In this document: positions 1 to 64,000 of the stretch, in pieces | Layout of the letters: each line of letters starts with the position of its first letter | Position numbering within the stretch: position 1 is the first letter of the stretch | NCBI GenBank assembly: GCA_902801465.1 | Contig: CADCIH010000001.1 | Coordinates: 62,001-126,000 of the forward strand | DNA from: an uncultured Bacteroidia bacterium | GTDB lineage: Bacteria; Bacteroidota; Bacteroidia; Bacteroidales; F082 | Length of the DNA: 64,000 nt | Direction of reading: 5' to 3' | Translations under genes and position numbers: made by a program | The notes under the pieces: model-generated | Database searches by the model: none | What the model saw: the letters and a program-made list of their open reading frames with translations, nothing else | Told to the model about the DNA's origin: nothing

Positions 1-2775
1 AATGAAATCGGCGCAGAAGGCGAGATCCGCAACGTGACCACCAACATGGACGAGATCTCGGGCCGCGAGGACAAATTGGTGCACTTCCTTCGCAAACAAG
101 TGCATACCGAAAGCAATAATACACTCATAGGCCTCACTCTCAGTGTGTTCAAGTTCTGGAGCGACGGAGTCAAGGAAAACCTGCGTTCTATCCTTCCAAA
201 CAACGTTTATGACAGCATCGACGTCAATAGCGAATGGTTCACCTATATCCATGACATCAGCGTTACCATGAGCGAGATCAGCTGTCTCGATCCCGAGGAC
301 CTGCTTATGCTCTCTCGTGAAGACTTCGACAAACTCATCGTCCGCGCTGTCGAGAAACTTGAACTCGACCCGACCATCGGCAGCCGGGAGCATGCACGCC
401 TCATGGATACCCGCGACCTCTATGCCTTCCTCCGTGAGAAATATTCGTTCGAAAGCGTCAACATCTTCAACTCGCTCCGAAGCTGCCCCTTCCTTGCGGA
501 CAAGGATATCGATGAGTTTGAGAACGCCTACAAAAACAAAGAAATTGGGAAGTCGTTGAAGTTAATCTATATGTTTATGGAAAAACTAAAACAGATTATC
601 TTCAATCCTGAAGAAAGCGAGGGCTGGGAAAACATATACCACAAACGCCATATCGCCATAGGTATCCCTTCGATGTACGGGACCTACCGTGAGAACAAGT
701 TTGAGGCCATGGGATTGACCTTCCGTCTCGAGCGTGTCGCTACCCAGTTGATGGAACAGGTGGTGCAGGGCATCAACCTAGAATACATCTCCGCCCGTAC
801 ACTCGAAGTGATATACGACATCCTCGAATACTTCCGCGAAGGCTTGGAACTCGATGGCATCACCAACCAAGGCCTTAACTCGAAACTCAAGATGCTCAAA
901 TATGCTTTGACCTCACGAAGCTTCTCGTTCGACCAATACATCAACATCTTCCAGTTTATTTCGGAAGATGTCAAGCGTATCGTCATCAGTTACTTCCTGA
1001 AATCGTATGAGTATCCCTTGAAAGTCATCGTTCCCCAACTCTTTGACCCCGAAGGTAAGCTTGACGAGCGTGAGACCGCTGCCTTGATTAGCAAGAAATC
1101 AGAGGAGTTCCATCGTGACCTTCTGTCGGATGCTTTCCTGATGCAGCCTTTGGACAATTTCATCACTCGCATTTTGAAATCTTTGAGAGGCATGGCCGCC
1201 GACCTTGACGATAAACTCATTAGGGATATCATGTCGTACAACTCCGAGATGCTGATCAGCCCCTTCTGGGAGGCCACGCCCAAGATGGACAACCAAGTGT
1301 TTATCGGCAACAAGGCCTATCATCTGAAAAACCTTTATCTGAATGGCCTTCCCGTACCTCCGGGCTTCGTGATCACCACCGAGACCTTCCGCCGCAACGA
1401 GACCATCAACACCATTCCTGAGCTGCGTTCCGAGATCCACGGGATGATACGTAAGTACATCAACGGATTGGAGGAAATTACCAAACGGAAGTTCGGCGAC
1501 CCGTCGAATCCGCTGCTTCTTTCTGTCCGTTCCGGAACGGCCATCTCCATGCCGGGAGCAATGGATACCCTCTTGAATGTCGGCTTGAACGACGAGATTG
1601 CTGATGCGGTGGCTCAAGAACCCGGCAAGGGCTGGGCCATCTGGGACTCGTACCGACGCCTGCTTCAAAGTTGGGGCATGGCCAAGGGCATCGAGCGCGA
1701 TGTGTTCGACGATGAGATCAACGCCTATAAACAAAAGACAAACGTGGTCATGAAAGCCGACTTCACCGCGGAACAGATGCGTGAGATCGCCATGGCCTAC
1801 AAACGTATCCTCGACGAACACCAGGTGGTGTTTGAGCAGGATTCGTTCAAACAACTTATCGAGTGCGTCAACATGGTCATCGACTCCTGGAACAGCGAGC
1901 GGGCCCTGGCTTACCGCCGTCATCTCGGCATCTCCGAAAACTGGGGTACTGCCGTCATCGTGCAACAGATGATCTTCGGCAACCGCAGCGCCACCTCGGG
2001 CACGGGTGTGGTATTCACCCAAAACCCCAACCGTGAGCGACCTGGCGTGCATCTCTATGGCGACTTCACCATGCGTAGTCAGGGCGAGGATATCGTGGGT
2101 GGCCTCGTGAAACCTTTGCCGATAGGGGAGACCCAGCGCAAAACCGCCAACCTCGAAGGCCCCTCCATGCAGACCATGCTGCCCGACATGTATCGCAAGA
2201 TCTATAACATCGCCGTGAAACTCACCGAGGAACTGGGCTACAGCCCCCAAGAGATCGAGTTCACCTTCGAGAGCGACAACCCTGACGATTTCTATATCCT
2301 TCAAACCCGTGACCAAGACCTCAAGACAACGGAAAACGGAAAACGGAAGACGGAAAGTTCCTTTGTTTTCGAGAATCCGACGCAAAGAATCCAACTTTCT
2401 GTCGGCCATGGCATGGGCATCGGTGGCGGAGCCATGAATGGCTTGGCAGCCTTCAATGCCAACCAAATCGAAGAGCTTCGTAAGCAATATCCTGAGGAGA
2501 ACGTCATCTTGGTCCGTCCCGACACGGTGCCCGATGACATCGGCATGATCTTCGACTGCGACGGCTTGCTCACCGCCCGTGGTGGTGCCACCTCGCATGC
2601 CGCGGTCACCGCAGTGCGCCTCGGCAAGGTCTGCGTGGTCAGCTGCGACGGCCTCGAAGTGGATGTCGACGACGAGTTCGGTTCCATCAACGGCCATCCC
2701 CTCCATGAAGGCGACAAGATTGCCATCGACGGAAGCCAAGGACTGGTTTATCTTGGGCATTATCCTATTGAATGA
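1..2775 (+). CDS. PEP/pyruvate-binding (PpsA/PPDK-like) protein, 5' end outside window
   Basis: The frame is open from base 1, so the true start lies upstream; a GTG at 34 is only an internal possibility (residues below count from it). About 420 N-terminal residues carry no motif I recognise. An ATP-grasp nucleotide-binding part follows ([10 protein letters not shown] near 425, [20 protein letters not shown] near 495), then a phosphohistidine swivelling domain with [12 protein letters not shown], phosphoacceptor His855 (codon 2596-2598). The protein ends about 58 residues later, so it lacks the C-terminal PEP/pyruvate TIM barrel of real PEP synthase and PPDK. It may transfer phosphate from ATP to a histidine for another acceptor; the substrate is unknown. 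A heptamer repeat is embedded in frame near residues 766-775 ([10 protein letters not shown]). Family call is firm, reaction is not. Confidence 0.85.
2331..2358. repeat. Heptamer array A1, inside the PEP/pyruvate-binding gene
   Basis: Four consecutive heptamers: GGAAAAC, GGAAAAC, GGAAGAC, GGAAAGT. The array is in frame and encodes a charged stretch between the ATP-grasp and swivelling domains. The same heptamer family recurs at 20183 and 63466. Confidence 0.85.
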
Positions 2776-2785
2776 AAATCTTTTG

Positions 2786-2793
2786 TATTTTTG
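2786..2793 (+). promoter_or_regulatory. -7 promoter box for lepA
   Basis: TATTTTTG fits the Bacteroidota sigma consensus TAnnTTTG. It ends five bases before the ATG at 2799, so the transcript would have almost no leader. It also lies inside the alternative longer lepA reading frame (from 2772), arguing against that start. Confidence 0.7.
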
Positions 2794-2798
2794 CGCCC

Positions 2799-4586
2799 AT
2801 GAAAAACATCCGAAACTTCTGCATCATCGCACATATCGACCACGGCAAATCAACCCTGGCCGACCGCCTTCTCGAACTTACCAAGACCGTCAGCGAGAAA
2901 GAACTCGTCGACCAGGTGCTAGACGACATGGACCTCGAACGTGAGCGCGGCATCACCATCAAGAGCCACGCCATCCAGATGAAATACAACTACAAGGGAG
3001 AGGTTTATACTCTCAACCTCATCGACACCCCAGGCCATGTCGACTTCTCATACGAGGTTTCACGTTCCATCGCCGCCTGCGAAGGAGCCCTCCTCGTAGT
3101 CGACGCCACCCAAGGTATCCAGGCTCAGACCATCGCCAACCTCTATTCAGCCTTGGAACACGACCTGGAGATCATCCCCGTGATGAACAAAATCGACATG
3201 GACAGCGCCATGATCGACATCGTGGAAGACCAGATCGTGGACCTGCTCGGCTGCGACCCCTCCGATATCCTCAAAGTGAGCGCCCGTACCGGTGAAGGCG
3301 TGCCTGCCGTGCTCGACGCCATCGTGGAAAAAGTGCCATGCCCCAAAGGCGACCCCGACGCGCCGCTGCAAGCACTGATCTTCGACTCGGTGTTCAACTC
3401 CTACCGCGGCATCATCGCCTACTACCGCATCATGAACGGCACCATCCGTACCAACGACCTGGTGAAGTTCTTCGCCACCGGCAAGGAATACAACGCAGAG
3501 GAAGTGGGCGTGCTGCAACTCAAACAAGTGCCCAAAGCCCAGCTCTCAGCTGGCGACGTGGGATACATCATATCGGGCATCAAGACCTCACGCGAAGTCA
3601 AGGTGGGCGACACCATCACCCATGTGGATCGCCCCTGCGACGAGCCTGTGGCTGGTTTCGAGAATGTGAAACCCATGCTGTTCGCGGGTATCTATCCCGT
3701 CGATGCCGACGACTATGAGGAACTCCGTGCCTCTCTCGAGAAGCTTCAACTCAACGACGCCTCCTTGGTGTGGGAACCCGAGTCCTCCGCCGCACTGGGC
3801 TTCGGCTTCCGTTGCGGCTTCCTCGGACTGCTCCACATGGAGATCGTCCAAGAACGCCTCGACCGTGAGTTCGACATGGATGTGATCACCACCGTTCCCA
3901 ATGTGTCGTTCAAATGCTTCAAGACCGACGGCGAGATGATCGAGGTGCACAACCCTTCAGGACTTCCCGAGGTGACCAAGATCGACCATATCGAGGAGCC
4001 TTATATCATCGCCCAGATCATCTCCAAGAATGATTTCACCGGTCCTATCATGACGCTCTGCATCGAGCGCCGCGGCGTGCTCAAAAACCAGGTGTATCTC
4101 TCCACCGACCGTGTGGAGCTTACCTTCCAGATGCCACTCAGCGAGATTGTGTTCGATTTCTACGACAAACTCAAGTCGATCTCCAAAGGCTATGCCTCGT
4201 TCGACTATCATATCGCAGGTTATCAAGATGCCGACCTGGTGAAACTCGACATCATGCTCAACGGCGAGTCGGTCGACGCCCTCTCCACCTTGATCCACCG
4301 AGGCCATGCCTACGACTTCGGTCGTCGCATGTGTGAGAAACTCAAGGAACTCATTCCACGCCATCAGTTCGACATCGCCATCCAAGCCGCCATTGGCGCC
4401 AAGATCATCGCCCGTGAGACGGTGCGTCAGGTCCGTAAGGATGTGACCGCCAAGTGTTATGGCGGCGACGTCTCCCGTAAACGCAAGCTCTTGGAGAAGC
4501 AGAAAGCAGGCAAGAAACGTATGCGCCAGATCGGGAACGTCGAGGTGCCCCAGTCCGCTTTCCTCGCCGTGCTGAAGCTGGATTAA
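2799..4586 (+). CDS. lepA: Elongation factor 4 (LepA), ribosomal back-translocase GTPase
   Basis: A 595-residue translational GTPase of usual LepA length. It begins with [20 protein letters not shown] (P-loop), followed by the switch motifs [10 protein letters not shown] and DTPGHVDF and the NKIDMD guanine-specificity motif. The C-terminal region ends with the family-typical [15 protein letters not shown]. It acts on the ribosome in the cytoplasm. I chose ATG 2799 rather than 2772 because homologues start MKNIRNF and because a promoter box lies between the two. The preceding gene ends at 2775. Its stop codon overlaps that of the convergent dprA. Confidence 0.97.
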
Positions 4587-5683
4587 CAACGTTGGTACCT
4601 CTTCCCTGGAAGAGCCATCACGATACCGTCAAACTCAAGGTTTAACAAAAGACTCGCCAATTTGGTGGTAGGGAGCCCTGTGCCTATGATGAGGTCGTCG
4701 AGGCTCACCATGCTCTTGTCGCCGAAACAATCCATGATCCGTTTCTCCTCCTTGGAAAACTCCCGGAAGATGGTCGTCTGCCGCTCTTCCCTCGTCTTCT
4801 CCCGTTCCCAGCGCATGATGTAACGCAGGTTGGCGATGTTCTCTATGAGATGCGCCCGGTTGGTGCGGATGAGGTAATTGCATCCCTGGCTGTAAAGGTC
4901 TTGTACCCTCCCAGGAAAGGCGAACACGTCGCGGCTGTATGAGTTGGCGAGGTCTGCCGTGATGAGCGAGCCTCCCTTCAGCGCCGACTCGATGACGATG
5001 ACGGCATCGGCCATGCCTGCGATGATGCGGTTTCTTCTTGGGAAGTTCTCTCGGTCGGGCTGGGTGCCGCTCATGCATTCCGTGAGCAGTCCTCCATTGG
5101 CCTGCATCTCAACCGCTAACTTTTTGTTCGCCGCGGGATATACCTGTTGAAGTCCATTGCCCAGCACTCCTACAGTGGGGATACCTGCCTTCACCGAGGA
5201 GCGATGCGCCACGGTGTCCACCCCGTAAGCCAGACCGCTGACTACGAGCACCTGTTCGTCAACGAGGTCGTTGACCAGTTGGGTGCAACACTCCTTTCCA
5301 TAGTCGGTGATGTTGCGTGTGCCCACAATGGCCACCACCCGTTGCTCGTTCAGGTTGGCGTTGCCCTTGTAATACAGCATCATCGGACTGTCGTCACATT
5401 GAAGCAGTCTTCGAGGGTATTCCGGTTTTTGGTAAAACAAAGGCTTGATGTTGTTTTTCTCGATGAATTCCACTTCCTGCTCTGCCCTTTTAAGAATATC
5501 CTTCGGGTGGCACAGGGCATCGATGGTGACTTCCCTCATGCCGTTGATCTTCTCCAACGACTTGCGATGCTCCTTGAAGATGGCTTCGGCATCGCCGCAG
5601 TAAGTCACAAATCTTTTCCCGCTGATGTCACCAATTCCAGGAATCAAAGTGACAGCAATTTGATATATTAATTGATGTGTCAT
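4583..5683 (-). CDS. dprA: DNA-processing protein DprA/Smf
   Basis: A 366-residue DprA. The N-terminal part has a helix-hairpin-helix segment ([13 protein letters not shown]). The central Rossmann-like ssDNA-binding fold carries [12 protein letters not shown] and [14 protein letters not shown], and the C-terminal winged-helix (DprA_WH) segment ends the protein. DprA loads RecA on incoming single-stranded DNA in natural transformation; Bacteroidota keep it widely even where competence is unproven. Transcribed alone from a -7 box at 5711-5704. The stop (TAA, 4585-4583) overlaps the lepA stop in a four-base TTAA. Confidence 0.95.
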
Positions 5684-5703
5684 AAATAAATTAATTGATG
5701 AAG

Positions 5704-5711
5704 CAAAAATA
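5704..5711 (-). promoter_or_regulatory. -7 promoter box for dprA
   Basis: On the minus strand TATTTTTG, matching TAnnTTTG, 20 bases upstream of the dprA ATG. Confidence 0.6.
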
Positions 5712-5788
5712 ATAAAATTATTTATATATGAATTCTTTCAATTAAAAATAATTCTGCATATCATATTCCGAATTCAGCATTAAATCGT

Positions 5789-5796
5789 TATCTTTG
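5789..5796 (+). promoter_or_regulatory. -7 promoter box for rsgA
   Basis: TATCTTTG ends nine bases before the rsgA ATG at 5806. A TTG in-frame start at 5794 lies inside the box and is rejected as start. Confidence 0.7.
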
Positions 5797-5805
5797 CACC
5801 TTATT

Positions 5806-6738
5806 ATGAAAGGAAAGGTCATCAAATCCACCGGTAGCTGGTACATCGTCCTCGATGAGCAAGGACGCCAATGGGAATGCCGTCTCCGAGGTAAGATCCG
5901 CCTCGACGGACTGCGCTCCACGAATCCCGTTGCCGTGGGCGACAATGTGGTGTTTGAACAGGAGCCAGGGAAAGATACCGGAGTCATTAAGAAAATCGAC
6001 CCCCGAAACAATATTATTGTCCGGAAGTCAGTCAACCTCAGCAAAGCCTCCCATATCATCGCCGCCAACATCGACCTTGCCATCATCGTGGCCACCATCG
6101 CCCAACCTCGCACTTCCACCGGCTTCATCGACCGCTTCATGGTCACTGCCGAGGCCTACCACATCCCTACAGCCCTTGTGTTCAACAAATGTGACCTCTA
6201 TTCCGACGACCAGATAGGGGAGATGGCCGAACTTATCGAGTACTACTCGAGTATCGGATACACCTCCTTCGGCGTCTCCGCCAAAACAGGCTTCAAACTC
6301 GATGAACTGAAAGCCTTGATGCAGGATAAGATATGCCTCTTCTCGGGTCACTCCGGCGTGGGGAAGTCGGCGCTCGTCAACGCCCTCGACCCAAGCCAAC
6401 ACCTCAAGATAGGCGCCATCTCCGATGTGCACAACAAAGGCATGCACACCACCACTTTCGCCGAGATGCACCACCTCGAGTTCGGCTCCTGGATTGTCGA
6501 CACCCCGGGTATTAAAGAGTTTGCACTCTACGACATGGAGGCCGAAACCCTCGCACAACGCTTCCCCGAGATGCGGAAGCTGATGAGCCAATGCCGTTTC
6601 GCCAATTGCACTCATACCCATGAACCTGGATGCGCCGTCAAAGAAGCCGTCGAAAACGGCGATATTGCCGACTGGCGGTACAATAACTACCTCAGAATGT
6701 ACAACAACGAAGACTGGAGCTATGGAACCGACGATTAA
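5806..6738 (+). CDS. rsgA: Ribosome small-subunit-dependent GTPase A
   Basis: A 310-residue circularly permuted GTPase that checks 30S subunit maturation. An N-terminal OB-fold (GDNVVFEQEPGKDTG) precedes the motifs in the permuted order: NKCD (G4), SAKTG (G5), SGHSGVGKSALVN (G1 P-loop), then DTPG (G3). A C-terminal zinc site follows (CRFANCTHTHEPGC). The ATG at 5806 is chosen over an upstream TTG, which falls within the promoter. The downstream ACT-type gene starts at 6722, overlapping by 17 bases, so they are probably cotranscribed with nadK. Confidence 0.96.
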   Translation: MKGKVIKSTGSWYIVLDEQGRQWECRLRGKIRLDGLRSTNPVAVGDNVVFEQEPGKDTGVIKKIDPRNNIIVRKSVNLSKASHIIAANIDLAIIVATIAQPRTSTGFIDRFMVTAEAYHIPTALVFNKCDLYSDDQIGEMAELIEYYSSIGYTSFGVSAKTGFKLDELKALMQDKICLFSGHSGVGKSALVNALDPSQHLKIGAISDVHNKGMHTTTFAEMHHLEFGSWIVDTPGIKEFALYDMEAETLAQRFPEMRKLMSQCRFANCTHTHEPGCAVKEAVENGDIADWRYNNYLRMYNNEDWSYGTDD

Positions 6739-7060
6739 GGACTTGCTGCTGAAACAACTGGAAACCCAAGAGGCCTGTGTCATCCAGCTTGAGATGGGAT
6801 CCTACGACTATAGCCTCTCCGAGATTGCCCGCATCGTGGAGGAAAACGATGCCAAAATACTCGGCCTTACCGTCGAAGCCGTTGCCGAAGAACCTGGACG
6901 CATCGTCGTCAGCATCCTTGTCAACAAAGCCGAATGCACAGGTGTCATACAGAGCTTTTATCGATATAACTATAATATTATTAACGTCTTTAGCTCGCCA
7001 GAGGAAAACAGCGACCTGCTCGACCGCTATTCGCTGCTGATGCGCTATCTGAACGTATAA
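6722..7060 (+). CDS. ACT-like regulatory protein, apparently a CBS-domain protein that has lost its CBS pair
   Basis: 112 residues from ATG 6722, overlapping the end of rsgA. The segment IQLEMGSYDYSLSEIARIVE, and later VIQSFYRYNY, matches from memory the C-terminal ACT-like module of the roughly 220-residue CBS-domain protein that lies just upstream of nadK in Bacteroides. Here the short helix DLLLKQLETQE leads straight into that module and the two CBS motifs are absent. Longer upstream in-frame starts fall inside rsgA and give non-conserved sequence. It may be a small-molecule sensor; the ligand is unknown. Only 11 bases separate it from nadK. Confidence 0.75.
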   Translation: MEPTIKDLLLKQLETQEACVIQLEMGSYDYSLSEIARIVEENDAKILGLTVEAVAEEPGRIVVSILVNKAECTGVIQSFYRYNYNIINVFSSPEENSDLLDRYSLLMRYLNV

Positions 7061-7071
7061 ACAGCCTGACC

Positions 7072-7893
7072 ATGAAAATCGCCATATTTGGAAAGACCAT
7101 CGCCCCTGAAAACGAGGGCTACCTCAAGCAGCTGGTCCAAGAGCTAAAAAACAATCATGTGGAAGTGGTGGACTGCTTCAACCGCCGTGAACCCGTCGGT
7201 GCCGACATCGACCTGTTGCTTTCCATCGGTGGCGACGGCACTTTGCTTGACGCGGTGCCGCTCGTGGGCGCTTCGGGTATTCCTATCCTTGGCATCAACA
7301 TGGGACGGCTGGGATTCATCTCCAGTGTGGCAAAGGAAGAGATCCCACAAGCCATCCGACAAATCCTCGAAGGACGCTACACCACCGAGGACCGCACCTT
7401 GCTTGAACTGGTCTCTCCCAACAATGTCTTCGGCGACGTGCGCTATGCCCTTAACGAGATCAACATCATCCGTAATCCCGAGCACTCGCTCCTTTCAATC
7501 AAAGTGTTCGTTGATGACGTCTATCTCAACACCTACTGGGGCGATGGAATCCTGCTCGCCACCCCGACAGGCTCCACGGCCTACTCGCTCAGCGCCGGAG
7601 GACCCATCCTCACCCCCGACTCGCACTGCTTCGTCATCACACCTATTGCAGCCCACAACCTCACTGTACGTCCCATCGTCATCACCGATGACAGCGTGGT
7701 ACGCATCCAGGTGGAGGGACGTGAGAGACAATTCGTGTTCAGCATGGATTCACATGCCTGCGCCCTCGACACCTCCGTGGAGCTGGTGGTGCGTAAGGCC
7801 GACTTCCGCATCCGTACCGTGCGACTCGAAGGCGCTGACTTCTTCAGCACCATCCGTAACAAACTATCATGGGGCAAAGACAATAGAAATTGA
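7072..7893 (+). CDS. nadK: NAD kinase
   Basis: A 273-residue ATP-NAD kinase making NADP. The diagnostic GGDGT is at residues 53-57 (LLLSIGGDGTLLDAV), followed by LGINMGRLGF and the NAD-binding GDGILLATPTGSTAYSLSAG. Length and motif order are normal. It follows the ACT-type gene with an 11-base gap. In Bacteroidota nadK commonly precedes the DUF6089-uppS-bamA envelope block, as here. Confidence 0.97.
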   Translation: MKIAIFGKTIAPENEGYLKQLVQELKNNHVEVVDCFNRREPVGADIDLLLSIGGDGTLLDAVPLVGASGIPILGINMGRLGFISSVAKEEIPQAIRQILEGRYTTEDRTLLELVSPNNVFGDVRYALNEINIIRNPEHSLLSIKVFVDDVYLNTYWGDGILLATPTGSTAYSLSAGGPILTPDSHCFVITPIAAHNLTVRPIVITDDSVVRIQVEGRERQFVFSMDSHACALDTSVELVVRKADFRIRTVRLEGADFFSTIRNKLSWGKDNRN

Positions 7894-7925
7894 TTTTCTG
7901 CGTTGACACATTATTAAAAATGTCG

Positions 7926-7933
7926 TAACTTTG
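7926..7933 (+). promoter_or_regulatory. Promoter for the DUF6089-uppS-bamA operon
   Basis: TAACTTTG (7926-7933) fits the -7 consensus, with a TTG at 7903-7905 twenty bases upstream as the -33 element. It ends 15 bases before the ATG at 7949. Confidence 0.7.
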
Positions 7934-7948
7934 CAAACTTTTAAACCT

Positions 7949-8893
7949 ATGAAGAAAAGATTGCGTTTTTTGCTGATAATGTGCACCGTTGTCCTGCTTG
8001 GCCTCGCTGGTTCAAGAGCAATGGCACAAAGTCCCCAGACCATCGAAGTAGGCCCCCACGTGGGAGCCACCTCATATATTGGCGACCTCAACGTGTGGCG
8101 CCACCTCCCGCAGTGGGATTGGAAACACCTTAACCAGTTCCATTATGACCTCGGTGGAGTGGTGCGTTTCAACTACGACTCGCGTTGGTCGTTCCGCCTC
8201 GATTATACTTACCTCCATGCCAGAGCCGCCGATACCATTACCGCTTGGCGACCTGAAGGCTGTCTGAACTTCAAGACCACCGCCCATGACCTCAGCCTAC
8301 TGGTCGAGTTCAACTTCCTGGACTACTACACCGGCAAGAACGATAAAGGATTCTCTCCTTACATCTTCGGAGGTGTCTCGGGACTTCTTTTTTGGGTGCA
8401 ACCCTTTACCGGTGATGAGGCCTTGGATGCGATGTATTTCAACAATCTTCATGCGGAAACCGTTCCTGTAGACCAGAACAATACTCAAACCCAACACGAA
8501 GTGGATGCCTTCACCGCTGAGGCCGGCAAAGGCAGTCCAAACAAGACGTTATCCTTCCCCTTTGGTCTCGGATGCAAGATTTCCATCTCGGAACATCTTG
8601 CCGCCACGGCCGAATGGAGAATGCACTATACCTTCACCGATTTCTTCGACGGCGTCCGGGGCGACTATGCCGATCGTGCCAATAACCAACATGCCACGGG
8701 TGTTGACTCCCAAGGGGTGACATACGACTTTACCGATCCCACCTACAACCCTTCTGATCCCCAAAGTGGTTTTCCCGTAGGCTTCCAACGAGGCAACGCC
8801 CGTAACAACGACTGGTTCGGAATGTTCAACATCTCACTCACCTGGAAGTTCGTCATCCCCGACAACGCCGCCTGTAAACTTACCGACAAATGA
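7949..8893 (+). CDS. DUF6089-type outer-membrane beta-barrel protein
   Basis: 314 residues from ATG 7949 (MKKRLRFLLIMC); an in-frame TTG at 7931 is part of the promoter. A signal peptide ends near SRAMAQ. The mature part begins EVGPHVGATSYIGDLN and alternates aromatic beta-strands (FNYDSRWSFRLDYTYLHA), ending in a typical C-terminal strand (FNISLTWKF) for an outer-membrane barrel. Proteins of this type lie upstream of uppS and bamA in many Bacteroidota; the exact role is unknown. It is one base away from uppS. Confidence 0.8.
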   Translation: MKKRLRFLLIMCTVVLLGLAGSRAMAQSPQTIEVGPHVGATSYIGDLNVWRHLPQWDWKHLNQFHYDLGGVVRFNYDSRWSFRLDYTYLHARAADTITAWRPEGCLNFKTTAHDLSLLVEFNFLDYYTGKNDKGFSPYIFGGVSGLLFWVQPFTGDEALDAMYFNNLHAETVPVDQNNTQTQHEVDAFTAEAGKGSPNKTLSFPFGLGCKISISEHLAATAEWRMHYTFTDFFDGVRGDYADRANNQHATGVDSQGVTYDFTDPTYNPSDPQSGFPVGFQRGNARNNDWFGMFNISLTWKFVIPDNAACKLTDK

Positions 8894-8894
8894 T

Positions 8895-9638
8895 ATGACA
8901 CTGAAGGAACAAATCAATATAGAACGCTTGCCCCAACACATCGCCGTCATCATGGACGGCAACGGCCGTTGGGCCAAAGAGCATGGTAAACAACGTATCT
9001 TCGGCCACCAGAACGCCATTCAAGCAGTGCGCGAGGTGAATGAAGCCTGTGCCGAACTGGGTGTGGGCTATCTCACCCTTTACGCCTTCTCCACCGAGAA
9101 CTGGAACCGCCCAGGCGATGAAGTCAACGGACTGATGACCCTGCTTTCGCAAACCATCAAAAAAGAAACTTCCACCTTGCTTAAAAACGGTATCCGCCTC
9201 AACGTGATTGGCGACATCGACCGCTTGTCGCAAAGCATCCGCGACGAACTGTCCCGTACCATAGACAGCACTAGCAAGGGCGAACGCATGGAGCTTACCG
9301 TAGCCTTGAGCTACTCCGGCCGCTGGGACATCACCAACGCCGCTCGCCGTATGGCTCAAGCCGCCAAAGATGGAAACCTCGACCCAAACAACATTACCGA
9401 GGAAGTCGTCAGCAGCTACCTCTCCACCGCAGGCCGACCCGATCCCGAATTGCTCATCCGTACCAGCGGAGAAATGCGCATCAGCAACTTCCTGATGTGG
9501 CAACTGGCTTACTCGGAACTCTATTTCACCAACAAATACTGGCCCGACTTCCGTAAAGACGACCTCTACGAAGCCATCCTCGACTACCAACATCGCGAAC
9601 GCCGCTTCGGTAAAACCAGCGAACAACTTAACAAATGA
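8895..9638 (+). CDS. uppS: Isoprenyl (undecaprenyl) diphosphate synthase
   Basis: A 247-residue cis-prenyltransferase that makes the C55 lipid carrier of cell-wall and O-antigen synthesis from farnesyl diphosphate and isopentenyl diphosphate. HIAVIMDGNGRWA carries catalytic Asp21; RTSGEMRISNFLMWQLAYSE is the other diagnostic motif. Length is normal. It starts just after the DUF6089 stop, and its TGA overlaps the bamA ATG (ATGA), consistent with translational coupling. Confidence 0.97.
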   Translation: MTLKEQINIERLPQHIAVIMDGNGRWAKEHGKQRIFGHQNAIQAVREVNEACAELGVGYLTLYAFSTENWNRPGDEVNGLMTLLSQTIKKETSTLLKNGIRLNVIGDIDRLSQSIRDELSRTIDSTSKGERMELTVALSYSGRWDITNAARRMAQAAKDGNLDPNNITEEVVSSYLSTAGRPDPELLIRTSGEMRISNFLMWQLAYSELYFTNKYWPDFRKDDLYEAILDYQHRERRFGKTSEQLNK

Positions 9639-12259
9639 TGTCAATGATGAAGAAATATATACTCCTAGCCCTTTTGATGATAGGCCTCAACGCCGTGGCA
9701 CAGATCCGAATCGGCGACGACCTTTCGGATATCGACTACAACAATCCTAAGACCTATGAGATTGCAGGCATCACCGTTGAAGGCACCAAATACGTCGATG
9801 GTGGTGTGCTTGCCATGCTCTCGGGACTGCGCGCTGGCACCGAGATCACTGTCCCAGGCGACGACATCGCCGACGCCATCCGTAAGATTTGGGACCAAGG
9901 GATGTTCGAAGACGTCGCCATCAACACCACCAATATCGTGGGCGACAAGATCTTCCTCCAAATTGTAGTGCAGGAACGCCCCCGCGTCTCCAAGTTCTCA
10001 TTCAACGGCATCAAGAAATCCGAAGCCGACGATATCCGCAATAAAATCAACCTCTCGAGAGGTGACATCGCCACCAACCATCTTGAGACCAAGACCCGCC
10101 GCATCATAGAGGACTTCTACGCTGAGAAAGGCTACTATAACGCCATCGTCGATATCCAACAAGTGCCCGACACCACCAAGGAAAACTCGGTGGATTTGGT
10201 TATCAATGTTGAAAAAGGCAAAAAAGTGAAGATCGGAGAGATTAATCTCATCGGAAACGAGAACCTCACCGATGTCCAGATCCTTTCCGCTATGAAGGAA
10301 ACCAAACAGAAAGGTGTGTTCAACCCCCTAGATCCGCTAGGCCCCGCTGTGGTCAACGCCATTGCTGATGTCGTCACCCTTCACCCACTCAGAGCCGTCA
10401 ACGGCATCGAGGAATACTTCTTCGAGAACTACCGCCCCCGTATCTTCAAAAGCTCCATGTTCCTTGAGTCGAACTACGAGGACGACAAACAAAACATCAT
10501 CGCCAAATACAACTCTAAAGGCTATCGCGACGCAATCATCGTGCGTGACTCAGTGTATAACCTTGACGATGGTAACCTCGGTATCGACATCGTGATCGAC
10601 GAAGGCAACCTCTACCACTATCGCAACATCAATTGGACGGGCAATACAAAGTATTCCAGCGAAACACTGGATGGTGTGCTCGGCATCAAACGCGGTGACG
10701 TTTATAATAAGGAGTTGCTCAACACCAACCTAACCTATAGTGAGACCACTCTCGACGTGTCCTCCCTTTACATGGATGACGGTTATCTCTTCTTCCGCGT
10801 CGATCCCGTCGAAGTGCAAGTCGAGAACGACTCCATCGACTTGGAGATACGTCTCAACGAAGGTAAGCAGGCCCGTATTAGCAATGTCACCCTCAAAGGA
10901 AACACCAAGACCAACGACTTCGTGGTGATCCGTGAGATGTACAGCCGTCCGGGACAACTTTTCAGCCGTAGCGACGTCACACGTACCGTCCGAGAACTGG
11001 CTACCCTGGGATTCTTCAACCAAGAGTCCATTTTTCCCGATGTCCGACCCAATTACACCGACAACACCGTTGACATCGAATACAAAGTGGAAGAGGCAAG
11101 CGCCGACCAAGTGTCATTCTCCGCAGGATGGGGCTATAACATGTTGATCCTTCAGGCAGGCTTGTCGTTCAACAACTTCTCCATGCGAAACCTGTTCAAT
11201 GGGGATGCATGGAAACCCATCCCTGGTGGTGACGGTCAGAAACTGTCGCTCAGCCTCAACACCTTTGGAACCCGTTATATCGGCTATTCCGCCTCCTTCA
11301 CCGAACCGTGGCTCGGAGGTCGCAAGCCTAACTCGTTCACCGCTTCAGTGTACCAATCGTTCTACTCCAATGGCTACAAGAGATCGGAAGAGAATTTCGG
11401 GTTTTTCCGCATGACGGGCGCCTCGGTGGGCCTTGGACGTAGAATGACATGGCCTGACGACTACTTCACCCTCTATCAAGGCGTGTCGTTCATCAACTAT
11501 CGACTGAAAAACTATGCCAACATGCTGAGTTTTGGCACGGGTACAGGCTATTTCAACATGTTCAGCTATACCTTCACCATCGGCCGCAACTCCGTGAGCC
11601 AACCGCTTTATCCGCGTAACGGATCGGAAGTCCAGCTCTCGCTTGAGATCACTCCTCCATACTCCCTCTTCGGCAACAAGGACTATTCTTCGATGACAGA
11701 GGATGAAAAGTATAAATGGATTGAGATGCACAAGTGGAAATTCAAGGCGGCTTGGTACTCCGAGCTCTATGAGAAGCTTGTGCTGATGACCCGTGTCCGC
11801 TTCGGCTATTTGGGCTATTACAACGACGATATCGGTCCTACGCCTTTCCATCGCTTCTATCTTGGTGGCGATGGACTCGGAACCTATAACTTCGACAGCC
11901 GTGAGATCATCGGCATGCGTGGTTACAAGAACGAGTCGCTCACCCCTGGCTCTGGAAGCACTTCAATCGGCGGCAACATCTTCGCCAAATATACCCTGGA
12001 GTTGCGTTATCCCTTGTCGCTTAACCCCTCGGCTACCGTCTATGCCATGGGCTTCCTGGAAGCAGGTAACTGCTGGCTCGGTTTCGAGAACTTCAACCCG
12101 TTCAAGGTGTATCGCTCCGCTGGTGTGGGCGCCCGTATCTTCCTGCCCATGTTCGGACTTTTGGGCCTCGACTGGGGCTATGGCTTCGACCAAGTGCCAG
12201 GCGCTCCCGACGCTTCTGGAAGCCAGTTCCATTTCTCCATCGGAGGCTCCATCGATTAA
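9635..12259 (+). CDS. bamA: Outer membrane protein assembly factor BamA
   Basis: 874 residues. A signal peptide (cleaved after NAVAQ) is followed by repeated POTRA domains in the N-terminal half (for example ITVEGTKYVDGGVLAML and INLIGNENLTDVQIL), then a C-terminal 16-stranded Omp85 barrel. The barrel has the conserved MRGYKNESL loop (RGY/F motif). BamA inserts barrel proteins into the outer membrane. It overlaps uppS by four bases and is followed by two OmpH/Skp-like chaperones that deliver barrel clients to it. Confidence 0.97.
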   Translation: MMSMMKKYILLALLMIGLNAVAQIRIGDDLSDIDYNNPKTYEIAGITVEGTKYVDGGVLAMLSGLRAGTEITVPGDDIADAIRKIWDQGMFEDVAINTTNIVGDKIFLQIVVQERPRVSKFSFNGIKKSEADDIRNKINLSRGDIATNHLETKTRRIIEDFYAEKGYYNAIVDIQQVPDTTKENSVDLVINVEKGKKVKIGEINLIGNENLTDVQILSAMKETKQKGVFNPLDPLGPAVVNAIADVVTLHPLRAVNGIEEYFFENYRPRIFKSSMFLESNYEDDKQNIIAKYNSKGYRDAIIVRDSVYNLDDGNLGIDIVIDEGNLYHYRNINWTGNTKYSSETLDGVLGIKRGDVYNKELLNTNLTYSETTLDVSSLYMDDGYLFFRVDPVEVQVENDSIDLEIRLNEGKQARISNVTLKGNTKTNDFVVIREMYSRPGQLFSRSDVTRTVRELATLGFFNQESIFPDVRPNYTDNTVDIEYKVEEASADQVSFSAGWGYNMLILQAGLSFNNFSMRNLFNGDAWKPIPGGDGQKLSLSLNTFGTRYIGYSASFTEPWLGGRKPNSFTASVYQSFYSNGYKRSEENFGFFRMTGASVGLGRRMTWPDDYFTLYQGVSFINYRLKNYANMLSFGTGTGYFNMFSYTFTIGRNSVSQPLYPRNGSEVQLSLEITPPYSLFGNKDYSSMTEDEKYKWIEMHKWKFKAAWYSELYEKLVLMTRVRFGYLGYYNDDIGPTPFHRFYLGGDGLGTYNFDSREIIGMRGYKNESLTPGSGSTSIGGNIFAKYTLELRYPLSLNPSATVYAMGFLEAGNCWLGFENFNPFKVYRSAGVGARIFLPMFGLLGLDWGYGFDQVPGAPDASGSQFHFSIGGSID

Positions 12260-12291
12260 TGTGAACTCGGCACGGTTATTGATATAATGTA

Positions 12292-12299
12292 TATTTTTG
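12292..12299 (+). promoter_or_regulatory. -7 promoter box for the first OmpH gene
   Basis: TATTTTTG, 14 bases before ATG 12314. It suggests the periplasmic chaperone can be expressed separately from bamA. Confidence 0.55.
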
Positions 12300-12313
12300 T
12301 TTGAAAACAAATA

Positions 12314-12961
12314 ATGAATAACGATATGAAAACACTGAAATCATTGCTCCTCGCCGCTGTCATCATCCTCTGCGGCACCATGGGCGCCCATGCCCAAATC
12401 GGCGGACAGAAATTCGCCTATGTCGATTCAGATTACATCCTGAGCAACATCCCTGAATATGCCGATGCCCAGGAAGAACTCAACGCTCTCTCAACCAAAT
12501 GGGAAAACGAAATCAAAGCCATCTACGACCAGGTCTCGAGTATGTACCGCAAGTACCAGACCGAGATGGTGCTGCTCTCTGAAGACCAGAAACATGCCCG
12601 TGAGCAGGAAATCATCAACAAGGAACAAGAAGCTAAGAACCTCCAGATGCAATACTTCGGCTCCGAAGGACAGATTTACCAAAAACAAACCGAATTGATC
12701 CAACCTATCCAGGAAAAGATCTATACTGCCGTTACCGAAGTCGCCCAAACCAAAGGATATGCCTTCATTTTCGACCTGGCTTCGGGTACCTCCATCCTCT
12801 ATGCATCTGACAAAGCTGATGTCAGCGACGATGTGCTCGATCAACTTAGCAACGTGATGCAGACCGTCCGCCGCGAAGACCGCAAACGCAGCAACGCCGC
12901 ATCAGGCACTGGTTCGAGTTCAAAAGGCTCTGGCCCAACTCCAAAATCAGTTAAAAAATAA
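12314..12961 (+). CDS. OmpH/Skp-family periplasmic chaperone (first copy)
   Basis: 215 residues. The signal peptide ends near GAHAQ; a second ATG at 12326 (MKTLKS) is an equally good start. The mature protein opens with KFAYVDSDYILSNIPEY, the typical OmpH beginning. A long charged coiled coil (about residues 45-130, the Skp tentacles) and the short domain GYAFIFDLASGTSILYA follow. A Ser/Gly/Lys-rich tail (about 25 residues) is extra. It likely holds unfolded outer-membrane proteins for BamA. Confidence 0.92.
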   Translation: MNNDMKTLKSLLLAAVIILCGTMGAHAQIGGQKFAYVDSDYILSNIPEYADAQEELNALSTKWENEIKAIYDQVSSMYRKYQTEMVLLSEDQKHAREQEIINKEQEAKNLQMQYFGSEGQIYQKQTELIQPIQEKIYTAVTEVAQTKGYAFIFDLASGTSILYASDKADVSDDVLDQLSNVMQTVRREDRKRSNAASGTGSSSKGSGPTPKSVKK

Positions 12962-12992
12962 TCTTCAATAGAGAGAGTAAAGTTTTATTTAC

Positions 12993-13000
12993 TATCTTTG
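12993..13000 (+). promoter_or_regulatory. -7 promoter box for the second OmpH gene
   Basis: TATCTTTG, followed by a 42-base leader to ATG 13043. Confidence 0.6.
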
Positions 13001-13042
13001 CACCCTCAAAAAAAGAGAACAATCAATTAAATCCTTTATAAA

Positions 13043-13564
13043 ATGAACAAGATCACCAAAGTATTATTTCTGGTCGCAGCTCTGTTCTTCATGAATGGCT
13101 TCGTCAGTGCCCAAACCCTGAAGATCGCTCATGTCAACACTAGCGAAATTATGAATGACATGCCCGACAGACCCAAGGCTGAAAAAGACCTTGAGACCTA
13201 TTACAACGAGCTTCAAGAACAGCTCAGAGTCATGTATGCCGAGTATTCTTCCAAGCTTCAGGACTATCAGAACAACGCCGAGACCATGTCGAACCTCGTG
13301 AAACAGTCGAAGGAAAAGGAATTGGTGGACCTCGAAAGCCGCATCTCCGCTTTCCAAGCCAATGCCGAAAACGAATTCGACGCCAAGCGTGCTGAACTGC
13401 TCCAACCCCTGCTCGAGAAGATTCAGAACGCCATCAACGCCGTGGGTAAGGAAAAGGGCTACACCTATATCATCGACCTGGCCACCGGCACCGCTGTCTA
13501 CGTGGGAACCGACGCCATCGATATCACCAAGGACGTGAAGGCAAAACTTGGTATCAAGAAATAA
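13043..13564 (+). CDS. OmpH/Skp-family periplasmic chaperone (second copy)
   Basis: 173 residues, a paralogue of the preceding gene. A signal peptide (NGFVSAQ) is followed by LKIAHVNTSEIMNDMPDRPKA, a coiled coil rich in Glu, Lys and Gln, and the closing segment GYTYIIDLATGTAVYVG that matches GYAFIFDLASGTSILYA of the first copy. It has its own promoter and a strong terminator downstream. Two OmpH genes after bamA is the normal Bacteroidota arrangement. Confidence 0.93.
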   Translation: MNKITKVLFLVAALFFMNGFVSAQTLKIAHVNTSEIMNDMPDRPKAEKDLETYYNELQEQLRVMYAEYSSKLQDYQNNAETMSNLVKQSKEKELVDLESRISAFQANAENEFDAKRAELLQPLLEKIQNAINAVGKEKGYTYIIDLATGTAVYVGTDAIDITKDVKAKLGIKK

Positions 13565-13582
13565 GCTTTCAGCTTGAGAATG

Positions 13583-13612
13583 AAAAAAGCCGCGCTAAAA
13601 CGCGGCTTTTTT
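13583..13612. terminator. Bidirectional rho-independent terminator
   Basis: The stem AAAAGCCGCG / CGCGGCTTTT with loop CTAAAA has A and T runs on both sides, so it can end the ompH transcript (+) and the VOC transcript (-). Confidence 0.9.
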
Positions 13613-14679
13613 CATTTGATGTTGTCCCTTTTGACTTTGGCAAACCTCAACAGCTTCAAGATACCCAACTGTTTGTGGTCGTCTTTCTTGGCCAGGTTGA
13701 GGTAGAGCCCCAACTTCTTGATGATGGGGATTCGGAAAGTCTCCACAAACTCAATCAAGGTGCCGTCGGGGTCTTCAATATAGGTGAAATGGCCGTTGGC
13801 CTCGCCCATCCCGAAATCGGCCCCGCTGTCACAAACAAAAGGATGTCCCATGGCCTCTGTCTCTGCTTTCACGGCTTCCATGTTTCGCACATCGAAGCAG
13901 AGATGGATATAGCCTGGGTCGCCCCAGTAACGGCCTTCATATAGTTTTTTGCCTGCGCCTTCCATGCTTTGGACGAGCTCAAGATGCGAGGTACCCATGA
14001 TGGCCGATAGCGGTCCCTCGATGGGCTTGCTGCGTTCCAAAATCACCCGGCGCACTTGACGGTCGCCGCCAGGGAGACAATGGAAGTCCTCGAACACGCG
14101 GGTCTCATCGCAAACGACCTTGTCATATTCCAAAAGCTTCATGTAGAAGGGGAGGGAACGTTCCATGTCGCTCACCCCAATCGTCACACCGTTGGCGCCA
14201 CCGGTCAGCTTGTCTTCGTCGATGAATACATAGCGGTCGTCCTCAATATCAAAGAGGTTGCCGTAAGGGTCCTTCATGTAGAAGTGCTTTTGTCCAGTAG
14301 GTGTGAACACAATCTCGCTGATGATGTCGAGACCCCTATTTATAAAGGTGTTGTAGACGTGCTCGATGTTGGGGGTCTTCACCTTGGCGATGAGGATGCC
14401 CAGGTCGCCTAAACGGAGAGGCTCTTTCAGGTAGTTGAGCTCGCGGCCTTTAGGCTGCCATATCTCGAACCCACCGCCACCGCGGATGTTGATGGCGATG
14501 CCCGAACGCCGAGGCTGGGGCTTGCCTCCCGTGTAGGGGAGCATGCGCTCGGCCACGCCCTCGTCATCGACGATTTTCACTTCGAAACCGAACTGGTCGT
14601 AATACCATTTCCAGGCCTCCACGAAGTCGCTGACTCCAATGCCCACCTGCTGTATGCCGCAAATCACTTTTCCTTTCAT
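13612..14679 (-). CDS. Two-domain VOC (glyoxalase/dioxygenase fold) protein
   Basis: 355 residues with two vicinal-oxygen-chelate domains. The first (about 6-150) begins CGIQQVGIGVSDFVEAWKWY and has KDPYGNLFDIEDD. The second (about 165-330) begins GVTIGVSDMERSLPFYMKLL and ends in YIEDPDGTLIEFVET. The paired layout resembles extradiol dioxygenases and HPPD-like enzymes, but the substrate cannot be read off. It lies downstream of, and on the same strand as, the short-chain dehydrogenase, separated by a heptamer array, and is divergent from the alpha-oxoamine synthase. A role in modifying a lipid or amino-ketone made there is inference. Confidence 0.8.
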   Translation of the reverse strand: MKGKVICGIQQVGIGVSDFVEAWKWYYDQFGFEVKIVDDEGVAERMLPYTGGKPQPRRSGIAINIRGGGGFEIWQPKGRELNYLKEPLRLGDLGILIAKVKTPNIEHVYNTFINRGLDIISEIVFTPTGQKHFYMKDPYGNLFDIEDDRYVFIDEDKLTGGANGVTIGVSDMERSLPFYMKLLEYDKVVCDETRVFEDFHCLPGGDRQVRRVILERSKPIEGPLSAIMGTSHLELVQSMEGAGKKLYEGRYWGDPGYIHLCFDVRNMEAVKAETEAMGHPFVCDSGADFGMGEANGHFTYIEDPDGTLIEFVETFRIPIIKKLGLYLNLAKKDDHKQLGILKLLRFAKVKRDNIK

Positions 14680-14681
14680 CT

Positions 14682-14702
14682 CTAAATTCTAAATTATTAA
14701 TT
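14682..14702. repeat. Heptamer array A2
   Basis: CTAAATT, CTAAATT, ATTAATT in the short gap between the SDR and VOC genes, immediately upstream of the VOC start on the minus strand. Confidence 0.7.
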
Positions 14703-14707
14703 AATTG

Positions 14708-15499
14708 TCAAGTCGCCGAAATTCTTTTCGATAATCTATAGTAGAGCGGTAAACACCATTTATGGATATGTGCCATCAGCAATTCGGTCTTGCCGATGAG
14801 CTTGCGGTGCTTCTGACGCTTGATGGCTTTTACGGCGATGGCGCCGCATTTGTCCACATCAAGGCCGTTGGCCTGCCCCGCATCCATCTTGGCATGAGCC
14901 GTGCCGTCACCCATCAAGGCACTCTTGCTGATCTGTGTGTTGATGCGCCCAGGGATGAGGAAGGTTACGTTGATGTTGGGGTATTCCAACTCCAACGACT
15001 CATAGAAGCCGAACAGGGCGTGCTTGGCGGCGCAATAAGCTGAACGCAGAGGGAACCCAAACAAACCCGATAGGGAAGTGGTCACCGAAAACTGCACATG
15101 CTTTGCATCCTTAATCATGTCGCCGAACTTCTTCACCATATAAACACCACTCATGAAGTCAACCTTGAGGATCTTTTCATCTACGCTGAAATCAGTGTCG
15201 AGGGCCTTCTCGCGTTGGGAGATGCCAGCATTCAAGACAAAGAGGTCAACGGTAACACCAAGCCCCATGACAAAATCATGGAACTCGTCGATGGAACCAT
15301 AGTCGTCAAGACGTGTCTCCTTGGCCCAGGCTTTCACGCCCAGTTTCTCGCATTCCTCCTTGACCTTCAAAAGGTCTTCGTTGCCTAACCCTGTCAGTAT
15401 CAAATTACAGCCTTCTTTGGCGAGATGAATCGAAATGGAACGTCCGATGCCCGTTCCTCCTCCGGTGACAATGGCATGCTTGCCTTTCAAATCCAACAT
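14708..15499 (-). CDS. Short-chain dehydrogenase/reductase (SDR)
   Basis: A 263-residue classical SDR. TGGGTGIG (residues 12-19) binds the cofactor, LNAGIS is the NAG motif, and the catalytic Ser lies in SVTTSLSG with Tyr-X3-Lys in SAYCAAKHALFGF. The C-terminal extension (HKWCLPLYYRLSKR) looks membrane-associating, as in DHRS7-type and 3-ketosphinganine reductase-like SDRs. It is divergent from an alpha-oxoamine synthase, so reduction of a 3-keto amino lipid (ketosphinganine or ketocapnine) is a reasonable but unproven role. Confidence 0.8.
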   Translation of the reverse strand: MLDLKGKHAIVTGGGTGIGRSISIHLAKEGCNLILTGLGNEDLLKVKEECEKLGVKAWAKETRLDDYGSIDEFHDFVMGLGVTVDLFVLNAGISQREKALDTDFSVDEKILKVDFMSGVYMVKKFGDMIKDAKHVQFSVTTSLSGLFGFPLRSAYCAAKHALFGFYESLELEYPNINVTFLIPGRINTQISKSALMGDGTAHAKMDAGQANGLDVDKCGAIAVKAIKRQKHRKLIGKTELLMAHIHKWCLPLYYRLSKRISAT

Positions 15500-15516
15500 G
15501 TTGTCAAACTTTTTTG

Positions 15517-15524
15517 CAAAAGTA
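15517..15524 (-). promoter_or_regulatory. -7 promoter box for SDR-VOC
   Basis: Minus-strand TACTTTTG, 17 bases upstream of the SDR ATG. Confidence 0.6.
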
Positions 15525-15559
15525 ATAAAAGTAAATGTTTATATAATCGATATATTTAC

Positions 15560-15567
15560 TAATTTTG
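15560..15567 (+). promoter_or_regulatory. -7 promoter box for the alpha-oxoamine synthase
   Basis: TAATTTTG. The resulting leader (about 75 bases) consists almost entirely of heptamer array A3. It is back to back with the SDR promoter. Confidence 0.55.
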
Positions 15568-15577
15568 TGCTTTGGTG

Positions 15578-15645
15578 GAAGACGGGAGTCAGAAGTCTGA
15601 AGCTTCTTAATTCTTAATTCCTAATTCTAAATTCTTAATTCTAAA
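15578..15645. repeat. Heptamer array A3 in the alpha-oxoamine synthase leader
   Basis: Reading from 15578 in sevens: GAAGACG, GGAGTCA, GAAGTCT, GAAGCTT, then CTTAATT-type units to 15645. The last six, read as TTCTTAA/TTCCTAA/TTCTAAA from 15604, are nearly identical. It ends four bases before the ATG at 15650 and fills the leader. Confidence 0.85.
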
Positions 15646-15649
15646 AAAG

Positions 15650-16918
15650 ATGGATATTTTTGAAAGAATAGCAAAAGACTCCGGTGGTCCGATTGGGCAG
15701 TACCGTGAGCGTGCCGATGGTTACTTTGCATTTCCTCGTCTGGAGGGTGAACTGGGTCCCCGTATGGTTTTCAACGGCAAAGAAGTGCTTTGCTGGAGTT
15801 TGAACAATTACCTTGGCTTGGCCAATCATCCAGCCATCCGCAAAGCCGATGCTGAAGGCGCCGCCCGCTGGGGTCTCGCTGCTCCGATGGGTGCCCGCAT
15901 GATGTCGGGTCAGACCCGTATGCACGAGCATTTTGAAAAAGAGCTGGCCGACTTCGAGAGAAAGGAAGCAGCCTACCTCTTCAACTTCGGCTACCAAGGC
16001 ATCTTCTCGACCATCGATACCTTGACCAGTCCTCATGATGTCATCGTTTACGACAACGAGGCCCATGCCTGCCTTCTCGACGGCATCCGCCTTCATCTCG
16101 GCAACAAATACAAGTATCGCCATAACGATATGGGCGACCTGGAGAAGAAGCTTCAGGTGGCTACCGAGGTGGTGGAGAAGACTGGAGGCGGCATCCTTGT
16201 CATCACCGAAGGCGTGTATGGCATGACTGGCGCTCTGGGCGACCTCGCAGGTATCGTCAAACTGAAACAAAAGTATAGCTTCCGCATCTTGATTGACGAC
16301 GCCCACGGCTTCGGCGTGATGGGACCCACTGGCCGCGGTACTTCCGAACACTTCGGTGTGATGGACGAGGTGGATATCTATATCGGCGCCTATGCCAAGG
16401 CCATGGCCATCATAGGTGGCTTCGTCGCTGGTCCGAGACACGTCATCGAGTACCTGCGCTACAACATGCGCTCGCAGATGTACGCAAAGAGTCTTCCCCT
16501 CGCCATTGTGGAAGGCTGCGAGAAACGTCTCGAGATCATCCGCGGTGAGGAAGGCGACCGTCTGCGCGCCCAACTCTGGAAGGTGACCCGCGCCTTGCAG
16601 AACGGCTTCCGCGAGATGGGCTTCGACATCGGCCCCGCTGAGGCTTGTGTCACCCCGGTGCACGTCAAAGGCGACGTGGTTCAAGCCACCAACATCGCCA
16701 TGGACCTCCGCGAGAACTACCGCATCTTCTGCTCTGTGGTGACTTATCCTGTCATCCCCAAGGGCATGATCATCTTCCGCATCATCCCCACTGCCGCTCA
16801 CAGCATGGAAGACGTGGAATACACCCTCAACGCCTTCAAGGAAGTGAAGGAAAAACTCGCCAAGGGCGTCTATGACGGTACGGAAGTGCCGAACATGTGC
16901 ATTCCTTATAACTACTAA
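15650..16918 (+). CDS. Alpha-oxoamine synthase (serine palmitoyltransferase / cysteate acyltransferase type)
   Basis: A 422-residue PLP enzyme of fold type I that condenses an amino acid with an acyl thioester. Landmarks are SLNNYLGLANHP, GARMMSGQTRMHEHFEKELA, the PLP-binding DDAHGFGVMGPTGRG, and the probable Schiff-base Lys250 in IGAYAKAMAIIGG. It matches the Bacteroidota group that contains enzymes of sphingolipid and sulfonolipid (capnine) synthesis more than Kbl or BioF, partly because of the long N-terminal part (MDIFERIAKD). Serine versus cysteate as substrate cannot be decided. Five bases upstream of a MarR gene and divergent from an SDR. Confidence 0.82.
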   Translation: MDIFERIAKDSGGPIGQYRERADGYFAFPRLEGELGPRMVFNGKEVLCWSLNNYLGLANHPAIRKADAEGAARWGLAAPMGARMMSGQTRMHEHFEKELADFERKEAAYLFNFGYQGIFSTIDTLTSPHDVIVYDNEAHACLLDGIRLHLGNKYKYRHNDMGDLEKKLQVATEVVEKTGGGILVITEGVYGMTGALGDLAGIVKLKQKYSFRILIDDAHGFGVMGPTGRGTSEHFGVMDEVDIYIGAYAKAMAIIGGFVAGPRHVIEYLRYNMRSQMYAKSLPLAIVEGCEKRLEIIRGEEGDRLRAQLWKVTRALQNGFREMGFDIGPAEACVTPVHVKGDVVQATNIAMDLRENYRIFCSVVTYPVIPKGMIIFRIIPTAAHSMEDVEYTLNAFKEVKEKLAKGVYDGTEVPNMCIPYNY

Positions 16919-16923
16919 TAGCC

Positions 16924-17361
16924 ATGATACTCGTCAAACAGGTTGGCGTCTGGGTCAACATCTTCAATTGCAAAATGAAGAAACATATCGCCTCCGTCTT
17001 TAAGAAAGAGGGGATCAACCTTACTGCCGAACAGTTTCTGGTGATGGACACGCTTTGGAATCAGGGCGAGATGACCCAACAGACCATCGCTTACATCATC
17101 CAGAAGGACAAGAATTCGGTGACCCAGTTTATCGACAACCTGGAGAAGAAAGGCCTGGTGCAGCGTGTTGTTGACTCGGCGGACCGCCGAGTCAACAACA
17201 TCAAGCTGTCAAAAACAGGCCTGGCTATGAAAGACTATACCAAGAAAGTCGCCATCGATGCCATCAGCGACATCCTCAAAGGTATCCCGGAAGAAGAACT
17301 GAAGACCTTCGTCAAGGTGCTGAATAAGGCTTGCGACAACATCGAAAAGATGAACGAGTGA
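16924..17361 (+). CDS. MarR-family transcriptional regulator
   Basis: A 145-residue winged-helix regulator: recognition region MTQQTIAYIIQKDKNSVTQF, then the MarR wing VVDSADRRVNNIKLSKTG, then C-terminal dimerisation helices. It follows the alpha-oxoamine synthase by five bases, so it likely controls that lipid locus. The codons for the wing (residues about 81-92) contain a nearly perfect palindrome with 17-base arms (17166-17200), described separately. Ligand and targets are unknown. Confidence 0.9.
   Translation: MILVKQVGVWVNIFNCKMKKHIASVFKKEGINLTAEQFLVMDTLWNQGEMTQQTIAYIIQKDKNSVTQFIDNLEKKGLVQRVVDSADRRVNNIKLSKTGLAMKDYTKKVAIDAISDILKGIPEEELKTFVKVLNKACDNIEKMNE
17166..17200. repeat. 35-base palindrome inside the MarR gene
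   Basis: The arm TGTTGTTGACTCGGCGG (17166-17182) is followed by one central A (17183) and its exact reverse complement (17184-17200). It would form a 17-bp DNA cruciform or RNA hairpin, and sits where the protein encodes the MarR wing. Confidence 0.95.
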
Positions 17362-17366
17362 TTTAA

Positions 17367-17387
17367 GACCGCTTTTTTGCGGTTTTG
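17367..17387 (+). terminator. Weak terminator after the MarR gene
   Basis: Stem ACCGC / GCGGT with a T6 loop and a short T run, just after the MarR stop. A T-rich stretch follows to 17410. Confidence 0.5.
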
Positions 17388-17460
17388 GAAAGATTTTTGC
17401 TTTTTTCTTCTTCTTGTTCGGGGTAAAAACCGTAATTTTACCCCTTAATTGTTTTTAAAT

Positions 17461-18174
17461 ATGAAGTACGGAAGAATTATTATCGCTTTTTTGATGATGT
17501 GCTTCGCCTTGTCATCTTGTAATAACAAGGAAGGCGAAGGCGGCACAGGCACCATTCGCGGATATGTCAAGCTGGTCCATCATCCCGACGATGACTATCA
17601 GCTGAACGTCGATACCCTCAACGCTGCCAAAACCGATGTGTTCATCGTCTATGGTAACGATGAGTTCTATGGCGACGATATCGAGACCGACCCCGACGGG
17701 CTCTATCAATTCGAATACCTCACTCCGGGCAACTATACCGTTTTCGCCTATTCCACCTTGGCAACAGGGGAGAAGGTGGCTGTGGCCCAGACGGTGAAAC
17801 TGGAGAGGGGACAAGTAGCCGAGGTGCCTATCATTTATATTCACGACGGAAAAGCCTACGGCACTTCCGTCATCACCGGCAGGGTGTGGGCCTGGTATTT
17901 CCATAACAACGAATACCGTGGCGAGGGATGGGCCTACGAACATAGGGTCTATCTCCGTAAACTGGGCGATAGCTATCATATCGACGACGTCCGCGTCGGT
18001 CTCGATGGCATCTTCGCTTTTCAGAAAGTGCTTCCCGGTACCTATGAGGTAATCACCTATACCCAGGACGCCCAAGAGGTGCCTTCACCCCTCATCGACA
18101 CAGTCACCGTGAAAGCCGATGAAATCCTCCAAATGGAACCTGATACTACTTTTATTGTTCGAATCCAAGTGTAA
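17461..18174 (+). CDS. Secreted lipoprotein with two beta-sandwich (CnaB-like) domains
   Basis: 237 residues from ATG 17461; an in-frame TTG at 17449 lies in the leader. The signal has a lipobox (FALSSC), so the protein is lipid-anchored. Two repeated modules each end in a Cna-B/carboxypeptidase-regulatory type motif: DGLYQFEYLTPGNYTVFAYS (about residues 80-100) and DGIFAFQKVLPGTYEVITYT (about 182-202). Upstream, an imperfect -7 box (TAATTTTA, 17433-17440) with TTG at 17413 may start the run of genes to the GH2. Function unknown; probably structural or binding at the surface. Confidence 0.75.
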   Translation: MKYGRIIIAFLMMCFALSSCNNKEGEGGTGTIRGYVKLVHHPDDDYQLNVDTLNAAKTDVFIVYGNDEFYGDDIETDPDGLYQFEYLTPGNYTVFAYSTLATGEKVAVAQTVKLERGQVAEVPIIYIHDGKAYGTSVITGRVWAWYFHNNEYRGEGWAYEHRVYLRKLGDSYHIDDVRVGLDGIFAFQKVLPGTYEVITYTQDAQEVPSPLIDTVTVKADEILQMEPDTTFIVRIQV

Positions 18175-18179
18175 TTGAT

Positions 18180-18608
18180 ATGAAAAAGCTGTTTTTAATT
18201 GCTCTGTTGGGATTAATGGCTGTTCCGCTGTTCTCCCAGTCAGTCTCTGACGCCACCATTCAAAAGCGCGAAAACCGTCGCGGCATGGTGCTGAAAGAAT
18301 GGAACACCGCCGTTGGATCCAAGATACCCTTCCTCGATCATGTCACCACTTACGACGAGTTGGGCCGCAAGATCGAAGAGATTGAGTACGCCAGCTATGG
18401 ACAGAAATCGCGCGTGGTGAGCGAATACCCGCCCGACAGCGACGTCACTGCCAAAGTGGTGCGAGAGATCGAATACAACGACCGCGACAGAGTGGTGCGC
18501 ATCCGTAAGTTCGAGTACAACGAAGACGGCTCAAAGAGCCGCCAACTCAACTACTATCCCAACGGTAAGCTGGAATCGGTCAAGGTTTACGAATACGTGG
18601 CTAAGTGA
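18180..18608 (+). CDS. Small secreted protein of unknown function
   Basis: 142 residues with a clear signal peptide (cleaved near VPLFSQ). The mature part has repeated short strand units (YDELGRKIEEIEY, YNDRDRVVRIRKFEY, YYPNGKLESVKVYEY) resembling the YD/MORN-like antitoxin-type repeats of Bacteroidota secreted proteins. I cannot name a function. It is six bases downstream of the lipoprotein, and its TGA overlaps the GTG start of the VTC gene (GTGA). Confidence 0.7.
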   Translation: MKKLFLIALLGLMAVPLFSQSVSDATIQKRENRRGMVLKEWNTAVGSKIPFLDHVTTYDELGRKIEEIEYASYGQKSRVVSEYPPDSDVTAKVVREIEYNDRDRVVRIRKFEYNEDGSKSRQLNYYPNGKLESVKVYEYVAK

Positions 18609-19402
18609 ACCCCGAGATCCTCGATATTGTCAACACTATGAGCCCCATCACCCTTGGGGAGATGAAGGAAGTGAAGCTCATGAATCGGGTGGACACCAAA
18701 TTTCTGGTGACCTCAGAACAGCTTCTTGCCATCCTCAAGGGGATCCGTGAACATTACTACGCACAAGAGGTGGAAGGGAACCGCATGTCTCCCTATAGCA
18801 CCGTTTATTACGACACCCCCGACCTCAAGATGTACATCATCCACCACGACCGACATTTGGTCCGCGACAAGGTGAGGGTGCGCACCTACGTGGATTCGCA
18901 TCTGACCTTCTGCGAGGTTAAACATAAAACCAACAAGGGCCGGACGAAAAAGAAACGAATAGAGATAGAACCCGGCACCGATATCATCCATGACACCGAA
19001 ACAGCCGCCTTCCTCGCTGAGAAGCAACCCTATCCCGTGAATAGCCTCAGCCCTAACCTGGAGACGGCATTCGACCGCATCACCCTGGTCAACTACGAAA
19101 AGACCGAACGGCTGACCATCGACTGTAACCTGAACTTCCGTAACTTTGTCTCCGGCACCTCGGCCTCCTTGGAACCGCTTGTGATCATGGAACTCAAACA
19201 GGACGGGCGCGCCCGCTCTCTGCTGAAAGAGGTGCTTTTCGACCTCCGCATCAAGCCCTACAAAATCAGCAAATACTGCATCGGCACCGCCATGACCCGC
19301 CCCGACGTCAAACAAAACCGCTTTAAGAAGAAACTACGCAGAATCGATAAACTGAAATCTACCGATGTCGCACCCCTATGTGGTGTAACCCCTAACTTTT
19401 AA
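18605..19402 (+). CDS. VTC-domain polyphosphate polymerase-like protein
   Basis: 265 residues of the VTC/triphosphate-tunnel fold. Basic and acidic tunnel residues are seen in LMNRVDTKFLVT, STVYYDTPDLKMY, VRVRTYVDS, EVKHKTNKGRTKKKRIEIE and VIMELKQDG. In yeast the family makes polyphosphate from ATP; bacterial VTC proteins usually sit beside DUF4956 membrane proteins, as here. The GTG start overlaps the preceding stop. The last residues (DVAPLCGVTPNF) are encoded by a REP-like palindrome and the beginning of heptamer array A4, which supplies the stop codon. Confidence 0.85.
   Translation: MNPEILDIVNTMSPITLGEMKEVKLMNRVDTKFLVTSEQLLAILKGIREHYYAQEVEGNRMSPYSTVYYDTPDLKMYIIHHDRHLVRDKVRVRTYVDSHLTFCEVKHKTNKGRTKKKRIEIEPGTDIIHDTETAAFLAEKQPYPVNSLSPNLETAFDRITLVNYEKTERLTIDCNLNFRNFVSGTSASLEPLVIMELKQDGRARSLLKEVLFDLRIKPYKISKYCIGTAMTRPDVKQNRFKKKLRRIDKLKSTDVAPLCGVTPNF
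19360..19387 (-). repeat. REP-like palindrome (degenerate copy, reverse orientation)
   Basis: Contains the tail CTACCGATGT and a degraded stem CACCCC...TGGTG. On the minus strand it reads stem, then CATCGGTAG, like the copy at 60837. It codes for the C-terminus of the VTC protein and touches array A4. Confidence 0.6.
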
Positions 19403-19454
19403 CTTTTATCTTTTATCTTTTAACTTTTATCTTTTATCTCTTAACTATAACCAA
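19392..19454. repeat. Heptamer array A4
   Basis: Nine heptamers: CTAACTT, TTAACTT, TTATCTT, TTATCTT, TTAACTT, TTATCTT, TTATCTC, TTAACTA, TAACCAA. The VTC stop TAA (19400-19402) lies in it, and it runs to three bases before the DUF4956 ATG. Confidence 0.9.
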
Positions 19455-19456
19455 CC

Positions 19457-20182
19457 ATGTTCCTCCTCCAATCCGCCCCACAATTCGATCCCGACATTGC
19501 CCGTGAATTCGGCAATGGAGGCGGTGCCGCCGATATTAATTTTTTGGGCGTCCCGCTTTTCGATGCAACCAGCCTCTGGACCCTCCTGTTCCGATTTGCA
19601 CTCAACTTCCTGGTGTGCTGGATCATCATCCGGTTATTCTATTACAAGAAGTCACAACGCCGAGACTATTACTTCACCTTTATGATGTTCGCCGTAGTCA
19701 TCTTCTTGATTATCACACTGATGGATAATATGAAGATGAACGTTGCCTATGCCCTCGGCCTATTCGCCATCTTCGGCATGATACGTTATAGGACAGAGAC
19801 CCTGCGCATCCGTGAGATGACCTATCTCTTCGTCGTCATGGGCCTGTCTATCATCAACGGTCAGGCACTCACCACCAGTCTCTTGGAACTGCTTATCACT
19901 AACGCATTGGTCATCCTCGCCATCTGGCTTTTCGAAGGCAACAAACACTCCAAGCAGATGTCGGAAAAAGTGATTCTCTACGATAAGATCGACTTGGTGC
20001 AGCAGGGAAAAGAAGCAGAACTGAAAGCCGACTTGGAAGCACGTACTGGCATCGCCATCGAGAAGATGGAAGTCGGCCATATCGACTACCTGCGCGACGC
20101 CGCATTTATCAAGATCTGGTACAAGCCAAATCCTGGAGAGACCAGTACCATAGGAACGTTTACCAAATTAAAGGATTTTTAA
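19457..20182 (+). CDS. DUF4956 integral membrane protein
   Basis: 241 residues. Four hydrophobic segments span about residues 32-165 (LWTLLFRFALNFLVCWIII, FMMFAVVIFLIITLM, AYALGLFAIFGMIRYRTETL, LLELLITNALVILAIWLF), then a cytosolic domain ends the protein. The motif FGMIRYRTETLRIREMTYLF is typical of the family. DUF4956 proteins are regularly encoded next to VTC polymerases and are thought to be their membrane partner. The spacer to the VTC gene is a heptamer array, and the next gene begins immediately after the stop. Confidence 0.88.
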   Translation: MFLLQSAPQFDPDIAREFGNGGGAADINFLGVPLFDATSLWTLLFRFALNFLVCWIIIRLFYYKKSQRRDYYFTFMMFAVVIFLIITLMDNMKMNVAYALGLFAIFGMIRYRTETLRIREMTYLFVVMGLSIINGQALTTSLLELLITNALVILAIWLFEGNKHSKQMSEKVILYDKIDLVQQGKEAELKADLEARTGIAIEKMEVGHIDYLRDAAFIKIWYKPNPGETSTIGTFTKLKDF

Positions 20183-20245
20183 GTGGAAAACGGAAAACAG
20201 AAAACGGAGAACGAAAAACGGAGAACGGAAAACTTTCCACTTTTC
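20183..20245. repeat. Heptamer array A5, with inverted ends
   Basis: Nine units in phase: GTGGAAA, ACGGAAA, ACAGAAA, ACGGAGA, ACGAAAA, ACGGAGA, ACGGAAA, ACTTTCC, ACTTTTC. The edges AAGTGGAAA (20181-20189) and TTTCCACTT (20234-20242) are exact inverted repeats, so the array can fold. Confidence 0.9.
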
Positions 20246-20929
20246 GTTTTATTCCTCCTGATGGCAAATGCTCTTCCGGCCTTCGCCCAAAGTGAGAGAA
20301 ACACCAGCTTTGGCGGTATCGTCGGGATGGACTTCAGCAATGGGTTCAGGAACGGCATTGAGCTTAAAGTGGAGGAGGAGTTCCGTTTTGGAGAGTTTGG
20401 TGGAACCCACATGGAACGTTGGCTCAATGAGGTATCATTGGAGACACCCATGAGCATCCCCGGCTTGGGTAACCGTTTGCATGGAGGTTGCTTCTTGGGA
20501 TATGTGAGGCATTACGACAAGAAAGGATATTTCGACAACCGCCTCCGTTTTGGCGTGGATTTCTCCTATCGGGAGTCTGTCAGGAGATGGAAACTGGCCT
20601 GTCGCAGCCGCCTGATGTTCACCTATCGCGACGAACGTACAGGCGAATACAGCCTCAACCCCAAATGGTATTGGCGTAACAAACTTCAAGCAACCTACCA
20701 AAGATCGAACAGCAGATGGAAATACACCCTCTCGGCCGAACTCTTCCTGAGGTTGCGCGAGAATCCTTCCGAGACCTTCGTGGACCATGTCAGGACAGCG
20801 GTTTCAATGGACTACCGCCTCAGCCGACGCCAATCGCTGGAATTTATTGCCCGCATGGATAACGAAATCCAAGTGAGGGAACCAATGGATCGCTTTTATT
20901 TAGGAATTGTATATCATTTAAAAAATTAA
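20183..20929 (+). CDS. DUF2490-like outer-membrane protein with repeat-derived signal peptide
   Basis: 248 residues with GTG 20183 as the only workable start that keeps the signal peptide. The n-region (ENGKQKTENEKRRTEN) is encoded by heptamer array A5, followed by a hydrophobic core (FPLFVLFLLMANALPAFAQ). ATG 20261 within the core would destroy it. The mature part is rich in amphipathic strands (FDNRLRFGVDFSYRE, WKLACRSRLMFTYRDERTGE, KYTLSAELFLRL) and ends MDRFYLGIVYHLKN, as in DUF2490 barrels. No gap separates it from DUF4956, suggesting one transcript. Function unknown. Confidence 0.7.
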   Translation: MENGKQKTENEKRRTENFPLFVLFLLMANALPAFAQSERNTSFGGIVGMDFSNGFRNGIELKVEEEFRFGEFGGTHMERWLNEVSLETPMSIPGLGNRLHGGCFLGYVRHYDKKGYFDNRLRFGVDFSYRESVRRWKLACRSRLMFTYRDERTGEYSLNPKWYWRNKLQATYQRSNSRWKYTLSAELFLRLRENPSETFVDHVRTAVSMDYRLSRRQSLEFIARMDNEIQVREPMDRFYLGIVYHLKN

Positions 20930-20938
20930 TATATTAAT

Positions 20939-22627
20939 ATGGAACTATTCAAAAAAGGAGAAAAAATCGGGAAATATACCGTCAACGACTTCATCAAGAA
21001 AGGCGCGTCGGCGGAATCCTATACCGTATATGGCGGTGACGACATGTTGTATTTCATGAAGGTGTACGACATGGCCAGCATTCCCAAGTCGCAGCTGCTC
21101 GAAGGCAAGGAGGTGCCGGAGATTGTGTTCTGCAAGGAACTCAACGAAGAACGCAATGACAACGTGATTCGCTATGTTGACAACGGTGGTGTACGAAAAG
21201 GCAACAAAGAATATCATTATCTGGTGACAGAGTTTTATTCAGGCATGTTATTGAACGAGTCGCTAGAGAAAGACGGCGTGTTCGATGTCGATGATGCCGT
21301 GCAAATCACACTCTGCGTGCTGAATGGCTTGAGCTTTATGCACTCCAAAGCCTTGCTGCACAACGACATCCGTCCCTCCAATATCATGCTTAAAGAACTC
21401 GACGACGGCATGCTGTCGCCTACCATCATCGACCTTGGTCATGTGTCGTACATGGTGTTGGGCCGACCCAACTTCATGATGGGTGACTTGGCACCATTCT
21501 TCCGAGCTCCCGAGACCTACCGCGGCATCTTCACCCCCAAGTCTGACGTGTTCTCGGTGGGTGCCCTGCTGTATTATCTCATCTTTGGAAAAGCTCCGTG
21601 GGAAGTGGATCTTGCCGAATGCGGCAATGACAAGAACCAAATCAAGGCCAAAGTGAGAGAAGCCCGAAAGGAAGAACTGGTGCTGGATACCGAGAAAGTG
21701 CATATCCCCGACTTCCTGAAAGAGATACTCAGGAAAGCACTTTCGCTCCGAGCCGTGTCGCGTTTCCCCTCCGCAGCCGAGTTCTTCAACGTGTTGATCG
21801 ACCGTTTGATGCCCGACGACATGGATCTTCCTACCGGCGAACAACTCGAAGAGGAGTTCAAGAAAGGCGCTGGCAACGGATTCGACCAGGTGGCCGGCCG
21901 TGATGAGCTGAAGGAACAGCTTCGCAAAGAGGTGATATTCGCCTTGCAAAACCCTGAGAAAGCCAAACTGTACCAACTGCTACCCGTCAACGGCATCCTC
22001 CTCTATGGTCCTCCCGGATGTGGAAAGAGTCTGGTAGCCAAAAGCTTTGCCGAAGAAGTGGGCTTCAACTACACCGTCCTCGATGCCTCGGAGTTCGGTA
22101 GTATCTATCAACCTGGGGTGATCGATAACCTTCAGCGGGTGTTCGATGCAGGCACGGTGAAAGCCCCCTTCATCTTGATTATTGATGAGATTGAATATCT
22201 GATGCCCGTCCCAACCGTCGACAACATCACCAAGGAACGTGTGGCTGTGCTGAGCATGATGGCCAACTGCCAGGAGAAAGGCATCCTGATAGTGGCTACC
22301 TCCAACCAACCGGACATGGTCGATCCATTCCTGATGCGCCCGGGTTGCATCGACAGGGTGTTCTTCGTTTCGCAACCCGACTTCGAAGCCCGAAAGGACA
22401 TCTTCAAGAAACACCTCGGCACCCGTCCCTGCGACACCATCGACTATGACGAACTGGCTCGATTGTCTGACGACTTCGTGGCTGGCGACATCACCGAGGC
22501 TGTCAACGAAGCAGCCATGACCGCTGCATATATGGATGTGCCCATCTCCCAGAAAATCCTTGTGGATGTGCTGAAATACAAGAACCCGACCTATTCCACC
22601 AAGACGAAAATCGGATTCAACAAATGA
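20939..22627 (+). CDS. Protein kinase-AAA+ ATPase fusion
   Basis: 562 residues. A Ser/Thr kinase-like domain fills about 10-290: glycine-rich loop IKKGASAESY, VAIK-type Lys41, catalytic loop HNDIRPSN (141-148, HRD changed to HND, catalytic Asp143, Lys changed to Arg145), DLG (165-167) in place of DFG, and APE (190-192). An AAA+ domain of the Cdc48/FtsH type fills about 315-560: Walker A GPPGCGKS (357-364), Walker B ILIIDEIE (412-419), sensor ATSNQP, Arg finger in MRPGCIDR (467-473). No protease domain is attached. It overlaps the next small gene by four bases (ATGA). The target is unknown. Confidence 0.85.
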   Translation: MELFKKGEKIGKYTVNDFIKKGASAESYTVYGGDDMLYFMKVYDMASIPKSQLLEGKEVPEIVFCKELNEERNDNVIRYVDNGGVRKGNKEYHYLVTEFYSGMLLNESLEKDGVFDVDDAVQITLCVLNGLSFMHSKALLHNDIRPSNIMLKELDDGMLSPTIIDLGHVSYMVLGRPNFMMGDLAPFFRAPETYRGIFTPKSDVFSVGALLYYLIFGKAPWEVDLAECGNDKNQIKAKVREARKEELVLDTEKVHIPDFLKEILRKALSLRAVSRFPSAAEFFNVLIDRLMPDDMDLPTGEQLEEEFKKGAGNGFDQVAGRDELKEQLRKEVIFALQNPEKAKLYQLLPVNGILLYGPPGCGKSLVAKSFAEEVGFNYTVLDASEFGSIYQPGVIDNLQRVFDAGTVKAPFILIIDEIEYLMPVPTVDNITKERVAVLSMMANCQEKGILIVATSNQPDMVDPFLMRPGCIDRVFFVSQPDFEARKDIFKKHLGTRPCDTIDYDELARLSDDFVAGDITEAVNEAAMTAAYMDVPISQKILVDVLKYKNPTYSTKTKIGFNK

Positions 22628-23040
22628 CTTCAGGCAAACACATAGCAAAGAACCTGGTGACCTCTTGGCTGAAACAACATGAAGTGAAAGCCAAGAACTC
22701 CAAAGTGGGAGTCAACTTCGTTTACGACGGATGGAACTTCCTACTTTGGAACGATGCCGACGACCCTATGTTCTTCCGACTCGCCTTGCCAGGCATCATG
22801 GATGTCACAGACGAAAACTACGCCGTGGCACTGCTGGCTTGCAACACCCTTAATTGGAACCACAAGGTGGTGAAGGCATCACTCTATGAATATGAGGAGT
22901 CGGGCCATCGCCGTGCCTCCGTGTGGGTCTGCTTCGAACAAATGCTCGACGGCTCAATGAATGATCCTGAGATTGTCACTCGTGCCGTCACCGCATTGGT
23001 CGACGCTGCTGAACGTTTTCAAACACTAATAGAATCTTGA
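22624..23040 (+). CDS. Small YbjN/type III chaperone-like protein, partner of the kinase-AAA+ protein
   Basis: 138 residues, translationally coupled to the kinase-AAA+ gene (ATGA overlap). The pattern (VGVNFVYDGWNFLLWNDADDP, LALPGIMDVTDENYAVALLACNTLNW, ASVWVCFEQML, then a C-terminal helix AVTALVDAAERFQTL) is like the alpha-beta YbjN/T3SS-chaperone fold, but this is fold-level guessing without a search. No signal peptide, so cytoplasmic. A substrate-binding or adaptor role for the ATPase is inferred from coupling only. Confidence 0.6.
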   Translation: MTSGKHIAKNLVTSWLKQHEVKAKNSKVGVNFVYDGWNFLLWNDADDPMFFRLALPGIMDVTDENYAVALLACNTLNWNHKVVKASLYEYEESGHRRASVWVCFEQMLDGSMNDPEIVTRAVTALVDAAERFQTLIES

Positions 23041-23043
23041 GAT

Positions 23044-24852
23044 ATGAAGACTTTTCTGATGACCGTGATGCTGCTGTCATGCCTCGGCGCAGTGGCACAA
23101 TATGCTCCGGCAGGCGACAAAATCAAGACCCGCTGGGCTGCGGAAGTGAAGCCTGACAAGGTGCTTCCTGAATATCCACGCCCCTTGTTGACACGCCAAA
23201 ACTGGCAGAACCTCAATGGGCTGTGGAACTATGCCATCACCCCAAAAGACAGCAAACAACCTGTCGCCTATGATGGTGAGATATTGGTGCCCTTCTGCAT
23301 TGAATCCTCCCTCTCAGGGGTTCAGAAGACCGTCGGTGCCGACAACGCCTTGTGGTACCAGCGGGAGTTCAGCGTGCCCAAAGGCTGGAAAGGCCAACGG
23401 GTACTACTTCACTTCGGTGCAGTCGACTGGATGACAGACGTCTGGGTGAATGGTGTCAAGGTGGGCAGCCACACCGGTGGTTATACGCCCTTCACTTTTG
23501 ACATCACCCAGGCTTTGAATGGAAAGGATAACACTTTGATGGTCCGTGTGTGGGACCCTACCGATGATTCTTACATCCCTCACGGCAAACAGGTGAACAA
23601 GCCACGTGGAATCTTTTATACCGCTGTCACCGGCATTTGGCAGACAGTGTGGCTCGAGCCTGTGCCGACCAGCTATATCGCCGCGGTGAAGACCACCCCT
23701 GACCTCGAAAGAGGCACTGTGACCGTGACACCTGAATTCAAAGGTGCTACCGATGAGGTGTTGTATCAGGTGGAGGTAAGTCTCGAAGGGAAGACGGTCG
23801 CCTCGGGCAAAGCCCTCGGCGGACAGCCTGTTGAAGTGATCATGCCGGAAGGATTCCTTACTTGGACCCCCGACCATCCGCATCTCTATGATATGAAAGT
23901 GAGCGTCCTCGAAAATGGAAGGATGGTGGATGAAGTGGGTAGTTATTTCGCCATGCGCTGTTTTGGCACCCAACGCGACGAGAGTGGCATGATGCGCCTG
24001 ACGCTCAACGGACGTCCCATCTTCCAGTTTGGTCCCCTCGACCAAGGCTGGTGGCCGGATGGACTCTATACCGCACCTACCGACGAGGCCCTGGCATTCG
24101 ATGTAGAGAAGACCAAGGAATTGGGTTTCAATATGATACGTAAACATGTGAAGGTGGAACCCGCCCGCTGGTACTACCATTGCGACCGCCTCGGGATGAT
24201 CGTGTGGCAGGACATGCCTAGCGGCGGCAGAGGTCCGGGCTGGCAAACCGAACAGTATTTTGACGGTCCTGAGAGCCTGCGTTCGACGGAATCGGAAGCG
24301 TGCTATAAGAAGGAGTGGAGAGAGATTATCGAGAGCTTGATTTCACAGCCCTGCATCGGGGTATGGGTGCCCTTCAACGAGTCGTGGGGCCAGTTCAAGA
24401 CCCCTGAGATTGTGGAGATGACCAAGCAATTGGATCCCACCCGTTTGGTGAATCCAGCCTCAGGTGGTAATTTCTATCCTTGCGGCGACATTCTCGACCT
24501 TCATCACTATCCCGAACCGAAGATGGTGCTTTACGACCCCACCCGGGCCACGGTGCTGGGCGAGTACGGCGGCATCGGACGTAAGGTGGAAGGCCATACG
24601 TGGGTGAAAGACCAAGGCTGGGGTTATGTGGAGTTCGACACCGAAGAAAAGGTGACAGACACCTATGTGGAATATGCGGAGCTGCTTTACAAGATGGCCT
24701 TCCAAGGCTTTTCAGCCGCTGTCTACACACAGACTACCGATTGTGAGACCGAGTTGAATGGCTTGATGACCTACGACCGTGAGGTGGTCAAACTGAATCC
24801 CGAAAGGCTGTTGAAGATCAACAGGAAGATAGCTCACGCATTCGCGGAATGA
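23044..24852 (+). CDS. Glycoside hydrolase family 2 protein (beta-galactosidase/glucuronidase type)
   Basis: 602 residues with a signal peptide ending CLGAVAQ, so periplasmic or exported. An N-terminal sugar-binding jelly roll (about 55-200, LNGLWNYAITP, LWYQREFSVP, VWVNGVKVGSHTGGYTPF) is followed by an Ig-like domain and a TIM barrel. The acid/base is Glu446 (VWVPFNESWGQF) and the nucleophile Glu507 (VLGEYGG). It lacks the C-terminal domains of large LacZ enzymes. No SusCD pair or other glycosidase is nearby, so it is not in a classic PUL. The substrate is not determined. Confidence 0.9.
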   Translation: MKTFLMTVMLLSCLGAVAQYAPAGDKIKTRWAAEVKPDKVLPEYPRPLLTRQNWQNLNGLWNYAITPKDSKQPVAYDGEILVPFCIESSLSGVQKTVGADNALWYQREFSVPKGWKGQRVLLHFGAVDWMTDVWVNGVKVGSHTGGYTPFTFDITQALNGKDNTLMVRVWDPTDDSYIPHGKQVNKPRGIFYTAVTGIWQTVWLEPVPTSYIAAVKTTPDLERGTVTVTPEFKGATDEVLYQVEVSLEGKTVASGKALGGQPVEVIMPEGFLTWTPDHPHLYDMKVSVLENGRMVDEVGSYFAMRCFGTQRDESGMMRLTLNGRPIFQFGPLDQGWWPDGLYTAPTDEALAFDVEKTKELGFNMIRKHVKVEPARWYYHCDRLGMIVWQDMPSGGRGPGWQTEQYFDGPESLRSTESEACYKKEWREIIESLISQPCIGVWVPFNESWGQFKTPEIVEMTKQLDPTRLVNPASGGNFYPCGDILDLHHYPEPKMVLYDPTRATVLGEYGGIGRKVEGHTWVKDQGWGYVEFDTEEKVTDTYVEYAELLYKMAFQGFSAAVYTQTTDCETELNGLMTYDREVVKLNPERLLKINRKIAHAFAE

Positions 24853-24871
24853 GAAAAACCAATAATTCTCC

Positions 24872-24888
24872 GCACCCCTTCGGGGTGC
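24872..24888. repeat. REP-like palindrome
   Basis: GCACCCC, loop TTC, GGGGTGC, with the diverged tail CATAACGTGGGAT. It lies in the convergent gap after the GH2 gene. Confidence 0.75.
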
Positions 24889-24919
24889 CATAACGTGGGA
24901 TTTGTTGGAATTATGGAAA

Positions 24920-24955
24920 CAAAAAAAGCCCCGAGTTACCTCGGAGCTTTTTTTG
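24920..24955. terminator. Bidirectional terminator between GH2 and lipoprotein genes
   Basis: Stem GCCCCGAG / CTCGGAGC (one mismatch), loop TTAC, with A7 on the left and T7 on the right, so it works for both convergent transcripts. Confidence 0.9.
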
Positions 24956-24972
24956 ATTAAGCTGTCATTAGC

Positions 24973-25770
24973 TTATTTGGCCTGGCCAGTGATGGTGACG
25001 TCGGTGCCTTTGAAATCGTGGACTTCACCTCTGGTGATGTGGATCAGATGGTTCACACCATTGTAGGTGGTGCCAATTACGAAGTCATAATTATGTGAAG
25101 CATAGCACGAGACCTTGTTGAACACGGCGATGCCAATTTGCTGTTCGCTAAACAAGGCAGCTTTTTCAGCCTCGGTGGTGGTAGCTTCCCAAACGCTGGG
25201 GTCGAACTCGTAGAGGACAGCGCCATCAAGAGGTCTGATGTTGGCAAACACATCTTTGGTGTTGCTGGTCCATGACAGACCGAATTCCTCGATACCGCCG
25301 GTGACAGCGGCAGCACCATGTCTGTTCCATGAGAAGTCGGTGGCAACGAGAGCGGTTTCCTTGTTGAGGGCGATCTTGATGGTGGCGCTGGCGGTCTGGC
25401 CGGCAACGTCAGTCACAGTGGCGACAATCTCGTAATGGTCGACGATTTCTCTGCTATCATCTGAATCAGTGAAGATGATTTCACCTTTGTAGGTGAAGGC
25501 AGTGCCGCTGATGGCAGTGTCGCAAAGGGTGGTACCACCGCAAACGATGACCATTCTGGACAGTTCTTTCAGGGTTTGAGTGTTGGAGGTGGCCATGAAG
25601 CCATAAGGATAAGCGACATCCATGTCAAGGACGTTTTCTTGAGCGTCGGTGAGGAAACCTTCTTCTGCGACGATGGAGATAACGGGTTCCGGATTCTGGA
25701 TGGTCGGATCGCAGCTAGCAAAGAAAGCAACGCTGACGAGGCAAACGAGTGCCAAAGCTAATTTCTTCAT
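24973..25770 (-). CDS. Secreted lipoprotein of unknown function
   Basis: 265 residues. The signal has a lipobox (VAFFASCDP). The mature part is beta-rich with a Thr/Ser-rich Ig-like segment (DHYEIVATVTDVAGQTASATIKIAL, about residues 108-132) and no enzymatic motif. Similar short lipoproteins are common in Bacteroidales. It has its own promoter (25843-25836) with a leader of about 65 bases and a terminator at 24920. I do not recognise a family. Confidence 0.75.
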   Translation of the reverse strand: MKKLALALVCLVSVAFFASCDPTIQNPEPVISIVAEEGFLTDAQENVLDMDVAYPYGFMATSNTQTLKELSRMVIVCGGTTLCDTAISGTAFTYKGEIIFTDSDDSREIVDHYEIVATVTDVAGQTASATIKIALNKETALVATDFSWNRHGAAAVTGGIEEFGLSWTSNTKDVFANIRPLDGAVLYEFDPSVWEATTTEAEKAALFSEQQIGIAVFNKVSCYASHNYDFVIGTTYNGVNHLIHITRGEVHDFKGTDVTITGQAK

Positions 25771-25835
25771 TGTTTAATGATTTTAAATTAATGTTAAGTG
25801 AATTGTCTTCGTTGTGGTTTTTAAAAAGAACGGGG

Positions 25836-25843
25836 CAAATATA
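25836..25843 (-). promoter_or_regulatory. -7 promoter box for the lipoprotein at 24973
   Basis: Minus-strand TATATTTG, 65 bases upstream of the ATG. Confidence 0.6.
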
Positions 25844-25886
25844 TCAAATAATTTGCCAAACTTGAGCGATTGTCTGAAAAAATAAT

Positions 25887-25916
25887 AAAAAAGCCTGTCG
25901 TGAAACAGGCTTTTTC
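25887..25916. terminator. Terminator after the ferredoxin gene
   Basis: Stem AGCCTGT / ACAGGCT flanked by A and T runs. It ends the minus-strand ferredoxin transcript. Confidence 0.85.
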
Positions 25917-25937
25917 TCTTTTTGGTTGACTTAAGAT

Positions 25938-26105
25938 TTAGTCTTCAACGATAGCATCGTTCGGGCAAGCACCAGCGCAGGTACCGCAACCGACGCAGCT
26001 GTCAGCGTCGATGACGTAGATGTCGCCTTCAGAAATAGCGCCCACAGGGCATTCGTCGATGCAAGTACCGCAAGCAACGCATTTGTCAGTGATTTTGTAA
26101 GCCAT
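25938..26105 (-). CDS. 2[4Fe-4S] ferredoxin, 55 residues
   Basis: A small clostridial-type ferredoxin with two symmetrical cluster motifs: [12 protein letters not shown] (residues 9-20) and [12 protein letters not shown] (37-48). Starts MAYKITDK and ends AIVED. It is a cytoplasmic low-potential electron carrier. Divergent from korAB, whose enzyme needs a ferredoxin acceptor, so it is the likely partner. Its own -7 box is at 26156-26149, leaving a leader of about 40 bases. Confidence 0.97.
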
Positions 26106-26148
26106 GATCTTTAATTTTAAATGTTAGTTTCGTGTTAAAATGAGGTTG

Positions 26149-26156
26149 CAAATATA
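26149..26156 (-). promoter_or_regulatory. -7 promoter box for ferredoxin
   Basis: Minus-strand TATATTTG, 43 bases upstream of the ATG. Confidence 0.65.
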
Positions 26157-26261
26157 CTGGTTTGTTCGTTATCCGAAAGACGTTCTCGCAATTTAGAAAT
26201 AGTCTAAAAAACGGAGTGAAAACTTTTTCTTTTTTAATTAGGTTATGCCGAATTAAAAGCG

Positions 26262-26269
26262 TACTTTTG
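26262..26269 (+). promoter_or_regulatory. -7 promoter box for korAB
   Basis: TACTTTTG followed by a 60-base AT-rich leader to ATG 26330. The ferredoxin and korAB promoters diverge within 224 bases. Confidence 0.65.
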
Positions 26270-26329
26270 CAGCTTCAAAAAAGATACTGAATCATTCTTG
26301 AAAATATAAATTTTTAAATCCATTAAGTT

Positions 26330-28171
26330 ATGACAGGAAAAAGTAAAGTTGTAGCCCTTGATCATGTCGTTATCCGCTTCGCGGGCGACTCGGGCGATGG
26401 TATGCAACTTACCGGAAATCTTTTCTCCGACTCGACGGCATTCGCCGGAAACGATTTCGCCACCTTCCCGGACTATCCCGCTGAGATTCGTCCTCCACAA
26501 GGCACCGTGGCTGGCGTGTCAGGTTTCCAAGTCCACTTCGGACACAAACCGATTCACTCCACTGGCGACCTTTGCGATGTGCTCGTGGCCATGAACCCCG
26601 CCTCCATCAAGGCTAACATGCGCTGGCTCCGTCCCGGCACCATCATCATCATCGACACCGACTCCATTACCGACAAGGCTCTGGAGAAGGCTGGCTATGA
26701 AGCTGATCCTACCGTTGACGGCACCCTCGCTGATTATCAGGTGGTCAAGGCTCCTATCTCGGAACTGACCAAAGAGGCTCTGAAAGACTTCGGCATGGAC
26801 AACAAAGCCATGCTGAAATCGAAGAACATGTTCGCCCTCGGTATCGTGATGTACCTCTTCAACCGCGAACTCGACACCGTTTACGCTTATTTTGAAACCA
26901 AGTTCAAAGGCAAAGACCAAGTCATCAAGGCCAACCGTACCGTCCTCGACGCCGGTTACCACTATGCCGACACTTGGGAACTCTTCACCAATACATTTAA
27001 AGTCGAAGCCGCTGACCTAGAGAAAGGCAAGTACCGCAACATCACTGGTAACACCGCCGCCGCATGGGGCTTGATGGCCGCTTCCGAGAAATCAGGACGC
27101 CCGTTGTTCCTCGGTTCCTATCCCATCACTCCTGCCACTGACATTCTGGCAGAGCTGACCAAATACAAGAACTTGAACGTCAAAGCCTATCAGGCAGAAG
27201 ACGAAATCGCTGGCATCATGTCATCCATCGGCGCTGCCTACACAGGATGCCTCGCTGTCACCACCACCTCAGGTCCTGGCCTCTCGCTGAAGAGCGAAGC
27301 CATGGGTCTCGCCGTGATGACCGAGCTCCCGCTCGTCATCATCGACGTGCAACGTGGCGGCCCGTCCACCGGCCTTCCGACCAAGTTCGAGCAGAGCGAC
27401 CTTCTTCAGGCACTCTACGGTCGTAACGGCGACGCTCCCTTGATCGTCATCGCCGCCCGCGGCTCTGCGCAATGCTTCTACGCCGCCTTCGAGGCCGCCC
27501 GTCTCGCCCTTGAGCACATGACCCCCGTCATCCTCCTCAGCGACGGCTCCCTCGGCAACGGCTCCGAAGTGTTCCGCATCCCCAAGATGGCCGACCTTCC
27601 GACCATCACTCCTCCGCTTGCCAAAGCCAACGATCCCGACTACATGCCGTTCCGCCGCGACGAGCGCTGGCTCCGCCGCGAATGGGCTATCCCGGGAACC
27701 CCCGGCCTGCGTCACCGCGTAGGCGGCCTCGAAAAGGAAGACGGCAAGGGTAACCTCTCCACCAATCCTGAGAACCACCAGCGTATGACCGAACTCCGTG
27801 AGGAGAAAGTGATGCGCGTGGCCGACGACATCCCGCTGCAAGAGATCTACGGCGACAAGAACGCCGACCTCCTCGTCGTCAGCTGGGGCGGCACCTTCGG
27901 TGTCATCCGTACCGCCGTCGAAAACCTCATGGAACAAGGCAAGTCGATTGCTCATGCCCACTTCGATTATATCATGCCACTGCCCAAGAACACCGAAGAA
28001 GTGCTGCAAGGTCATAAGAAGATGGTGGTTTGCGAAATCAACCGCGGCCAATTCGCCAAGTACCTCCGCATGAACTTCCCGGAATACAAGTGTGAGCAAT
28101 TTAATAAGGTGATGGGTCTGCCGTTCACCATCAACGAACTGGAGACCAAGTTTAACGACCTCTTAAAATAA
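26330..28171 (+). CDS. korA: 2-oxoacid:ferredoxin oxidoreductase, fused gamma-alpha subunit
   Basis: 613 residues. The gamma domain (about 1-190) opens with VVIRFAGDSGDGMQLTGNLF and contains the PPQGTVAGVSGFQVHFG segment. The alpha domain (about 220-613) has GSYPITPATDILAELTKYK and TTTSGPGLSLKSEAMGLAV. With KorB it oxidatively decarboxylates a 2-oxoacid (most likely 2-oxoglutarate) to acyl-CoA, reducing ferredoxin, or runs in reverse. The single-chain gamma-alpha form is the usual Bacteroidota KorA. Eight bases upstream of korB. Confidence 0.93.
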   Translation: MTGKSKVVALDHVVIRFAGDSGDGMQLTGNLFSDSTAFAGNDFATFPDYPAEIRPPQGTVAGVSGFQVHFGHKPIHSTGDLCDVLVAMNPASIKANMRWLRPGTIIIIDTDSITDKALEKAGYEADPTVDGTLADYQVVKAPISELTKEALKDFGMDNKAMLKSKNMFALGIVMYLFNRELDTVYAYFETKFKGKDQVIKANRTVLDAGYHYADTWELFTNTFKVEAADLEKGKYRNITGNTAAAWGLMAASEKSGRPLFLGSYPITPATDILAELTKYKNLNVKAYQAEDEIAGIMSSIGAAYTGCLAVTTTSGPGLSLKSEAMGLAVMTELPLVIIDVQRGGPSTGLPTKFEQSDLLQALYGRNGDAPLIVIAARGSAQCFYAAFEAARLALEHMTPVILLSDGSLGNGSEVFRIPKMADLPTITPPLAKANDPDYMPFRRDERWLRREWAIPGTPGLRHRVGGLEKEDGKGNLSTNPENHQRMTELREEKVMRVADDIPLQEIYGDKNADLLVVSWGGTFGVIRTAVENLMEQGKSIAHAHFDYIMPLPKNTEEVLQGHKKMVVCEINRGQFAKYLRMNFPEYKCEQFNKVMGLPFTINELETKFNDLLK

Positions 28172-28178
28172 TACGACC

Positions 28179-29210
28179 ATGGAAAATCAGAATATCGAAC
28201 AAGAAGTCATGCTGACTAAAGAGGATTTTGCAAGTGACCAGGTAGTGAAATGGTGCCCCGGCTGTGGCGACCATGCCATCCTGAAGGCCATGCAAGACGT
28301 ATTTCCCAAGTTGGGCGTTAAGAAAGAAGACATCGTGGTGGTGTCCGGCATCGGATGCTCCTCGCGCTTCCCTTATTATATGAACACCTACGGCTTCCAC
28401 AGCATCCACGGTCGTGCCGCCGCTTGCGCCACTGGCGTGAAGCTGGCCAACCCGAAACTGAGCGTGTGGATGATCACTGGCGACGGTGACTGCACCGCCA
28501 TCGGTGGTAACCACTTCATCCACGCCTGCCGCCGTAATATCGACATCAACCTGGTGCTCTTCAATAACCGTATCTATGGTATGACCAAGGGCCAGTTCTC
28601 ACCATGCACCTTCCGCGGTACCAAGACCAAGACCTCGCCCCAAGGCACCTACGAGGATCCGTTCAACCCCGGTGAACTCGCCATCGGCGCCAAGGCGACC
28701 TTCTTCGCCCGTGGCGTGGATGTCAACCCCAAAGAACTCACCGAGATCTTCATGGAGTCGTACCACCACGACGGCATCGCCGTGACTGAGGTCCTGCAAA
28801 ACTGCATGATCTTCTCCAACGGCGTGCATGAGAACATCACAGGCAAGGACGTCCGCGATGACATGCAGGTGAAGTGCGTCCACGGTCAACCCCTGATCTT
28901 CGGCAAAAACCGCGACAAAGGTATCCGCCTCAACGGCAACCACCTCGAAGTGGTTAAGATAGGTGAAAACGGCATCACCGAGAAAGACCTCCTGGTCCAC
29001 GACAAGACCACCGAGGATACCGGTATCCACATGATGCTTGCCCACATGGCTCCGCCTCATTTCCCGGTCGCCATCGGCGTCATCCGCGACGTGAAAGCCC
29101 CGACCTTCAACGACAGCCTCGACGAGGTCATCGAAAAGGAAAAGGCCGCCTCGAAGATCCACTGCATGGACGACCTGCTGAACAGCGGCTCCACCTGGAA
29201 CATCGAATAA
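28179..29210 (+). CDS. korB: 2-oxoacid:ferredoxin oxidoreductase, beta subunit
   Basis: 343 residues. WCPGCGDHAILKAMQDVFPK provides cluster-ligand cysteines, and the thiamine-diphosphate motif is GDGDCTAIGGNHFIHACRRN...NNRIYGMTKGQ. These match the KorB rather than the PorB pattern. No separate ferredoxin-like delta subunit is encoded, so the divergent ferredoxin probably accepts the electrons. A strong terminator follows at 29232. Confidence 0.94.
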   Translation: MENQNIEQEVMLTKEDFASDQVVKWCPGCGDHAILKAMQDVFPKLGVKKEDIVVVSGIGCSSRFPYYMNTYGFHSIHGRAAACATGVKLANPKLSVWMITGDGDCTAIGGNHFIHACRRNIDINLVLFNNRIYGMTKGQFSPCTFRGTKTKTSPQGTYEDPFNPGELAIGAKATFFARGVDVNPKELTEIFMESYHHDGIAVTEVLQNCMIFSNGVHENITGKDVRDDMQVKCVHGQPLIFGKNRDKGIRLNGNHLEVVKIGENGITEKDLLVHDKTTEDTGIHMMLAHMAPPHFPVAIGVIRDVKAPTFNDSLDEVIEKEKAASKIHCMDDLLNSGSTWNIE

Positions 29211-29231
29211 ACGCAAAGCGTTTTTTGTAAT

Positions 29232-29260
29232 AAAAATCCCGTCCATTGGGCGGGATTTTT
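29232..29260 (+). terminator. Terminator after korB
   Basis: AAAAATCCCG...CGGGATTTTT hairpin. The next promoter (29261-29268) starts at the very next base. Confidence 0.9.
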
Positions 29261-29268
29261 TATTTTTG
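29261..29268 (+). promoter_or_regulatory. -7 promoter box for the flavin reductase gene
   Basis: TATTTTTG immediately after the korB terminator. The 28-base leader is mostly heptamer array A6. Confidence 0.65.
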
Positions 29269-29273
29269 TAACT

Positions 29274-29294
29274 CTAAATTCTAAATTCTTAATT
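29274..29294. repeat. Heptamer array A6
   Basis: CTAAATT, CTAAATT, CTTAATT between the promoter and the ATG at 29297. Confidence 0.75.
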
Positions 29295-29296
29295 GA

Positions 29297-29860
29297 ATGA
29301 AAGTTCCCTTCAAACCTGGCACATTGATTTACCCCTTGCCCGCCGTGATGGTCACCTGCGGCGATTGCGAGGAAAACTATAATATCATCACCATCGGATG
29401 GACGGGAACGATTTGTTCCGACCCGCCCATGTGCTACATCTCCGTCCGCAAGGAACGCCACTCTCACGAACTCATCATGAAAAACATGGAGTTTGTGATC
29501 AACCTAACTACGGAGGAACTGGCCGCTGCTACCGATTGGTGTGGGGTGCGTTCAGGTCGTGATTACAACAAGTTCAAGCAGATGCATCTTCATACCGAGC
29601 CGGCACAAATCGTAAAGGCACCATTAATAAAGGAGTCACCGCTGAACATCGAATGCAAGGTGGTGGAAGTGAAGGAACTGGGTTCTCATGACATGTTTAT
29701 CGCCGAGGTGGTTGCCATTAATGCTGATGAGGACTTGATTGACAAAGGTACTGGGGCCTTCCAACTCAACCACGCTCGGCCTTTGGCATATTCCCATGGA
29801 AAGTATTATGGGCTGGGAGAGAAAATCGGAGGATTTGGGTTTTCTGTGAAGAAGAAATGA
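29297..29860 (+). CDS. Flavin reductase-like (flavoredoxin-type) FMN-binding protein
   Basis: 187 residues of the flavin-reductase split-barrel family. It starts MKVPFKPGTLIYPLPAVMVTC, with ITIGWTGTICSDPPMCYISVRKERHS as the FMN-binding region and VINLTTEELAAATDWCGVRSGRD following. Such proteins bind FMN and act in reduction of flavins or as low-potential carriers in anaerobes. It is cytoplasmic. The downstream tilS starts 42 bases later, with a REP-like palindrome between. Confidence 0.9.
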   Translation: MKVPFKPGTLIYPLPAVMVTCGDCEENYNIITIGWTGTICSDPPMCYISVRKERHSHELIMKNMEFVINLTTEELAAATDWCGVRSGRDYNKFKQMHLHTEPAQIVKAPLIKESPLNIECKVVEVKELGSHDMFIAEVVAINADEDLIDKGTGAFQLNHARPLAYSHGKYYGLGEKIGGFGFSVKKK

Positions 29861-29870
29861 TTTGTTGTCT

Positions 29871-29887
29871 GCACCCCATCGGGGTGC
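29871..29887 (+). repeat. REP-like palindrome upstream of tilS
   Basis: GCACCCC, loop ATC, GGGGTGC, then the tail CATCTCGGTAAAAT. It ends 15 bases before the tilS ATG and so could fold over the translation start. Confidence 0.8.
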
Positions 29888-29902
29888 CATCTCGGTAAAA
29901 TA

Positions 29903-31219
29903 ATGAACGTCAAACCCTATATCGAAAACAAGAAAACCATCCTTGCGCTGAGCGGCGGCATCGATTCGATGGTGCTGGCCGATATGCTATTGCAGGCCAA
30001 AGCGGATTTCGTGTTGGCCCATTGTAACTTCCACCTGAGAGGAGAGGAGTCCGATAGCGATGAACAGTTTGTCCGAGACTATGCCGAACGGAAGGGCTTG
30101 TCGCTCTATGTGAAGCAGTTCGATACGCTAAACTATGCAGAGGAACATAAACTTTCCATTGAGATGGCCGCCCGTGAACTGCGTTATGCTTGGTTTGAAG
30201 AACTTCGGCAACAATTGAATTATGACTACATCGCTGTTGCCCATCATGCCGATGATCAATTGGAAACCTTCTTCATTAATCTATTAAGAGGCGCCGGAAT
30301 TCGAGGACTGAAAGGAATGAAGCCTGTCAATGGACATGTTATCCGACCTTTACTTGATGTATCACGAGGAGAAATTCATCAATATGCCATTGATAATGGG
30401 ATCCAATGGCGTGAGGACCATACCAATGCTGAAACCCAATTCCTCCGAAATAAGATTCGCCACGAACTGCTTCCAGTAATTGATGGCATCTCCAAAGAAG
30501 GGAGGAGCGCTATCTTGAAATCCATCAAACATTTGGCCTCAGAGAACGAGCTTTATCGAGAGCTAGTGATGGAGAAACTGTCGCAGATGGTAGCACCCCT
30601 TCGGGGTGCGAATTCTTGTGTGGGGTCTGATGCTACCGATATGGCATCCCTACGGGATGCGGAGGGCCTTAGATTCTCTCTCACCTCTCACCTCTTACCA
30701 CTAACCTCTCACCTTCTTTTTGAGTGGCTGCGCGATTATGGCTTTAACGAGGACCAAGTCCACTTCATTCATGAAGCCTTAAAAAACGGCCAACCTGGCA
30801 CCTGCTTCTTCTCCCCAACCCATCGGGTGACCGTCGAACGGGATGGCCTGGAATTGACACAGATTTATCAAAAATTCGATATAAATATTGTATTATCTTA
30901 TCAACAAGTCGAACATGACAAGAACTTCGAAATGGATAAATCCCCCGAAGTTGCTCAACTGGACTACGATAAGTTGACATTCCCTCTACAGCTGAGGAAA
31001 TGGCAGGCGGGTGACCGGTTCCATCCTTTGGGGATGAAAGGCTCTCGGCTGATAAGCGATTTCCTGAAGGATTTGAAGTGCACCACCTGCCAGAAAGAGG
31101 AGTGCCATGTCCTCACCGACGCCACCAATGCGATTGTGTGGGTGGTTGGAAGACGTATCGATGACCGTTTTAAAGTAACGGAAAAAACAAAAACCATTTT
31201 GATAGTTCGGAAGTCTTAA
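29903..31219 (+). CDS. tilS: tRNA(Ile)-lysidine synthase with repeat insertion
   Basis: 438 residues. The PP-loop SGGIDS (17-22) activates the wobble C34 of tRNA-Ile(CAU) for lysidine formation, letting it read AUA codons. HCNFHLRGEESD and AVAHHADDQLETFFINLLRGAG are also conserved. The C-terminal TilS domain begins near residue 345 (LRKWQAGDRFHPLGMKGSRLISDFLKDLK). Between them, about residues 231-270 are encoded by two REP-like palindromes and a heptamer array. The insertion keeps frame and the gene looks intact. Base composition is more AT-rich than in neighbouring korAB. Confidence 0.94.
   Translation: MNVKPYIENKKTILALSGGIDSMVLADMLLQAKADFVLAHCNFHLRGEESDSDEQFVRDYAERKGLSLYVKQFDTLNYAEEHKLSIEMAARELRYAWFEELRQQLNYDYIAVAHHADDQLETFFINLLRGAGIRGLKGMKPVNGHVIRPLLDVSRGEIHQYAIDNGIQWREDHTNAETQFLRNKIRHELLPVIDGISKEGRSAILKSIKHLASENELYRELVMEKLSQMVAPLRGANSCVGSDATDMASLRDAEGLRFSLTSHLLPLTSHLLFEWLRDYGFNEDQVHFIHEALKNGQPGTCFFSPTHRVTVERDGLELTQIYQKFDINIVLSYQQVEHDKNFEMDKSPEVAQLDYDKLTFPLQLRKWQAGDRFHPLGMKGSRLISDFLKDLKCTTCQKEECHVLTDATNAIVWVVGRRIDDRFKVTEKTKTILIVRKS
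30593..30660. repeat. Inverted pair of REP-like palindromes inside tilS
   Basis: First copy: GCACCCC, TTC, GGGGTGC (30593-30609). Second: GCATCCC, TAC, GGGATGC (30644-30660), preceded by GCTACCGATATG, which is the family tail in reverse orientation. Together they form a pair of opposite copies, like a BIME. Confidence 0.8.
30678..30712. repeat. Heptamer array A7 inside tilS
   Basis: CTCTCAC, CTCTCAC, CTCTTAC, CACTAAC, CTCTCAC. In frame, coding for LTSHLLPLTSHLL, 17 bases after the REP-like pair. Confidence 0.85.
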
Positions 31220-31229
31220 TGTTTTTTTT

Positions 31230-31237
31230 TATTTTTG
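31230..31237 (+). promoter_or_regulatory. -7 promoter box for the DsbD-like gene
   Basis: TATTTTTG, 32 bases before ATG 31270. Confidence 0.65.
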
Positions 31238-31269
31238 CATCCTCATTCTGAAACAATACCTAAATAAAT

Positions 31270-33327
31270 ATGAAAAAACTGTTTCTTTCGCTTTTCTTGG
31301 TGTTTGCCACAGTCTTCTCTTTGTGCGCCCAGGGAGTCATCAATCCTGTGAAGTGGAGCTACACCATTAATGATTTGAATGATGAAGAGTTTGAATTGGT
31401 GGCTACGGCAACCATAGATCCGATGTACCACATCTATTCCACCACCATGCCCGACTTGGCTCCGCTGCCGACGGTGTTCAGCTTTGAGAAAACTGAGTAT
31501 TACGAACCGATAGGCGAGGGTTATGACCTGACCGACGTGGAGATGTACTACGACGACATCTTCGAAGTGGAATACAAACAGTTTTCGGGTATGGCCTCGT
31601 TTGGACAGAAGTTCCGTAAGCTTAAGGACGGTCCTTTCCAGGTCGTGGGTGAACTGAACTACCAAGCATGCAAAGACGGCATGTGCGTGTCGCTTACCGA
31701 AGACATCAACCAGACCTTTGGAGAGCTGAAAGCTGCTGACGAAGGTGTCGGCGGTCACGGCAAATCGAACATCTGGGCCATGATCCTCGAGGCCATCCTC
31801 TGGGGATTCGCCGCCTTGCTGACGCCTTGTGTGTTCCCGATGATCCCCATGACGGTGTCGTTCTTCATGCACGGCGAAGGGGAAAGCAAGGCACAAGGCC
31901 GTTTCAAGGCTTTCATGTACTTCCTTTTCATCGTGTTGCTCTACACCCTGCCCATCGCCATCATCATCTTGGTGACCTGGCTTGTGGGTGGCAATAGCGT
32001 CACGGCGGATATCTTCAACTGGCTGGCCACACACTGGCTGCCGAACATCATCTTCTTCCTGGTGTTCATGGTCTTCGCGGCTTCGTTCTTCGGCGCCTTC
32101 GAGATCACACTGGGCAGCAATATGGTGAACAAGAGCGATAGCAAACAGAACGCCAAGAGCCTGGGCGGTATCTTCTTCATGGCCTTGACCTTGGTGTTGG
32201 TGTCGTTTGCCTGCACGGGTCCCATCGTGGGTACGGTACTCATCAAGTCGACCTCGGGTGAGTTCTGGGCCCCTATCGTGACGATGTTCGCTTTTGCAGT
32301 GGCCTTCGCCCTCCCGTTTGCCCTGTTCGCATTCTTCCCCAACCTGCTCCAGCGTCTGCCAAAGAGTGGTGGCTGGCTCACCTCAGTGAAGGTGGTGCTG
32401 GGCTTCGTCGAAGTCGCCCTGGGATTTAAGTTCCTCAGCGTCGCCGACCAGACCTACCACTGGCATCTGCTCGACCGTGAGGTGTATCTCGGTATCTGGA
32501 TCGTGTGCTTCGCTCTGCTGGGTCTCTACCTCCTCGGCAAGATCCGCTTCAAAGGCGAGAAGGAAGTCAAAGAGCTGGGCGTGTTCCGCCTCATCCTCAT
32601 CATCATCGACTTCACCTTCGTCATCTATATGATCCCCGGCATGTGGGGCGCTCCTCTGAAAGCCCTCTCAGGCTATCTGCCACCCAAACAAACCCTCGAC
32701 TTCGACCTCAATCGTATCATCGAAGAGAACAGTGAAAAGGTGATTGAATACGTGGATGCCAAGTTCGCTAACATGACGGTGGCATCGCAAGCCCAGACCC
32801 AAGCCGTGGAAGGCGATGCCAATTACACTTGTGAGGAACCCAAATACGCCGACCTCTTCCATTTGGCCCATAACTTGAAAGGCTATTTCGACTACGACCA
32901 AGCCCTGGCCTGCGCCAAAGCCCAAGGCAAGCCGATATTCATCGACTTCACCGGTCACGGCTGCGTGAACTGCCGTGAGATGGAAGCCAACGTGTGGAGC
33001 GATCCCCGTGTGAAAGATATGTTGCGCAACGACTTTATCCTCTGCGCCTTGTATGTCGATGACAAGACATCTTTGCCCGAAGAGGAATGGTACACCTCTG
33101 CCTACGACGGCAAGGAGAAGAAGACCATCGGACGTAAGAACGCCGACTTCCAAATCGCCAAGTTCGGTACCAACGCCCAACCGTATTACTGCCTGATGGA
33201 CCATAACGGCAACCTGCTGATGAAGCCCCGGGCCTACGATCTGGATAAGGATGCCTTCGTGGCATTCCTGAAGGACGGACTGAAGAACTTCCAGGAAGGG
33301 ACGTTCTACCAACATGTGCTGGATTAA
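31270..33327 (+). CDS. DsbD-like thiol:disulfide interchange protein
   Basis: 685 residues. A signal peptide (cleaved after SLCAQ) precedes an N-terminal DsbD-alpha/DsbC-like domain (about 22-150). The membrane part (about 170-470) has about eight segments with reactive cysteines in LLTPCVFPMIPMTVSFF and VSFACTGPIVG. The C-terminal thioredoxin-like domain has FIDFTGHGCVNCREME (Cys565, Cys568). It moves reducing power from cytoplasmic thioredoxin across the inner membrane to periplasmic proteins. Followed after 12 bases by the Ntn-hydrolase gene, probably one operon. Confidence 0.93.
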   Translation: MKKLFLSLFLVFATVFSLCAQGVINPVKWSYTINDLNDEEFELVATATIDPMYHIYSTTMPDLAPLPTVFSFEKTEYYEPIGEGYDLTDVEMYYDDIFEVEYKQFSGMASFGQKFRKLKDGPFQVVGELNYQACKDGMCVSLTEDINQTFGELKAADEGVGGHGKSNIWAMILEAILWGFAALLTPCVFPMIPMTVSFFMHGEGESKAQGRFKAFMYFLFIVLLYTLPIAIIILVTWLVGGNSVTADIFNWLATHWLPNIIFFLVFMVFAASFFGAFEITLGSNMVNKSDSKQNAKSLGGIFFMALTLVLVSFACTGPIVGTVLIKSTSGEFWAPIVTMFAFAVAFALPFALFAFFPNLLQRLPKSGGWLTSVKVVLGFVEVALGFKFLSVADQTYHWHLLDREVYLGIWIVCFALLGLYLLGKIRFKGEKEVKELGVFRLILIIIDFTFVIYMIPGMWGAPLKALSGYLPPKQTLDFDLNRIIEENSEKVIEYVDAKFANMTVASQAQTQAVEGDANYTCEEPKYADLFHLAHNLKGYFDYDQALACAKAQGKPIFIDFTGHGCVNCREMEANVWSDPRVKDMLRNDFILCALYVDDKTSLPEEEWYTSAYDGKEKKTIGRKNADFQIAKFGTNAQPYYCLMDHNGNLLMKPRAYDLDKDAFVAFLKDGLKNFQEGTFYQHVLD

Positions 33328-33339
33328 AATTGAAAAGCC

Positions 33340-34560
33340 ATGAAAAAGCTGACGCTGGCTTTGATGACGTTGGCCTTTTTGATGGTCGGTGTGCAACCTT
33401 CGAAGGCATGCACATCGGTCATCGTCTCCGGCCGTGTCACCAAAGACGGTCGCCCCTTGATCTATAAGAATCGCGACACCCGTACCTTGAGTAATATGAC
33501 CCTTGTTGTCCAAGGTCCAAGATATCGCTATTTGGGCCTTGTAAATGCCGAAGACACCACTCCCGTGGATGTCTGGGGCGGTCACAACGAAGCGGGCTTC
33601 GCCATCGTCAATACGGCGGCCTACAACCTTAATGGCAATGGTGGCGACACCGACGGCGATGGCATCCTGATCCGTAAGGCCTTGGGTCTTTGCGCCACGT
33701 TGGCGGACTTTGAACGCCTGATTGACACCGTCAAGAAGCCGATGGATGTCAACTCCAACTTTGCGGTGCTCGATGCCCAAGGGGGATGCGCCTATTACGA
33801 GACAGGCAACTATGGTTTTGTGAAGTTTGATGTCAATGACACCTTAGTGGCGCCCGACGGTTACTTGATGCGAACCAACTTCGGCACCACAGGCAACCAT
33901 AAACTCGATGTGGGCGTGGAACGGTATCAAGCCATCACCACTTTCATGAAGGAGGCCTGTAGTGAAGGGCATCTGGACCATGACTATCTGGTGACCCACA
34001 TTCCTCGTTACATGACCCATGGCCTGACCAAGATGAATATCTATGATTTCATGCCGGAAAAGGAATCGGATACCACATTTTTCCCTTTTGCCGATTACAC
34101 CGTTCGTTATAGCACGGCTTCGGTCATCCTCGTGCAAGGAGTGAAGCCTGGCGAGTCTCCGCTGAATACGGTCAGCTGGACGATCATGGGTTGGCCGTTG
34201 ACCACGGTGGCCATGCCGCTGGTACTGCTTCCTTCGGGAAAGTTGCCAGCCATAGTCACCAACGACGGCACCGGACACTCTTGGCTCTGCGAAAAAGCTC
34301 TGAAACTGAAGTCGCGGGCTTTTTCCCTGAAGCGTGGCAACACCCAAGACTATTGTAATATCGCCGTCCTCTTCAACAAGCAAGGCACGGGCATCCTCCA
34401 AAAACTCCTTCCTCTCGAAGCGGAGGTGATGCATCGTGGCGAGGAAGCCTTAAAGGAATTCCGGAAAGACCCGAAAAATGCCAAGGCAATGGAATCCTAC
34501 TATGATTGGGCGGATGCGTTTATAAAGGAGAAATATCAGGTTTTGTTCGAAGAAGAATAA
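33340..34560 (+). CDS. Secreted Ntn-hydrolase (C45/choloylglycine hydrolase-like)
   Basis: 406 residues. The signal peptide is removed just before Cys24 (QPSKA/CTSVIVSG), leaving an N-terminal nucleophile Cys, the hallmark of linear amide C-N hydrolases. Also seen: PLIYKNRDTR, GHNEAGFAIVNTAAYN and DGDGILIRKALG, as in the acyl-CoA:6-APA acyltransferase/C45 group. It acts in the periplasm or outside. Candidate substrates are N-acyl amino acids, bile-acid or penicillin-type amides; none can be chosen. Bile salt hydrolase would need specific residues I do not see. Confidence 0.8.
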   Translation: MKKLTLALMTLAFLMVGVQPSKACTSVIVSGRVTKDGRPLIYKNRDTRTLSNMTLVVQGPRYRYLGLVNAEDTTPVDVWGGHNEAGFAIVNTAAYNLNGNGGDTDGDGILIRKALGLCATLADFERLIDTVKKPMDVNSNFAVLDAQGGCAYYETGNYGFVKFDVNDTLVAPDGYLMRTNFGTTGNHKLDVGVERYQAITTFMKEACSEGHLDHDYLVTHIPRYMTHGLTKMNIYDFMPEKESDTTFFPFADYTVRYSTASVILVQGVKPGESPLNTVSWTIMGWPLTTVAMPLVLLPSGKLPAIVTNDGTGHSWLCEKALKLKSRAFSLKRGNTQDYCNIAVLFNKQGTGILQKLLPLEAEVMHRGEEALKEFRKDPKNAKAMESYYDWADAFIKEKYQVLFEEE

Positions 34561-34610
34561 TTTTATTCAAAATTATTGCTAAAATTCTTGATGAATTATT
34601 AATTTATTAG

Positions 34611-34618
34611 TACTTTTG
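34611..34618 (+). promoter_or_regulatory. Possible upstream -7 box of the toxin-antitoxin pair
   Basis: TACTTTTG, 93 bases before the antitoxin ATG; a second box lies closer at 34684. Confidence 0.4.
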
Positions 34619-34683
34619 TGGCCTAAAATATTAATTGCTCGAAAATAATCCGAGTAATAATGGCAGTTAATCAATTATTGTTT

Positions 34684-34691
34684 TATTTTTG
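34684..34691 (+). promoter_or_regulatory. -7 promoter box for the toxin-antitoxin pair
   Basis: TATTTTTG, 20 bases before ATG 34712. Confidence 0.6.
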
Positions 34692-34711
34692 TAGGTCAGA
34701 AAGGAAATCAT

Positions 34712-34867
34712 ATGCGAACCACGATGGTGACAACAACAAAGGCAAATACTAACCCCAGTCGTTCCGAAAAAAAGTCTTATCCAAAGACTTTGAAAGGTTG
34801 CTTTTCATTTGAAGAATTCCAGGACCTCCTCAATGAGAAGATCAGGGAACATTATGAAAAGGTATGA
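34712..34867 (+). CDS. Probable antitoxin of a RelE/ParE-type module
   Basis: 51 residues, MRTTMVTTTK to IREHYEKV. The N-terminal half is polar and likely disordered; the C-terminal half (FSFEEFQDLLNEKIREHYEK) is an amphipathic helix that could wrap the toxin. It is not a family I can name. The assignment rests on size, position and the 14-base overlap with the RelE-like toxin. Own promoter at 34684. AT-rich relative to neighbours, compatible with recent acquisition. Confidence 0.6.
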   Translation: MRTTMVTTTKANTNPSRSEKKSYPKTLKGCFSFEEFQDLLNEKIREHYEKV

Positions 34868-35168
34868 AATTGAATTCCGCAAACAGATAAAACCTGATAT
34901 TGATCAAATCAAGTGTTTTATTGTTAATAAGACAAGTCGCGAAAACGCCGAGCGATACGTGGCCGAATTATATGATGAAATCCGCTCTTTATCGTATTTA
35001 GCGGACAGCATCAAGGTTACCGAATGGGGTATCTCCAAGAAATACAGTAGAAGCAAGAGAGAAAAGGTGCTTATTACCCATAACAAGAAATGGAGTATCT
35101 TCTTTCATACCTATAGAAACAAGGTGATCATAGACAAAATATTAGCTTCTAAACTTGTTGTGGAATAA
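34854..35168 (+). CDS. RelE/ParE-family toxin
   Basis: 104 residues from ATG 34854, within the antitoxin reading frame; a longer frame from 34809 would overlap it more and adds no conserved sequence. The RelE/ParE pattern is clear: YEIEFRKQIKPDIDQIKCFI, ENAERYVAELYDEIRSLSYLADS, then strands EKVLITHNKKWSIFFHTYRNKVIIDKIL. It would be a ribosome-dependent mRNA interferase or gyrase poison. It is on the plus strand between the Ntn-hydrolase gene and the convergent M20 peptidase. Confidence 0.75.
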   Translation: MKRYEIEFRKQIKPDIDQIKCFIVNKTSRENAERYVAELYDEIRSLSYLADSIKVTEWGISKKYSRSKREKVLITHNKKWSIFFHTYRNKVIIDKILASKLVVE

Positions 35169-35193
35169 AAAGCCCAGGGTGTTGCCCTGGGCT
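35168..35193 (-). terminator. Terminator of the M20-lpxH-punA-lpxK transcript
   Basis: Stem AGCCCAGGG / CCCTGGGCT (35171-35193). The A run on its left becomes the U tract only for the minus strand. Confidence 0.8.
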
Positions 35194-35220
35194 AGATGAA
35201 TGTCGTCTCTAGGTCCGTTT

Positions 35221-36588
35221 TTATTTCCCTTTAGCAAAATGCTGATAGAACTGAATGATCGTCTCGATGCCCTTGTAGAAGTGGTCGAGGCGGTAGTTCT
35301 CGTTGGGGGAGTGGATGGCGTCCTCACCGAGGCCGAAGCCCATGAGGATGGACTTGATGCCCAGCACTCTCTCGAATTCAGAGATGATCGGGATGGAGCC
35401 GCCTGAACGCATCGGGATGGGCTGCTTGCCGTAGGTGTCCATGTAAGCGGCCTCGGCAGCTTTGTAGGCCGGCAGGTCGATGGGGCAGCCATAGGCCTGA
35501 CCGCCGTGCAGCGGGGTGACCTTCACGGTGACGTACTTGGGTGCCTTCTTTTCGAAGTAGTTCTTCACCAGCTTGGCGATCTTCTCGTGGTCCTGGTTAG
35601 GCACCAGACGGCAGGAGAGTTTGGCGTAGGCCTTGGAGGGCAACACGGTCTTGCTGCCTTCGCCGGTGTAGCCGCCCCACATACCGCAGAGGTCGAAGGT
35701 TGGACGGATGCCGACACGCTCGATCTTGGTGTATCCCTTCTCGCCACGGAGGGCCTTCACGTTGAGGCTTTCCTTATAGGCCTTCTCATCGTAAGGTGCC
35801 ATGTTCAGCAGTTGGCGCTCCTTGCGCGAGCAGTTGATGACGTCATCGTAGAAATGCGGGATAGTGATGTGGTTGTTCTCATCCATGCAGCCAGCGATCA
35901 ACTCGCAGAGCGTATTCAGCGGATTGGCTACGCTGCCGCCGAAGATGCCCGAGTGCAGGTCGGCGTTGGGACCGGTGACTTCGATCTCCCAGTAGGCAAG
36001 ACCACGCAAGCCAGTGGTGATCGAAGGTACGTCTGTGGCGATCATCGAAGTGTCGGAAACCAGGATGACATCGGCCTTCACCAGATTCTTGTATTTCACA
36101 ATCCATTTGGCGAGGCTGCCGGAACCGATTTCCTCTTCGCCCTCAAGCATGAACTTCACGTTGCAGGGCAGGGTGCCGGTCTTGACCATGGTCTCGAAGG
36201 CCTTGGCATGCATGAACGACTGGCCTTTGTCGTCGTCGGCGCCACGGGCCCAGATGCGTCCGTTTTTCACCACGGGCTCAAAGGGCTTGGTGTTCCATAA
36301 CTCGATGGGATCCACGGGCATCACGTCGTAGTGGCCATATACCAGCACGGTGGGCTTCTTCGGGTCAATGATCTTCTCGCCATAGACGATGGGGTTGCCA
36401 TCGGTGGGCATGACCTCAGCCTTGTCGGCTCCAGCTTTCAGCAGGTGCTCACGCCAGCATTCCGCGCAGCGGATCATATCGGGTTTGTGTGCAGCCTCCG
36501 AGCTGATGGAGGGGATGCGGATCAGTTCAAACAATTCCTCAAGGAAACGGTCCTTGTTTTCTTTGATGTACTTGTCGGTTTTTTTCAT
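35221..36588 (-). CDS. M20-family dipeptidase
   Basis: 455 residues, cytoplasmic zinc peptidase of the M20 (CNDP-like) family. Metal-ligand motifs are VLVYGHYDVMPVDP, RGADDDKGQ and EGEEEIGSGSLAKW; a dimerisation domain is inserted between about 200 and 350. MRSGGSIPIISEFER and GFGLGEDAIHSPNENY complete the metal site. It likely cleaves dipeptides taken up from outside. It is 18 bases downstream of lpxH on the same strand. Confidence 0.93.
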   Translation of the reverse strand: MKKTDKYIKENKDRFLEELFELIRIPSISSEAAHKPDMIRCAECWREHLLKAGADKAEVMPTDGNPIVYGEKIIDPKKPTVLVYGHYDVMPVDPIELWNTKPFEPVVKNGRIWARGADDDKGQSFMHAKAFETMVKTGTLPCNVKFMLEGEEEIGSGSLAKWIVKYKNLVKADVILVSDTSMIATDVPSITTGLRGLAYWEIEVTGPNADLHSGIFGGSVANPLNTLCELIAGCMDENNHITIPHFYDDVINCSRKERQLLNMAPYDEKAYKESLNVKALRGEKGYTKIERVGIRPTFDLCGMWGGYTGEGSKTVLPSKAYAKLSCRLVPNQDHEKIAKLVKNYFEKKAPKYVTVKVTPLHGGQAYGCPIDLPAYKAAEAAYMDTYGKQPIPMRSGGSIPIISEFERVLGIKSILMGFGLGEDAIHSPNENYRLDHFYKGIETIIQFYQHFAKGK

Positions 36589-36606
36589 TTTATGTTGATT
36601 TAATAG

Positions 36607-37356
36607 TTATTCATATTTTTTCAACTCCATCTTTTCCCCGTCAAACACGGCATACGTGAAATCGTAAATCCAGTTGCCCACCACGGTGGTCAAGGCGTGA
36701 TCACCGCTTTGGTATTGCATGGGCTTGTGCTGGTGGCCGAAGACGAAGAAATCAATGGAAGGATCCAAGGCTGCCTGCTCTTGGGCGTATTGGTAAAGTC
36801 GGGTGTTCGGGATGTCGTCGTAATAGCCACGTTCCACCTCATTCTTGAGCTTCTTCAGGCGGTGGTTGTGCGACCAGCGTAATGCCAGGCGGATGCCGAG
36901 GTCGGGATGGATCCAACGGAACAAAAACTGGTTGACTTTGTTCGAAAACACTTTCTTCAGGAACTTGTAGCCTTTGTCACCGGGACCGTAGCCGTCGCCG
37001 TGAACCATGAAGAACTTCTTGCCTTTCAAGATGAAGACTTCAGGCTCACGATGGAGTTGTATACCAATCTCATCATGTAGATAGCCAAAGCACCATAGGT
37101 CGTGGTTCCCGATGAACAGATGCACGGGAATGCCCGAGTCGGTGAATTCGGCCAACTTGCCTTGGATTCTGACAAAACCTCTAGGAATCACCGACTTGTA
37201 TTCGAACCAGAAGTCGAACAAGTCGCCCATCAAAAATAGCTCCTCGCAGTCGGCCTTGATGGAGTCGAGAAACCGTAATAGCTTCAACTCGCGCTCATGG
37301 CTATCCTCGAGTGTGGGGATGCCCAGATGGAAGTCGGTGATGAAATAGATGGCCAT
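36607..37356 (-). CDS. lpxH: UDP-2,3-diacylglucosamine diphosphatase (LpxH-like)
   Basis: A 249-residue metallophosphoesterase. Metal ligands: FITDFHLG, GDLFDFWFEY, IGNHDLWCFG, HGDGYGPGD and FGHQHKPMQY. The sequence fits Bacteroidota LpxH, which releases UMP to give lipid X in lipid A synthesis on the inner membrane. The presence of lpxK in the same transcript supports this. The ATG shares one base with the punA stop, so coupled translation is likely. Confidence 0.9.
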   Translation of the reverse strand: MAIYFITDFHLGIPTLEDSHERELKLLRFLDSIKADCEELFLMGDLFDFWFEYKSVIPRGFVRIQGKLAEFTDSGIPVHLFIGNHDLWCFGYLHDEIGIQLHREPEVFILKGKKFFMVHGDGYGPGDKGYKFLKKVFSNKVNQFLFRWIHPDLGIRLALRWSHNHRLKKLKNEVERGYYDDIPNTRLYQYAQEQAALDPSIDFFVFGHQHKPMQYQSGDHALTTVVGNWIYDFTYAVFDGEKMELKKYE

Positions 37357-38192
37357 CAGAACTGGATTTCGGTGCTGCGGCGGATGAGCTCGGTGATGAG
37401 GGTGATGAGCTTGGGCTCAACGGCGTTGACGGCCTTGATGACCTCCTCGTGGGTGATGGTGCTGGTATGGTTCATGCCGTAGATGTTCCCCATGTCGGAG
37501 ACGATGCTCAACCCAAACACGGGCAGTTTGCCTTGCCTTGCCACGATGACCTCGGGGGTGGTGGACATGCCGATGGTGTCGGCACCGATGATGCGGAAGT
37601 AACGGCATTCGGCAGGTGTCTCGTAGGTGGGACCGGTGGTGGAGCAATACACACCGTGCTGCACCCAGATGTTCTTGTCCATGGCAATCTCGTCAGCCAG
37701 CTTGATCAAGCGCTTGTCGTATGGCTCGCTCATGTCGGGGAAACGCTCTCCGAAACGGTCGTCGTGCGGCCCGATCAACGGGTTGGGCATGGCGTGGATT
37801 TGGTCGGTGATAATCATGATGTCGCCAACGTGGAAATCGGGGTTGAGTCCACCAGCGGCATTGCTCAAGATGAGGAACTTGATGCCCAGCATCATCATCA
37901 AACGGATGGGGAAGACGACAACATCCATTGGATAGCCTTCGTAGTAGTGGAAACGGCCTTGCATGGCGATGACCTTGCGCCCGGCAATGGTGCCAAAAAG
38001 CAACTGTCCTTGGTGACCTTTGACGGTGGAAACAGGGAAGTTAGGGATTTCTGAATAGGGCAGGGCATACTCTATGTCAATGCCATTGGCCAATCCACCT
38101 AGTCCGGAACCTAACACGACCCCGACTTCAGGTTTGAACCCATTGGTTTTCATGTTGATATAATCAACCGTGGTGAGCATTTTTTCGTACAT
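37356..38192 (-). CDS. punA: Purine nucleoside phosphorylase I
   Basis: 278 residues of the trimeric PNP family: GVVLGSGLGGLAN, VSTVKGHQGQLLFG, QGRFHYYEGYPM, LSNAAGGLNPDFHVGDIMII, GVYCSTTGPTYETPAE and IGMSTTPEVIVAR. It releases the base from inosine and guanosine with phosphate. It sits between lpxK and lpxH; the lpxK 3' end overlaps its start by 29 bases. This metabolic gene within two lipid A genes is probably just operon packing. Confidence 0.95.
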   Translation of the reverse strand: MYEKMLTTVDYINMKTNGFKPEVGVVLGSGLGGLANGIDIEYALPYSEIPNFPVSTVKGHQGQLLFGTIAGRKVIAMQGRFHYYEGYPMDVVVFPIRLMMMLGIKFLILSNAAGGLNPDFHVGDIMIITDQIHAMPNPLIGPHDDRFGERFPDMSEPYDKRLIKLADEIAMDKNIWVQHGVYCSTTGPTYETPAECRYFRIIGADTIGMSTTPEVIVARQGKLPVFGLSIVSDMGNIYGMNHTSTITHEEVIKAVNAVEPKLITLITELIRRSTEIQF

Positions 38193-39213
38193 AACTCAAT
38201 ATTTCTTCATTAAACTTTTCTTCTTCATCAATCTTGACGCTGATTGGCGCCACAAAGAGCGGAGCTGTATCAAACTTACAAAGATAAGGAGAATTTGTGA
38301 AACGAGCCTCATCTTTTTCGGTGGTGACGATGATTTTCCTCTCTCCAGCCATCTTTCGATACTTGTCGAGGACGTTCTCCACATCGTTTTTTGTATAGGG
38401 ATGATGGTCGGAGAAGACCATCACTTCCACATGACGGTAACGTCGTCTCAATTCCTCTATGAGGGGTTCGGGACGGGCGATGCCGCAAAACAGCAACGCC
38501 GCGTCGGCCTGATCGGGTTCCACCTCGTTGGCCGCCTGGTTGGCCGAATAGAAAGGCTCATACTCCACTGAAGAGAAATACACCTTTTGATAGGGCAGGG
38601 GGTCCAACCTTCCAATCATCTCAGCCTTTTCTAGATTATCTAGACCTGCGGGTGACTTGGTTACCATTATGATGTCGGCGCGACGGGAGGCGCTTTTTAT
38701 GTCACGCAGTGTGCCAGCTGGAATCAGATGGTCGTCGCAATAGGGCTTGTCGTAGGCGGTCAGCAGGATGTTGAGGCCGGCTTGGGTGCTGCGGTGCTGG
38801 AAGGCGTCGTCAAGCAGATATAGCTCCGGAGGCCTGTCCATGGTGCCCATCAACTCGATGGCGCGATTGCGGCATTCATCTACAGCCACCAGAAGGTCGC
38901 TGTGTCTGCTGATGTATTGCATGGGCTCATCGCCAATGGTCTCGGGACCGCAGCTGATGTTGGCCAACTGAAAGCCTTTGGTCTTGCGTCCGTAGCCGCG
39001 ACTGACCACGCAGACGCGATATTGCTCCGAAAGAAGGTCGATCAAATATTCCACGTGGGGAGTCTTGCCTGTACCACCCAATGCCAGGTTGCCCACACAG
39101 ATCACCGGCTGTTCGAAACCCTTTGACTTAAGCAGGTGCCAATCGTACAGTTTGTGCCTGATAACCAGTGCGATACGATAAATTAATGCTATGGGAAGCA
39201 GTAAAATTCTCAT
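38164..39213 (-). CDS. lpxK: Tetraacyldisaccharide 4'-kinase
   Basis: 349 residues. The N-terminal membrane-contacting helix (LLLPIALIYRIALVIRH) precedes the P-loop GNLALGGTGKTPHVEYLI; SRGYGRKTKG and DDAFQHRSTQA are family motifs. It adds the 4'-phosphate to the lipid A disaccharide at the inner membrane. First gene of the lpxK-punA-lpxH-M20 run, promoted from 39229-39222, back to back with the Nif3-like gene. Confidence 0.96.
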   Translation of the reverse strand: MRILLLPIALIYRIALVIRHKLYDWHLLKSKGFEQPVICVGNLALGGTGKTPHVEYLIDLLSEQYRVCVVSRGYGRKTKGFQLANISCGPETIGDEPMQYISRHSDLLVAVDECRNRAIELMGTMDRPPELYLLDDAFQHRSTQAGLNILLTAYDKPYCDDHLIPAGTLRDIKSASRRADIIMVTKSPAGLDNLEKAEMIGRLDPLPYQKVYFSSVEYEPFYSANQAANEVEPDQADAALLFCGIARPEPLIEELRRRYRHVEVMVFSDHHPYTKNDVENVLDKYRKMAGERKIIVTTEKDEARFTNSPYLCKFDTAPLFVAPISVKIDEEEKFNEEILSYVRKNAHHG

Positions 39214-39221
39214 TATGGGGT

Positions 39222-39229
39222 CAAAATTA
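39222..39229 (-). promoter_or_regulatory. -7 promoter box for lpxK
   Basis: Minus-strand TAATTTTG, eight bases upstream of the lpxK ATG. Confidence 0.65.
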
Positions 39230-39241
39230 AATAAAATTCTC

Positions 39242-39249
39242 TAATTTTG
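39242..39249 (+). promoter_or_regulatory. -7 promoter box for the Nif3-like gene
   Basis: TAATTTTG, 17 bases before ATG 39267. Together with the lpxK box it makes a compact divergent promoter in 53 bases. Confidence 0.65.
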
Positions 39250-39266
39250 AGCCAAAATTTAAAAAT

Positions 39267-40061
39267 ATGATTGTCAATGATATTTTGAACTGCATCACGG
39301 AGATAGCTCCTTTGAGATGGCAAGAACATTATGACAACGCAGGCATCCAAGTGGGTGATATTGGCGCGGAAGTCAGCAAAGCCTTGATTTGCCTCGACAT
39401 CACGGAGGAGGTCGTGGATGAGGCTGTTGCCAAGCAGTGCAACCTCATCGTCAGCCATCATCCTTTGATCTTTCACGGGTTGAAGCATCTCACTCCGGAG
39501 ACCTACATAGAACGCGCTGTGGTCAAGGCATTGAAACACGACATCGCTATGATCTCGATGCATACCAACCTCGACAACAGTTATTTGGGAGTCAGCCGAA
39601 TCTTGGCGGAGCGTCTCGGCTTGGTCAACCTGCATATCCTGCAGCCATCAGCGGACGAACCTGAGATTTGTGGCGCCGGCATGGTCGGTGAATTCAGCAC
39701 TCCGATGGGTGAGGAGGATTTCCTGAGGCTTGTGGCAAACACGATCAATTCACCTTGTCTCCGCCACTCCGCCATGACAGGTCGTAAAATCACCAAGGTG
39801 GCTTTATGTGGCGGCTCTGGCACACCCTTTATGTCTGATGCACTGCGCCAAAAAGCTGATGCTTATCTCACTGCCGACATCAAATACCACGACTTTTTCG
39901 TGCCCGAAGGCAACATCCTTCTGGTGGATGGAGGACATTTTGAGACTGAACAATTTACAAAAGAATTAATTAGGGACATCATTAAGAAAAAATTTCCTAC
40001 CTTTGCAGCCGAAATTGCCGTAACCAATACCAATGCGGTTCATTACTATTGCAAGAAATAA
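39267..40061 (+). CDS. Nif3-like dinuclear metal centre protein
   Basis: 264 residues of the Nif3/YbgI family. Metal ligands are seen in IVSHHPLIFHGL, MISMHTNLDNSYLG and VDGGHFETEQ. Many Bacteroidota copies are about 365 residues with an inserted YqfO/CutA-like domain; this one is the short form without it. The biochemical role is unsettled (possible GTP cyclohydrolase-like or metal-handling activity). It is 15 bases upstream of the zinc-ribbon gene; the two are typically neighbours in Bacteroidota. Confidence 0.93.
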   Translation: MIVNDILNCITEIAPLRWQEHYDNAGIQVGDIGAEVSKALICLDITEEVVDEAVAKQCNLIVSHHPLIFHGLKHLTPETYIERAVVKALKHDIAMISMHTNLDNSYLGVSRILAERLGLVNLHILQPSADEPEICGAGMVGEFSTPMGEEDFLRLVANTINSPCLRHSAMTGRKITKVALCGGSGTPFMSDALRQKADAYLTADIKYHDFFVPEGNILLVDGGHFETEQFTKELIRDIIKKKFPTFAAEIAVTNTNAVHYYCKK

Positions 40062-40076
40062 ACAATTGAGCATATT

Positions 40077-40862
40077 ATGACAAAGAAAGAAGTCAAGAAA
40101 GCAACAACCAACGAAGAACAGGTTGAAATCAGCATCGAACAGAAGTTAGAGGCGTTATATACCTTGCAGCAGGTGGACTCGAAGATCGATAAGATTCGTG
40201 CTTATCGCGGCGAGTTGCCGTTAGAGGTTCAAGACCTTGAGGATGAAGTGGCAGGCTTGGAAACCCGTATCGGAAATCTGCAAGAAGACGCCAAGAAGTT
40301 GGCATCGGAAATCGCAAACTACAAGATCAGGATCAAGGAAGCTGAGGCGCTGATAAAGAAATACGAAGAGCAGCAGAACAACGTTCGTAACAACCGCGAG
40401 TACGAGTCGATAAGCAAGGAAATTGAATATCAGCAACTCGACATCACGCTTTGCGAGAAGAGGATTAAAGAGGCAACGGCCAAGACAGAGGAGATTACCG
40501 CCAAGATCGCCGCTGCCCAGCAACGTCTTGAAGAACGGAAAGCCGACCTCGCTGCCAAGAAGGAAGAACTTCAGTCGATCATTGAAGACACTCAAAAAGA
40601 AGAGGAAGCCCTGCTGAAACGTTCTTCAGAGTGTGAAGGCATGATAGAGGAACGTCTGTTGGTGGCCTACAAACGCATTCGCAAGAACGCGCGTAATGGC
40701 CTTGCCGTGGTGGGTATCAACCGTGACGCCTGCGGCGGTTGCTTCAACAAGATTCCCCCGCAACACCAACTTGACATCTGCACACACAAGAAAATCATCG
40801 TCTGCGAGTATTGCGGACGCATCCTGGTCGATAAAGAGATCATCGACAACTATAAGGAATAA
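40077..40862 (+). CDS. C4-type zinc-ribbon coiled-coil protein (DUF164/RsuA-like family)
   Basis: 261 residues. A long coiled coil (about 20-190, rich in Glu, Lys, Ala, Gln) is followed by a zinc ribbon with CGGCF (CxxC) and CEYCG (CxxC), ending VDKEIIDNYKE. The N-terminal 20 residues are Lys/Thr/Glu-rich. Proteins of this kind are thought to bind nucleic acid, but a function is not established. Paired with the Nif3-like gene upstream; a strong palindromic terminator follows. Confidence 0.92.
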   Translation: MTKKEVKKATTNEEQVEISIEQKLEALYTLQQVDSKIDKIRAYRGELPLEVQDLEDEVAGLETRIGNLQEDAKKLASEIANYKIRIKEAEALIKKYEEQQNNVRNNREYESISKEIEYQQLDITLCEKRIKEATAKTEEITAKIAAAQQRLEERKADLAAKKEELQSIIEDTQKEEEALLKRSSECEGMIEERLLVAYKRIRKNARNGLAVVGINRDACGGCFNKIPPQHQLDICTHKKIIVCEYCGRILVDKEIIDNYKE

Positions 40863-40864
40863 AG

Positions 40865-40895
40865 AAAAAGCCGCTCGATCGAGCGGCTTTTTTTA
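40865..40895. terminator. Bidirectional terminator
   Basis: GCCGCTCGA / TCGAGCGGC (40870-40887) is a perfect palindrome flanked by A and T runs, serving both convergent genes. Confidence 0.92.
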
Positions 40896-42380
40896 TTCTT
40901 TTATCTTGATCTTTAAGGTAATTACCACTTTGTTCCGCCATTGGTGCCGAACAGCGTCTTCCACGATGTTCTGCCCGTCATCATAAACCTGATAAGGGGT
41001 GAATCCTGTGGTCGACTGGGTGAGCTCGTATGCAAAATCCCATGAAGTCTCCTGACTCACAGCATAGCCGAACCCCAGCCCCAATTTCTTCAAGCTACCA
41101 TATTTCTCTCCGAAGCCGTAAGGGCTGCCGTAATAGGCGAGTCCGCCGCGCAGATAGTATTGGCGGAGCCGCCATTCGGTGCCGAGGCGGAAATTGTAGG
41201 TGGGCTTGAGAACACCTCGAATGTCAACTCCGTCGAAACTGAACCAAGAGCTGCCGTAGTCCATGTATTCCACATCCGCTGAGATCATGCCCTTTTGCCC
41301 GATGATGAAGGCGAGGCTGCCGATGAAAGTGTGTGGGGTGTGGAACTCGTAGTTCTGATACAAGACAGGGGAGAGGTAGCGGTGGGTCTCGCGTTGGCCA
41401 TGGCTGCCTTTCAGGGTGGTTTGGTAATCGGTGGACCATTGCTCGCCGATGACGTAAATGGTGCGTGTGTGCCATGCGGCCCCGACACGCAGCCAAGAGG
41501 TGGGGTAATAGATGAGACCGGTCTTGAAGTTGACACCCCAAGCAGTGTCGCCCAGTTCTTGTTCGAGTCTCCAGTCGTAGAAACTGCTGTTAGGGTCGTC
41601 GGGGGTCTCTTGATAAGTGCGGGTGCTGATACGTTTCATGTGGGTCACGCCGAGGCTGGCGCCGATAAACAGTTTGTCGAAGTAATTGGCTGCTGCGGCG
41701 ACGGTCCATTCTTCGGTGCGCCCTTTGGAAGTGACGTTGTCGGTTTGCCAAACATTGCCTGGCGGCACAGGGCTGTCGAAATAGATGTTGCCCAACGAGT
41801 CGGTGTAACGGTCGATGAGATAAGTTTCCCAAGCTGGGTTGAGGTCGTCTGGATGGTTCTCGCTGAAATAGGTTCCCGGGTCGCTTGAAGGGTTGAACAG
41901 TTGATCGATTCCATTTACGGTCTGAAGGTAGGAGTCGACCATGGAGCTATTGGGGTTGAGTCCCGTGGCTGTTTGGTGATAGTTGAAGTCGTTGGTGCGT
42001 GTCATCCCAGCGGCGAACATGAGGTACCTCAAGGGGTTGAAGTTGCTGACTTGTCCGCCGCCCACCAGGCCCATGTTAGGCAAGGTGACTCTGAATCTGC
42101 TTGCATATTCGCTGGATCCGTAATAGTCGGACAGGCAGTTGTGGTATTGGGGACCTAAAGAGAAGGTGAACTCATGGCTTCGGTACAGGCCGAGCCCTGC
42201 GGGGTTGATGCAGAGGGCGGTGAAATCGCCGCCGATCGCTCCTGTGGCATTGCCCATGGCCATGCTGCGAGCGGTCCCTTCATAATAGGTCTGAGAGTTG
42301 AGGATGGCATCGTCAACACCTTGGGAATGGAGTCCCAAGGATAGTAGAAATAGTGCTGATATGAGTATAAACTTCTTCAT
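40893..42380 (-). CDS. FadL/OmpP1-like outer-membrane transport protein
   Basis: 495 residues with signal peptide (SLGLHSQ). The mature N-terminus EGTARSMAMGNATGAIGGDFTALCINPAGLGLYR is recognisable from the FadL/TodX group (its segment NPAGLG), followed by alternating barrel strands and an aromatic C-terminal strand (NKVVITLKIKIKE). It probably forms a barrel for hydrophobic or small molecules. Its promoter region contains an inverted repeat (42392-42428). Confidence 0.8.
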   Translation of the reverse strand: MKKFILISALFLLSLGLHSQGVDDAILNSQTYYEGTARSMAMGNATGAIGGDFTALCINPAGLGLYRSHEFTFSLGPQYHNCLSDYYGSSEYASRFRVTLPNMGLVGGGQVSNFNPLRYLMFAAGMTRTNDFNYHQTATGLNPNSSMVDSYLQTVNGIDQLFNPSSDPGTYFSENHPDDLNPAWETYLIDRYTDSLGNIYFDSPVPPGNVWQTDNVTSKGRTEEWTVAAAANYFDKLFIGASLGVTHMKRISTRTYQETPDDPNSSFYDWRLEQELGDTAWGVNFKTGLIYYPTSWLRVGAAWHTRTIYVIGEQWSTDYQTTLKGSHGQRETHRYLSPVLYQNYEFHTPHTFIGSLAFIIGQKGMISADVEYMDYGSSWFSFDGVDIRGVLKPTYNFRLGTEWRLRQYYLRGGLAYYGSPYGFGEKYGSLKKLGLGFGYAVSQETSWDFAYELTQSTTGFTPYQVYDDGQNIVEDAVRHQWRNKVVITLKIKIKE

Positions 42381-42391
42381 GAGGAAAATTA

Positions 42392-42428
42392 AAAAGGACT
42401 ACCTTTGTCCTGCAAAGATAGTCCTTTT
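42392..42428. promoter_or_regulatory. Inverted repeat enclosing the porin promoter
   Basis: Arms AAAAGGACTA (42392-42401) and TAGTCCTTTT (42419-42428) are exact reverse complements, 17 bases apart. The minus-strand -7 box TATCTTTG (42420-42413) lies at the upstream arm. It may be an operator or a leader hairpin. Confidence 0.7.
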
Positions 42429-42440
42429 CGACTTGTCTCT

Positions 42441-42477
42441 ATAACTTTTATCTTTATCTTTTATCTTTTATCTTCTC
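42441..42477. repeat. Heptamer array A8
   Basis: Units of AACTTTT, ATCTTT(T), ATCTTTT, ATCTTTT, ATCTTCT (one unit is six bases). The stop codon of the Tyr/His-rich lipoprotein lies inside it at 42468-42470. Confidence 0.75.
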
Positions 42478-43763
42478 CCTCCGCCGCTACGGCCGCCGCC
42501 ACTGCTATGGCTGCCACCGCCGCTGCTGCCTCTGCTGCTGCCACCGCCGCTGTAGCTGCTGCCGCTGCTACGGCTGCTGCTCGAACTGCTTCTTGAAGAA
42601 GAGCTGCTTTGGTTGAAGCTGCCGCTGGAGGAGTGGTTTCTGCTAGGAGTGGAAACGCTACGGCTGCTGGAGTTGCTGCTGGATCCGCGGTTGATGCTTC
42701 CGTTGCTCGAGGAAGAGGGTCTAGTGGTAGTCGTTGAAGGTCTGCTGGTCGATGACTGCGGACGTACATATTCAGAGCTGGAGCGTGGTTGACGGGTTTC
42801 GGAAGGTGAGGTGTAGGTGCTGCGGCTCGATGAGGCGTTGTTTGTGCTGGGTCGGGCACTGGCAGTGCCGGTGTTGGGACGAGCGCTGGCGGTTCCTGCG
42901 TTGGGACGCACGCTGCTTGCGTTTGTATTGGTCGGACGAGAGCTTATGGTGGGACGGCTGGAGACGGTAGGCCTGGTGCTGTTTCCTGTGCTGGGGCGTC
43001 CTGAGACTCCTGCACTGGCACCTTTCGGGTTGTTGTTCTGAGGCGTGCGGTAGCTCATCGAGCCAGGGGTGTTGTTGCGACGCACTGTTGCCACATAGTT
43101 GGAGAAGTCGTTGTGACCGCCGTAACCGTAGCCATGACCATAGTAGTCGTGATGGTGGTGATGATGGTGATGATGATGCCAGGGATGATACCAATAGTGG
43201 TCGTACCAGCCCCAATGATAGCCGTACCAGTAGTAGGGACGGTACCAGTAATAGTCGTAATACCACGGGTCGTAATATCCGTAGTAGTAATGCGGATAAT
43301 AGTAGTAGCTGTAGTGATACGGATAGAATCCCCAGTTCCACGAGTCGTTTACATAAACATAGGTGTTTCCGCCGCTGTAGGTGCTACCCGTATAGTAATC
43401 GTCGTAATAGTCCATGGTGGAGCTGGCGTTTGTTCCGAAACGCTTGATGCGGGCAGCGAAGTCGGCATCGTAGTAGGTCTCGGTGGTGGTGTAAACCACG
43501 CCGTTGGTGTCGGTCACCGATTCAGTTGATTGGTACACGGGATTGGTATTCGACACGTAGTTCTTGCTGTCGGAATAATAAGCCTGGTAGTCGTAAGTAC
43601 CACTGCTGCTGATGCTCGGCGAGACGGTGTTGTCGGCACGTTGGCTGCGCGGAGGGTTGTAAGGCGAGTAGTAGGTGTCGTCATAAGCCATCCTCTTGTT
43701 TGAGGAGCAACCGGCGATGGCGAGGACTGCCAGCATGATGGGAATGATTCTAATTGCTTTCAT
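42468..43763 (-). CDS. Tyr/Trp/His-rich low-complexity lipoprotein
   Basis: 431 residues. The lipobox is AIAGCSSN. From about residue 145 to 230 the protein is dominated by Tyr, Trp and His (YYYYPHYYYGYYDPWYYDYY and similar), including a run of ten consecutive His. After that comes a Ser/Arg/Pro/Thr/Gly-rich tail (SVRPNAGTASARPNTGTASA repeats, then poly-Ser/Gly). No enzymatic domain is present. A metal-binding or surface-adhesive role is plausible; nothing shows it directly. The repeats keep frame throughout, and the stop codon is provided by a heptamer array. Confidence 0.85.
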   Translation of the reverse strand: MKAIRIIPIMLAVLAIAGCSSNKRMAYDDTYYSPYNPPRSQRADNTVSPSISSSGTYDYQAYYSDSKNYVSNTNPVYQSTESVTDTNGVVYTTTETYYDADFAARIKRFGTNASSTMDYYDDYYTGSTYSGGNTYVYVNDSWNWGFYPYHYSYYYYPHYYYGYYDPWYYDYYWYRPYYWYGYHWGWYDHYWYHPWHHHHHHHHHHDYYGHGYGYGGHNDFSNYVATVRRNNTPGSMSYRTPQNNNPKGASAGVSGRPSTGNSTRPTVSSRPTISSRPTNTNASSVRPNAGTASARPNTGTASARPSTNNASSSRSTYTSPSETRQPRSSSEYVRPQSSTSRPSTTTTRPSSSSNGSINRGSSSNSSSRSVSTPSRNHSSSGSFNQSSSSSRSSSSSSRSSGSSYSGGGSSRGSSGGGSHSSGGGRSGGGRR

Positions 43764-43788
43764 TTTGTTGTGTATTGATTAAATTTTC

Positions 43789-43796
43789 TATTTTTG
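43789..43796 (+). promoter_or_regulatory. -7 promoter box for proS
   Basis: TATTTTTG, 43 bases upstream of ATG 43840. Confidence 0.65.
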
Positions 43797-43839
43797 CAAA
43801 CTGAAATAACAAAGAGAAATATACAAATACTATACCAAG

Positions 43840-45312
43840 ATGGCAAAAGAACTTACGACTCGTCAAGAAAATTATTCGCAATGGTACAACGACCTTGTTG
43901 TGAAGGCCGATTTAGCCGAGCAATCCGCTGTGAGAGGCTGCATGGTGATCAAGCCATACGGCTATGCTATATGGGAATTCATGCACGATGCCTTGGACAA
44001 GATGTTCAAAGAAACCGGTCACGTGAATGCCTACTTCCCCCTGTTTATCCCCAAGAGTTTCTTCAGCCGTGAGGCCGACCACGTGGAAGGCTTCGCCAAA
44101 GAATGTGCCGTGGTGACCCACCACCGTCTGATGAACGACCCCAACGGAAACGGAGTGGTGGTCGATCCCTCCGCCAAACTGGAAGAGGAACTGATTGTGC
44201 GTCCTACCTCGGAGACCATTATCTGGGATACCTACCGCAACTGGGTGAAGAGCTATCGCGACCTTCCCATCCTCTGCAACCAGTGGGCCAACGTGGTGCG
44301 CTGGGAGATGCGTACCCGTCTGTTCCTCCGTACCGCCGAGTTCCTTTGGCAAGAAGGCCACACCGCTCACGCCACCATGGAAGAGGCCGAAGAGGAAGCC
44401 AAGAAGATGTTGGGTGTTTACACTGACTTCGCTGAGAAATGGCTTGCCATCCCCGTCTATCAAGGCGTGAAATCAGCCAATGAGCGTTTTGCCGGTGCCC
44501 TCAACACTTATTGCATCGAAGCTATGATGCAGGACGGCAAGGCACTGCAAGCCGGCACCTCGCACTTCTTGGGACAGAACTTTGCCAAGGCTTTTGACGT
44601 GAAGTTCCTCAACAAGGAGAACAAGCTGGAATATGTGTGGGCCACCTCTTGGGGCGTTTCCACCCGCTTGATGGGTGCCCTCATCATGTCGCACTCTGAC
44701 GACGATGGGTTGGTGCTGCCTCCCAAGATCGCTCCGATTCAGGTGGTCATCGTACCTATTTATAAGAATGACGAGGAGAAAGCGCTCACCTTCGCCCGTT
44801 GTGAGGAGATGAAACAACAGCTCGTCAACGCAGGTCTCCGTGTGAAGTTCGACGACCGCGACACCCAGAAGCCGGGGTTCAAGTTCCACGAATGGGAACT
44901 CAAAGGCGTTCCGGTGCGTTTGGTAGTAGGACCTCGTGATGTGACCAACAACACCGTTGAGCTTGCCCGTCGCGACACTATGACCAAGGAGTCGGCTTCG
45001 TATGAAGGCATCGTGGCTACCGTGCTCGGCCTGATGGACGAGATTCAGGTCAACCTCTATCAGAAAGCTCTGAAGTATCGTAACGACAATACATACGATG
45101 TCAATACTTGGGACGAGTTCAAGGCCCAGATTGAGAAAGGTGGCTTTGTGCATGCCTTCTGGGATGGAACTACTGAGACTGAGCTGAAGATCAAGGAAGA
45201 GACCAAGGCAACCTTGCGCTTTATCCCGCTTGATGTCAAGGAAGAAGAGGGCGTGGATGTTTATTCCGGTAAACCCGCCAAGATGCGCGTTTACTTTGCA
45301 AAAGCGTATTGA
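43840..45312 (+). CDS. proS: Prolyl-tRNA synthetase (eukaryote/archaeal-like, ProS type 3)
   Basis: 490 residues, a class II synthetase. Motif 2 is in [26 protein letters not shown]; motif 1 around [14 protein letters not shown]-site motif 3 in [21 protein letters not shown]. There is no editing insertion between motifs 2 and 3, and there is a C-terminal domain after the anticodon-binding part, as in the short ProS form common in Bacteroidota. Convergent with the GIN lipoprotein, eight bases apart. Confidence 0.97.
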
Positions 45313-45320
45313 CCTGATAT

Positions 45321-46268
45321 CTAAGGCTCGACCACAAGGCCAGGAACACTGTTCTCGTCATTGTTGTAAGTCCAGATGTCGATGTATTCACCGTTGTAGT
45401 AGATGACTTCTGGACAAAGGATTCTTTGGATGATGGTGTCAACTTGATGGAGAGTGTCGTTCCATTGGTACACTTCTCTCGTGGTGCGATATTTTGTGTA
45501 TTGCACGCTTCCTATATTACTGTTTTTAACGTCCAGCAAATGATAAGCCCTTGCTTTTATGATGTTGGTTCCGTAGGTGGTGATATAGTGAATGTGCGTG
45601 TCAAGTTCTTTGCAGTCGATAACGCCATGGCAGTCGTAATCGGCATAGGTTGAAGCCAGAGTGGCTTTGCCTTTGATGGTGAGGTTAGAGGTTCCATGGA
45701 TACATTTTGCTGTCAGTTTGTAACAGTTGGCCAGAGCGTTGAAGTTTCCAGAGCCTCCCTCTACTTCAAGTAATAGATTGGGTGCCAAGGAGTCCCATTC
45801 GATGGTGTCTTGGGAGATGAAATGGGTGGAGAAATTATACCCTCTCAGTGTATCGGTGCTTACATTCTGGGCGTTGGAGTAAAGAATGATTTTAAGCAAG
45901 GTGTCGTAATAGACTGTCATTTGAGGTGCATGGTTGTGCGGCCTGAGGTTGTTGTAGACGTTATCGTTGGTGATGACGAGTTTGGTGAATGACAAGGTGT
46001 CGCCATCGTTTATTTCAGTGTGAGGAACGGTTGTCGTGTTGAGTTCGTCGATAAGGTTCTCTCCGGTTTTGATATGGATGGTCCCTGCGGCGTTGTCGGC
46101 AGTGCAATGGCGAAGCGACACATCGATATCGTCTCGGATCTCAATGACCTGAAACGACTCGTCGAGGTGCCGGGTCTCCTCGATGATTTCGCCGACGGTG
46201 AACTTGTTGCATGAACAAAGCCATACGCTAATGCAAGCCAGGAGGATGATGACGGGTGCCTTTTTCAT
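45321..46268 (-). CDS. DUF2807 (GIN-domain) lipoprotein
   Basis: 315 residues with a lipobox (VWLCSCNK). The mature part opens FQVIEIRDDIDVSLRH, then repeated right-handed strand units (LLLEVEGGSGNFNALAN, YKLTAKCIHGTSNLTIKG, VIDCKELDTHIHYITTYGTN), as in the GIN/DUF2807 family of putative auto-transporter adhesin heads. Function unknown. Its start overlaps the end of the PagL-like gene by 41 bases, so the two are probably cotranscribed. Confidence 0.82.
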   Translation of the reverse strand: MKKAPVIILLACISVWLCSCNKFTVGEIIEETRHLDESFQVIEIRDDIDVSLRHCTADNAAGTIHIKTGENLIDELNTTTVPHTEINDGDTLSFTKLVITNDNVYNNLRPHNHAPQMTVYYDTLLKIILYSNAQNVSTDTLRGYNFSTHFISQDTIEWDSLAPNLLLEVEGGSGNFNALANCYKLTAKCIHGTSNLTIKGKATLASTYADYDCHGVIDCKELDTHIHYITTYGTNIIKARAYHLLDVKNSNIGSVQYTKYRTTREVYQWNDTLHQVDTIIQRILCPEVIYYNGEYIDIWTYNNDENSVPGLVVEP

Positions 46269-47517
46269 GGTTCAGATAGTATTTTTGATTGAAGCGATAG
46301 CCCAGGCCGAAGCAAAGGTAGTCGGCTCTTCCGAAATGAGTCATCAGGCCAAGATGGGCGTATATGTTGTCGTGAATCTGGTAGCGTGCGCTTACCTTTT
46401 GGTAGATGTTTCCTTTGCTGAGGTCGGTGAAAGGGTTGTACTTCAGATGCCAGCCGAACTCGAAGTAGTATGACAGACGGTCCATGGTCATGGCATAACA
46501 TAGGTTGAAGTTGAGTTTGGTCATCTGAAGGGCGTGAATGTCATAAACCTTTTGCTGTTGGGTCTCGGGGTCCACCTTTTTAATATGGATTCCGTTTTGG
46601 TCAACGTAATGGTCGGGAAGCGTCTGGTCAGAGAGATCGAGGACCAGCGAGAGGCCTACTCCGGCGCGGCTGTATTGGGTGAACTGGGCGAGTAGGTAGG
46701 CGGAGATGTCGTGGACATGGTAATACTCGGTGGAGTCGCCCCCCAAGGTCTGCGACACGTTCTTGAATCCGATGCCGTAGTTAAGGTCGAGACACAGCCA
46801 ATGTTTGTGGTCGAACTCGAAAGGCTTGTATTCAGGCCGGCGGGTTGGCGTCATGTTGATTCGGGGATCTCTGAGATAGTATGCCAGTCCCAGGGCGGTG
46901 CTGAAAGTGTTCAAACCGTAGTTGGGAAGCTTGGTGGAGCCATTGGAAAAATGGGTGAGACCGAGGGAAGCCACGCCCATGAATCGGGGAGTGATGCGTT
47001 GTCGGTATTCGAACGAGAGGTTGACGGCGGCGTTCACATGGGAGCCGATAGAGAAGTTCTGGTAGTTTTCAAAATTATCGAAACACTTGGTCAGGTAACC
47101 TAATCCAACGCCTAGCTTGAAGGTTAGTTGGCTGTGCTCGTTCGGGTTAAGAGGGTAGTTGATGAACGGATACAAGGCATAGGCGCTGCCTAAAGCTTCG
47201 CCGACTTCGTGGTTGTTTTCGAAATTGATGCCGAAATTGGCATGATAGAAGGTGACGCCGATATAAGGGTAAAGATAAACGGTTTCCCACTCTTTCTTTC
47301 CAAAGGTGTGCTGGTAAATGGAAGCCTCAAAGGCAGGGTAGGAGGCGTTGAACTTCTGCATCTCGAAATGATGATGCCAGAAGATGCCCACATGACCACG
47401 GGCTTCCACCATGATGTTGTTGTGTGACAACCATGGATAGTCCTGGCTCCATCCTTTGAAGGAGACCGATAGCATCATCAGCAATAAGACGGCACTATAT
47501 GCTTTCGAGAATTTCAT
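46228..47517 (-). CDS. PagL-like lipid A deacylase / acyloxyacyl hydrolase family barrel
   Basis: 429 residues from ATG 47517; a longer frame (47544) runs back into the promoter box. The signal peptide ends near FKGWSQ. The PagL-type His-x-Ser motif is present in GLTHFSNGSTKLPN, and the rest is strand-rich with a C-terminal barrel strand (YLCFGLGYRFNQKYYL). PagL removes the 3-position acyl chain of lipid A in the outer membrane. At about 400 residues it is longer than the proteobacterial enzyme (about 150), so the specificity is unsure. Promoter at 47539-47532. Confidence 0.72.
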   Translation of the reverse strand: MKFSKAYSAVLLLMMLSVSFKGWSQDYPWLSHNNIMVEARGHVGIFWHHHFEMQKFNASYPAFEASIYQHTFGKKEWETVYLYPYIGVTFYHANFGINFENNHEVGEALGSAYALYPFINYPLNPNEHSQLTFKLGVGLGYLTKCFDNFENYQNFSIGSHVNAAVNLSFEYRQRITPRFMGVASLGLTHFSNGSTKLPNYGLNTFSTALGLAYYLRDPRINMTPTRRPEYKPFEFDHKHWLCLDLNYGIGFKNVSQTLGGDSTEYYHVHDISAYLLAQFTQYSRAGVGLSLVLDLSDQTLPDHYVDQNGIHIKKVDPETQQQKVYDIHALQMTKLNFNLCYAMTMDRLSYYFEFGWHLKYNPFTDLSKGNIYQKVSARYQIHDNIYAHLGLMTHFGRADYLCFGLGYRFNQKYYLNHEKGTRHHPPGLH

Positions 47518-47531
47518 TCCAATATAAACTG

Positions 47532-47539
47532 CAAAATTA
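47532..47539 (-). promoter_or_regulatory. -7 promoter box for the PagL-like gene
   Basis: Minus-strand TAATTTTG, 14 bases upstream of ATG 47517. It overlaps the coding sequence of the longer alternative start. Confidence 0.65.
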
Positions 47540-47560
47540 CTCATTTTATTTTTAAATGAT

Positions 47561-47568
47561 TATTTTTG
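47561..47568 (+). promoter_or_regulatory. -7 promoter box for mazG
   Basis: TATTTTTG, 19 bases before ATG 47588. Confidence 0.65.
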
Positions 47569-47587
47569 CGGCCTAAAACCTGTTACT

Positions 47588-48367
47588 ATGGACGAGCGAC
47601 TAGAAGCATTTAAGCGATTATTGGACATCATGGACAAGGTGAGGGAAGGCTGCCCTTGGGACAGCACCCAGACCATTGAAAGCCTGCGGCATCTGACTAT
47701 TGAAGAGACATACGAACTGAGCGAGGCCATTCTGGCTGAGGACCTTAACGAGGTAAAGAAAGAATTGGGCGACCTGATGCTGCATCTGGTATTTTACGCC
47801 AAAATCGGGAGCGAGAAGGGGGCCTTCGACATCACCGATGTGCTCAATGGTATTTGTGACAAGATGGTGGTGCGCCATCCTCATATCTTTGGCGACGAGA
47901 AGGTGGAGAATGCCGAACAAGTGGAGCAAAACTGGGAGAAGATCAAGCTGGAACGCGAGCATAACCGTAGCGTGTTGGGCGGTGTTCCTCAAGGACTTCC
48001 ATCGCTGCTGAAGGCTTATAGGATGCACCAGAAAACCGCTGGTGTGGGCTTCAAATGGCCCAGCGCCGAAGAAGCCTGGAACAAGGTGGAGGAAGAAAAG
48101 AAAGAGCTGTTTGACGAGCTCCGTAAGAGCGACAATCAGGATAACATCGAAGCGGAATACGGCGACCTTCTGTTTGCGCTCGCGGCCTACGGTGTTTATA
48201 TAGGTGTGAATCCCGATGATGCCTTGGAGAAAACCAACAAAAAGTTCAAAAGCCGTTTCGGCCATGTTGAACAGAGAGCCCGAGAGATGGGCAAGGGCGT
48301 GCAGCATCTGACGTTGGAAGAGATGATCGGGTTTTGGAAAGAAGCGAAAGAGAAGATAAAAGATTAG
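47588..48367 (+). CDS. mazG: Nucleoside triphosphate pyrophosphohydrolase MazG
   Basis: 259 residues with two MazG domains. EETYELSEAI (about residue 35) and GDLMLHLVFYAKIG belong to the first; WNKVEEEKKELFDEL and EYGDLLFALAAYGVYIGV to the second, active one. It hydrolyses nucleoside triphosphates to monophosphate and pyrophosphate, cleaning the nucleotide pool. Length is normal. The C-terminal KEKIKD and stop codon are part of heptamer array A9. Confidence 0.95.
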   Translation: MDERLEAFKRLLDIMDKVREGCPWDSTQTIESLRHLTIEETYELSEAILAEDLNEVKKELGDLMLHLVFYAKIGSEKGAFDITDVLNGICDKMVVRHPHIFGDEKVENAEQVEQNWEKIKLEREHNRSVLGGVPQGLPSLLKAYRMHQKTAGVGFKWPSAEEAWNKVEEEKKELFDELRKSDNQDNIEAEYGDLLFALAAYGVYIGVNPDDALEKTNKKFKSRFGHVEQRAREMGKGVQHLTLEEMIGFWKEAKEKIKD

Positions 48368-48388
48368 AGATAAAAGATAAAAGTTATA
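48354..48388. repeat. Heptamer array A9
   Basis: AGATAAA, AGATTAG, AGATAAA, AGATAAA, AGTTATA. It covers the last mazG codons (stop 48365-48367) and extends past the stop. Confidence 0.8.
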
Positions 48389-48418
48389 AAAAACAAGGTG
48401 GTATTTTTGAAAAATTGT

Positions 48419-48426
48419 TATATTTG
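48419..48426 (+). promoter_or_regulatory. -7 promoter box for the T9SS cargo gene
   Basis: TATATTTG, with a 63-base leader to ATG 48490. Confidence 0.6.
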
Positions 48427-48489
48427 TAGCCCGAAAATAGAACTGAATAAACATCTTAAAACTATTAATTATTAACTAAATCATTCATT

Positions 48490-50994
48490 ATGAAGAAATT
48501 ATCTTTACTCATTGCGATGATTGCCTTTGTTTGTGGCAATGTGTTCGCTCAGTCGATGTACTTCGATTTCGAAGGTCAGACTGCTGGTAACAAGATCGCT
48601 CAGACTCTTGGCGATCCTTGGACAACTTGGAGCAACGCCCCTGGTGGTGCTGAAGACGGTGTCTTCGACATGGCTGATGGTTCGATGGCTGCTCACTTCA
48701 CTTATGGCAACGACCAAGTCCTGAGACTTGGTGGCATCGAGGCCGGTGTCTTCGATCTCGTTTTCGACGCTTACGTCCCGGAAGGCAAGAACGGTTACTT
48801 CAACGTGCTTCACGAATTCAATGGTAGTGGTTCCACTTGGGCTGCTCAGTTCTATCTCTGCGCTTCCAACGACGGTCAAAACACCACTCCTGGTGTCGGT
48901 CACGGCACAGTCCACGCTGGTAGCAACGGCACTGCTGACATCCCTTGCGTCTATGATGAATGGATGAAGTACAGAGTGCATATCGACATGGACCAAGACC
49001 TGGCTACCCTTTACTGGAATATCGCTGGTGACGAAGAACAGGAAATTTGCTCCTGGCAGTGGTCACTCGACAGCTTCGGTGAGAACACCGTGGGTCGTAA
49101 ACTCGATGCCATGGACTTCTATCCTCCGGAGAATGCCGCCACTTCAGAGTTCTACATCGACAACATCGGTATCATCAGCGGTGCTGATGACCAAGTGCTG
49201 ATCGACGATAACTTCGAAGCTTACACCGTTGGTAACAAGATTGCCTCTGAGGCTATCGCCGCTGGTAACGACTGGTGGACAACTTGGAGCAACGCTCCCG
49301 GTGGTGCTGAAGACGGCGTCGTCGGTGAAGCTGGTGGTTCAAAGTGCGGTCACCTCACCTACAACAACGACCAGGTCCTCCTGCTCGGTGGTGTTGAGTC
49401 TGGCACTTACGACCTTGAATTCGACATCTTGGTTCCTGAAGGCAAGAACGGTTATTTCAACATCCTTCACGAATTCAATGGCAGTGGTTCAACTTGGGCT
49501 ATGCAAGCCTACCTCCACCTGACCAACGATGGTCAGAACTCGACAGCCGCTCCTAACCATGGCACCATCCACGCTGGTAGCAACGGCACTGCCGATATTC
49601 CTGCTGTCTATGATGAATGGATGCACTTCCGTCTCCATGTCGACACCGATATGGATGTTGCTGAGTTCTTCTACTCAAGCGAGACCACCTATCCTGAAGA
49701 GCAGAGCCTCTGCACTTGGCAGTGGAGCCTCGACAGCTTCGGTGAGAACACCGTGGGCCGTAAACTCGACGCCATGGACTTCTTCCCGCCCCAAAATACC
49801 GCCACTTCAGAGTACTATCTCGACAACTTCACCTTCACCAGAATCGGTGCTGAATCAGCCGCTTCTCTCGAGTTTGACACGGACGAGATCTTCGTTGAAC
49901 TGATGGAAGACGATGGCGAATCCGTCGACATCGAGATCAGCAACGCCAATGGTACCTCCATCGGTGACTGGACCGGTTGGATTGACTTCGGTATGGGTGA
50001 TGGTGGCACCGCCACTTCTCAGATCAACTACGACCAAGAGCCCGGCACTGAATCTTCATTCGTCGGCTTCAACTGGGAAGATGCCAGATTGGTTGAGGTT
50101 GCCGCTATGTTCCCTGGCTCAGCCTACGCCGGCGCTGCCATGGGTGCAAAGATTGTGAGCGCTCAGTATTACATCGTTCCTACCACCTCGGGCTTCGGCA
50201 TTGAGGCTGGCACTCCTCTGACCTTCCGTATCTACGGCCAAGGCATGAACGGCCAACCTGGCGAAGTTCTCGCTGAAAAGGTCATTCCTTATGATCAGAT
50301 CAACCAAGAAGACTGGACTATTGCCACCTTCGATACTCCTGTTGAGTTGACTGGTTACAATGTTTGGGTTACTGTTGAATACACCCAGGCTGTTGGCGGC
50401 TATGCCATGGCCTTCGACGGTACCGCCTACCAGCCCAATAGCGGCTTCTATCGTACCAACGGTGGTGGCGCCTTCAATCCTCTGTCACCTGACAACATGA
50501 GCGATGACTATGGTTGCCTCCATCTGCGTGCCAACACCCAGGGTAGTCCTGTTCCCGCCACTTGGGCTACCTTGAGCAAACCCGAAGGTTCCATCGCCAT
50601 CGGTCAAACCGACGTCGTTACCGTGAACTTCAACTCAATCGGCTTCGATGATCAGACCTCAATGGAAGCTGTCGTCATCTTCAAGACCAACGATCCCAAT
50701 AACGAAGAGTATCGTGTTCCGGTTCACATGACAGTTGACTACACCTCAGTGGCTGAAAACAACACCGAGGCTTACGAGATCTATCCTAACCCCGCTACCA
50801 CTTCAGTGACCCTGAAGGGTGAGAACCTGAGCCATGTCGCCATCTACAACGTGGCTGGCCAGCTTGTCCGCGTGGTGAAGCTGAATGATGTTGTCAACAC
50901 CATCGACATGAACGTCGAAGCTGGTGTTTACTTCTTCAGCATCTATGACAACAACGGTGGCAACAACGTCACCCGCGTGGTCATCGCCAAATAA
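48490..50994 (+). CDS. T9SS-secreted protein with duplicated LamG-like domain
   Basis: 834 residues. The signal peptide ends NVFAQ. Two closely similar modules follow (about 22-232 and 240-450): both contain WTTWSNAPGGAEDG, VPEGKNGYFN, HEFNGSGSTWA, HAGSNGTADIP, WSLDSFGENTVGRKLDAMDF and end with TSEYYLDN or TSEFYIDN. Such segments resemble LamG/concanavalin-like sugar-binding folds. A beta-rich middle part follows, then the type A sorting signal (YEIYPNPATTSVTLKG to VVIAK) for export by type IX secretion and surface attachment. The ligand is unknown. The two modules share long DNA stretches, suggesting fairly recent duplication. Confidence 0.88.
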   Translation: MKKLSLLIAMIAFVCGNVFAQSMYFDFEGQTAGNKIAQTLGDPWTTWSNAPGGAEDGVFDMADGSMAAHFTYGNDQVLRLGGIEAGVFDLVFDAYVPEGKNGYFNVLHEFNGSGSTWAAQFYLCASNDGQNTTPGVGHGTVHAGSNGTADIPCVYDEWMKYRVHIDMDQDLATLYWNIAGDEEQEICSWQWSLDSFGENTVGRKLDAMDFYPPENAATSEFYIDNIGIISGADDQVLIDDNFEAYTVGNKIASEAIAAGNDWWTTWSNAPGGAEDGVVGEAGGSKCGHLTYNNDQVLLLGGVESGTYDLEFDILVPEGKNGYFNILHEFNGSGSTWAMQAYLHLTNDGQNSTAAPNHGTIHAGSNGTADIPAVYDEWMHFRLHVDTDMDVAEFFYSSETTYPEEQSLCTWQWSLDSFGENTVGRKLDAMDFFPPQNTATSEYYLDNFTFTRIGAESAASLEFDTDEIFVELMEDDGESVDIEISNANGTSIGDWTGWIDFGMGDGGTATSQINYDQEPGTESSFVGFNWEDARLVEVAAMFPGSAYAGAAMGAKIVSAQYYIVPTTSGFGIEAGTPLTFRIYGQGMNGQPGEVLAEKVIPYDQINQEDWTIATFDTPVELTGYNVWVTVEYTQAVGGYAMAFDGTAYQPNSGFYRTNGGGAFNPLSPDNMSDDYGCLHLRANTQGSPVPATWATLSKPEGSIAIGQTDVVTVNFNSIGFDDQTSMEAVVIFKTNDPNNEEYRVPVHMTVDYTSVAENNTEAYEIYPNPATTSVTLKGENLSHVAIYNVAGQLVRVVKLNDVVNTIDMNVEAGVYFFSIYDNNGGNNVTRVVIAK

Positions 50995-51014
50995 TCTTTC
51001 ATAAAAGATTTTTG

Positions 51015-51046
51015 AAAAAGCCGTCCGGTTTCGGGCGGCTTTTTTT
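51015..51046 (+). terminator. Terminator after the T9SS cargo gene
   Basis: AAAAGCCGTCCG / CGGGCGGCTTTT hairpin followed by seven T. The cdsA promoter begins three bases later. Confidence 0.9.
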
Positions 51047-51048
51047 AT

Positions 51049-51056
51049 TATCTTTG
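51049..51056 (+). promoter_or_regulatory. -7 promoter box for cdsA-psd
   Basis: TATCTTTG, seven bases before ATG 51064. The mRNA start would fall at or next to the ATG. Confidence 0.7.
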
Positions 51057-51063
51057 CATCATC

Positions 51064-51855
51064 ATGAAAGAATTATTGGTTAGAACACTCTCAGGAGCTG
51101 TGCTGGTGGCCGTTATCGTCGCCTGCATCTTCGTTTCGCCTTGGACCTTATGGGCGTTGGCCTTGTTTATTGTTGGCATGGGCACTTATGAGATGAGTAA
51201 GCTGATGCATGTCAAAAGCCGTTGGCAACTGGTTTTCGGAGAATTGATAGCCGTTGGAGCGTTCGCTGCCACTTCTTTGGGGATGCTTAGCACCACTCCT
51301 TTGTCAAGTCTGGTGTTTGTACTCCCCATGTTGCCTTTTCTTTTAGCGCTTTTTTCCACCACCGATGATTTCAAATCGATAGCAGCCTTCGACTTCGGGT
51401 CGGTCATTTTGCTCAGCTTTCCTTGTTTCTTTATGGTGTGGCTCCACGATGTCTATTCACCCAAAATGCTGATGCTCGTGTTCGTCCTGCTTTGGGCCAA
51501 CGACACCTTCGCCTACCTCACCGGACGTCTGTTCGGTAAACACAAGCTCTTCGAACGCATCTCTCCGGGAAAGACCATTGAAGGAAGCCTCGGGGGACTG
51601 GTGTTCACCATGGCGGGTGTCGCCGTGTTCAGCCATTATGTGGATTGGCTTCCCATGAATGTGGCGATAGGCATGGGCTTGATTGCCGTAGTGTTTGGCA
51701 CTTTGGGCGACCTGTGCGAGTCGATGCTGAAACGTCAGGCGGGAGTGAAGGACTCGGGAAACCTTATCCCAGGCCATGGGGGTATTTTGGATCGCTTCGA
51801 TTCGGTTTTGTTTACATTGCCATTTATTAGCATATTTCTGTTGATGTTTTTATGA
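51064..51855 (+). CDS. cdsA: Phosphatidate cytidylyltransferase
   Basis: 263 residues with about seven membrane helices. The CdsA signature is the C-terminal part GTLGDLCESMLKRQAGVKDSGNLIPGHGGILDRFDSVLF; the ANDTFAYLTGRLFGKHKL and GKTIEGSLGG segments are conserved as well. It makes CDP-diacylglycerol from phosphatidic acid and CTP, the branch point to phospholipids. It overlaps psd by four bases (ATGA), so CDP-DAG formation and phosphatidylserine decarboxylation are coupled. Confidence 0.97.
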   Translation: MKELLVRTLSGAVLVAVIVACIFVSPWTLWALALFIVGMGTYEMSKLMHVKSRWQLVFGELIAVGAFAATSLGMLSTTPLSSLVFVLPMLPFLLALFSTTDDFKSIAAFDFGSVILLSFPCFFMVWLHDVYSPKMLMLVFVLLWANDTFAYLTGRLFGKHKLFERISPGKTIEGSLGGLVFTMAGVAVFSHYVDWLPMNVAIGMGLIAVVFGTLGDLCESMLKRQAGVKDSGNLIPGHGGILDRFDSVLFTLPFISIFLLMFL

Positions 51856-52538
51856 GACAAATTCACAAACGGATACATGAGGAAGGAACACGAGCGATCA
51901 TTGTCGCTCTTTCGATTGCCATTATTGTTGTGGTAGGCCTGAACTTGCTATGGCCTCATCAGACGTTTTGGCATGTGATGGTGTATGTGGCTTTTGCCAT
52001 TGTCTTCTTCCTAGTGGTGCGTTTCTTTAGAGTGCCTATCACCCGTAAGACCACCATCTTGGACAATGCGGTGATCTCTCCTGCCGACGGCATCATTTCG
52101 GCCGACGAGGTGGTGATGGAGGATGAGTATTTTCATGAGAAGCGTCGCAAACTGTCAATCTTCATGTCGATCTACAACGTGCATATCAACTTTTTCCCAT
52201 TTGACGGAACGGTCACCTATTATAAATACCATCCGGGCAAATACCTCGTGGCGTTTAAGCCAAAGTCGTCTGTTGACAACGAACACAACAGCATCGCTAT
52301 TCAGGACCATCAAGGTCGGGAGGTGTTGGTGCGACAGATAGCAGGTTTTGTCGCTCGTCGTATTGTGTGTGACTTGGAGCCTGGTGACGCTTCTGTGGTG
52401 GGTGAGGAGTTTGGTATGATTCGCTTTGGTTCCCGTGTGGATGTGTTTCTCCCGTTGGATGCCGAGGTTGATGTCCATATCGGACAGGTCGTACGCGCGA
52501 AGACATCGGTGTTGGCGATGTTTAAAGTGGAAAGTTGA
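51852..52538 (+). CDS. psd: Phosphatidylserine decarboxylase
   Basis: 228 residues of the short bacterial Psd group. Two N-terminal membrane segments (about 17-58) are followed by SPADGIISADEV, MSIYNVHINFFPFDGTV and the self-cleavage site FGSRVD, where Gly-Ser gives the pyruvoyl prosthetic group. It converts phosphatidylserine to phosphatidylethanolamine. The last codons (KVES and stop) fall in heptamer array A10. Confidence 0.94.
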   Translation: MRQIHKRIHEEGTRAIIVALSIAIIVVVGLNLLWPHQTFWHVMVYVAFAIVFFLVVRFFRVPITRKTTILDNAVISPADGIISADEVVMEDEYFHEKRRKLSIFMSIYNVHINFFPFDGTVTYYKYHPGKYLVAFKPKSSVDNEHNSIAIQDHQGREVLVRQIAGFVARRIVCDLEPGDASVVGEEFGMIRFGSRVDVFLPLDAEVDVHIGQVVRAKTSVLAMFKVES

Positions 52539-52567
52539 GAGTGGAGAGTGGAAAGATTATAAGATTC
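52526..52567. repeat. Heptamer array A10 between psd and the TrmH-HAD gene
   Basis: AGTGGAA, AGTTGAG, AGTGGAG, AGTGGAA, AGATTAT, AAGATTC. The psd stop TGA (52536-52538) and the HAD stop (minus strand, 52559-52557) are both inside the array. Confidence 0.85.
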
Positions 52568-53795
52568 CCTTGATTTCTGATAGACTGCTTACTTCGAAGG
52601 TGCATTGGCCTTGGGCGGGTTGACCTGTGGCGTTGAAGAAGACCTGATCGATGCCTGCGGCACGTGCTCCGTCGATGTCAACAGCCATCTCATCGCCGAT
52701 CATCAGGCTTTCTTCAGGGGTGGCTCCTGCTTTCTTTAAGGCATATCGGAAGATTTCTGGGTTGGGCTTCTTCGCGCCGACTTCCTCTGAAACGGTGAGG
52801 GTCTCGAAATAGGGTTCCATGCCTGAGCCGCTCAGTTTGGTGTGTTGCACTTCCTCGAAACCGTTGGTGATCAGGTGTAGATGGTATTTCGGCTTTAGGT
52901 ATTCCAACAGCTCCATGGTGCCGGGGACTAGTCTTACAATACGTGGTGACCAATATACGTAATCTTCGCTCAAATGGTCGGCAAGCGCTATGTCGTGGAT
53001 GCCGTAGTGTTCCAAAGGCTTCAGGAAACGGGTGCGGTTCAATTCGTCTTTGGTGATTTGGTCAGCGCGATACAGTTCCCAGAGTTTTTCGTTCAAGGGG
53101 TGATAAACCATGTGGAACTCGTGAGCACTGGGGATACCGAGTTCTTTGAGGTGGTATTGCTCATATATCCGTTCAAAGGCAACTTCGGCTGCGGCGTCGA
53201 AATCCCAAAGGGTGCGGTCAAGGTCGAAAAACAGGTGACGATAGCACTTCTTACTTCTTACTTCTCCTTTCTTACTTCTCATTCTCATTTGTCGTTGCCA
53301 CTCAAACAAGGCGACTGCAGCGGCGTGACTGACATTGAGCGAGCGGGTAGGGCCGGGAACGGGGATATAAACCACCATGTCGCATTGTTTTAAGAGCTCT
53401 TCCCTGATGCCATGGCGTTCGCTGCCCACGATGAAAGCAGCATTTTCGGGGAGCTGGGTGTCGTAGATGCAGGTTGCGTTGTCGGCGGTTTCGATGGCGA
53501 CGATGCTCTTGCCTTCGGGGACGATTTTATGTAGGTCAGTCTCTTCGCTGAAATACCAACGTATGTTGTCGCGGCTTGAGGCGGCTGACCGGCGCACCTT
53601 CCCCAAACGATGTTCGTCCTCGTTGCCCATAAAACATACTTCGGTGGCCCCGATGTTGTCGGCCAAACGGATGATGGCTCCCAGGTTGTCGGGTGTCATC
53701 AGGTGGTCGGCGATGAGCATGGGACGGGGAACGTGACGGTAAAGGTCCTCAGTGGGTATTTGTTCGAAAAGGTCGTTTGATTTAAGGTACGACAT
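52557..53795 (-). CDS. TrmH-type rRNA/tRNA methyltransferase fused to a HAD phosphatase
   Basis: 412 residues. The N-terminal part (about 1-169) is a SPOUT/TrmH methyltransferase: LMTPDNLGAIIRLADNIGA, IVGSERHGIREELLKQCD, IPVPGPTRSLNVSHAAAVALF. The C-terminal part (about 185-412) is a HAD hydrolase of the YjjG/pyrophosphatase-like type: FFDLDRTLWDFD (motif I), LITNGFEE (motif II), EEVGAKKPNPEIF (Lys of motif III), MIGDEMAVDIDGARAAG (motif IV). They are joined by repeat-encoded residues (about MRSKKGEVRSKKC). An internal ATG lets HAD start on its own (MRMRSKK). The join has no stop, so the fusion reading holds at DNA level. Confidence 0.85.
   Translation of the reverse strand: MSYLKSNDLFEQIPTEDLYRHVPRPMLIADHLMTPDNLGAIIRLADNIGATEVCFMGNEDEHRLGKVRRSAASSRDNIRWYFSEETDLHKIVPEGKSIVAIETADNATCIYDTQLPENAAFIVGSERHGIREELLKQCDMVVYIPVPGPTRSLNVSHAAAVALFEWQRQMRMRSKKGEVRSKKCYRHLFFDLDRTLWDFDAAAEVAFERIYEQYHLKELGIPSAHEFHMVYHPLNEKLWELYRADQITKDELNRTRFLKPLEHYGIHDIALADHLSEDYVYWSPRIVRLVPGTMELLEYLKPKYHLHLITNGFEEVQHTKLSGSGMEPYFETLTVSEEVGAKKPNPEIFRYALKKAGATPEESLMIGDEMAVDIDGARAAGIDQVFFNATGQPAQGQCTFEVSSLSEIKGIL
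53246..53287. repeat. Heptamer array A11 at the TrmH-HAD junction
   Basis: ACTTCTT, ACTTCTT, ACTTCTC, CTTTCTT, ACTTCTC, ATTCTCA: six units, 42 bases, hence a multiple of three and without stops in the minus-strand frame used. Confidence 0.9.
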
Positions 53796-54774
53796 GGGGT
53801 TGCGGGTTAGGGGTTAGAGGAGTGGTGTCGGTTAGGGTATGTAGAAAAGCCTTGAGTTGCGCTTTCTCTTCGATGGTGAGACGGACACCGCCTTCCATGA
53901 CATGGTGCATCAGTGGGCTGATCTGTTCGGAGTACTGGACACCTTCGGAGTAGAAGTCGATGACCTCATCTAGGGTGCTGAAACGACCGTCGTGCATGTA
54001 AGGGGCGGTGAGTGTAATGTTGCGTAGTGTGGGAGCTTTGAATTCGCCTTTCGAAGCGGCATCTAAACCGTTGTTGTACAGCAAGTTGGTCGTAAACAGG
54101 GCGTTGGTGCCTCCGCCGTGGCAGTGGAAACAGTCAGCTCCTTCCTCGGTGATGAAAAGGAGATAGCCGTTCAGTTCATCCTGGTTGAGTTGTTCCTCGC
54201 CCTTAAGATATCGGTCGAACTTGCTGTTGGCGAACACCAGGCTTCTTATGTATTGTGCGATGGCCTTCTCCACTAGGACAAAGCTAATCTCGTCGGTACC
54301 GAAGGCCTTCTTGAAGAGCTCGGGATAGATATCGGACTGTCGGAGCCGCTTGGCTACTTCGGCGGTATCGGCATTGATTTCCAACGGGTCGGTATAGGCG
54401 GCATACACCATGTCTTCAAGGGTCTCGACTTGGCCTTTCCAGCCCAAGCCGGTGGTGTTCCATACCAGATTAATCAAGGGGAGCATGGTGTGTTCTGTTC
54501 CAAGATGCTCCAGGGTGGCATCGGGCCCGCCTTCAAAACTGTATTCCTTATGATGGCACATGGCGCAACTGTTTTCTTCGTGGAACAGTTTCTCGCCGAG
54601 GGCGACGCCTTCGACGGTCATGGGGTTGTCGGCGGGGATGTTGTTATGGGTGGGGAAAAACAGAGGGGATGGCAATTCATAGGGGGTGGGATGCCAAGGC
54701 TCCTCCTCGGTGGGCTTACAGGAGAGGAGCAACAGCAACGACAGCGTTCCGAGAATGGCCAGACTTCTTATCAA
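53782..54774 (-). CDS. Di-heme cytochrome c peroxidase / MauG family (MbnH-like) lipoprotein
   Basis: 330 residues if started at TTG 54774, whose last bases overlap the TGA of the upstream gene (TTGA). That start gives a good lipoprotein signal (MIRSLAILGTLSLLLLLSC). A longer frame upstream has no signal and is rejected. Two c-type heme sites are seen: CAMCH and CFHCH, with the MauG/CCP pattern HDGRFSTLDEVIDFYSEG. With the MbnP-like partner upstream it forms an MbnH/MbnP-type pair. The C-terminal tail (PLTPNPQPHVVP) is encoded by heptamer array A12 and overlaps the trmH start by 14 bases. Confidence 0.83.
   Translation of the reverse strand: MIRSLAILGTLSLLLLLSCKPTEEEPWHPTPYELPSPLFFPTHNNIPADNPMTVEGVALGEKLFHEENSCAMCHHKEYSFEGGPDATLEHLGTEHTMLPLINLVWNTTGLGWKGQVETLEDMVYAAYTDPLEINADTAEVAKRLRQSDIYPELFKKAFGTDEISFVLVEKAIAQYIRSLVFANSKFDRYLKGEEQLNQDELNGYLLFITEEGADCFHCHGGGTNALFTTNLLYNNGLDAASKGEFKAPTLRNITLTAPYMHDGRFSTLDEVIDFYSEGVQYSEQISPLMHHVMEGGVRLTIEEKAQLKAFLHTLTDTTPLTPNPQPHVVP
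53796..53837. repeat. Heptamer array A12
   Basis: GGGGTTG, CGGGTTA, GGGGTTA, GAGGAGT, GGTGTCG, GTTAGGG. It codes for the C-terminal tail of the MauG-like protein and lies directly before the TrmH-HAD start on the minus strand. Confidence 0.75.
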
Positions 54775-55640
54775 TTGTTTTTGGGCTTTTTGATGTTTGA
54801 GAAGGTGTTCTTGATGTTTTTCCAAGTCATGAAATGAGGCTTGGGAGCGGCTTTGTGGAGCAGTTCCATGGTGGTTTCGAGTGCTGATTTCATATCTTCC
54901 GGGTTTTTGGTGCTGAATACGTTGTGTCCGTTGCGTTTGAGGGTTTGTTGGGCTTGTTGGTTCTGCATGATGGCCGAGCCGAAGGTGTTGAAATCGTAAA
55001 CGACAGGGTCGCGGAACCATTGGTTGATGTTCATGACGAGGCCGAGGGGGTAGTCGTGGCCGTCGTAGATATTGAGTTCGATGGGCAGTTCAACAGTGAA
55101 GCTGTTGTCGTAGAACTCGGTATGTCCTTCGTTCTGTCCTCTGCCTAAGTGAATGGCGAGCGGTGCGAGAAGGCTGTCGGGGTTTTGGTATTTGCCGTTG
55201 AGTTTCATGTAATGATAGCCGCCTCCCAGTTCATCGGGCCAGAACATGTTGCTCTCAGGCGGATTGCTGAAACGGCCGGATTGGTTGTCGGCGTCGTTGA
55301 AACCGAAAGTGAAGCGAAGGATGGTGTAGGAGGCTGCCGGTACTTTGGAAACCCGCAAGGTTTGGGTCTCGGGGAGGTTAGTGTCGACATACCAGGTCTC
55401 CGCCAACATGACGCGGTTGCCAGAGCAATCCTCCAGCTCCACATTCGAGATGAACCACTGCACTTCGTTGACGAGGTAGGGGTTGCCTGCCTCGTTGGTG
55501 TAGCGCAGATTGTCAATGACCAATGGCGTACCATCCACCTCGTGCGAAGCGATGATGGTGACGCTGCCGGCAGGGTCGGAACAGGCAGTGGTGGCAAAAA
55601 CCAACGCCATAATGATGGTAAGGAAAGGTTTTATTCTCAT
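54771..55640 (-). CDS. MbnP-like lipoprotein
   Basis: 289 residues; lipobox ATTACSD. The MbnP family pattern is present: VNEVQWFISNVELED, FGFNDADNQSGRFSNPPE, then MFWPDELGGGYHYMKLNG. In methanotroph MbnP a tryptophan in the equivalent region is oxidised to kynurenine by MbnH and helps bind copper; here the Trp of MFWPDE is the candidate. It overlaps the di-heme peroxidase start by four bases (TTGA), so the two are translationally coupled. Copper or metal handling is an inference from the family. Confidence 0.8.
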   Translation of the reverse strand: MRIKPFLTIIMALVFATTACSDPAGSVTIIASHEVDGTPLVIDNLRYTNEAGNPYLVNEVQWFISNVELEDCSGNRVMLAETWYVDTNLPETQTLRVSKVPAASYTILRFTFGFNDADNQSGRFSNPPESNMFWPDELGGGYHYMKLNGKYQNPDSLLAPLAIHLGRGQNEGHTEFYDNSFTVELPIELNIYDGHDYPLGLVMNINQWFRDPVVYDFNTFGSAIMQNQQAQQTLKRNGHNVFSTKNPEDMKSALETTMELLHKAAPKPHFMTWKNIKNTFSNIKKPKNN

Positions 55641-55690
55641 GGTTTTTAGAAATTCCGCTGCAATGATACAAAAATCCTACCAATTTTGCG

Positions 55691-55698
55691 TATTTTTG
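55691..55698 (+). promoter_or_regulatory. -7 promoter box for the DUF2027-Smr gene
   Basis: TATTTTTG, 22 bases upstream of ATG 55721. Confidence 0.65.
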
Positions 55699-55720
55699 CA
55701 CATTATAAAATATAACGACT

Positions 55721-56803
55721 ATGGCAGGATTTAAAATAGGCGACCGTGTGAGTTTCCTCAGTAGCACCGGAGGAGGCGTGGTGACGAAAATCATTGATTC
55801 GAGGATGGTAATGGTGGAGATTGAGGACGGATTTGAGATACCGTGCCTTATAAGCGACTTGGTAATCGATTACCGTTCCCAACCCGCAAGGCAACAGCAA
55901 ATCACTGAGGTGGTACAGCAAGAGGTCAAAGAGAAGGAACTCCTTCAGCAACAGCAACAGGAGGACGCTCGCCATGGCGGTCTTCGGCGTTTTGCCAAGG
56001 ATGCGGAGAGAGAGGGCGTTTATTTGGCTTTCGTGCCTCACGAGCAACAATGGCTGCTGACGGGTGCCATGGATGTGGTTTTGGTGAACCATACCCCGTT
56101 CGAGATGTTGTATACCTTTACCATCAAGGAGGAAAGCCAATTTGTGAATGTAGACTACGGTCAGTTGGAGAAACACGAGAAGGTGGTTGTGGAGACCATT
56201 TCACGGGAGGACTTGGAGTATTGGTGCAATGGTGTCATTCAGTGCATCTTCACAAGTGAGACTTCCGATATGGTCCTAATGCCATTGAACGCCCCGTTCT
56301 CGTTGCGTACCAACCGTTTTTTCAAGGAAGGCAGCTACCTGATGTCGGGCCTCTTGGGAGAGAAAGCAGTGATGGTATGCCTTTCGGAGTTGGCGGCCTT
56401 GAAGACCGGTGAGGCTGATCTGATGAAGATTGCCAAGGAAGGTGTTGGCTCACAGGCACCCAAGAAGGAACTTGTTCAGAAGGAGGTTCCTATCGACAAG
56501 CATCGCGTAGGGCCAGGAGAGGCCACGGTCGACCTGCATATTGGCGAGTTGGTGGAGAATATCGCTGGGTTGTCGAGTCACGACATGTTCAAAATCCAGA
56601 TGGATTACTTCCGAAAGATGTTGGAGAGCGCCATTGCCGCAGAATACACCAAGGTGACCTTTATCCACGGGGTGGGCAATGGCGTTTTGAAGAATGCCAT
56701 CATCGAGGAGTTGAAAAAGTATAAGAACACGGAGAATAGGATGGCTTCTGTCGCCAAATTCGGCGTGGGGGCTATCGATGTGGTTATCAAGGATAAAGAA
56801 TGA
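55721..56803 (+). CDS. DUF2027 protein with C-terminal Smr domain
   Basis: 360 residues. An N-terminal SH3-like strand domain (FKIGDRVSFLSSTGGGVVTKI), a Gln/Glu-rich linker (about 68-90), a central beta domain, and a C-terminal Smr domain (TVDLHIGELVENI, FIHGVGNGVLKNAIIEEL). Smr domains cleave or bind nucleic acids; the DLH and HGxG motifs are present. Widely present in Bacteroidota; the cell role is unknown. It overlaps the small lipoprotein gene by four bases. Confidence 0.9.
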   Translation: MAGFKIGDRVSFLSSTGGGVVTKIIDSRMVMVEIEDGFEIPCLISDLVIDYRSQPARQQQITEVVQQEVKEKELLQQQQQEDARHGGLRRFAKDAEREGVYLAFVPHEQQWLLTGAMDVVLVNHTPFEMLYTFTIKEESQFVNVDYGQLEKHEKVVVETISREDLEYWCNGVIQCIFTSETSDMVLMPLNAPFSLRTNRFFKEGSYLMSGLLGEKAVMVCLSELAALKTGEADLMKIAKEGVGSQAPKKELVQKEVPIDKHRVGPGEATVDLHIGELVENIAGLSSHDMFKIQMDYFRKMLESAIAAEYTKVTFIHGVGNGVLKNAIIEELKKYKNTENRMASVAKFGVGAIDVVIKDKE

Positions 56804-57180
56804 AAAACTACGTTACCATAGGAGTCGTAATTGCTTTGCTGCTGTCGTCCTGTCATCGCAAAACCGAAACACTCATCGGCCGTTGGACGGTAGAGCGTGT
56901 CAATGTGGAGTTCGATGAAAGCAAGGCCACCCCTGAGATGGTGCGTCAGTTTGGAGAGATGGAGAAGGGCAACGTCATCGAGATCAGTCGTGATTCGCTT
57001 CTGACTTTCATTTCAGACGGAGATACCATGAGGGGACGGTGCTCACTGAAGGGGGAGTCGCTCTATTGTGATGGCATCGTTTTTGGGACGATCCGAGACG
57101 GGGTATTAATGACAGAGACCTCCACTCCGCTGGGGAAGGTAGAGGTCTTTTATGTGAACCCGCAGGGAATCGAACCCTGA
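56800..57180 (+). CDS. Small lipoprotein whose end overlaps tRNA-Arg
   Basis: 126 residues; lipobox LLLSSCHR. A lipocalin/META-like pattern (LIGRWTVERVNVEF, GNVIEISRDSLLTFISDGDTMRG) suggests a small beta-barrel of unknown role. The start overlaps the Smr gene (ATGA). The last residues NPQGIEP and the stop lie inside the tRNA-Arg gene on the opposite strand (26 bases overlap), so its 3' end has probably been extended into the tRNA or is constrained by it. Confidence 0.75.
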   Translation: MKNYVTIGVVIALLLSSCHRKTETLIGRWTVERVNVEFDESKATPEMVRQFGEMEKGNVIEISRDSLLTFISDGDTMRGRCSLKGESLYCDGIVFGTIRDGVLMTETSTPLGKVEVFYVNPQGIEP

Positions 57181-57226
57181 TCGAAGGAACCGGAATCCTT
57201 TATTCTATCCATTAAACTACGGGTCC
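57155..57226 (-). tRNA. tRNA-Arg (anticodon CCG)
   Basis: On the minus strand a 7-bp acceptor stem (GGACCCG / CGGGTTC with one G-U) encloses D arm, anticodon stem AAGGA / TCCTT around loop TTCCGGT (anticodon CCG), and T arm CAGGG / CCCTG with TTCGATT. Discriminator A, no encoded CCA. A -7 box (TATTTTTG) lies 19 bases upstream at 57252-57245. Confidence 0.93.
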
Positions 57227-57244
57227 AGTAGCCTTTTGGCGGTG

Positions 57245-57252
57245 CAAAAATA
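57245..57252 (-). promoter_or_regulatory. -7 promoter box for tRNA-Arg
   Basis: Minus-strand TATTTTTG, 18 bases upstream of the mature tRNA 5' end. Confidence 0.65.
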
Positions 57253-57285
57253 CGAAAAAATAGTTAGGGTGTTCGTTGGATTTGT

Positions 57286-57293
57286 TATTTTTG
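57286..57293 (+). promoter_or_regulatory. -7 promoter box for the lipoprotein at 57319
   Basis: TATTTTTG, 25 bases before ATG 57319. Divergent from the tRNA promoter. Confidence 0.6.
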
Positions 57294-57318
57294 CTGAAGC
57301 AAACCAAATCGAACAGTT

Positions 57319-57966
57319 ATGAAAAAGTTATTACCAATCCTTTTGCTGGCGTTGGTGGTATGCCAATGCAGCCCTGTCACACGTGAAAAACGACCTGCAA
57401 CACCTCGTGAGCAGTATCCTGAGAAATTCACCACCGACTACATTAATCAAAGTGCGATGAAACTGGTCGACTATATACCTGACCATGAGTTCAATCCTTC
57501 CATCAAGCCTTATTTTAACGAAGAGTATTACAAACTGCTTGAAGAGTCGTGGGCTATTCCTGTCGACGACATCATGGGTATTGGTGAAAACGAGTGGTTG
57601 TATTATTTCATGACCGGAAACGATGGTGACGAATCACTCGACCATTCCAAGAACATTCTTGAGAGTGTGGCTATGGACGACTACAATGCTTGGGTGCAGA
57701 TGGATTACCTGGGCAATGTCCATGATATCGTGATGCATTTCGAGAACGGCGACTGGGTGATATCCAATTTTGACGGCACCAAAGATCAGATGATTCGATA
57801 CATCAGAAGCCAGCGTGAGCATCTGCGTAGCATTGATTGGCAGCAATACTACGAAGCGACGATAGAGGACAACAAAGCTTATGTCCCCGAGGAAGATATA
57901 GTCTCATGGCTCGATGAATACAAGGCGGAGGTGGATGCCTATTTCGCCAAGTATCCCGAACAGTAA
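57319..57966 (+). CDS. Lipoprotein of unknown function
   Basis: 215 residues; the signal ends VVCQCSP (lipobox). The mature protein is acidic (MTGNDGDESLDHSKNILE, VHDIVMHFENGDWVISNFDG) and resembles an NTF2/SnoaL-like or DUF3828 fold in its strand order, though I cannot confirm this. It stands alone, convergent with the aldo/keto reductase gene whose stop adjoins it. Confidence 0.7.
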   Translation: MKKLLPILLLALVVCQCSPVTREKRPATPREQYPEKFTTDYINQSAMKLVDYIPDHEFNPSIKPYFNEEYYKLLEESWAIPVDDIMGIGENEWLYYFMTGNDGDESLDHSKNILESVAMDDYNAWVQMDYLGNVHDIVMHFENGDWVISNFDGTKDQMIRYIRSQREHLRSIDWQQYYEATIEDNKAYVPEEDIVSWLDEYKAEVDAYFAKYPEQ

Positions 57967-59370
57967 TCAACCCTGTTGTTTCAGGTGTTCCACGAACTCG
58001 TCGATGCGTCGCATCTCGTTTGCGATGGCGATTTTTTGTGGGCAGTGCTCTTCGCATTGGTGGCAGCCGATGCAGTGACTGGCTTGTCGCTCGTAAGGTA
58101 CCTTGCTATCGTAGCCTAAAAGGAATGCACGGCGGTTGCGGCGGTATTCCTCGGCTTCGGGGTTGCCTGCCGGCATGTTGCCTTCGGTGATGCAGTCGTT
58201 GTAATGAGCGAAGATGGCAGGGATATTCAGGCCGTAGGGGCAGGGCATGCAGTAGTTGCAGGCGGTGCAGGGCACGGTCTTGAGCTCCACAAACTCTTCG
58301 GCGACTTTCATCAGGAACTCGTTTTCGTCGGGTGTGATGGGTCTCAAGGGCGAGTAGGTGGCCACGTTTTCCATGAGGTGTTCCATATAGGTCATGCCGC
58401 TTAATACGACTAACACGCCTTCGGGGGTGCCGGCGAAGCGGAAGGCCCAGCGTGCCACGGGGGTCTCAGGCTCACGTTCTTTCATCTGTTTCACGATGAA
58501 GTCGGGCTGTTTGGCGAGACGACCACCGAGCAGAGGCTCCATGATGACCACGGGGATGCCGCGACGGTGAAGCTCCTCGTAGAGGTAGTTGGCGTTGACG
58601 TTGTCAGGGTCGATGCGGTTGGCATAATTCCAGTCGGCATAGTTCATCTGAATCTGGACGAAGTCCCAATGGTATTTGCCTTCGTCATGCCAGCGCAGCA
58701 TGGTGTCGAATACCTCCTGTTCGCCATGGAAGGAGAAGCCCAGGTTGCGGATGCGGCCAGCTTCTTTTTGCTCCACGAGCCAGTCGAGGATGCCGTTCTC
58801 AATGAATCGGGCGTTGAACATGTCCATGCCGGTCATGTCTTTCCCACTGCCACCGATACTGTGAAGCAGCAGGTAATCGACATAATCGGTTCGCAGTTCG
58901 CTGAGCGAGTGTTCGAACATGGCCTTGGAAGCCTCGGTGCTCCAAGTAGAGGGACTGAAATTCGATAGTTTTGTTGCGATATAATAACTATTGCGTGGAT
59001 GTCTCGACAGGGCGATACCTGTGACGCCTTCGGAGCGACCTCGTGTATATACTGGGGCGGTATCGAAGTAGTTGACACCATGCTCGAGGGCGTAGTCGAT
59101 TTCTTCGTTGACCATTTCTTGATCCACCTGTGCATCAGGATTTTGGCGCAGGTCGGCTCCGCCTTCGATGGGAAGACGCATCATGCCATAACCCAGTAAC
59201 GACACTTTGTCGCCGCTGTTGGGGTTGACACGATAGGTCATCTCCCCTTGTCCGTCGATGACTTCGGCGGGGATGATTTCGTTGTTATTATTCGATTTGC
59301 AGGCGGAGAGCACCACCGAGGTTGCCACGGCAGCGCCGCCCATTTTCTTTATGAATTCTCTTCTTTTCAT
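57967..59370 (-). CDS. Aldo/keto reductase with C-terminal 4Fe-4S domain, Tat-exported
   Basis: 467 residues from ATG 59370. An open frame extends to 59712 but shares no conserved sequence and runs through the neighbour. The N-terminus MKRREFIKKMGGAAVATSVVLSAC is a twin-arginine signal with a lipobox-like Cys. The AKR barrel (about 50-330) starts VSLLGYGMMRLPIEGG and has GVNYFDTAPVY and YVDYLLLHSIGG. The ferredoxin part has CTACNYCMPCPYGLNIPA and CIGCHQCEEHCPQKI. Probably a periplasmic ferredoxin-linked oxidoreductase, receiving electrons from the polyferredoxin encoded upstream. Array A13 separates them. Confidence 0.87.
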   Translation of the reverse strand: MKRREFIKKMGGAAVATSVVLSACKSNNNNEIIPAEVIDGQGEMTYRVNPNSGDKVSLLGYGMMRLPIEGGADLRQNPDAQVDQEMVNEEIDYALEHGVNYFDTAPVYTRGRSEGVTGIALSRHPRNSYYIATKLSNFSPSTWSTEASKAMFEHSLSELRTDYVDYLLLHSIGGSGKDMTGMDMFNARFIENGILDWLVEQKEAGRIRNLGFSFHGEQEVFDTMLRWHDEGKYHWDFVQIQMNYADWNYANRIDPDNVNANYLYEELHRRGIPVVIMEPLLGGRLAKQPDFIVKQMKEREPETPVARWAFRFAGTPEGVLVVLSGMTYMEHLMENVATYSPLRPITPDENEFLMKVAEEFVELKTVPCTACNYCMPCPYGLNIPAIFAHYNDCITEGNMPAGNPEAEEYRRNRRAFLLGYDSKVPYERQASHCIGCHQCEEHCPQKIAIANEMRRIDEFVEHLKQQG

Positions 59371-59391
59371 CTTACTTCTTACTTCTAATCC
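59371..59391. repeat. Heptamer array A13
   Basis: CTTACTT, CTTACTT, CTAATCC. It fills the space between the polyferredoxin stop (59387-59385, inside the array) and the AKR start. Confidence 0.75.
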
Positions 59392-60773
59392 ATTCGATGC
59401 ATTACGTTTCCTTCTACATAGATTGCGCTGAACGGCCTTGAGGGGCAGAGGTTCTCGCAGGCGCCGCAGCCGATGCAGCGGCTTTCGTTGATGGCGGGAA
59501 TCATCACGGTCTGGCCGTTGTGTTGGTATTCGACCATTTGGATGGCGCCGGTGGGGCAGTGGCGTTGGCAGTTGCCGCAGCTGACTCCGTCGGTGAGTAC
59601 CACGCAGTTGTCCTTCACCCACACGGCGTGACCGGCATGGATGGCGGTCTTCTCTTCCTTGGTGATGGGTTTGATGGCGCCGGTGGGGCAGACCTCGCCG
59701 CAGCGGGTGCATTCGGGGCGGCAGTAGCCTATCTCGAACGACATGGTAGGCTGCATGAAATGCATGAGGTCGGTCGAGGGGCGCAAGACGTTGTTAGGGC
59801 AAGCCGACACGCAGAGCTGGCATCCGGTGCAGTGTTTTTGCATGTGGCGTGCGGAGACGGAGCCTGGGGGCGTGATGAGCGTCTGGCGTTTGGGAGCTTC
59901 TTTCTCAGTGATGACAGCCAGTCCGCCGTCTACCTTCATCTGAGCCTGAGCCACGGCCGCGGTGCCAGCGGCGATGGCGGAGCCGACCAGGAACGAACGG
60001 CGACCCAGGTCGGGTTCTGATGAAGCCGTTTCAGTTTTTGAAACAGGGCGTTTGGCGGTGTAATGCAGTGCATCGAACTTGCATTGTGCGGTACAGTCGC
60101 CGCATACCACACATCTCGAATAGTCAACGGTACCTGCCTTGGCATCGATGGCGCGGGCCTTGCAGTTCTTCTCGCAGAGACCGCAGTGCTTGCACTTGTC
60201 CTGGTCGAACCTGACACGGAACAGCGAGAACCTGGAGAAGAAGCTGAGGATGGTGCCTACGGGGCAGATGGAGTTGCAATAGGCGCGACCATAAAGGAAG
60301 GCCAGCACGCCGAGGATGAGCATCATAACCCAAGCGATGATTGAGAGAGTGACGTTGCGCATGTAGAAACTGGTGACGATACGTCCGAAGTTGCCGTAGG
60401 GTTCCAATAAGGTGATCACAGGGGTGAAGCCAAAGATGAGGCAGATGACAAAAATGGCGCAGACGGTGTAACGTAGCCATTTGTGTTCTTTCACGTAGCT
60501 GAAACGGTTTTTCTTGATCTTGCCGCCAAGCCAGCTGTAGATGTCCTGCATGACGCCCAAAGGGCAGACGATGCTGCAATAGATCCTGCCGAAAAGCAAT
60601 GCTACGACAATGATGGCCACTGCGATGAGCGACAAGGAAAGCACAGCGGGCAGGAACTGGATCTTAGCCGCCCAACCGATCCATTGGCTGATGCCGTAGC
60701 CGGCTCCAATGAAGAGGGTGGTGACCAGCAGGATCATGATGACGGCGAGGGTGATTCGGAGCTTTTTTAGCAT
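59385..60773 (-). CDS. Membrane polyferredoxin, NapH-NapG type fusion
   Basis: 462 residues. The N-terminal half is NapH-like: four membrane segments with two cysteine motifs (YCSIVCPLGVMQD, YCNSICPVGTIL) and 4Fe-4S motifs CKHCGLCEKNCKA and CVVCGDCTAQC. In the middle (about residue 250) a Tat-like segment GRRSFLVGSAIAAG precedes a NapG-like ferredoxin with CTGCQLCVSACP, CTRCGEVCPTGA, CGNCQRHCPTGA and CIGCGACENLCP. It likely relays quinol electrons across the membrane to periplasmic clusters, and thence perhaps to the AKR protein. Start ATG at 60773; the stop is in array A13. Confidence 0.88.
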   Translation of the reverse strand: MLKKLRITLAVIMILLVTTLFIGAGYGISQWIGWAAKIQFLPAVLSLSLIAVAIIVVALLFGRIYCSIVCPLGVMQDIYSWLGGKIKKNRFSYVKEHKWLRYTVCAIFVICLIFGFTPVITLLEPYGNFGRIVTSFYMRNVTLSIIAWVMMLILGVLAFLYGRAYCNSICPVGTILSFFSRFSLFRVRFDQDKCKHCGLCEKNCKARAIDAKAGTVDYSRCVVCGDCTAQCKFDALHYTAKRPVSKTETASSEPDLGRRSFLVGSAIAAGTAAVAQAQMKVDGGLAVITEKEAPKRQTLITPPGSVSARHMQKHCTGCQLCVSACPNNVLRPSTDLMHFMQPTMSFEIGYCRPECTRCGEVCPTGAIKPITKEEKTAIHAGHAVWVKDNCVVLTDGVSCGNCQRHCPTGAIQMVEYQHNGQTVMIPAINESRCIGCGACENLCPSRPFSAIYVEGNVMHRMD

Positions 60774-60780
60774 AAGTTGG

Positions 60781-60829
60781 GAATTAGGAATTAGGAATTA
60801 GGAATTAGGAATTATGAATTAGGAATTGA
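60781..60829. repeat. Heptamer array A14
   Basis: GAATTAG x4, GAATTAT, GAATTAG, GAATTGA: seven consecutive units. It lies just upstream of the polyferredoxin start, eight bases from a REP-like palindrome. Confidence 0.92.
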
Positions 60830-60836
60830 ATTATCC

Positions 60837-60870
60837 ACACCCCATCGGGGTGCCACATCGGTAGGATTAT
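60837..60870 (+). repeat. REP-like palindrome next to array A14
   Basis: CACCCC, loop ATC, GGGGTG (60838-60852), then the tail CCACATCGGTAGGAT. It overlaps the end of the T9SS gene (stop at 60867) and follows A14 by seven bases. Confidence 0.8.
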
Positions 60871-62228
60871 CGAATAACAATTTTTTTAGCGCCCTGTTCG
60901 GTAATGACAATATAAACGCCGGGATTAAGCGTCTCGGAATGGTTGACTCGTTGTCCGGCGATGGTATAAATGGTGGCTTCGGAGAGGTTGATATCATTGC
61001 TGTCGACAGTCTCTTCGATTTGGTCGTAGCCTACGAAGGGTATGTAGGTGACGAGGCCAAGGCTTGGGTCGTCGGTTTGATGAACGATATGGTCTTCAAT
61101 ATCCGACTCATGGATGGTGCCCCATTTGTTGCCGACGGCCGTGATGTCGCAGGCGGAGTTATTGTATAAGTCGTAGATCACCCCGCTGTTGTAATTGTCG
61201 TGGATTTCGTTGTTGCCCCAGTCGTCTTCAGTGCCGAGGTCGATGTCGTGGAGATAGATGGCGGTGATACCCCAGAGGTTGCCGGTAATCACGTTGTTGC
61301 GGAGTATGGCCTTGTTGTTGGTGGAGCTTCCGTAGATGGAGATGCCGCTGCCACCGTTCATGGGGTTTTCTTCATGGAAGTTGTTGAGGAATTGGTTGCC
61401 TTCGATCACGGATGAGATGGTCTGGCCTTGTTGGTTGTAGCCATAGCGGCCTTCGCGGATGATGTTGTCTTTGAGCAGGACTTTGGTGGATCCGGTGCCC
61501 ATGAGGTCGGCTACGGAGATGCCTCCCACATACCATTGGGCCATGATGGTGTAGATCTCGTTGCCGACGATGCGGATGGTGTCTTGTCCGCCGGGACCGA
61601 GGTTGATTTGTGGGGAGTTGATATCTGTGACGTTGGTGTCGAAGTCGCAGTTCAGGATTTGTGGCGAGGCCTGTCCATTGGCAGGCGAGCTGATGGCAGC
61701 GCTTTGGTTCAGCATGAAGTAGCAGTTCTTTATGACGGGGTCGCAGTTGAACACGTCGATCACTGCATTGCAGTAGTCACGAGTGAAATACACGAACTTC
61801 ACATCGTCGAATGTCACTTCGGATTCGATGACTTTGATGCCAGCGCCGTCGGAGAAATACATCTTTTTTATGTTGCATCCCACAGCGTTCTCAAACCTTA
61901 TTTTGAAATGTTCCGTTTCATTGAGACCGTAGAACTTCACCCTGTTGCTTCCGGTATTGGTACAAACCATGGATCCGTTGATGGTGAGTAGGATTGCGGC
62001 GGCATCGATGCGCGACACTTGGTTGTCGATGACCAACACGTCGTTGGTGGAGATGGTAAGGTCGGTGTTGATGAGAAAACCGTCTGGGCCTTGGGTGACT
62101 GCGCCGTCGGTGACATTAACCAGATCGGGCAAGGTATAGGAGGTGCCGTTGCCGGGGCTGACCCATTGGGCGTTCAGAACAGATGTTAAACTGATGAAAA
62201 ATAAAAAAACAGGTAAAAACTTCTTCAT
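60867..62228 (-). CDS. T9SS-secreted right-handed beta-helix protein
   Basis: 453 residues with signal peptide ending SVLNAQ. The middle (about 80-400) is rich in Asn/Asp-Ile-Val strands (VIKNCYFMLNQSAAI, KVLLKDNIIREGRYGYN, KAILRNNVITGNLWGI), typical of parallel beta-helices found in polysaccharide lyases and adhesins. No catalytic residues are clear. The C-terminus (TIYTIAGQRVNHSETLNPGV to IVIR) is a short type A T9SS sorting domain. Promoter at 62264-62257; divergent from the response regulator. Confidence 0.82.
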   Translation of the reverse strand: MKKFLPVFLFFISLTSVLNAQWVSPGNGTSYTLPDLVNVTDGAVTQGPDGFLINTDLTISTNDVLVIDNQVSRIDAAAILLTINGSMVCTNTGSNRVKFYGLNETEHFKIRFENAVGCNIKKMYFSDGAGIKVIESEVTFDDVKFVYFTRDYCNAVIDVFNCDPVIKNCYFMLNQSAAISSPANGQASPQILNCDFDTNVTDINSPQINLGPGGQDTIRIVGNEIYTIMAQWYVGGISVADLMGTGSTKVLLKDNIIREGRYGYNQQGQTISSVIEGNQFLNNFHEENPMNGGSGISIYGSSTNNKAILRNNVITGNLWGITAIYLHDIDLGTEDDWGNNEIHDNYNSGVIYDLYNNSACDITAVGNKWGTIHESDIEDHIVHQTDDPSLGLVTYIPFVGYDQIEETVDSNDINLSEATIYTIAGQRVNHSETLNPGVYIVITEQGAKKIVIR

Positions 62229-62256
62229 GATAAAAATGGCTTTTTGTTTTGATAAA

Positions 62257-62264
62257 CAAAGGTA
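62257..62264 (-). promoter_or_regulatory. -7 promoter box for the beta-helix gene
   Basis: Minus-strand TACCTTTG, 28 bases upstream of ATG 62228. Confidence 0.6.
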
Positions 62265-62277
62265 TGTTTTTTTTCCT

Positions 62278-62285
62278 TATCTTTG
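62278..62285 (+). promoter_or_regulatory. -7 promoter box for the response regulator
   Basis: TATCTTTG, 20 bases before ATG 62306. It is inside the longer reading frame (from 62249), which is therefore rejected. Confidence 0.7.
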
Positions 62286-62305
62286 CAAGGAAAGAAAAAA
62301 TCAAT

Positions 62306-63466
62306 ATGTCAAGAATTTTGATCATCGACGACCAGGATGCCATTCGCCGTGTGTTGCGTGACATTCTGGAGAATGAGAAATATCAAGTGGATGATGCCGC
62401 CAATGGCCCAACTGCTCTTGAAATGATCAAGGAGCAGGAATACGATGCCATCTTGTGTGACATCAAGATGCCCGACATGGACGGCATTGAGGTCCTGGAG
62501 CAGGTGAAGTCCATCTGTGACACGCCGGTCATTATGATTTCGGGTCATGGTACTATCGACACTGCGGTGGATGCCATCAAGAAAGGGGCGTTCGACTTCA
62601 TCCAAAAACCACCTGATCTGAACCGGCTGCTCATCACTGTGCGCAATGCCCTCGACAAGCAGAGCCTCAGCACTGAAAACAAGGCGTTGAAGAAGGCCGT
62701 CAGTCGCCAGAATGAGATGGTAGGCGCCTCGGCACCCATGATGGAAGTGCGCGACATGATTGAGAAGGTGGCGCCGACGAATGCCCGTGTGCTCATCACT
62801 GGCGAGAACGGCACTGGAAAAGAGCTGGTGGCCCGTCAGTTGCATGAACTCAGTCCTCGCCGTTATGGTCCTTTCATTGAGGTTAACTGTGCTGCTATAC
62901 CTGCCGAGCTTATTGAGAGCCAGTTGTTTGGCCATGAAAAAGGGTCTTTTACCTCGGCTATCAAGCAGAAGAAAGGTGACTTTGAGCTGGCTAATGGTGG
63001 CACCTTGTTTTTAGATGAGATTGGCGACATGAGTCTGGCTGCCCAGGCCAAGGTGCTGCGTGCCTTGCAGGAGAACAAGATTGTGCGAGTGGGAGGAGAG
63101 AAGGAGATTCCTGTTGATGTGCGCATCCTAGCGGCCACCAACAAGGACTTGCGTAAGATGATTGAGCAGGGGGACTTTCGTGAGGACCTGTACCATCGTC
63201 TGAGTGTCATCGTCATCCATGTGCCGCCGTTGCGAGAGCGCAAGGACGACATTCCCTTGCTGGTGGGCAGTTTTGTGGAAACCATCGCTGCCAGCATGGG
63301 CCAAGCCGTGCCGAAATTTACTGACGAGGCCATGGAAGAGCTGAAGAATTACCAGTGGACGGGAAATATCCGGGAGTTACACAACATTGTGGAACGTTTG
63401 GTGATTCTTTGTGGCAGCACGATTACCAAGGATGATGTGGTCCATTTTGGGAACCCGCTGAAGTGA
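62306..63466 (+). CDS. Sigma-54-type response regulator (receiver-AAA+), no C-terminal HTH
   Basis: 386 residues from ATG 62306 (MSRILIIDDQ). The receiver domain (about 1-120) has phosphoacceptor Asp52 in CDIKMPDMDG. An AAA+ sigma-54 interaction domain follows with Walker A GENGTGKE, GHEKGSFTSA (in place of GAFTGA), Walker B GGTLFLDEIGD, and FREDLYHRLSVI. The protein stops at DVVHFGNPLK, just after the ATPase, so the usual Fis-type HTH is missing. This shape is a known Bacteroidota group (NtrX-like). Targets cannot be read from sequence. No histidine kinase is adjacent. Confidence 0.9.
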   Translation: MSRILIIDDQDAIRRVLRDILENEKYQVDDAANGPTALEMIKEQEYDAILCDIKMPDMDGIEVLEQVKSICDTPVIMISGHGTIDTAVDAIKKGAFDFIQKPPDLNRLLITVRNALDKQSLSTENKALKKAVSRQNEMVGASAPMMEVRDMIEKVAPTNARVLITGENGTGKELVARQLHELSPRRYGPFIEVNCAAIPAELIESQLFGHEKGSFTSAIKQKKGDFELANGGTLFLDEIGDMSLAAQAKVLRALQENKIVRVGGEKEIPVDVRILAATNKDLRKMIEQGDFREDLYHRLSVIVIHVPPLRERKDDIPLLVGSFVETIAASMGQAVPKFTDEAMEELKNYQWTGNIRELHNIVERLVILCGSTITKDDVVHFGNPLK

Positions 63467-63535
63467 GTGGAGAACGGAAAATGGAGAACGGAAAACGGAA
63501 AATTTTCAGTTCTCCGTTCTCCGTTTTCCGTTCCA
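63466..63535. repeat. Heptamer array A15, inverted halves
   Basis: Ten units: AGTGGAG, AACGGAA, AATGGAG, AACGGAA, AACGGAA, AATTTTC, AGTTCTC, CGTTCTC, CGTTTTC, CGTTCCA. The second half is close to the reverse complement of the first, giving a long hairpin just after the response regulator stop; it may act as a terminator. Confidence 0.9.
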
Positions 63536-63563
63536 ACCCCTTGCGGTGGAACGAAATTTGTTG

Positions 63564-63571
63564 TATTTTTG
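63564..63571 (+). promoter_or_regulatory. -7 promoter box for ssrA
   Basis: TATTTTTG, 59 bases upstream of the mature tmRNA 5' end. The precursor leader contains array A16. Confidence 0.6.
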
Positions 63572-63593
63572 CGCCGTGTTCTTTGAAAGCAAA

Positions 63594-63628
63594 AACTTTC
63601 CGTTTTCCGTTTTCAACTTTCCACTTTA
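63594..63628. repeat. Heptamer array A16 in the tmRNA leader
   Basis: AACTTTC, CGTTTTC, CGTTTTC, AACTTTC, CACTTTA, ending two bases before the mature tmRNA end. Confidence 0.85.
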
Positions 63629-63630
63629 TT

Positions 63631-63996
63631 GGGGGTGACCGGTTTTGACAGCAAGATGAGTCGTCACGGAAGCATGCCGAGCCTCGCAGCGAAGCTCGTA
63701 AATCTTAACTGCAAAAAAGTAATTGGCGAAAATAACTACGCTTTCGCTGCCTGATCGAAGTACAGTAGATCACTGGCTTAATCCGCTCACAAGGTGGGTG
63801 GACGAAACATCCCGCAGGTGGAGATGCCTGATTCCGGCCTGAGCACGGGGTGCTAATCAATTTCGGGATATTAGGAGATAAGGTCAGGTTTAGGGCGTTC
63901 GTTCCCTTGCCTGGCACGAAAACCAACAGCGGAATAAGCATGTAGAAACCTTGGGGGTTCCTTGTTTGGACGAGGGTTCGACTCCCTCCATCTCCA
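63631..63996 (+). ncRNA. ssrA: tmRNA (SsrA), tag GENNYAFAA
   Basis: Starts GGGGGTGACC and ends with acceptor half CATCTCC plus discriminator A; the tRNA-like 3' part contains GGGTTCGACTCCC (T arm). The 5' and 3' acceptor strands pair over seven positions (two G-U). The tag reading frame is GGC GAA AAT AAC TAC GCT TTC GCT GCC TGA (63724-63753), giving GENNYAFAA. tmRNA rescues stalled ribosomes and tags the nascent chain for degradation. The 3' CCA is not encoded (CGG follows). Confidence 0.97.
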
Positions 63997-64000
63997 CGGA

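Follow-up and report, generated by a model that had tools for sequence, protein, structure and literature searches.

In Xanthomonas, 186 and 183 dispersed arrays of degenerate heptamers have been described in two genomes, and the Xanthomonas/Nostoc heptamers GGGAATC / GGGGA(C/T)T represent one G-rich, quadruplex-forming unit type (PMC4692102). The Xanthomonas arrays are mostly intergenic, lie nearer the upstream ORF and are scarce between divergent ORFs; that report also gives 70 and 75 convergent opposed pairs, with length and sequence variation between close species, and cites three heptamer types in one Calothrix strain. Direct repeats of TAACTGA occur in Beggiatoaceae, some Cyanobacteria and five Bacteroidetes (PMC4679880): 169 sets of one exact unit were counted in a whole draft genome, mostly intergenic and often near a start codon, and related heptamers were rarely repeated. 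A survey of long repeats of 5-11 nt (Mrazek et al. 2007, as cited in PMC4679880 and PMC4692102) proposed polymerase slippage together with a 7-nt polymerase contact; heptamers were named there as the commonest long simple repeats in most of the genomes surveyed, and the reason offered for seven was, as cited, a proposal (PMC4679880).

The arrays described here are a multi-family, fast-turnover variant of the Xanthomonas, Nostoc and Beggiatoaceae heptamer repeats. As in Xanthomonas/Nostoc, they lie near the upstream ORF, are scarce between divergent ORFs and form convergent opposed pairs. Unlike in those systems (PMC4692102), four families occur in one genome and others in sister species, and some arrays lie in frame within protein linkers; GGG runs are absent from the commonest units, which, judged on unit sequence, are not of the G-quadruplex type. 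With TAACTGA they share the arrangement as heptamer direct repeats, and at a few Bacteroidetes loci TAACTGA stands, as here, among other heptamers and is absent from close relatives; unlike the TAACTGA sets as reported, they are degenerate and multi-family, with 89 arrays in 464 kb (PMC4679880). Heptamers are not new to the phylum, TAACTGA having been reported in five Bacteroidetes, at a few loci with other heptamers. The initial annotation of this DNA knew of no description of the multi-sequence form in Bacteroidota; our literature searches found no genome-wide account of it there, and the citations of the 2007 survey of long repeats do not speak of one family replacing another at a site. The arrays also resemble REP/BIME, MITE and Rickettsia palindromic elements in being short, dispersed, palindromic inserts at gene edges that are sometimes in frame; however, REP/BIME and MITE elements are described as constant in sequence (PMC10969869), whereas most heptad arrays here have no constant core, and a constant palindromic sequence of the REP/RAYT kind was found in one core family only.

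Period 7 in the window and the genome sample

The window is the whole stretch of 64,000 nt that was analysed (GCA_902801465.1, contig CADCIH010000001.1, 62,001-126,000; uncultured F082 Bacteroidia bacterium). Tandem Repeats Finder (TRF) returned 48 rows for it, 17 of them with period 7. A self-match scan (scoring +1/-1.5) delimited 16 period-7 segments at score >=10, spanning 2325 to 63627 (Table 1). At score >=12, 14 period-7 segments (495 bases) were retained, compared with none in any of the 30 dinucleotide shuffles; no segment was returned for periods 4, 5, 6, 8, 10 and 11, two for period 3 and one for period 9, and the signals at 14, 21 and 28 were echoes of 7. A sample made of the window and 20 stretches of 20 kb (464 kb, 19% of the 2.46-Mb genome) contained 89 period-7 segments (3,145 bases) against none in one shuffle, and none at the same cut-off in three extra shuffles; periods 5, 6, 8, 9, 10 and 11 gave 0, 4, 1, 4, 1 and 1, respectively. 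Specificity was weaker at a cut-off of 8 (120 segments of period 7, 81 of period 6 and 70 of period 9). The exact 14-mer AACGGAAAACGGAA matched the 2.46-Mb genome 109 times, with overlaps counted, and its reversed control did not match at all.

Tandem 7-nt units are therefore present above chance, and the observation of the initial annotation holds, including its number of arrays in the window; shuffled controls lack them, and they occur elsewhere in the genome. The GGGGTTA array (53796-53817) is among the weakest TRF rows (score 30) and is missed by the self-match scan at score 10; that changes of unit type keep the seven-base phase is partly inherent to any period-7 scan and hence not independent evidence. 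Outside the called arrays no lag-7 excess was found, so a background of decayed arrays was rejected, by a test that is weak because its score-9 mask itself removes lag-7 matches. An Rfam search of the window returned the tmRNA and one tRNA, and nothing else.

Table 1. Heptanucleotide arrays of the window, with positions, strand and gene context
Array	Positions	Strand	Context
F1 (GGAAAAC)	2325..2355	+	inside PPDK-like gene (34-2775), between ATP-binding and mobile domains
F3 (AATTTAG)	14681..14703	-	takes up most of a 28-nt gap that separates two minus-strand genes
F3	15604..15645	-	ends 4 nt before aminotransferase start codon
F2 (AAGATAA/AAGTTAA)	19393..19446	-	covers stop codon of VTC-domain gene, reaches DUF4956 gene
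F1	20185..20233	+	begins 2 nt past DUF4956 stop codon
F3	29270..29294	-	between terminator-like hairpin and flavin reductase start
AGGTGAG-type	30678..30714	-	inside tilS, interdomain linker
F2	42453..42474	-	covers stop codon of minus-strand gene 42468-43763
F2	48353..48389	+	contains stop codon of MazG-domain gene
AGTGGAG/AAAGTGG	52524..52555	+	between convergent ends of phosphatidylserine decarboxylase and SpoU-HAD genes
F4 (AGAAGTA)	53246..53290	-	linker between SpoU and HAD domains in one ORF (52557-53795)
Short F4-type (AGAAGTA)	59370..59386	-	starts at stop codon of minus-strand gene 59385-60773
F3	60777..60827	+	just upstream of minus-strand ferredoxin-domain gene, adjoins REP-like palindrome
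F1, purine arm of opposed pair	63469..63502	+	begins 2 nt past response-regulator stop codon
F1, pyrimidine arm of same pair	63503..63532	-	
F1	63597..63627	-	ends 3 nt before tmRNA gene

Turnover of arrays between relatives

Across the genus, in which some genomes were sampled by 19-60 kb only, the period of 7 is kept and the unit sequences change. Array lengths differ between relatives by 7 or 14 nt: by 14 nt between L069 and L169, whose flanks are 96-97% identical, and by 7 nt between L085 and L102 and (by eye) between L299 and L302. Unit number thus changes by whole units between the related species compared. Filled and empty sites are found as well; at the flavin reductase site, L301 has the same F3 array as the window, L299 and L302 have an AACTGCC-type array, and L325 and L326 have none.

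Replacement of one family by another was followed at the SpoU-HAD junction, for which 43 rows were compared (L068/L085 and L097/L099 being near-copies). The tree requires 20 insert-type changes with hand-corrected labels (those of L062, L074, L089 and L093, at first wrong or doubtful, were reset) and 19 as first scored; with the first labels, the starred branches alone force six changes for the GAAG-type and five for the GGAAT-type label. Sister species with 94-97% identical flanks hold different families at this junction. The 19 changes compare with a shuffled mean of 23.3 and a value as low was reached in 1/200, which indicates some clustering of the insert labels along the tree, part of the pattern being inherited. 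The whole-unit length differences, and the inserts replaced at one site between close species, bear out the earlier suggestion of an active process. Since the sequence turns over but the step remains seven, and orthologous sites both with and without inserts are available, this genus allows insertion, slippage, replacement and selection to be told apart.

Two of these sites encode protein linkers. SpoU and HAD are two separate genes in many relatives; with the corrected labels, 24 of the 27 filled rows and 4 of the 16 short rows are in frame, and in some relatives a palindrome lies in frame inside the gene. The TilS linker measures 21-24 nt in 10 of 25 rows and is longer in the rest, with inserts of several kinds, its length being a multiple of three in all 25. 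Arrays thus offer a simple route by which two overlapping genes are fused into one frame (SpoU-HAD) or a protein linker is lengthened (TilS). In this genus of uncultured gut bacteria, arrays appear, disappear and are altered in sequence at the edges of genes and in linkers.

Beyond the genus, seven segments of period 7 were found in 359 kb from 20 genomes of other families of the order, a number not above that for period 8, and a wide spread in the order was rejected. In 37 more distant named loci (601 kb), 11 segments had period 7, and periods 5, 6 and 8-11 gave 2-5 each. Period 8 also occurs within the genus, in G009 (10 segments) and G024 (six segments).

Gene context, unit families and the coding filter

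Four unit families (F1 to F4) recur among the 89 arrays of the 464-kb sample. Genes were called with our own codon-usage script, which missed at least tilS; counts of arrays inside and between genes are therefore approximate, and the 19 in-gene arrays do not include the one in tilS. Family F1 provides 18 of these 19, a figure that counts arrays, several of which are two arms of one pair or lie in the same gene. The main F1 units are free of stop codons, as are the AATGCGG and AATTCGG units, yet none of the 32 F3 arrays lies in a called gene, a point against the mutational reading given below. Between genes, the share of gaps with an array is 38/207 for tandem, 10/38 for convergent and 2/35 for divergent neighbours, the divergent gaps holding three of the 89 arrays. 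In tandem gaps most arrays start close to the upstream stop codon, and some arrays extend up to the next start codon.

Outside genes, 43 arrays are single; among the 38 single arrays that have a nearby stop codon, the purine strand is the sense strand in 31, a bias that could mean function. Such a bias, the strict spacing and the arrays that reach a start codon would suit a protein or RNA that reads every seven bases, the arrays serving as its binding sites or as translation-leader elements. We regard this as very improbable: the units differ between species and at the same site between close relatives, the genes adjoining the window arrays have unlike functions, arrays lie within protein linkers, and tolerance of a purine-rich leader before start codons would account more simply for the sense bias. 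The dedicated protein bound every seven bases that had been put forward earlier is likewise not supported, since units vary, linker arrays exist and placement follows what coding allows. The pattern looks like a fast mutational process under selection, and not like a set of regulatory sites.

Opposed pairs and the origin of arrays

In the 464-kb sample of the source genome, the purine arm comes first in all 21 opposed pairs, and the two arms belong to one family in 19 (by inspection). A purine-then-pyrimidine order, together with the location near stop codons and in convergent rather than divergent gaps, would be expected of transcription terminators or RNA-stability hairpins that end in the U-rich arm and are kept by selection. 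However, in-gene arrays take part in 7 of the 21 pairs, the palindrome of the SpoU-HAD relatives is in frame, the single arrays outside genes cannot form a hairpin, and in other species of the genus, where 24 neighbouring pairs include 13 inverted ones (seven RY, four YR and two YY), the pyrimidine arm is first in 4 of the 13. The last result rejects a universal purine-first rule, and selection as terminators is very unlikely. The regulator and terminator readings, and that of a reverse transcriptase considered below, are not supported.

The shared arm order and the common family of the arms are also what would be expected if the arrays were the arms of small REP- or MITE-like mobile hairpins moved by a Y1/IS200-type transposase, single arrays being collapsed hairpins. 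One core is found next to F1-type units at 12 loci with surroundings that look unlike by eye (the left unit being part of the search pattern that found these copies), in a family of 13-14 copies; REP-like inserts, of the GTCGAAGG and GCAATGAC types, sit at the same sites as arrays in relatives; and Y1_Tnp is present in 28 of 40 genus genomes, including the source genome. Against this, only three of 71 array clusters shared that centre, with the centres of two more pairs matching by pattern, and 56 of the 71 had no flank match to another cluster, the core family being the exception. No constant sequence for transposase recognition runs across the families, G032 has Y1_Tnp and no array in 100 kb, and G017 has 1.04 arrays per 10 kb and no Y1_Tnp match, which speaks against a Y1 transposase alone. 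Mobile hairpins are an unlikely though not negligible source of the arrays.

The reading we find moderately probable is that a fast, largely neutral mutational process, filtered by selection, has left the arrays as its visible product. Short runs of 7-nt units would be inserted at new places, altered in length by replication slippage in 7-nt steps, and lost or replaced over time; those that follow a stop codon, lie in a 5' leader or, in frame and stop-free, lie in a protein linker would survive selection, and those between divergent genes would seldom do so. New arrays may mostly be copied from existing arrays elsewhere, probably by a stalled or broken 3' end that switches template through short homology, sometimes together with a REP-like core, and priming from both sides would yield opposed pairs; no donor locus for a new array was identified. 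The 7-nt step would be set by the polymerase, as proposed for bacterial heptamers generally. Slippage or expansion, suggested in the initial annotation, agrees with the 7/14-nt steps but is insufficient alone, because a small number of unit families is found again at many loci and the core is common to 12 loci; plain slippage does not predict the single arm order of the source genome.

A further reading is synthesis of the telomerase or DRT10 kind, in which a reverse transcriptase carrying a 7-nt RNA template would add heptads to 3' ends of DNA. DRT10 also makes tandem short repeats that vary in sequence between homologues; unlike here, the repeats of its best-studied system are of 9 nt and are cDNA, not a chromosomal array (PMC12632851). 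A fixed arm order would be expected if both 3' ends of a break were extended, and the source genome has one UG26-type reverse transcriptase, also scoring against UG17, the DRT10 class (PMC12632851). In the UG26 genomes the pooled array density is 1.16 per 10 kb, compared with 0.61 in the others, the source genome supplying most of the 1.16. By genome, however, the 12 with and 14 without UG26 have medians of 0.69 and 0.49 per 10 kb (p=0.92), and the array-bearing G011 and G024 have no RVT_1 match. We therefore rejected as writer both the UG26 enzyme and any RVT_1 enzyme. No associated reverse transcriptase tracks the repeats, no link between DRT10 and these arrays was found, and the templated synthesis proposed earlier gained no support from array density; we give this reading very little credence.

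It is equally hard to credit that an unknown enzyme adds 7-nt repeats strand-specifically to DNA 3' ends in repair, an opposed pair being a break healed from both sides; the arrays would then be the bacterial equivalent of interstitial telomere repeats, and their templates would differ by species. Its standing is lowered by one pair, L229 of G009, which starts with GGCTAAA-type and ends with TTAGCC-type units and so breaks the fixed arm order on which it draws; since this pair runs the opposite way, a rule of one order per family fails outside the source genome. The four YR pairs and one 'unlike' pair all consist of TTAG-type units, in five genomes.

A period-7 signal in the window and across the genus

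The window (bases 62001-126000 of contig C1; G+C 51%) comes from a 2.46-Mb genome of 34 contigs. Its nearest relatives are uncultured Bacteroidales genomes, several of them from goat, sheep, yak or deer gut, and this gut origin points to a probable host among the Bacteroidales of the ruminant gut.

The initial annotation had described dispersed arrays of seven-base units (heptads) and proposed a period-7 scan against shuffled controls. Tandem Repeats Finder gave 48 rows in the window, 17 of them of period 7. A self-match scan (+1/-1.5) with a score cut-off of 10 returned 16 period-7 segments. Raising the cut-off to 12 left 14 of them, alongside zero segments of periods 4, 5, 6, 8, 10 and 11; each of 30 dinucleotide shuffles contained 0 period-7 segments at score 12. 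We extended the scan to 464 kb of the same genome, comprising the window and 20 stretches at spaced coordinates that were not picked by known unit places. At score 12, 89 arrays were found vs 0 after shuffling; the highest count for any of periods 5, 6 and 8-11 was 4. The arrays are real and period-specific, and the excess over shuffles was borne out. At scores 8, 10, 12, 15 and 20 the sample held 120, 98, 89, 72 and 31 period-7 segments, and three shuffles of it held 6-10, 0-2, 0, 0 and 0. At score 8, however, periods 6 and 9 gave 81 and 70 segments, and weak period-7 segments are therefore unspecific. If the sample is fair, the whole genome would carry ~470 arrays.

Read on the purine-rich strand, the units fall into four families: F1 (GGARAAC, with TGARAAC and GGAAAGT), F2 (AARAGWT), F3 (GAATKNR: AATTAAG, AATTTAG, AATTAGG, AATGCGG, AATTCGG) and F4 (AGAAGTR). 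A simple pattern rule assigned the 89 arrays to F1 (32), F3 (32), F2 (18), F4 (6) or none (1). Variants of one family intermingle within a single array, and in some arrays units of two families meet. Beyond the called arrays, non-coding sequence showed no lag-7 match excess (0.2594 vs 0.2632 at lag 5 and 0.2619 at lag 8), the lag-7 figure being itself lowered by the array mask (score 9). Half-decayed arrays may thus be few, which would loosely fit a quick turnover.

Of the 26 genus genomes whose array density was determined, 18 had one or more arrays at score 12 in the sampled sequence and eight had zero, some of these eight being short samples. Excluding the genome of the window (G000), period-7 segments numbered 92 vs 81 for periods 5, 6 and 8-11 combined. 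The dominant units differ by genome: AAAACGG, AAGAATT and AAAAGAT in G000, AGGAGTG and AAAAGAT in G033, AAGTTTG in G017, AACAGAT in G011 and AGAGTGG in G024; AAAAGAT and AAAACGG are among the units that recur in more than one genome. Period-8 segments occur beside heptamers in G009 (10; L229-L231), G024 (6; L174-L178) and G033 (4; L139-L143). Other families of the order showed no period-7 excess (7 segments in 359 kb from 20 genomes).

Arrays relative to genes and to one another

Gene calls came from a codon-usage script written for this analysis. The 89 arrays lie in tandem gaps (47), convergent gaps (14), divergent gaps (3), genes (19) or at edges (6); among gaps shorter than 600 nt, an array is present in 38/207 tandem, 10/38 convergent and 2/35 divergent ones. 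In tandem gaps, the distance to the upstream stop codon clusters near zero and that to the next start is scattered. F2 and F3 arrays often include the stop codon, and F1 arrays mostly begin directly 3' of it. Outside genes, 43 arrays are single; 38 of them have a stop codon close by, and in 31 of these 38 the sense strand is the purine one, a bias that could be read as purine-rich leaders being tolerated before the next start codon.

The 19 in-gene arrays are F1 (18) and F4 (1). Concatemers of GGAAAAC, GGAGAAC and GGAAAGT contain zero stop codons across six frames; TGARAAC, the F2 units, AATTAAG, AATTTAG, AATTAGG and AGAAGTA/G put stop codons into every frame of one strand or both, and AATGCGG, AATTCGG and AGAAGAC concatemers are stop-free. 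The in-gene family bias fits removal by selection, the exception being the stop-free F3 units, absent from called genes in the 464-kb sample of this genome.

Twenty-two pairs of arrays in this sample are at most 120 nt apart: 21 run from purine to pyrimidine, none in reverse and one is pyrimidine-pyrimidine. Seven of the 21 opposed pairs include arrays within called genes, and by inspection both arms belong to the same family in 19. In the rest of the genus, 13 inverted pairs comprised seven purine-first, four pyrimidine-first and two with both arms less than half purine. TTAG-type units, from five genomes, make up all four pyrimidine-first pairs as well as one more pair that was scored 'unlike'; in the L229 pair, such units stand in the opposite order. 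A purine-first genus rule was discarded on the four pyrimidine-first pairs: with mixed orders elsewhere, including L229, the single arm order is a fact of this genome. The L229 pair also made the boldest reading, already very improbable, slightly more so.

Heptads at homologous junctions, linkers and leaders

In this genome the SpoU methylase and HAD hydrolase domains form one ORF with an F4 array between them; in many relatives they are two overlapping genes with a junction of ~32 nt, the HAD start lying within the SpoU stop (ATGA). The tree for this site comprises 43 rows, the window and 42 of the 44 loci L059-L102 (L087 and L090 excluded), with insert labels corrected by hand; first-scored labels were also counted. 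With corrected labels, 27 junctions are filled and 16 short, and the length is divisible by three in 24/27 and 4/16, respectively. The inserts are GAAG-type, GGAAT-type, AGGT-type or CGGGAC-type heptads, a GTCGAAG-type REP-like pair, or of further kinds. Across the tree, 20 label changes are required (19 with first labels), where the minimum for seven labels is 6 and the shuffled mean, with first labels, 23.3. Scored simply as filled versus short, the junctions need 10 changes; heptad family needs 8 among the 22 heptad rows. In the sisters L063 and L070 (support 100/99; flanks 97% and 94% identical) the heptads belong to different families; L069 bears a REP-like insert, and its sister branch, the near-copies L068 and L085, bears heptads.

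Steps of whole units were also found. The SpoU-HAD array differs by 7 nt between L085 and L102 (flanks 85-87% identical), the L102 junction being out of frame; an AGAGTTT array differs by 14 nt between L069 and L169, whose flanks are 97% and 96% identical; and, by eye, the L299 and L302 arrays differ by one unit.

The TilS linker tells a similar story to the SpoU-HAD junction. In the 25 rows compared (from 30 loci, five without clean anchors), its length is always divisible by three, and is 21-24 nt in 10. AGGTGAG-type heptads are present in this genome and L299, in-frame inserts of GCAATGAC/GTCGAAGG type in 11 loci (L300, L302, L303, L308, L312-L314, L316, L317, L320 and L321), and inserts of other kinds in L305 and L307. 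All 11 inserts of GCAATGAC/GTCGAAGG type occupy the spot of this genome's heptads, and the L300 and L303 inserts are identical. The flavin reductase leader has an F3 array in this genome and L301, AACTGCC-type units in L299 and L302, and none in L325 and L326. The TATTTTTG box near this leader (see table) resembles the Bacteroidota -7 element. The PPDK-like protein has a matched span of 913 residues in this genome, as in several of its near relatives; in most others the span is 904-905.

Coordinates of individual features
Feature	Location	Remark
Hairpin, box and leader	window 29211-29296	terminator-like hairpin, TATTTTTG box, then heptad leader or near-immediate start codon by species (L299, L301, L302, L325, L326)
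SpoU-HAD ORF	window 52557-53795	
tmRNA	window 63631-63997	
TACCGATGTGGCACCCCGATGGGGTGCGG palindrome	window 60852-	
TACCGATGTGGCACCCCGATGGGGTGCGG palindrome	window 29886-	
TACCGATGTGGCACCCCGATGGGGTGCGG palindrome	L026 4806-5072	six tandem copies, spacing ~53 nt
TACCGATGTGGCACCCCGATGGGGTGCGG palindrome	L022 9488-9541	
Array	window 60777	abutted by one TACCGATGTGGCACCCCGATGGGGTGCGG copy
Arrays	window 19393 and 30678	weaker TACCGATGTGGCACCCCGATGGGGTGCGG copies nearby
UG26-type reverse transcriptase	G000:C5:60381-61577 (L188, L249)	single; F2 array precedes gene
Drt3a-type reverse transcriptase	G017:C1:125968-126465 (L195)	
Second RVT_1 match	G017:C1:127502-127951	

Dispersed cores, precedents and candidate enzymes

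The element CCGTTTTACCTCC, whose search pattern itself includes one F1 unit, occurs 12 times in this genome, vs 0 for the control. All 12 copies run on into the same core (in variant form in L286), on whose far side are TTCCGTT-type units in 10 copies and TTCCACT in two (L289, L292); by eye, about one to several units stand beside the core. An internal 18-mer of the core has 13 exact copies (control, 0), and the L025 copy has CCACTTT- and CAACTCT-type units alongside instead. Arrays can thus be copied together with the core. In the 464-kb sample, 15/71 array clusters resemble another cluster somewhere in their flanks: three contain the CCGTTTTACCTCC core, four are next to another palindrome, REP-like in kind, some of the others are at paralogous gene ends and the rest are weak matches. 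For two further clusters a common centre was found by pattern. The separate REP-like palindrome TACCGATGTGGCACCCCGATGGGGTGCGG gave 19 core matches in this sample.

In broad terms the arrays can be classed with the heptamers of Xanthomonas and Nostoc. According to PMC4692102, Xanthomonas has degenerate, dispersed GGGAATC heptamers, with convergent opposed pairs among them, close to the upstream ORF and rare between divergent ORFs, with a function its authors consider still to be elucidated; it also cites three heptamer types in one Calothrix strain. PMC4679880 reports TAACTGA heptamers from five Bacteroidetes as well as from Beggiatoaceae and Cyanobacteria; at a few loci they stand together with other heptamers and are not present in close relatives. 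It also cites a survey from 2007 that ranked heptanucleotides first among long repeats in the majority of genomes, with 7 nt suggested to be the length in polymerase contact. Heptamer mixtures have been noted before, at a few loci. In the literature, covered mostly outside subscription papers, we found no account of genome-wide multi-family heptamers in Bacteroidota. Nor have we seen described (i) a genome-wide family mix, (ii) family replacement at one site between close species, (iii) heptads beside a dispersed core or (iv) gene fusion by heptads. A fast mutational process would make the arrays and selection on coding and expression would filter them, a combination that the data fit.

Candidate enzymes were sought among reverse transcriptases and transposases. 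RVT_1 is matched in 22/40 genus genomes, this one included, and not in the array-bearing G011 and G024; Y1_Tnp is matched in 28/40, and not in the array-bearing G017. The reverse transcriptase of this genome is of PADLOC type RT_UG26 (E 1e-157; RT_UG17, 6e-32). UG17 is DRT10, a maker of tandem-repeat cDNA according to PMC12632851. UG26 matches were found in 16/60 genus genomes, this one included, the others at 53-78% identity. UG26 did not track array density by genome (12 genomes carrying it and 14 lacking it; Mann-Whitney p=0.92 in a small sample uncorrected for kinship); pooled density per 10 kb was 1.16 with UG26, mostly from this genome, vs 0.61 without. The Drt3a-type reverse transcriptase of G017 scored 280.4 bits vs an NCBIfam cut-off of 200, and the second RVT_1 match lies ~1 kb downstream of it.
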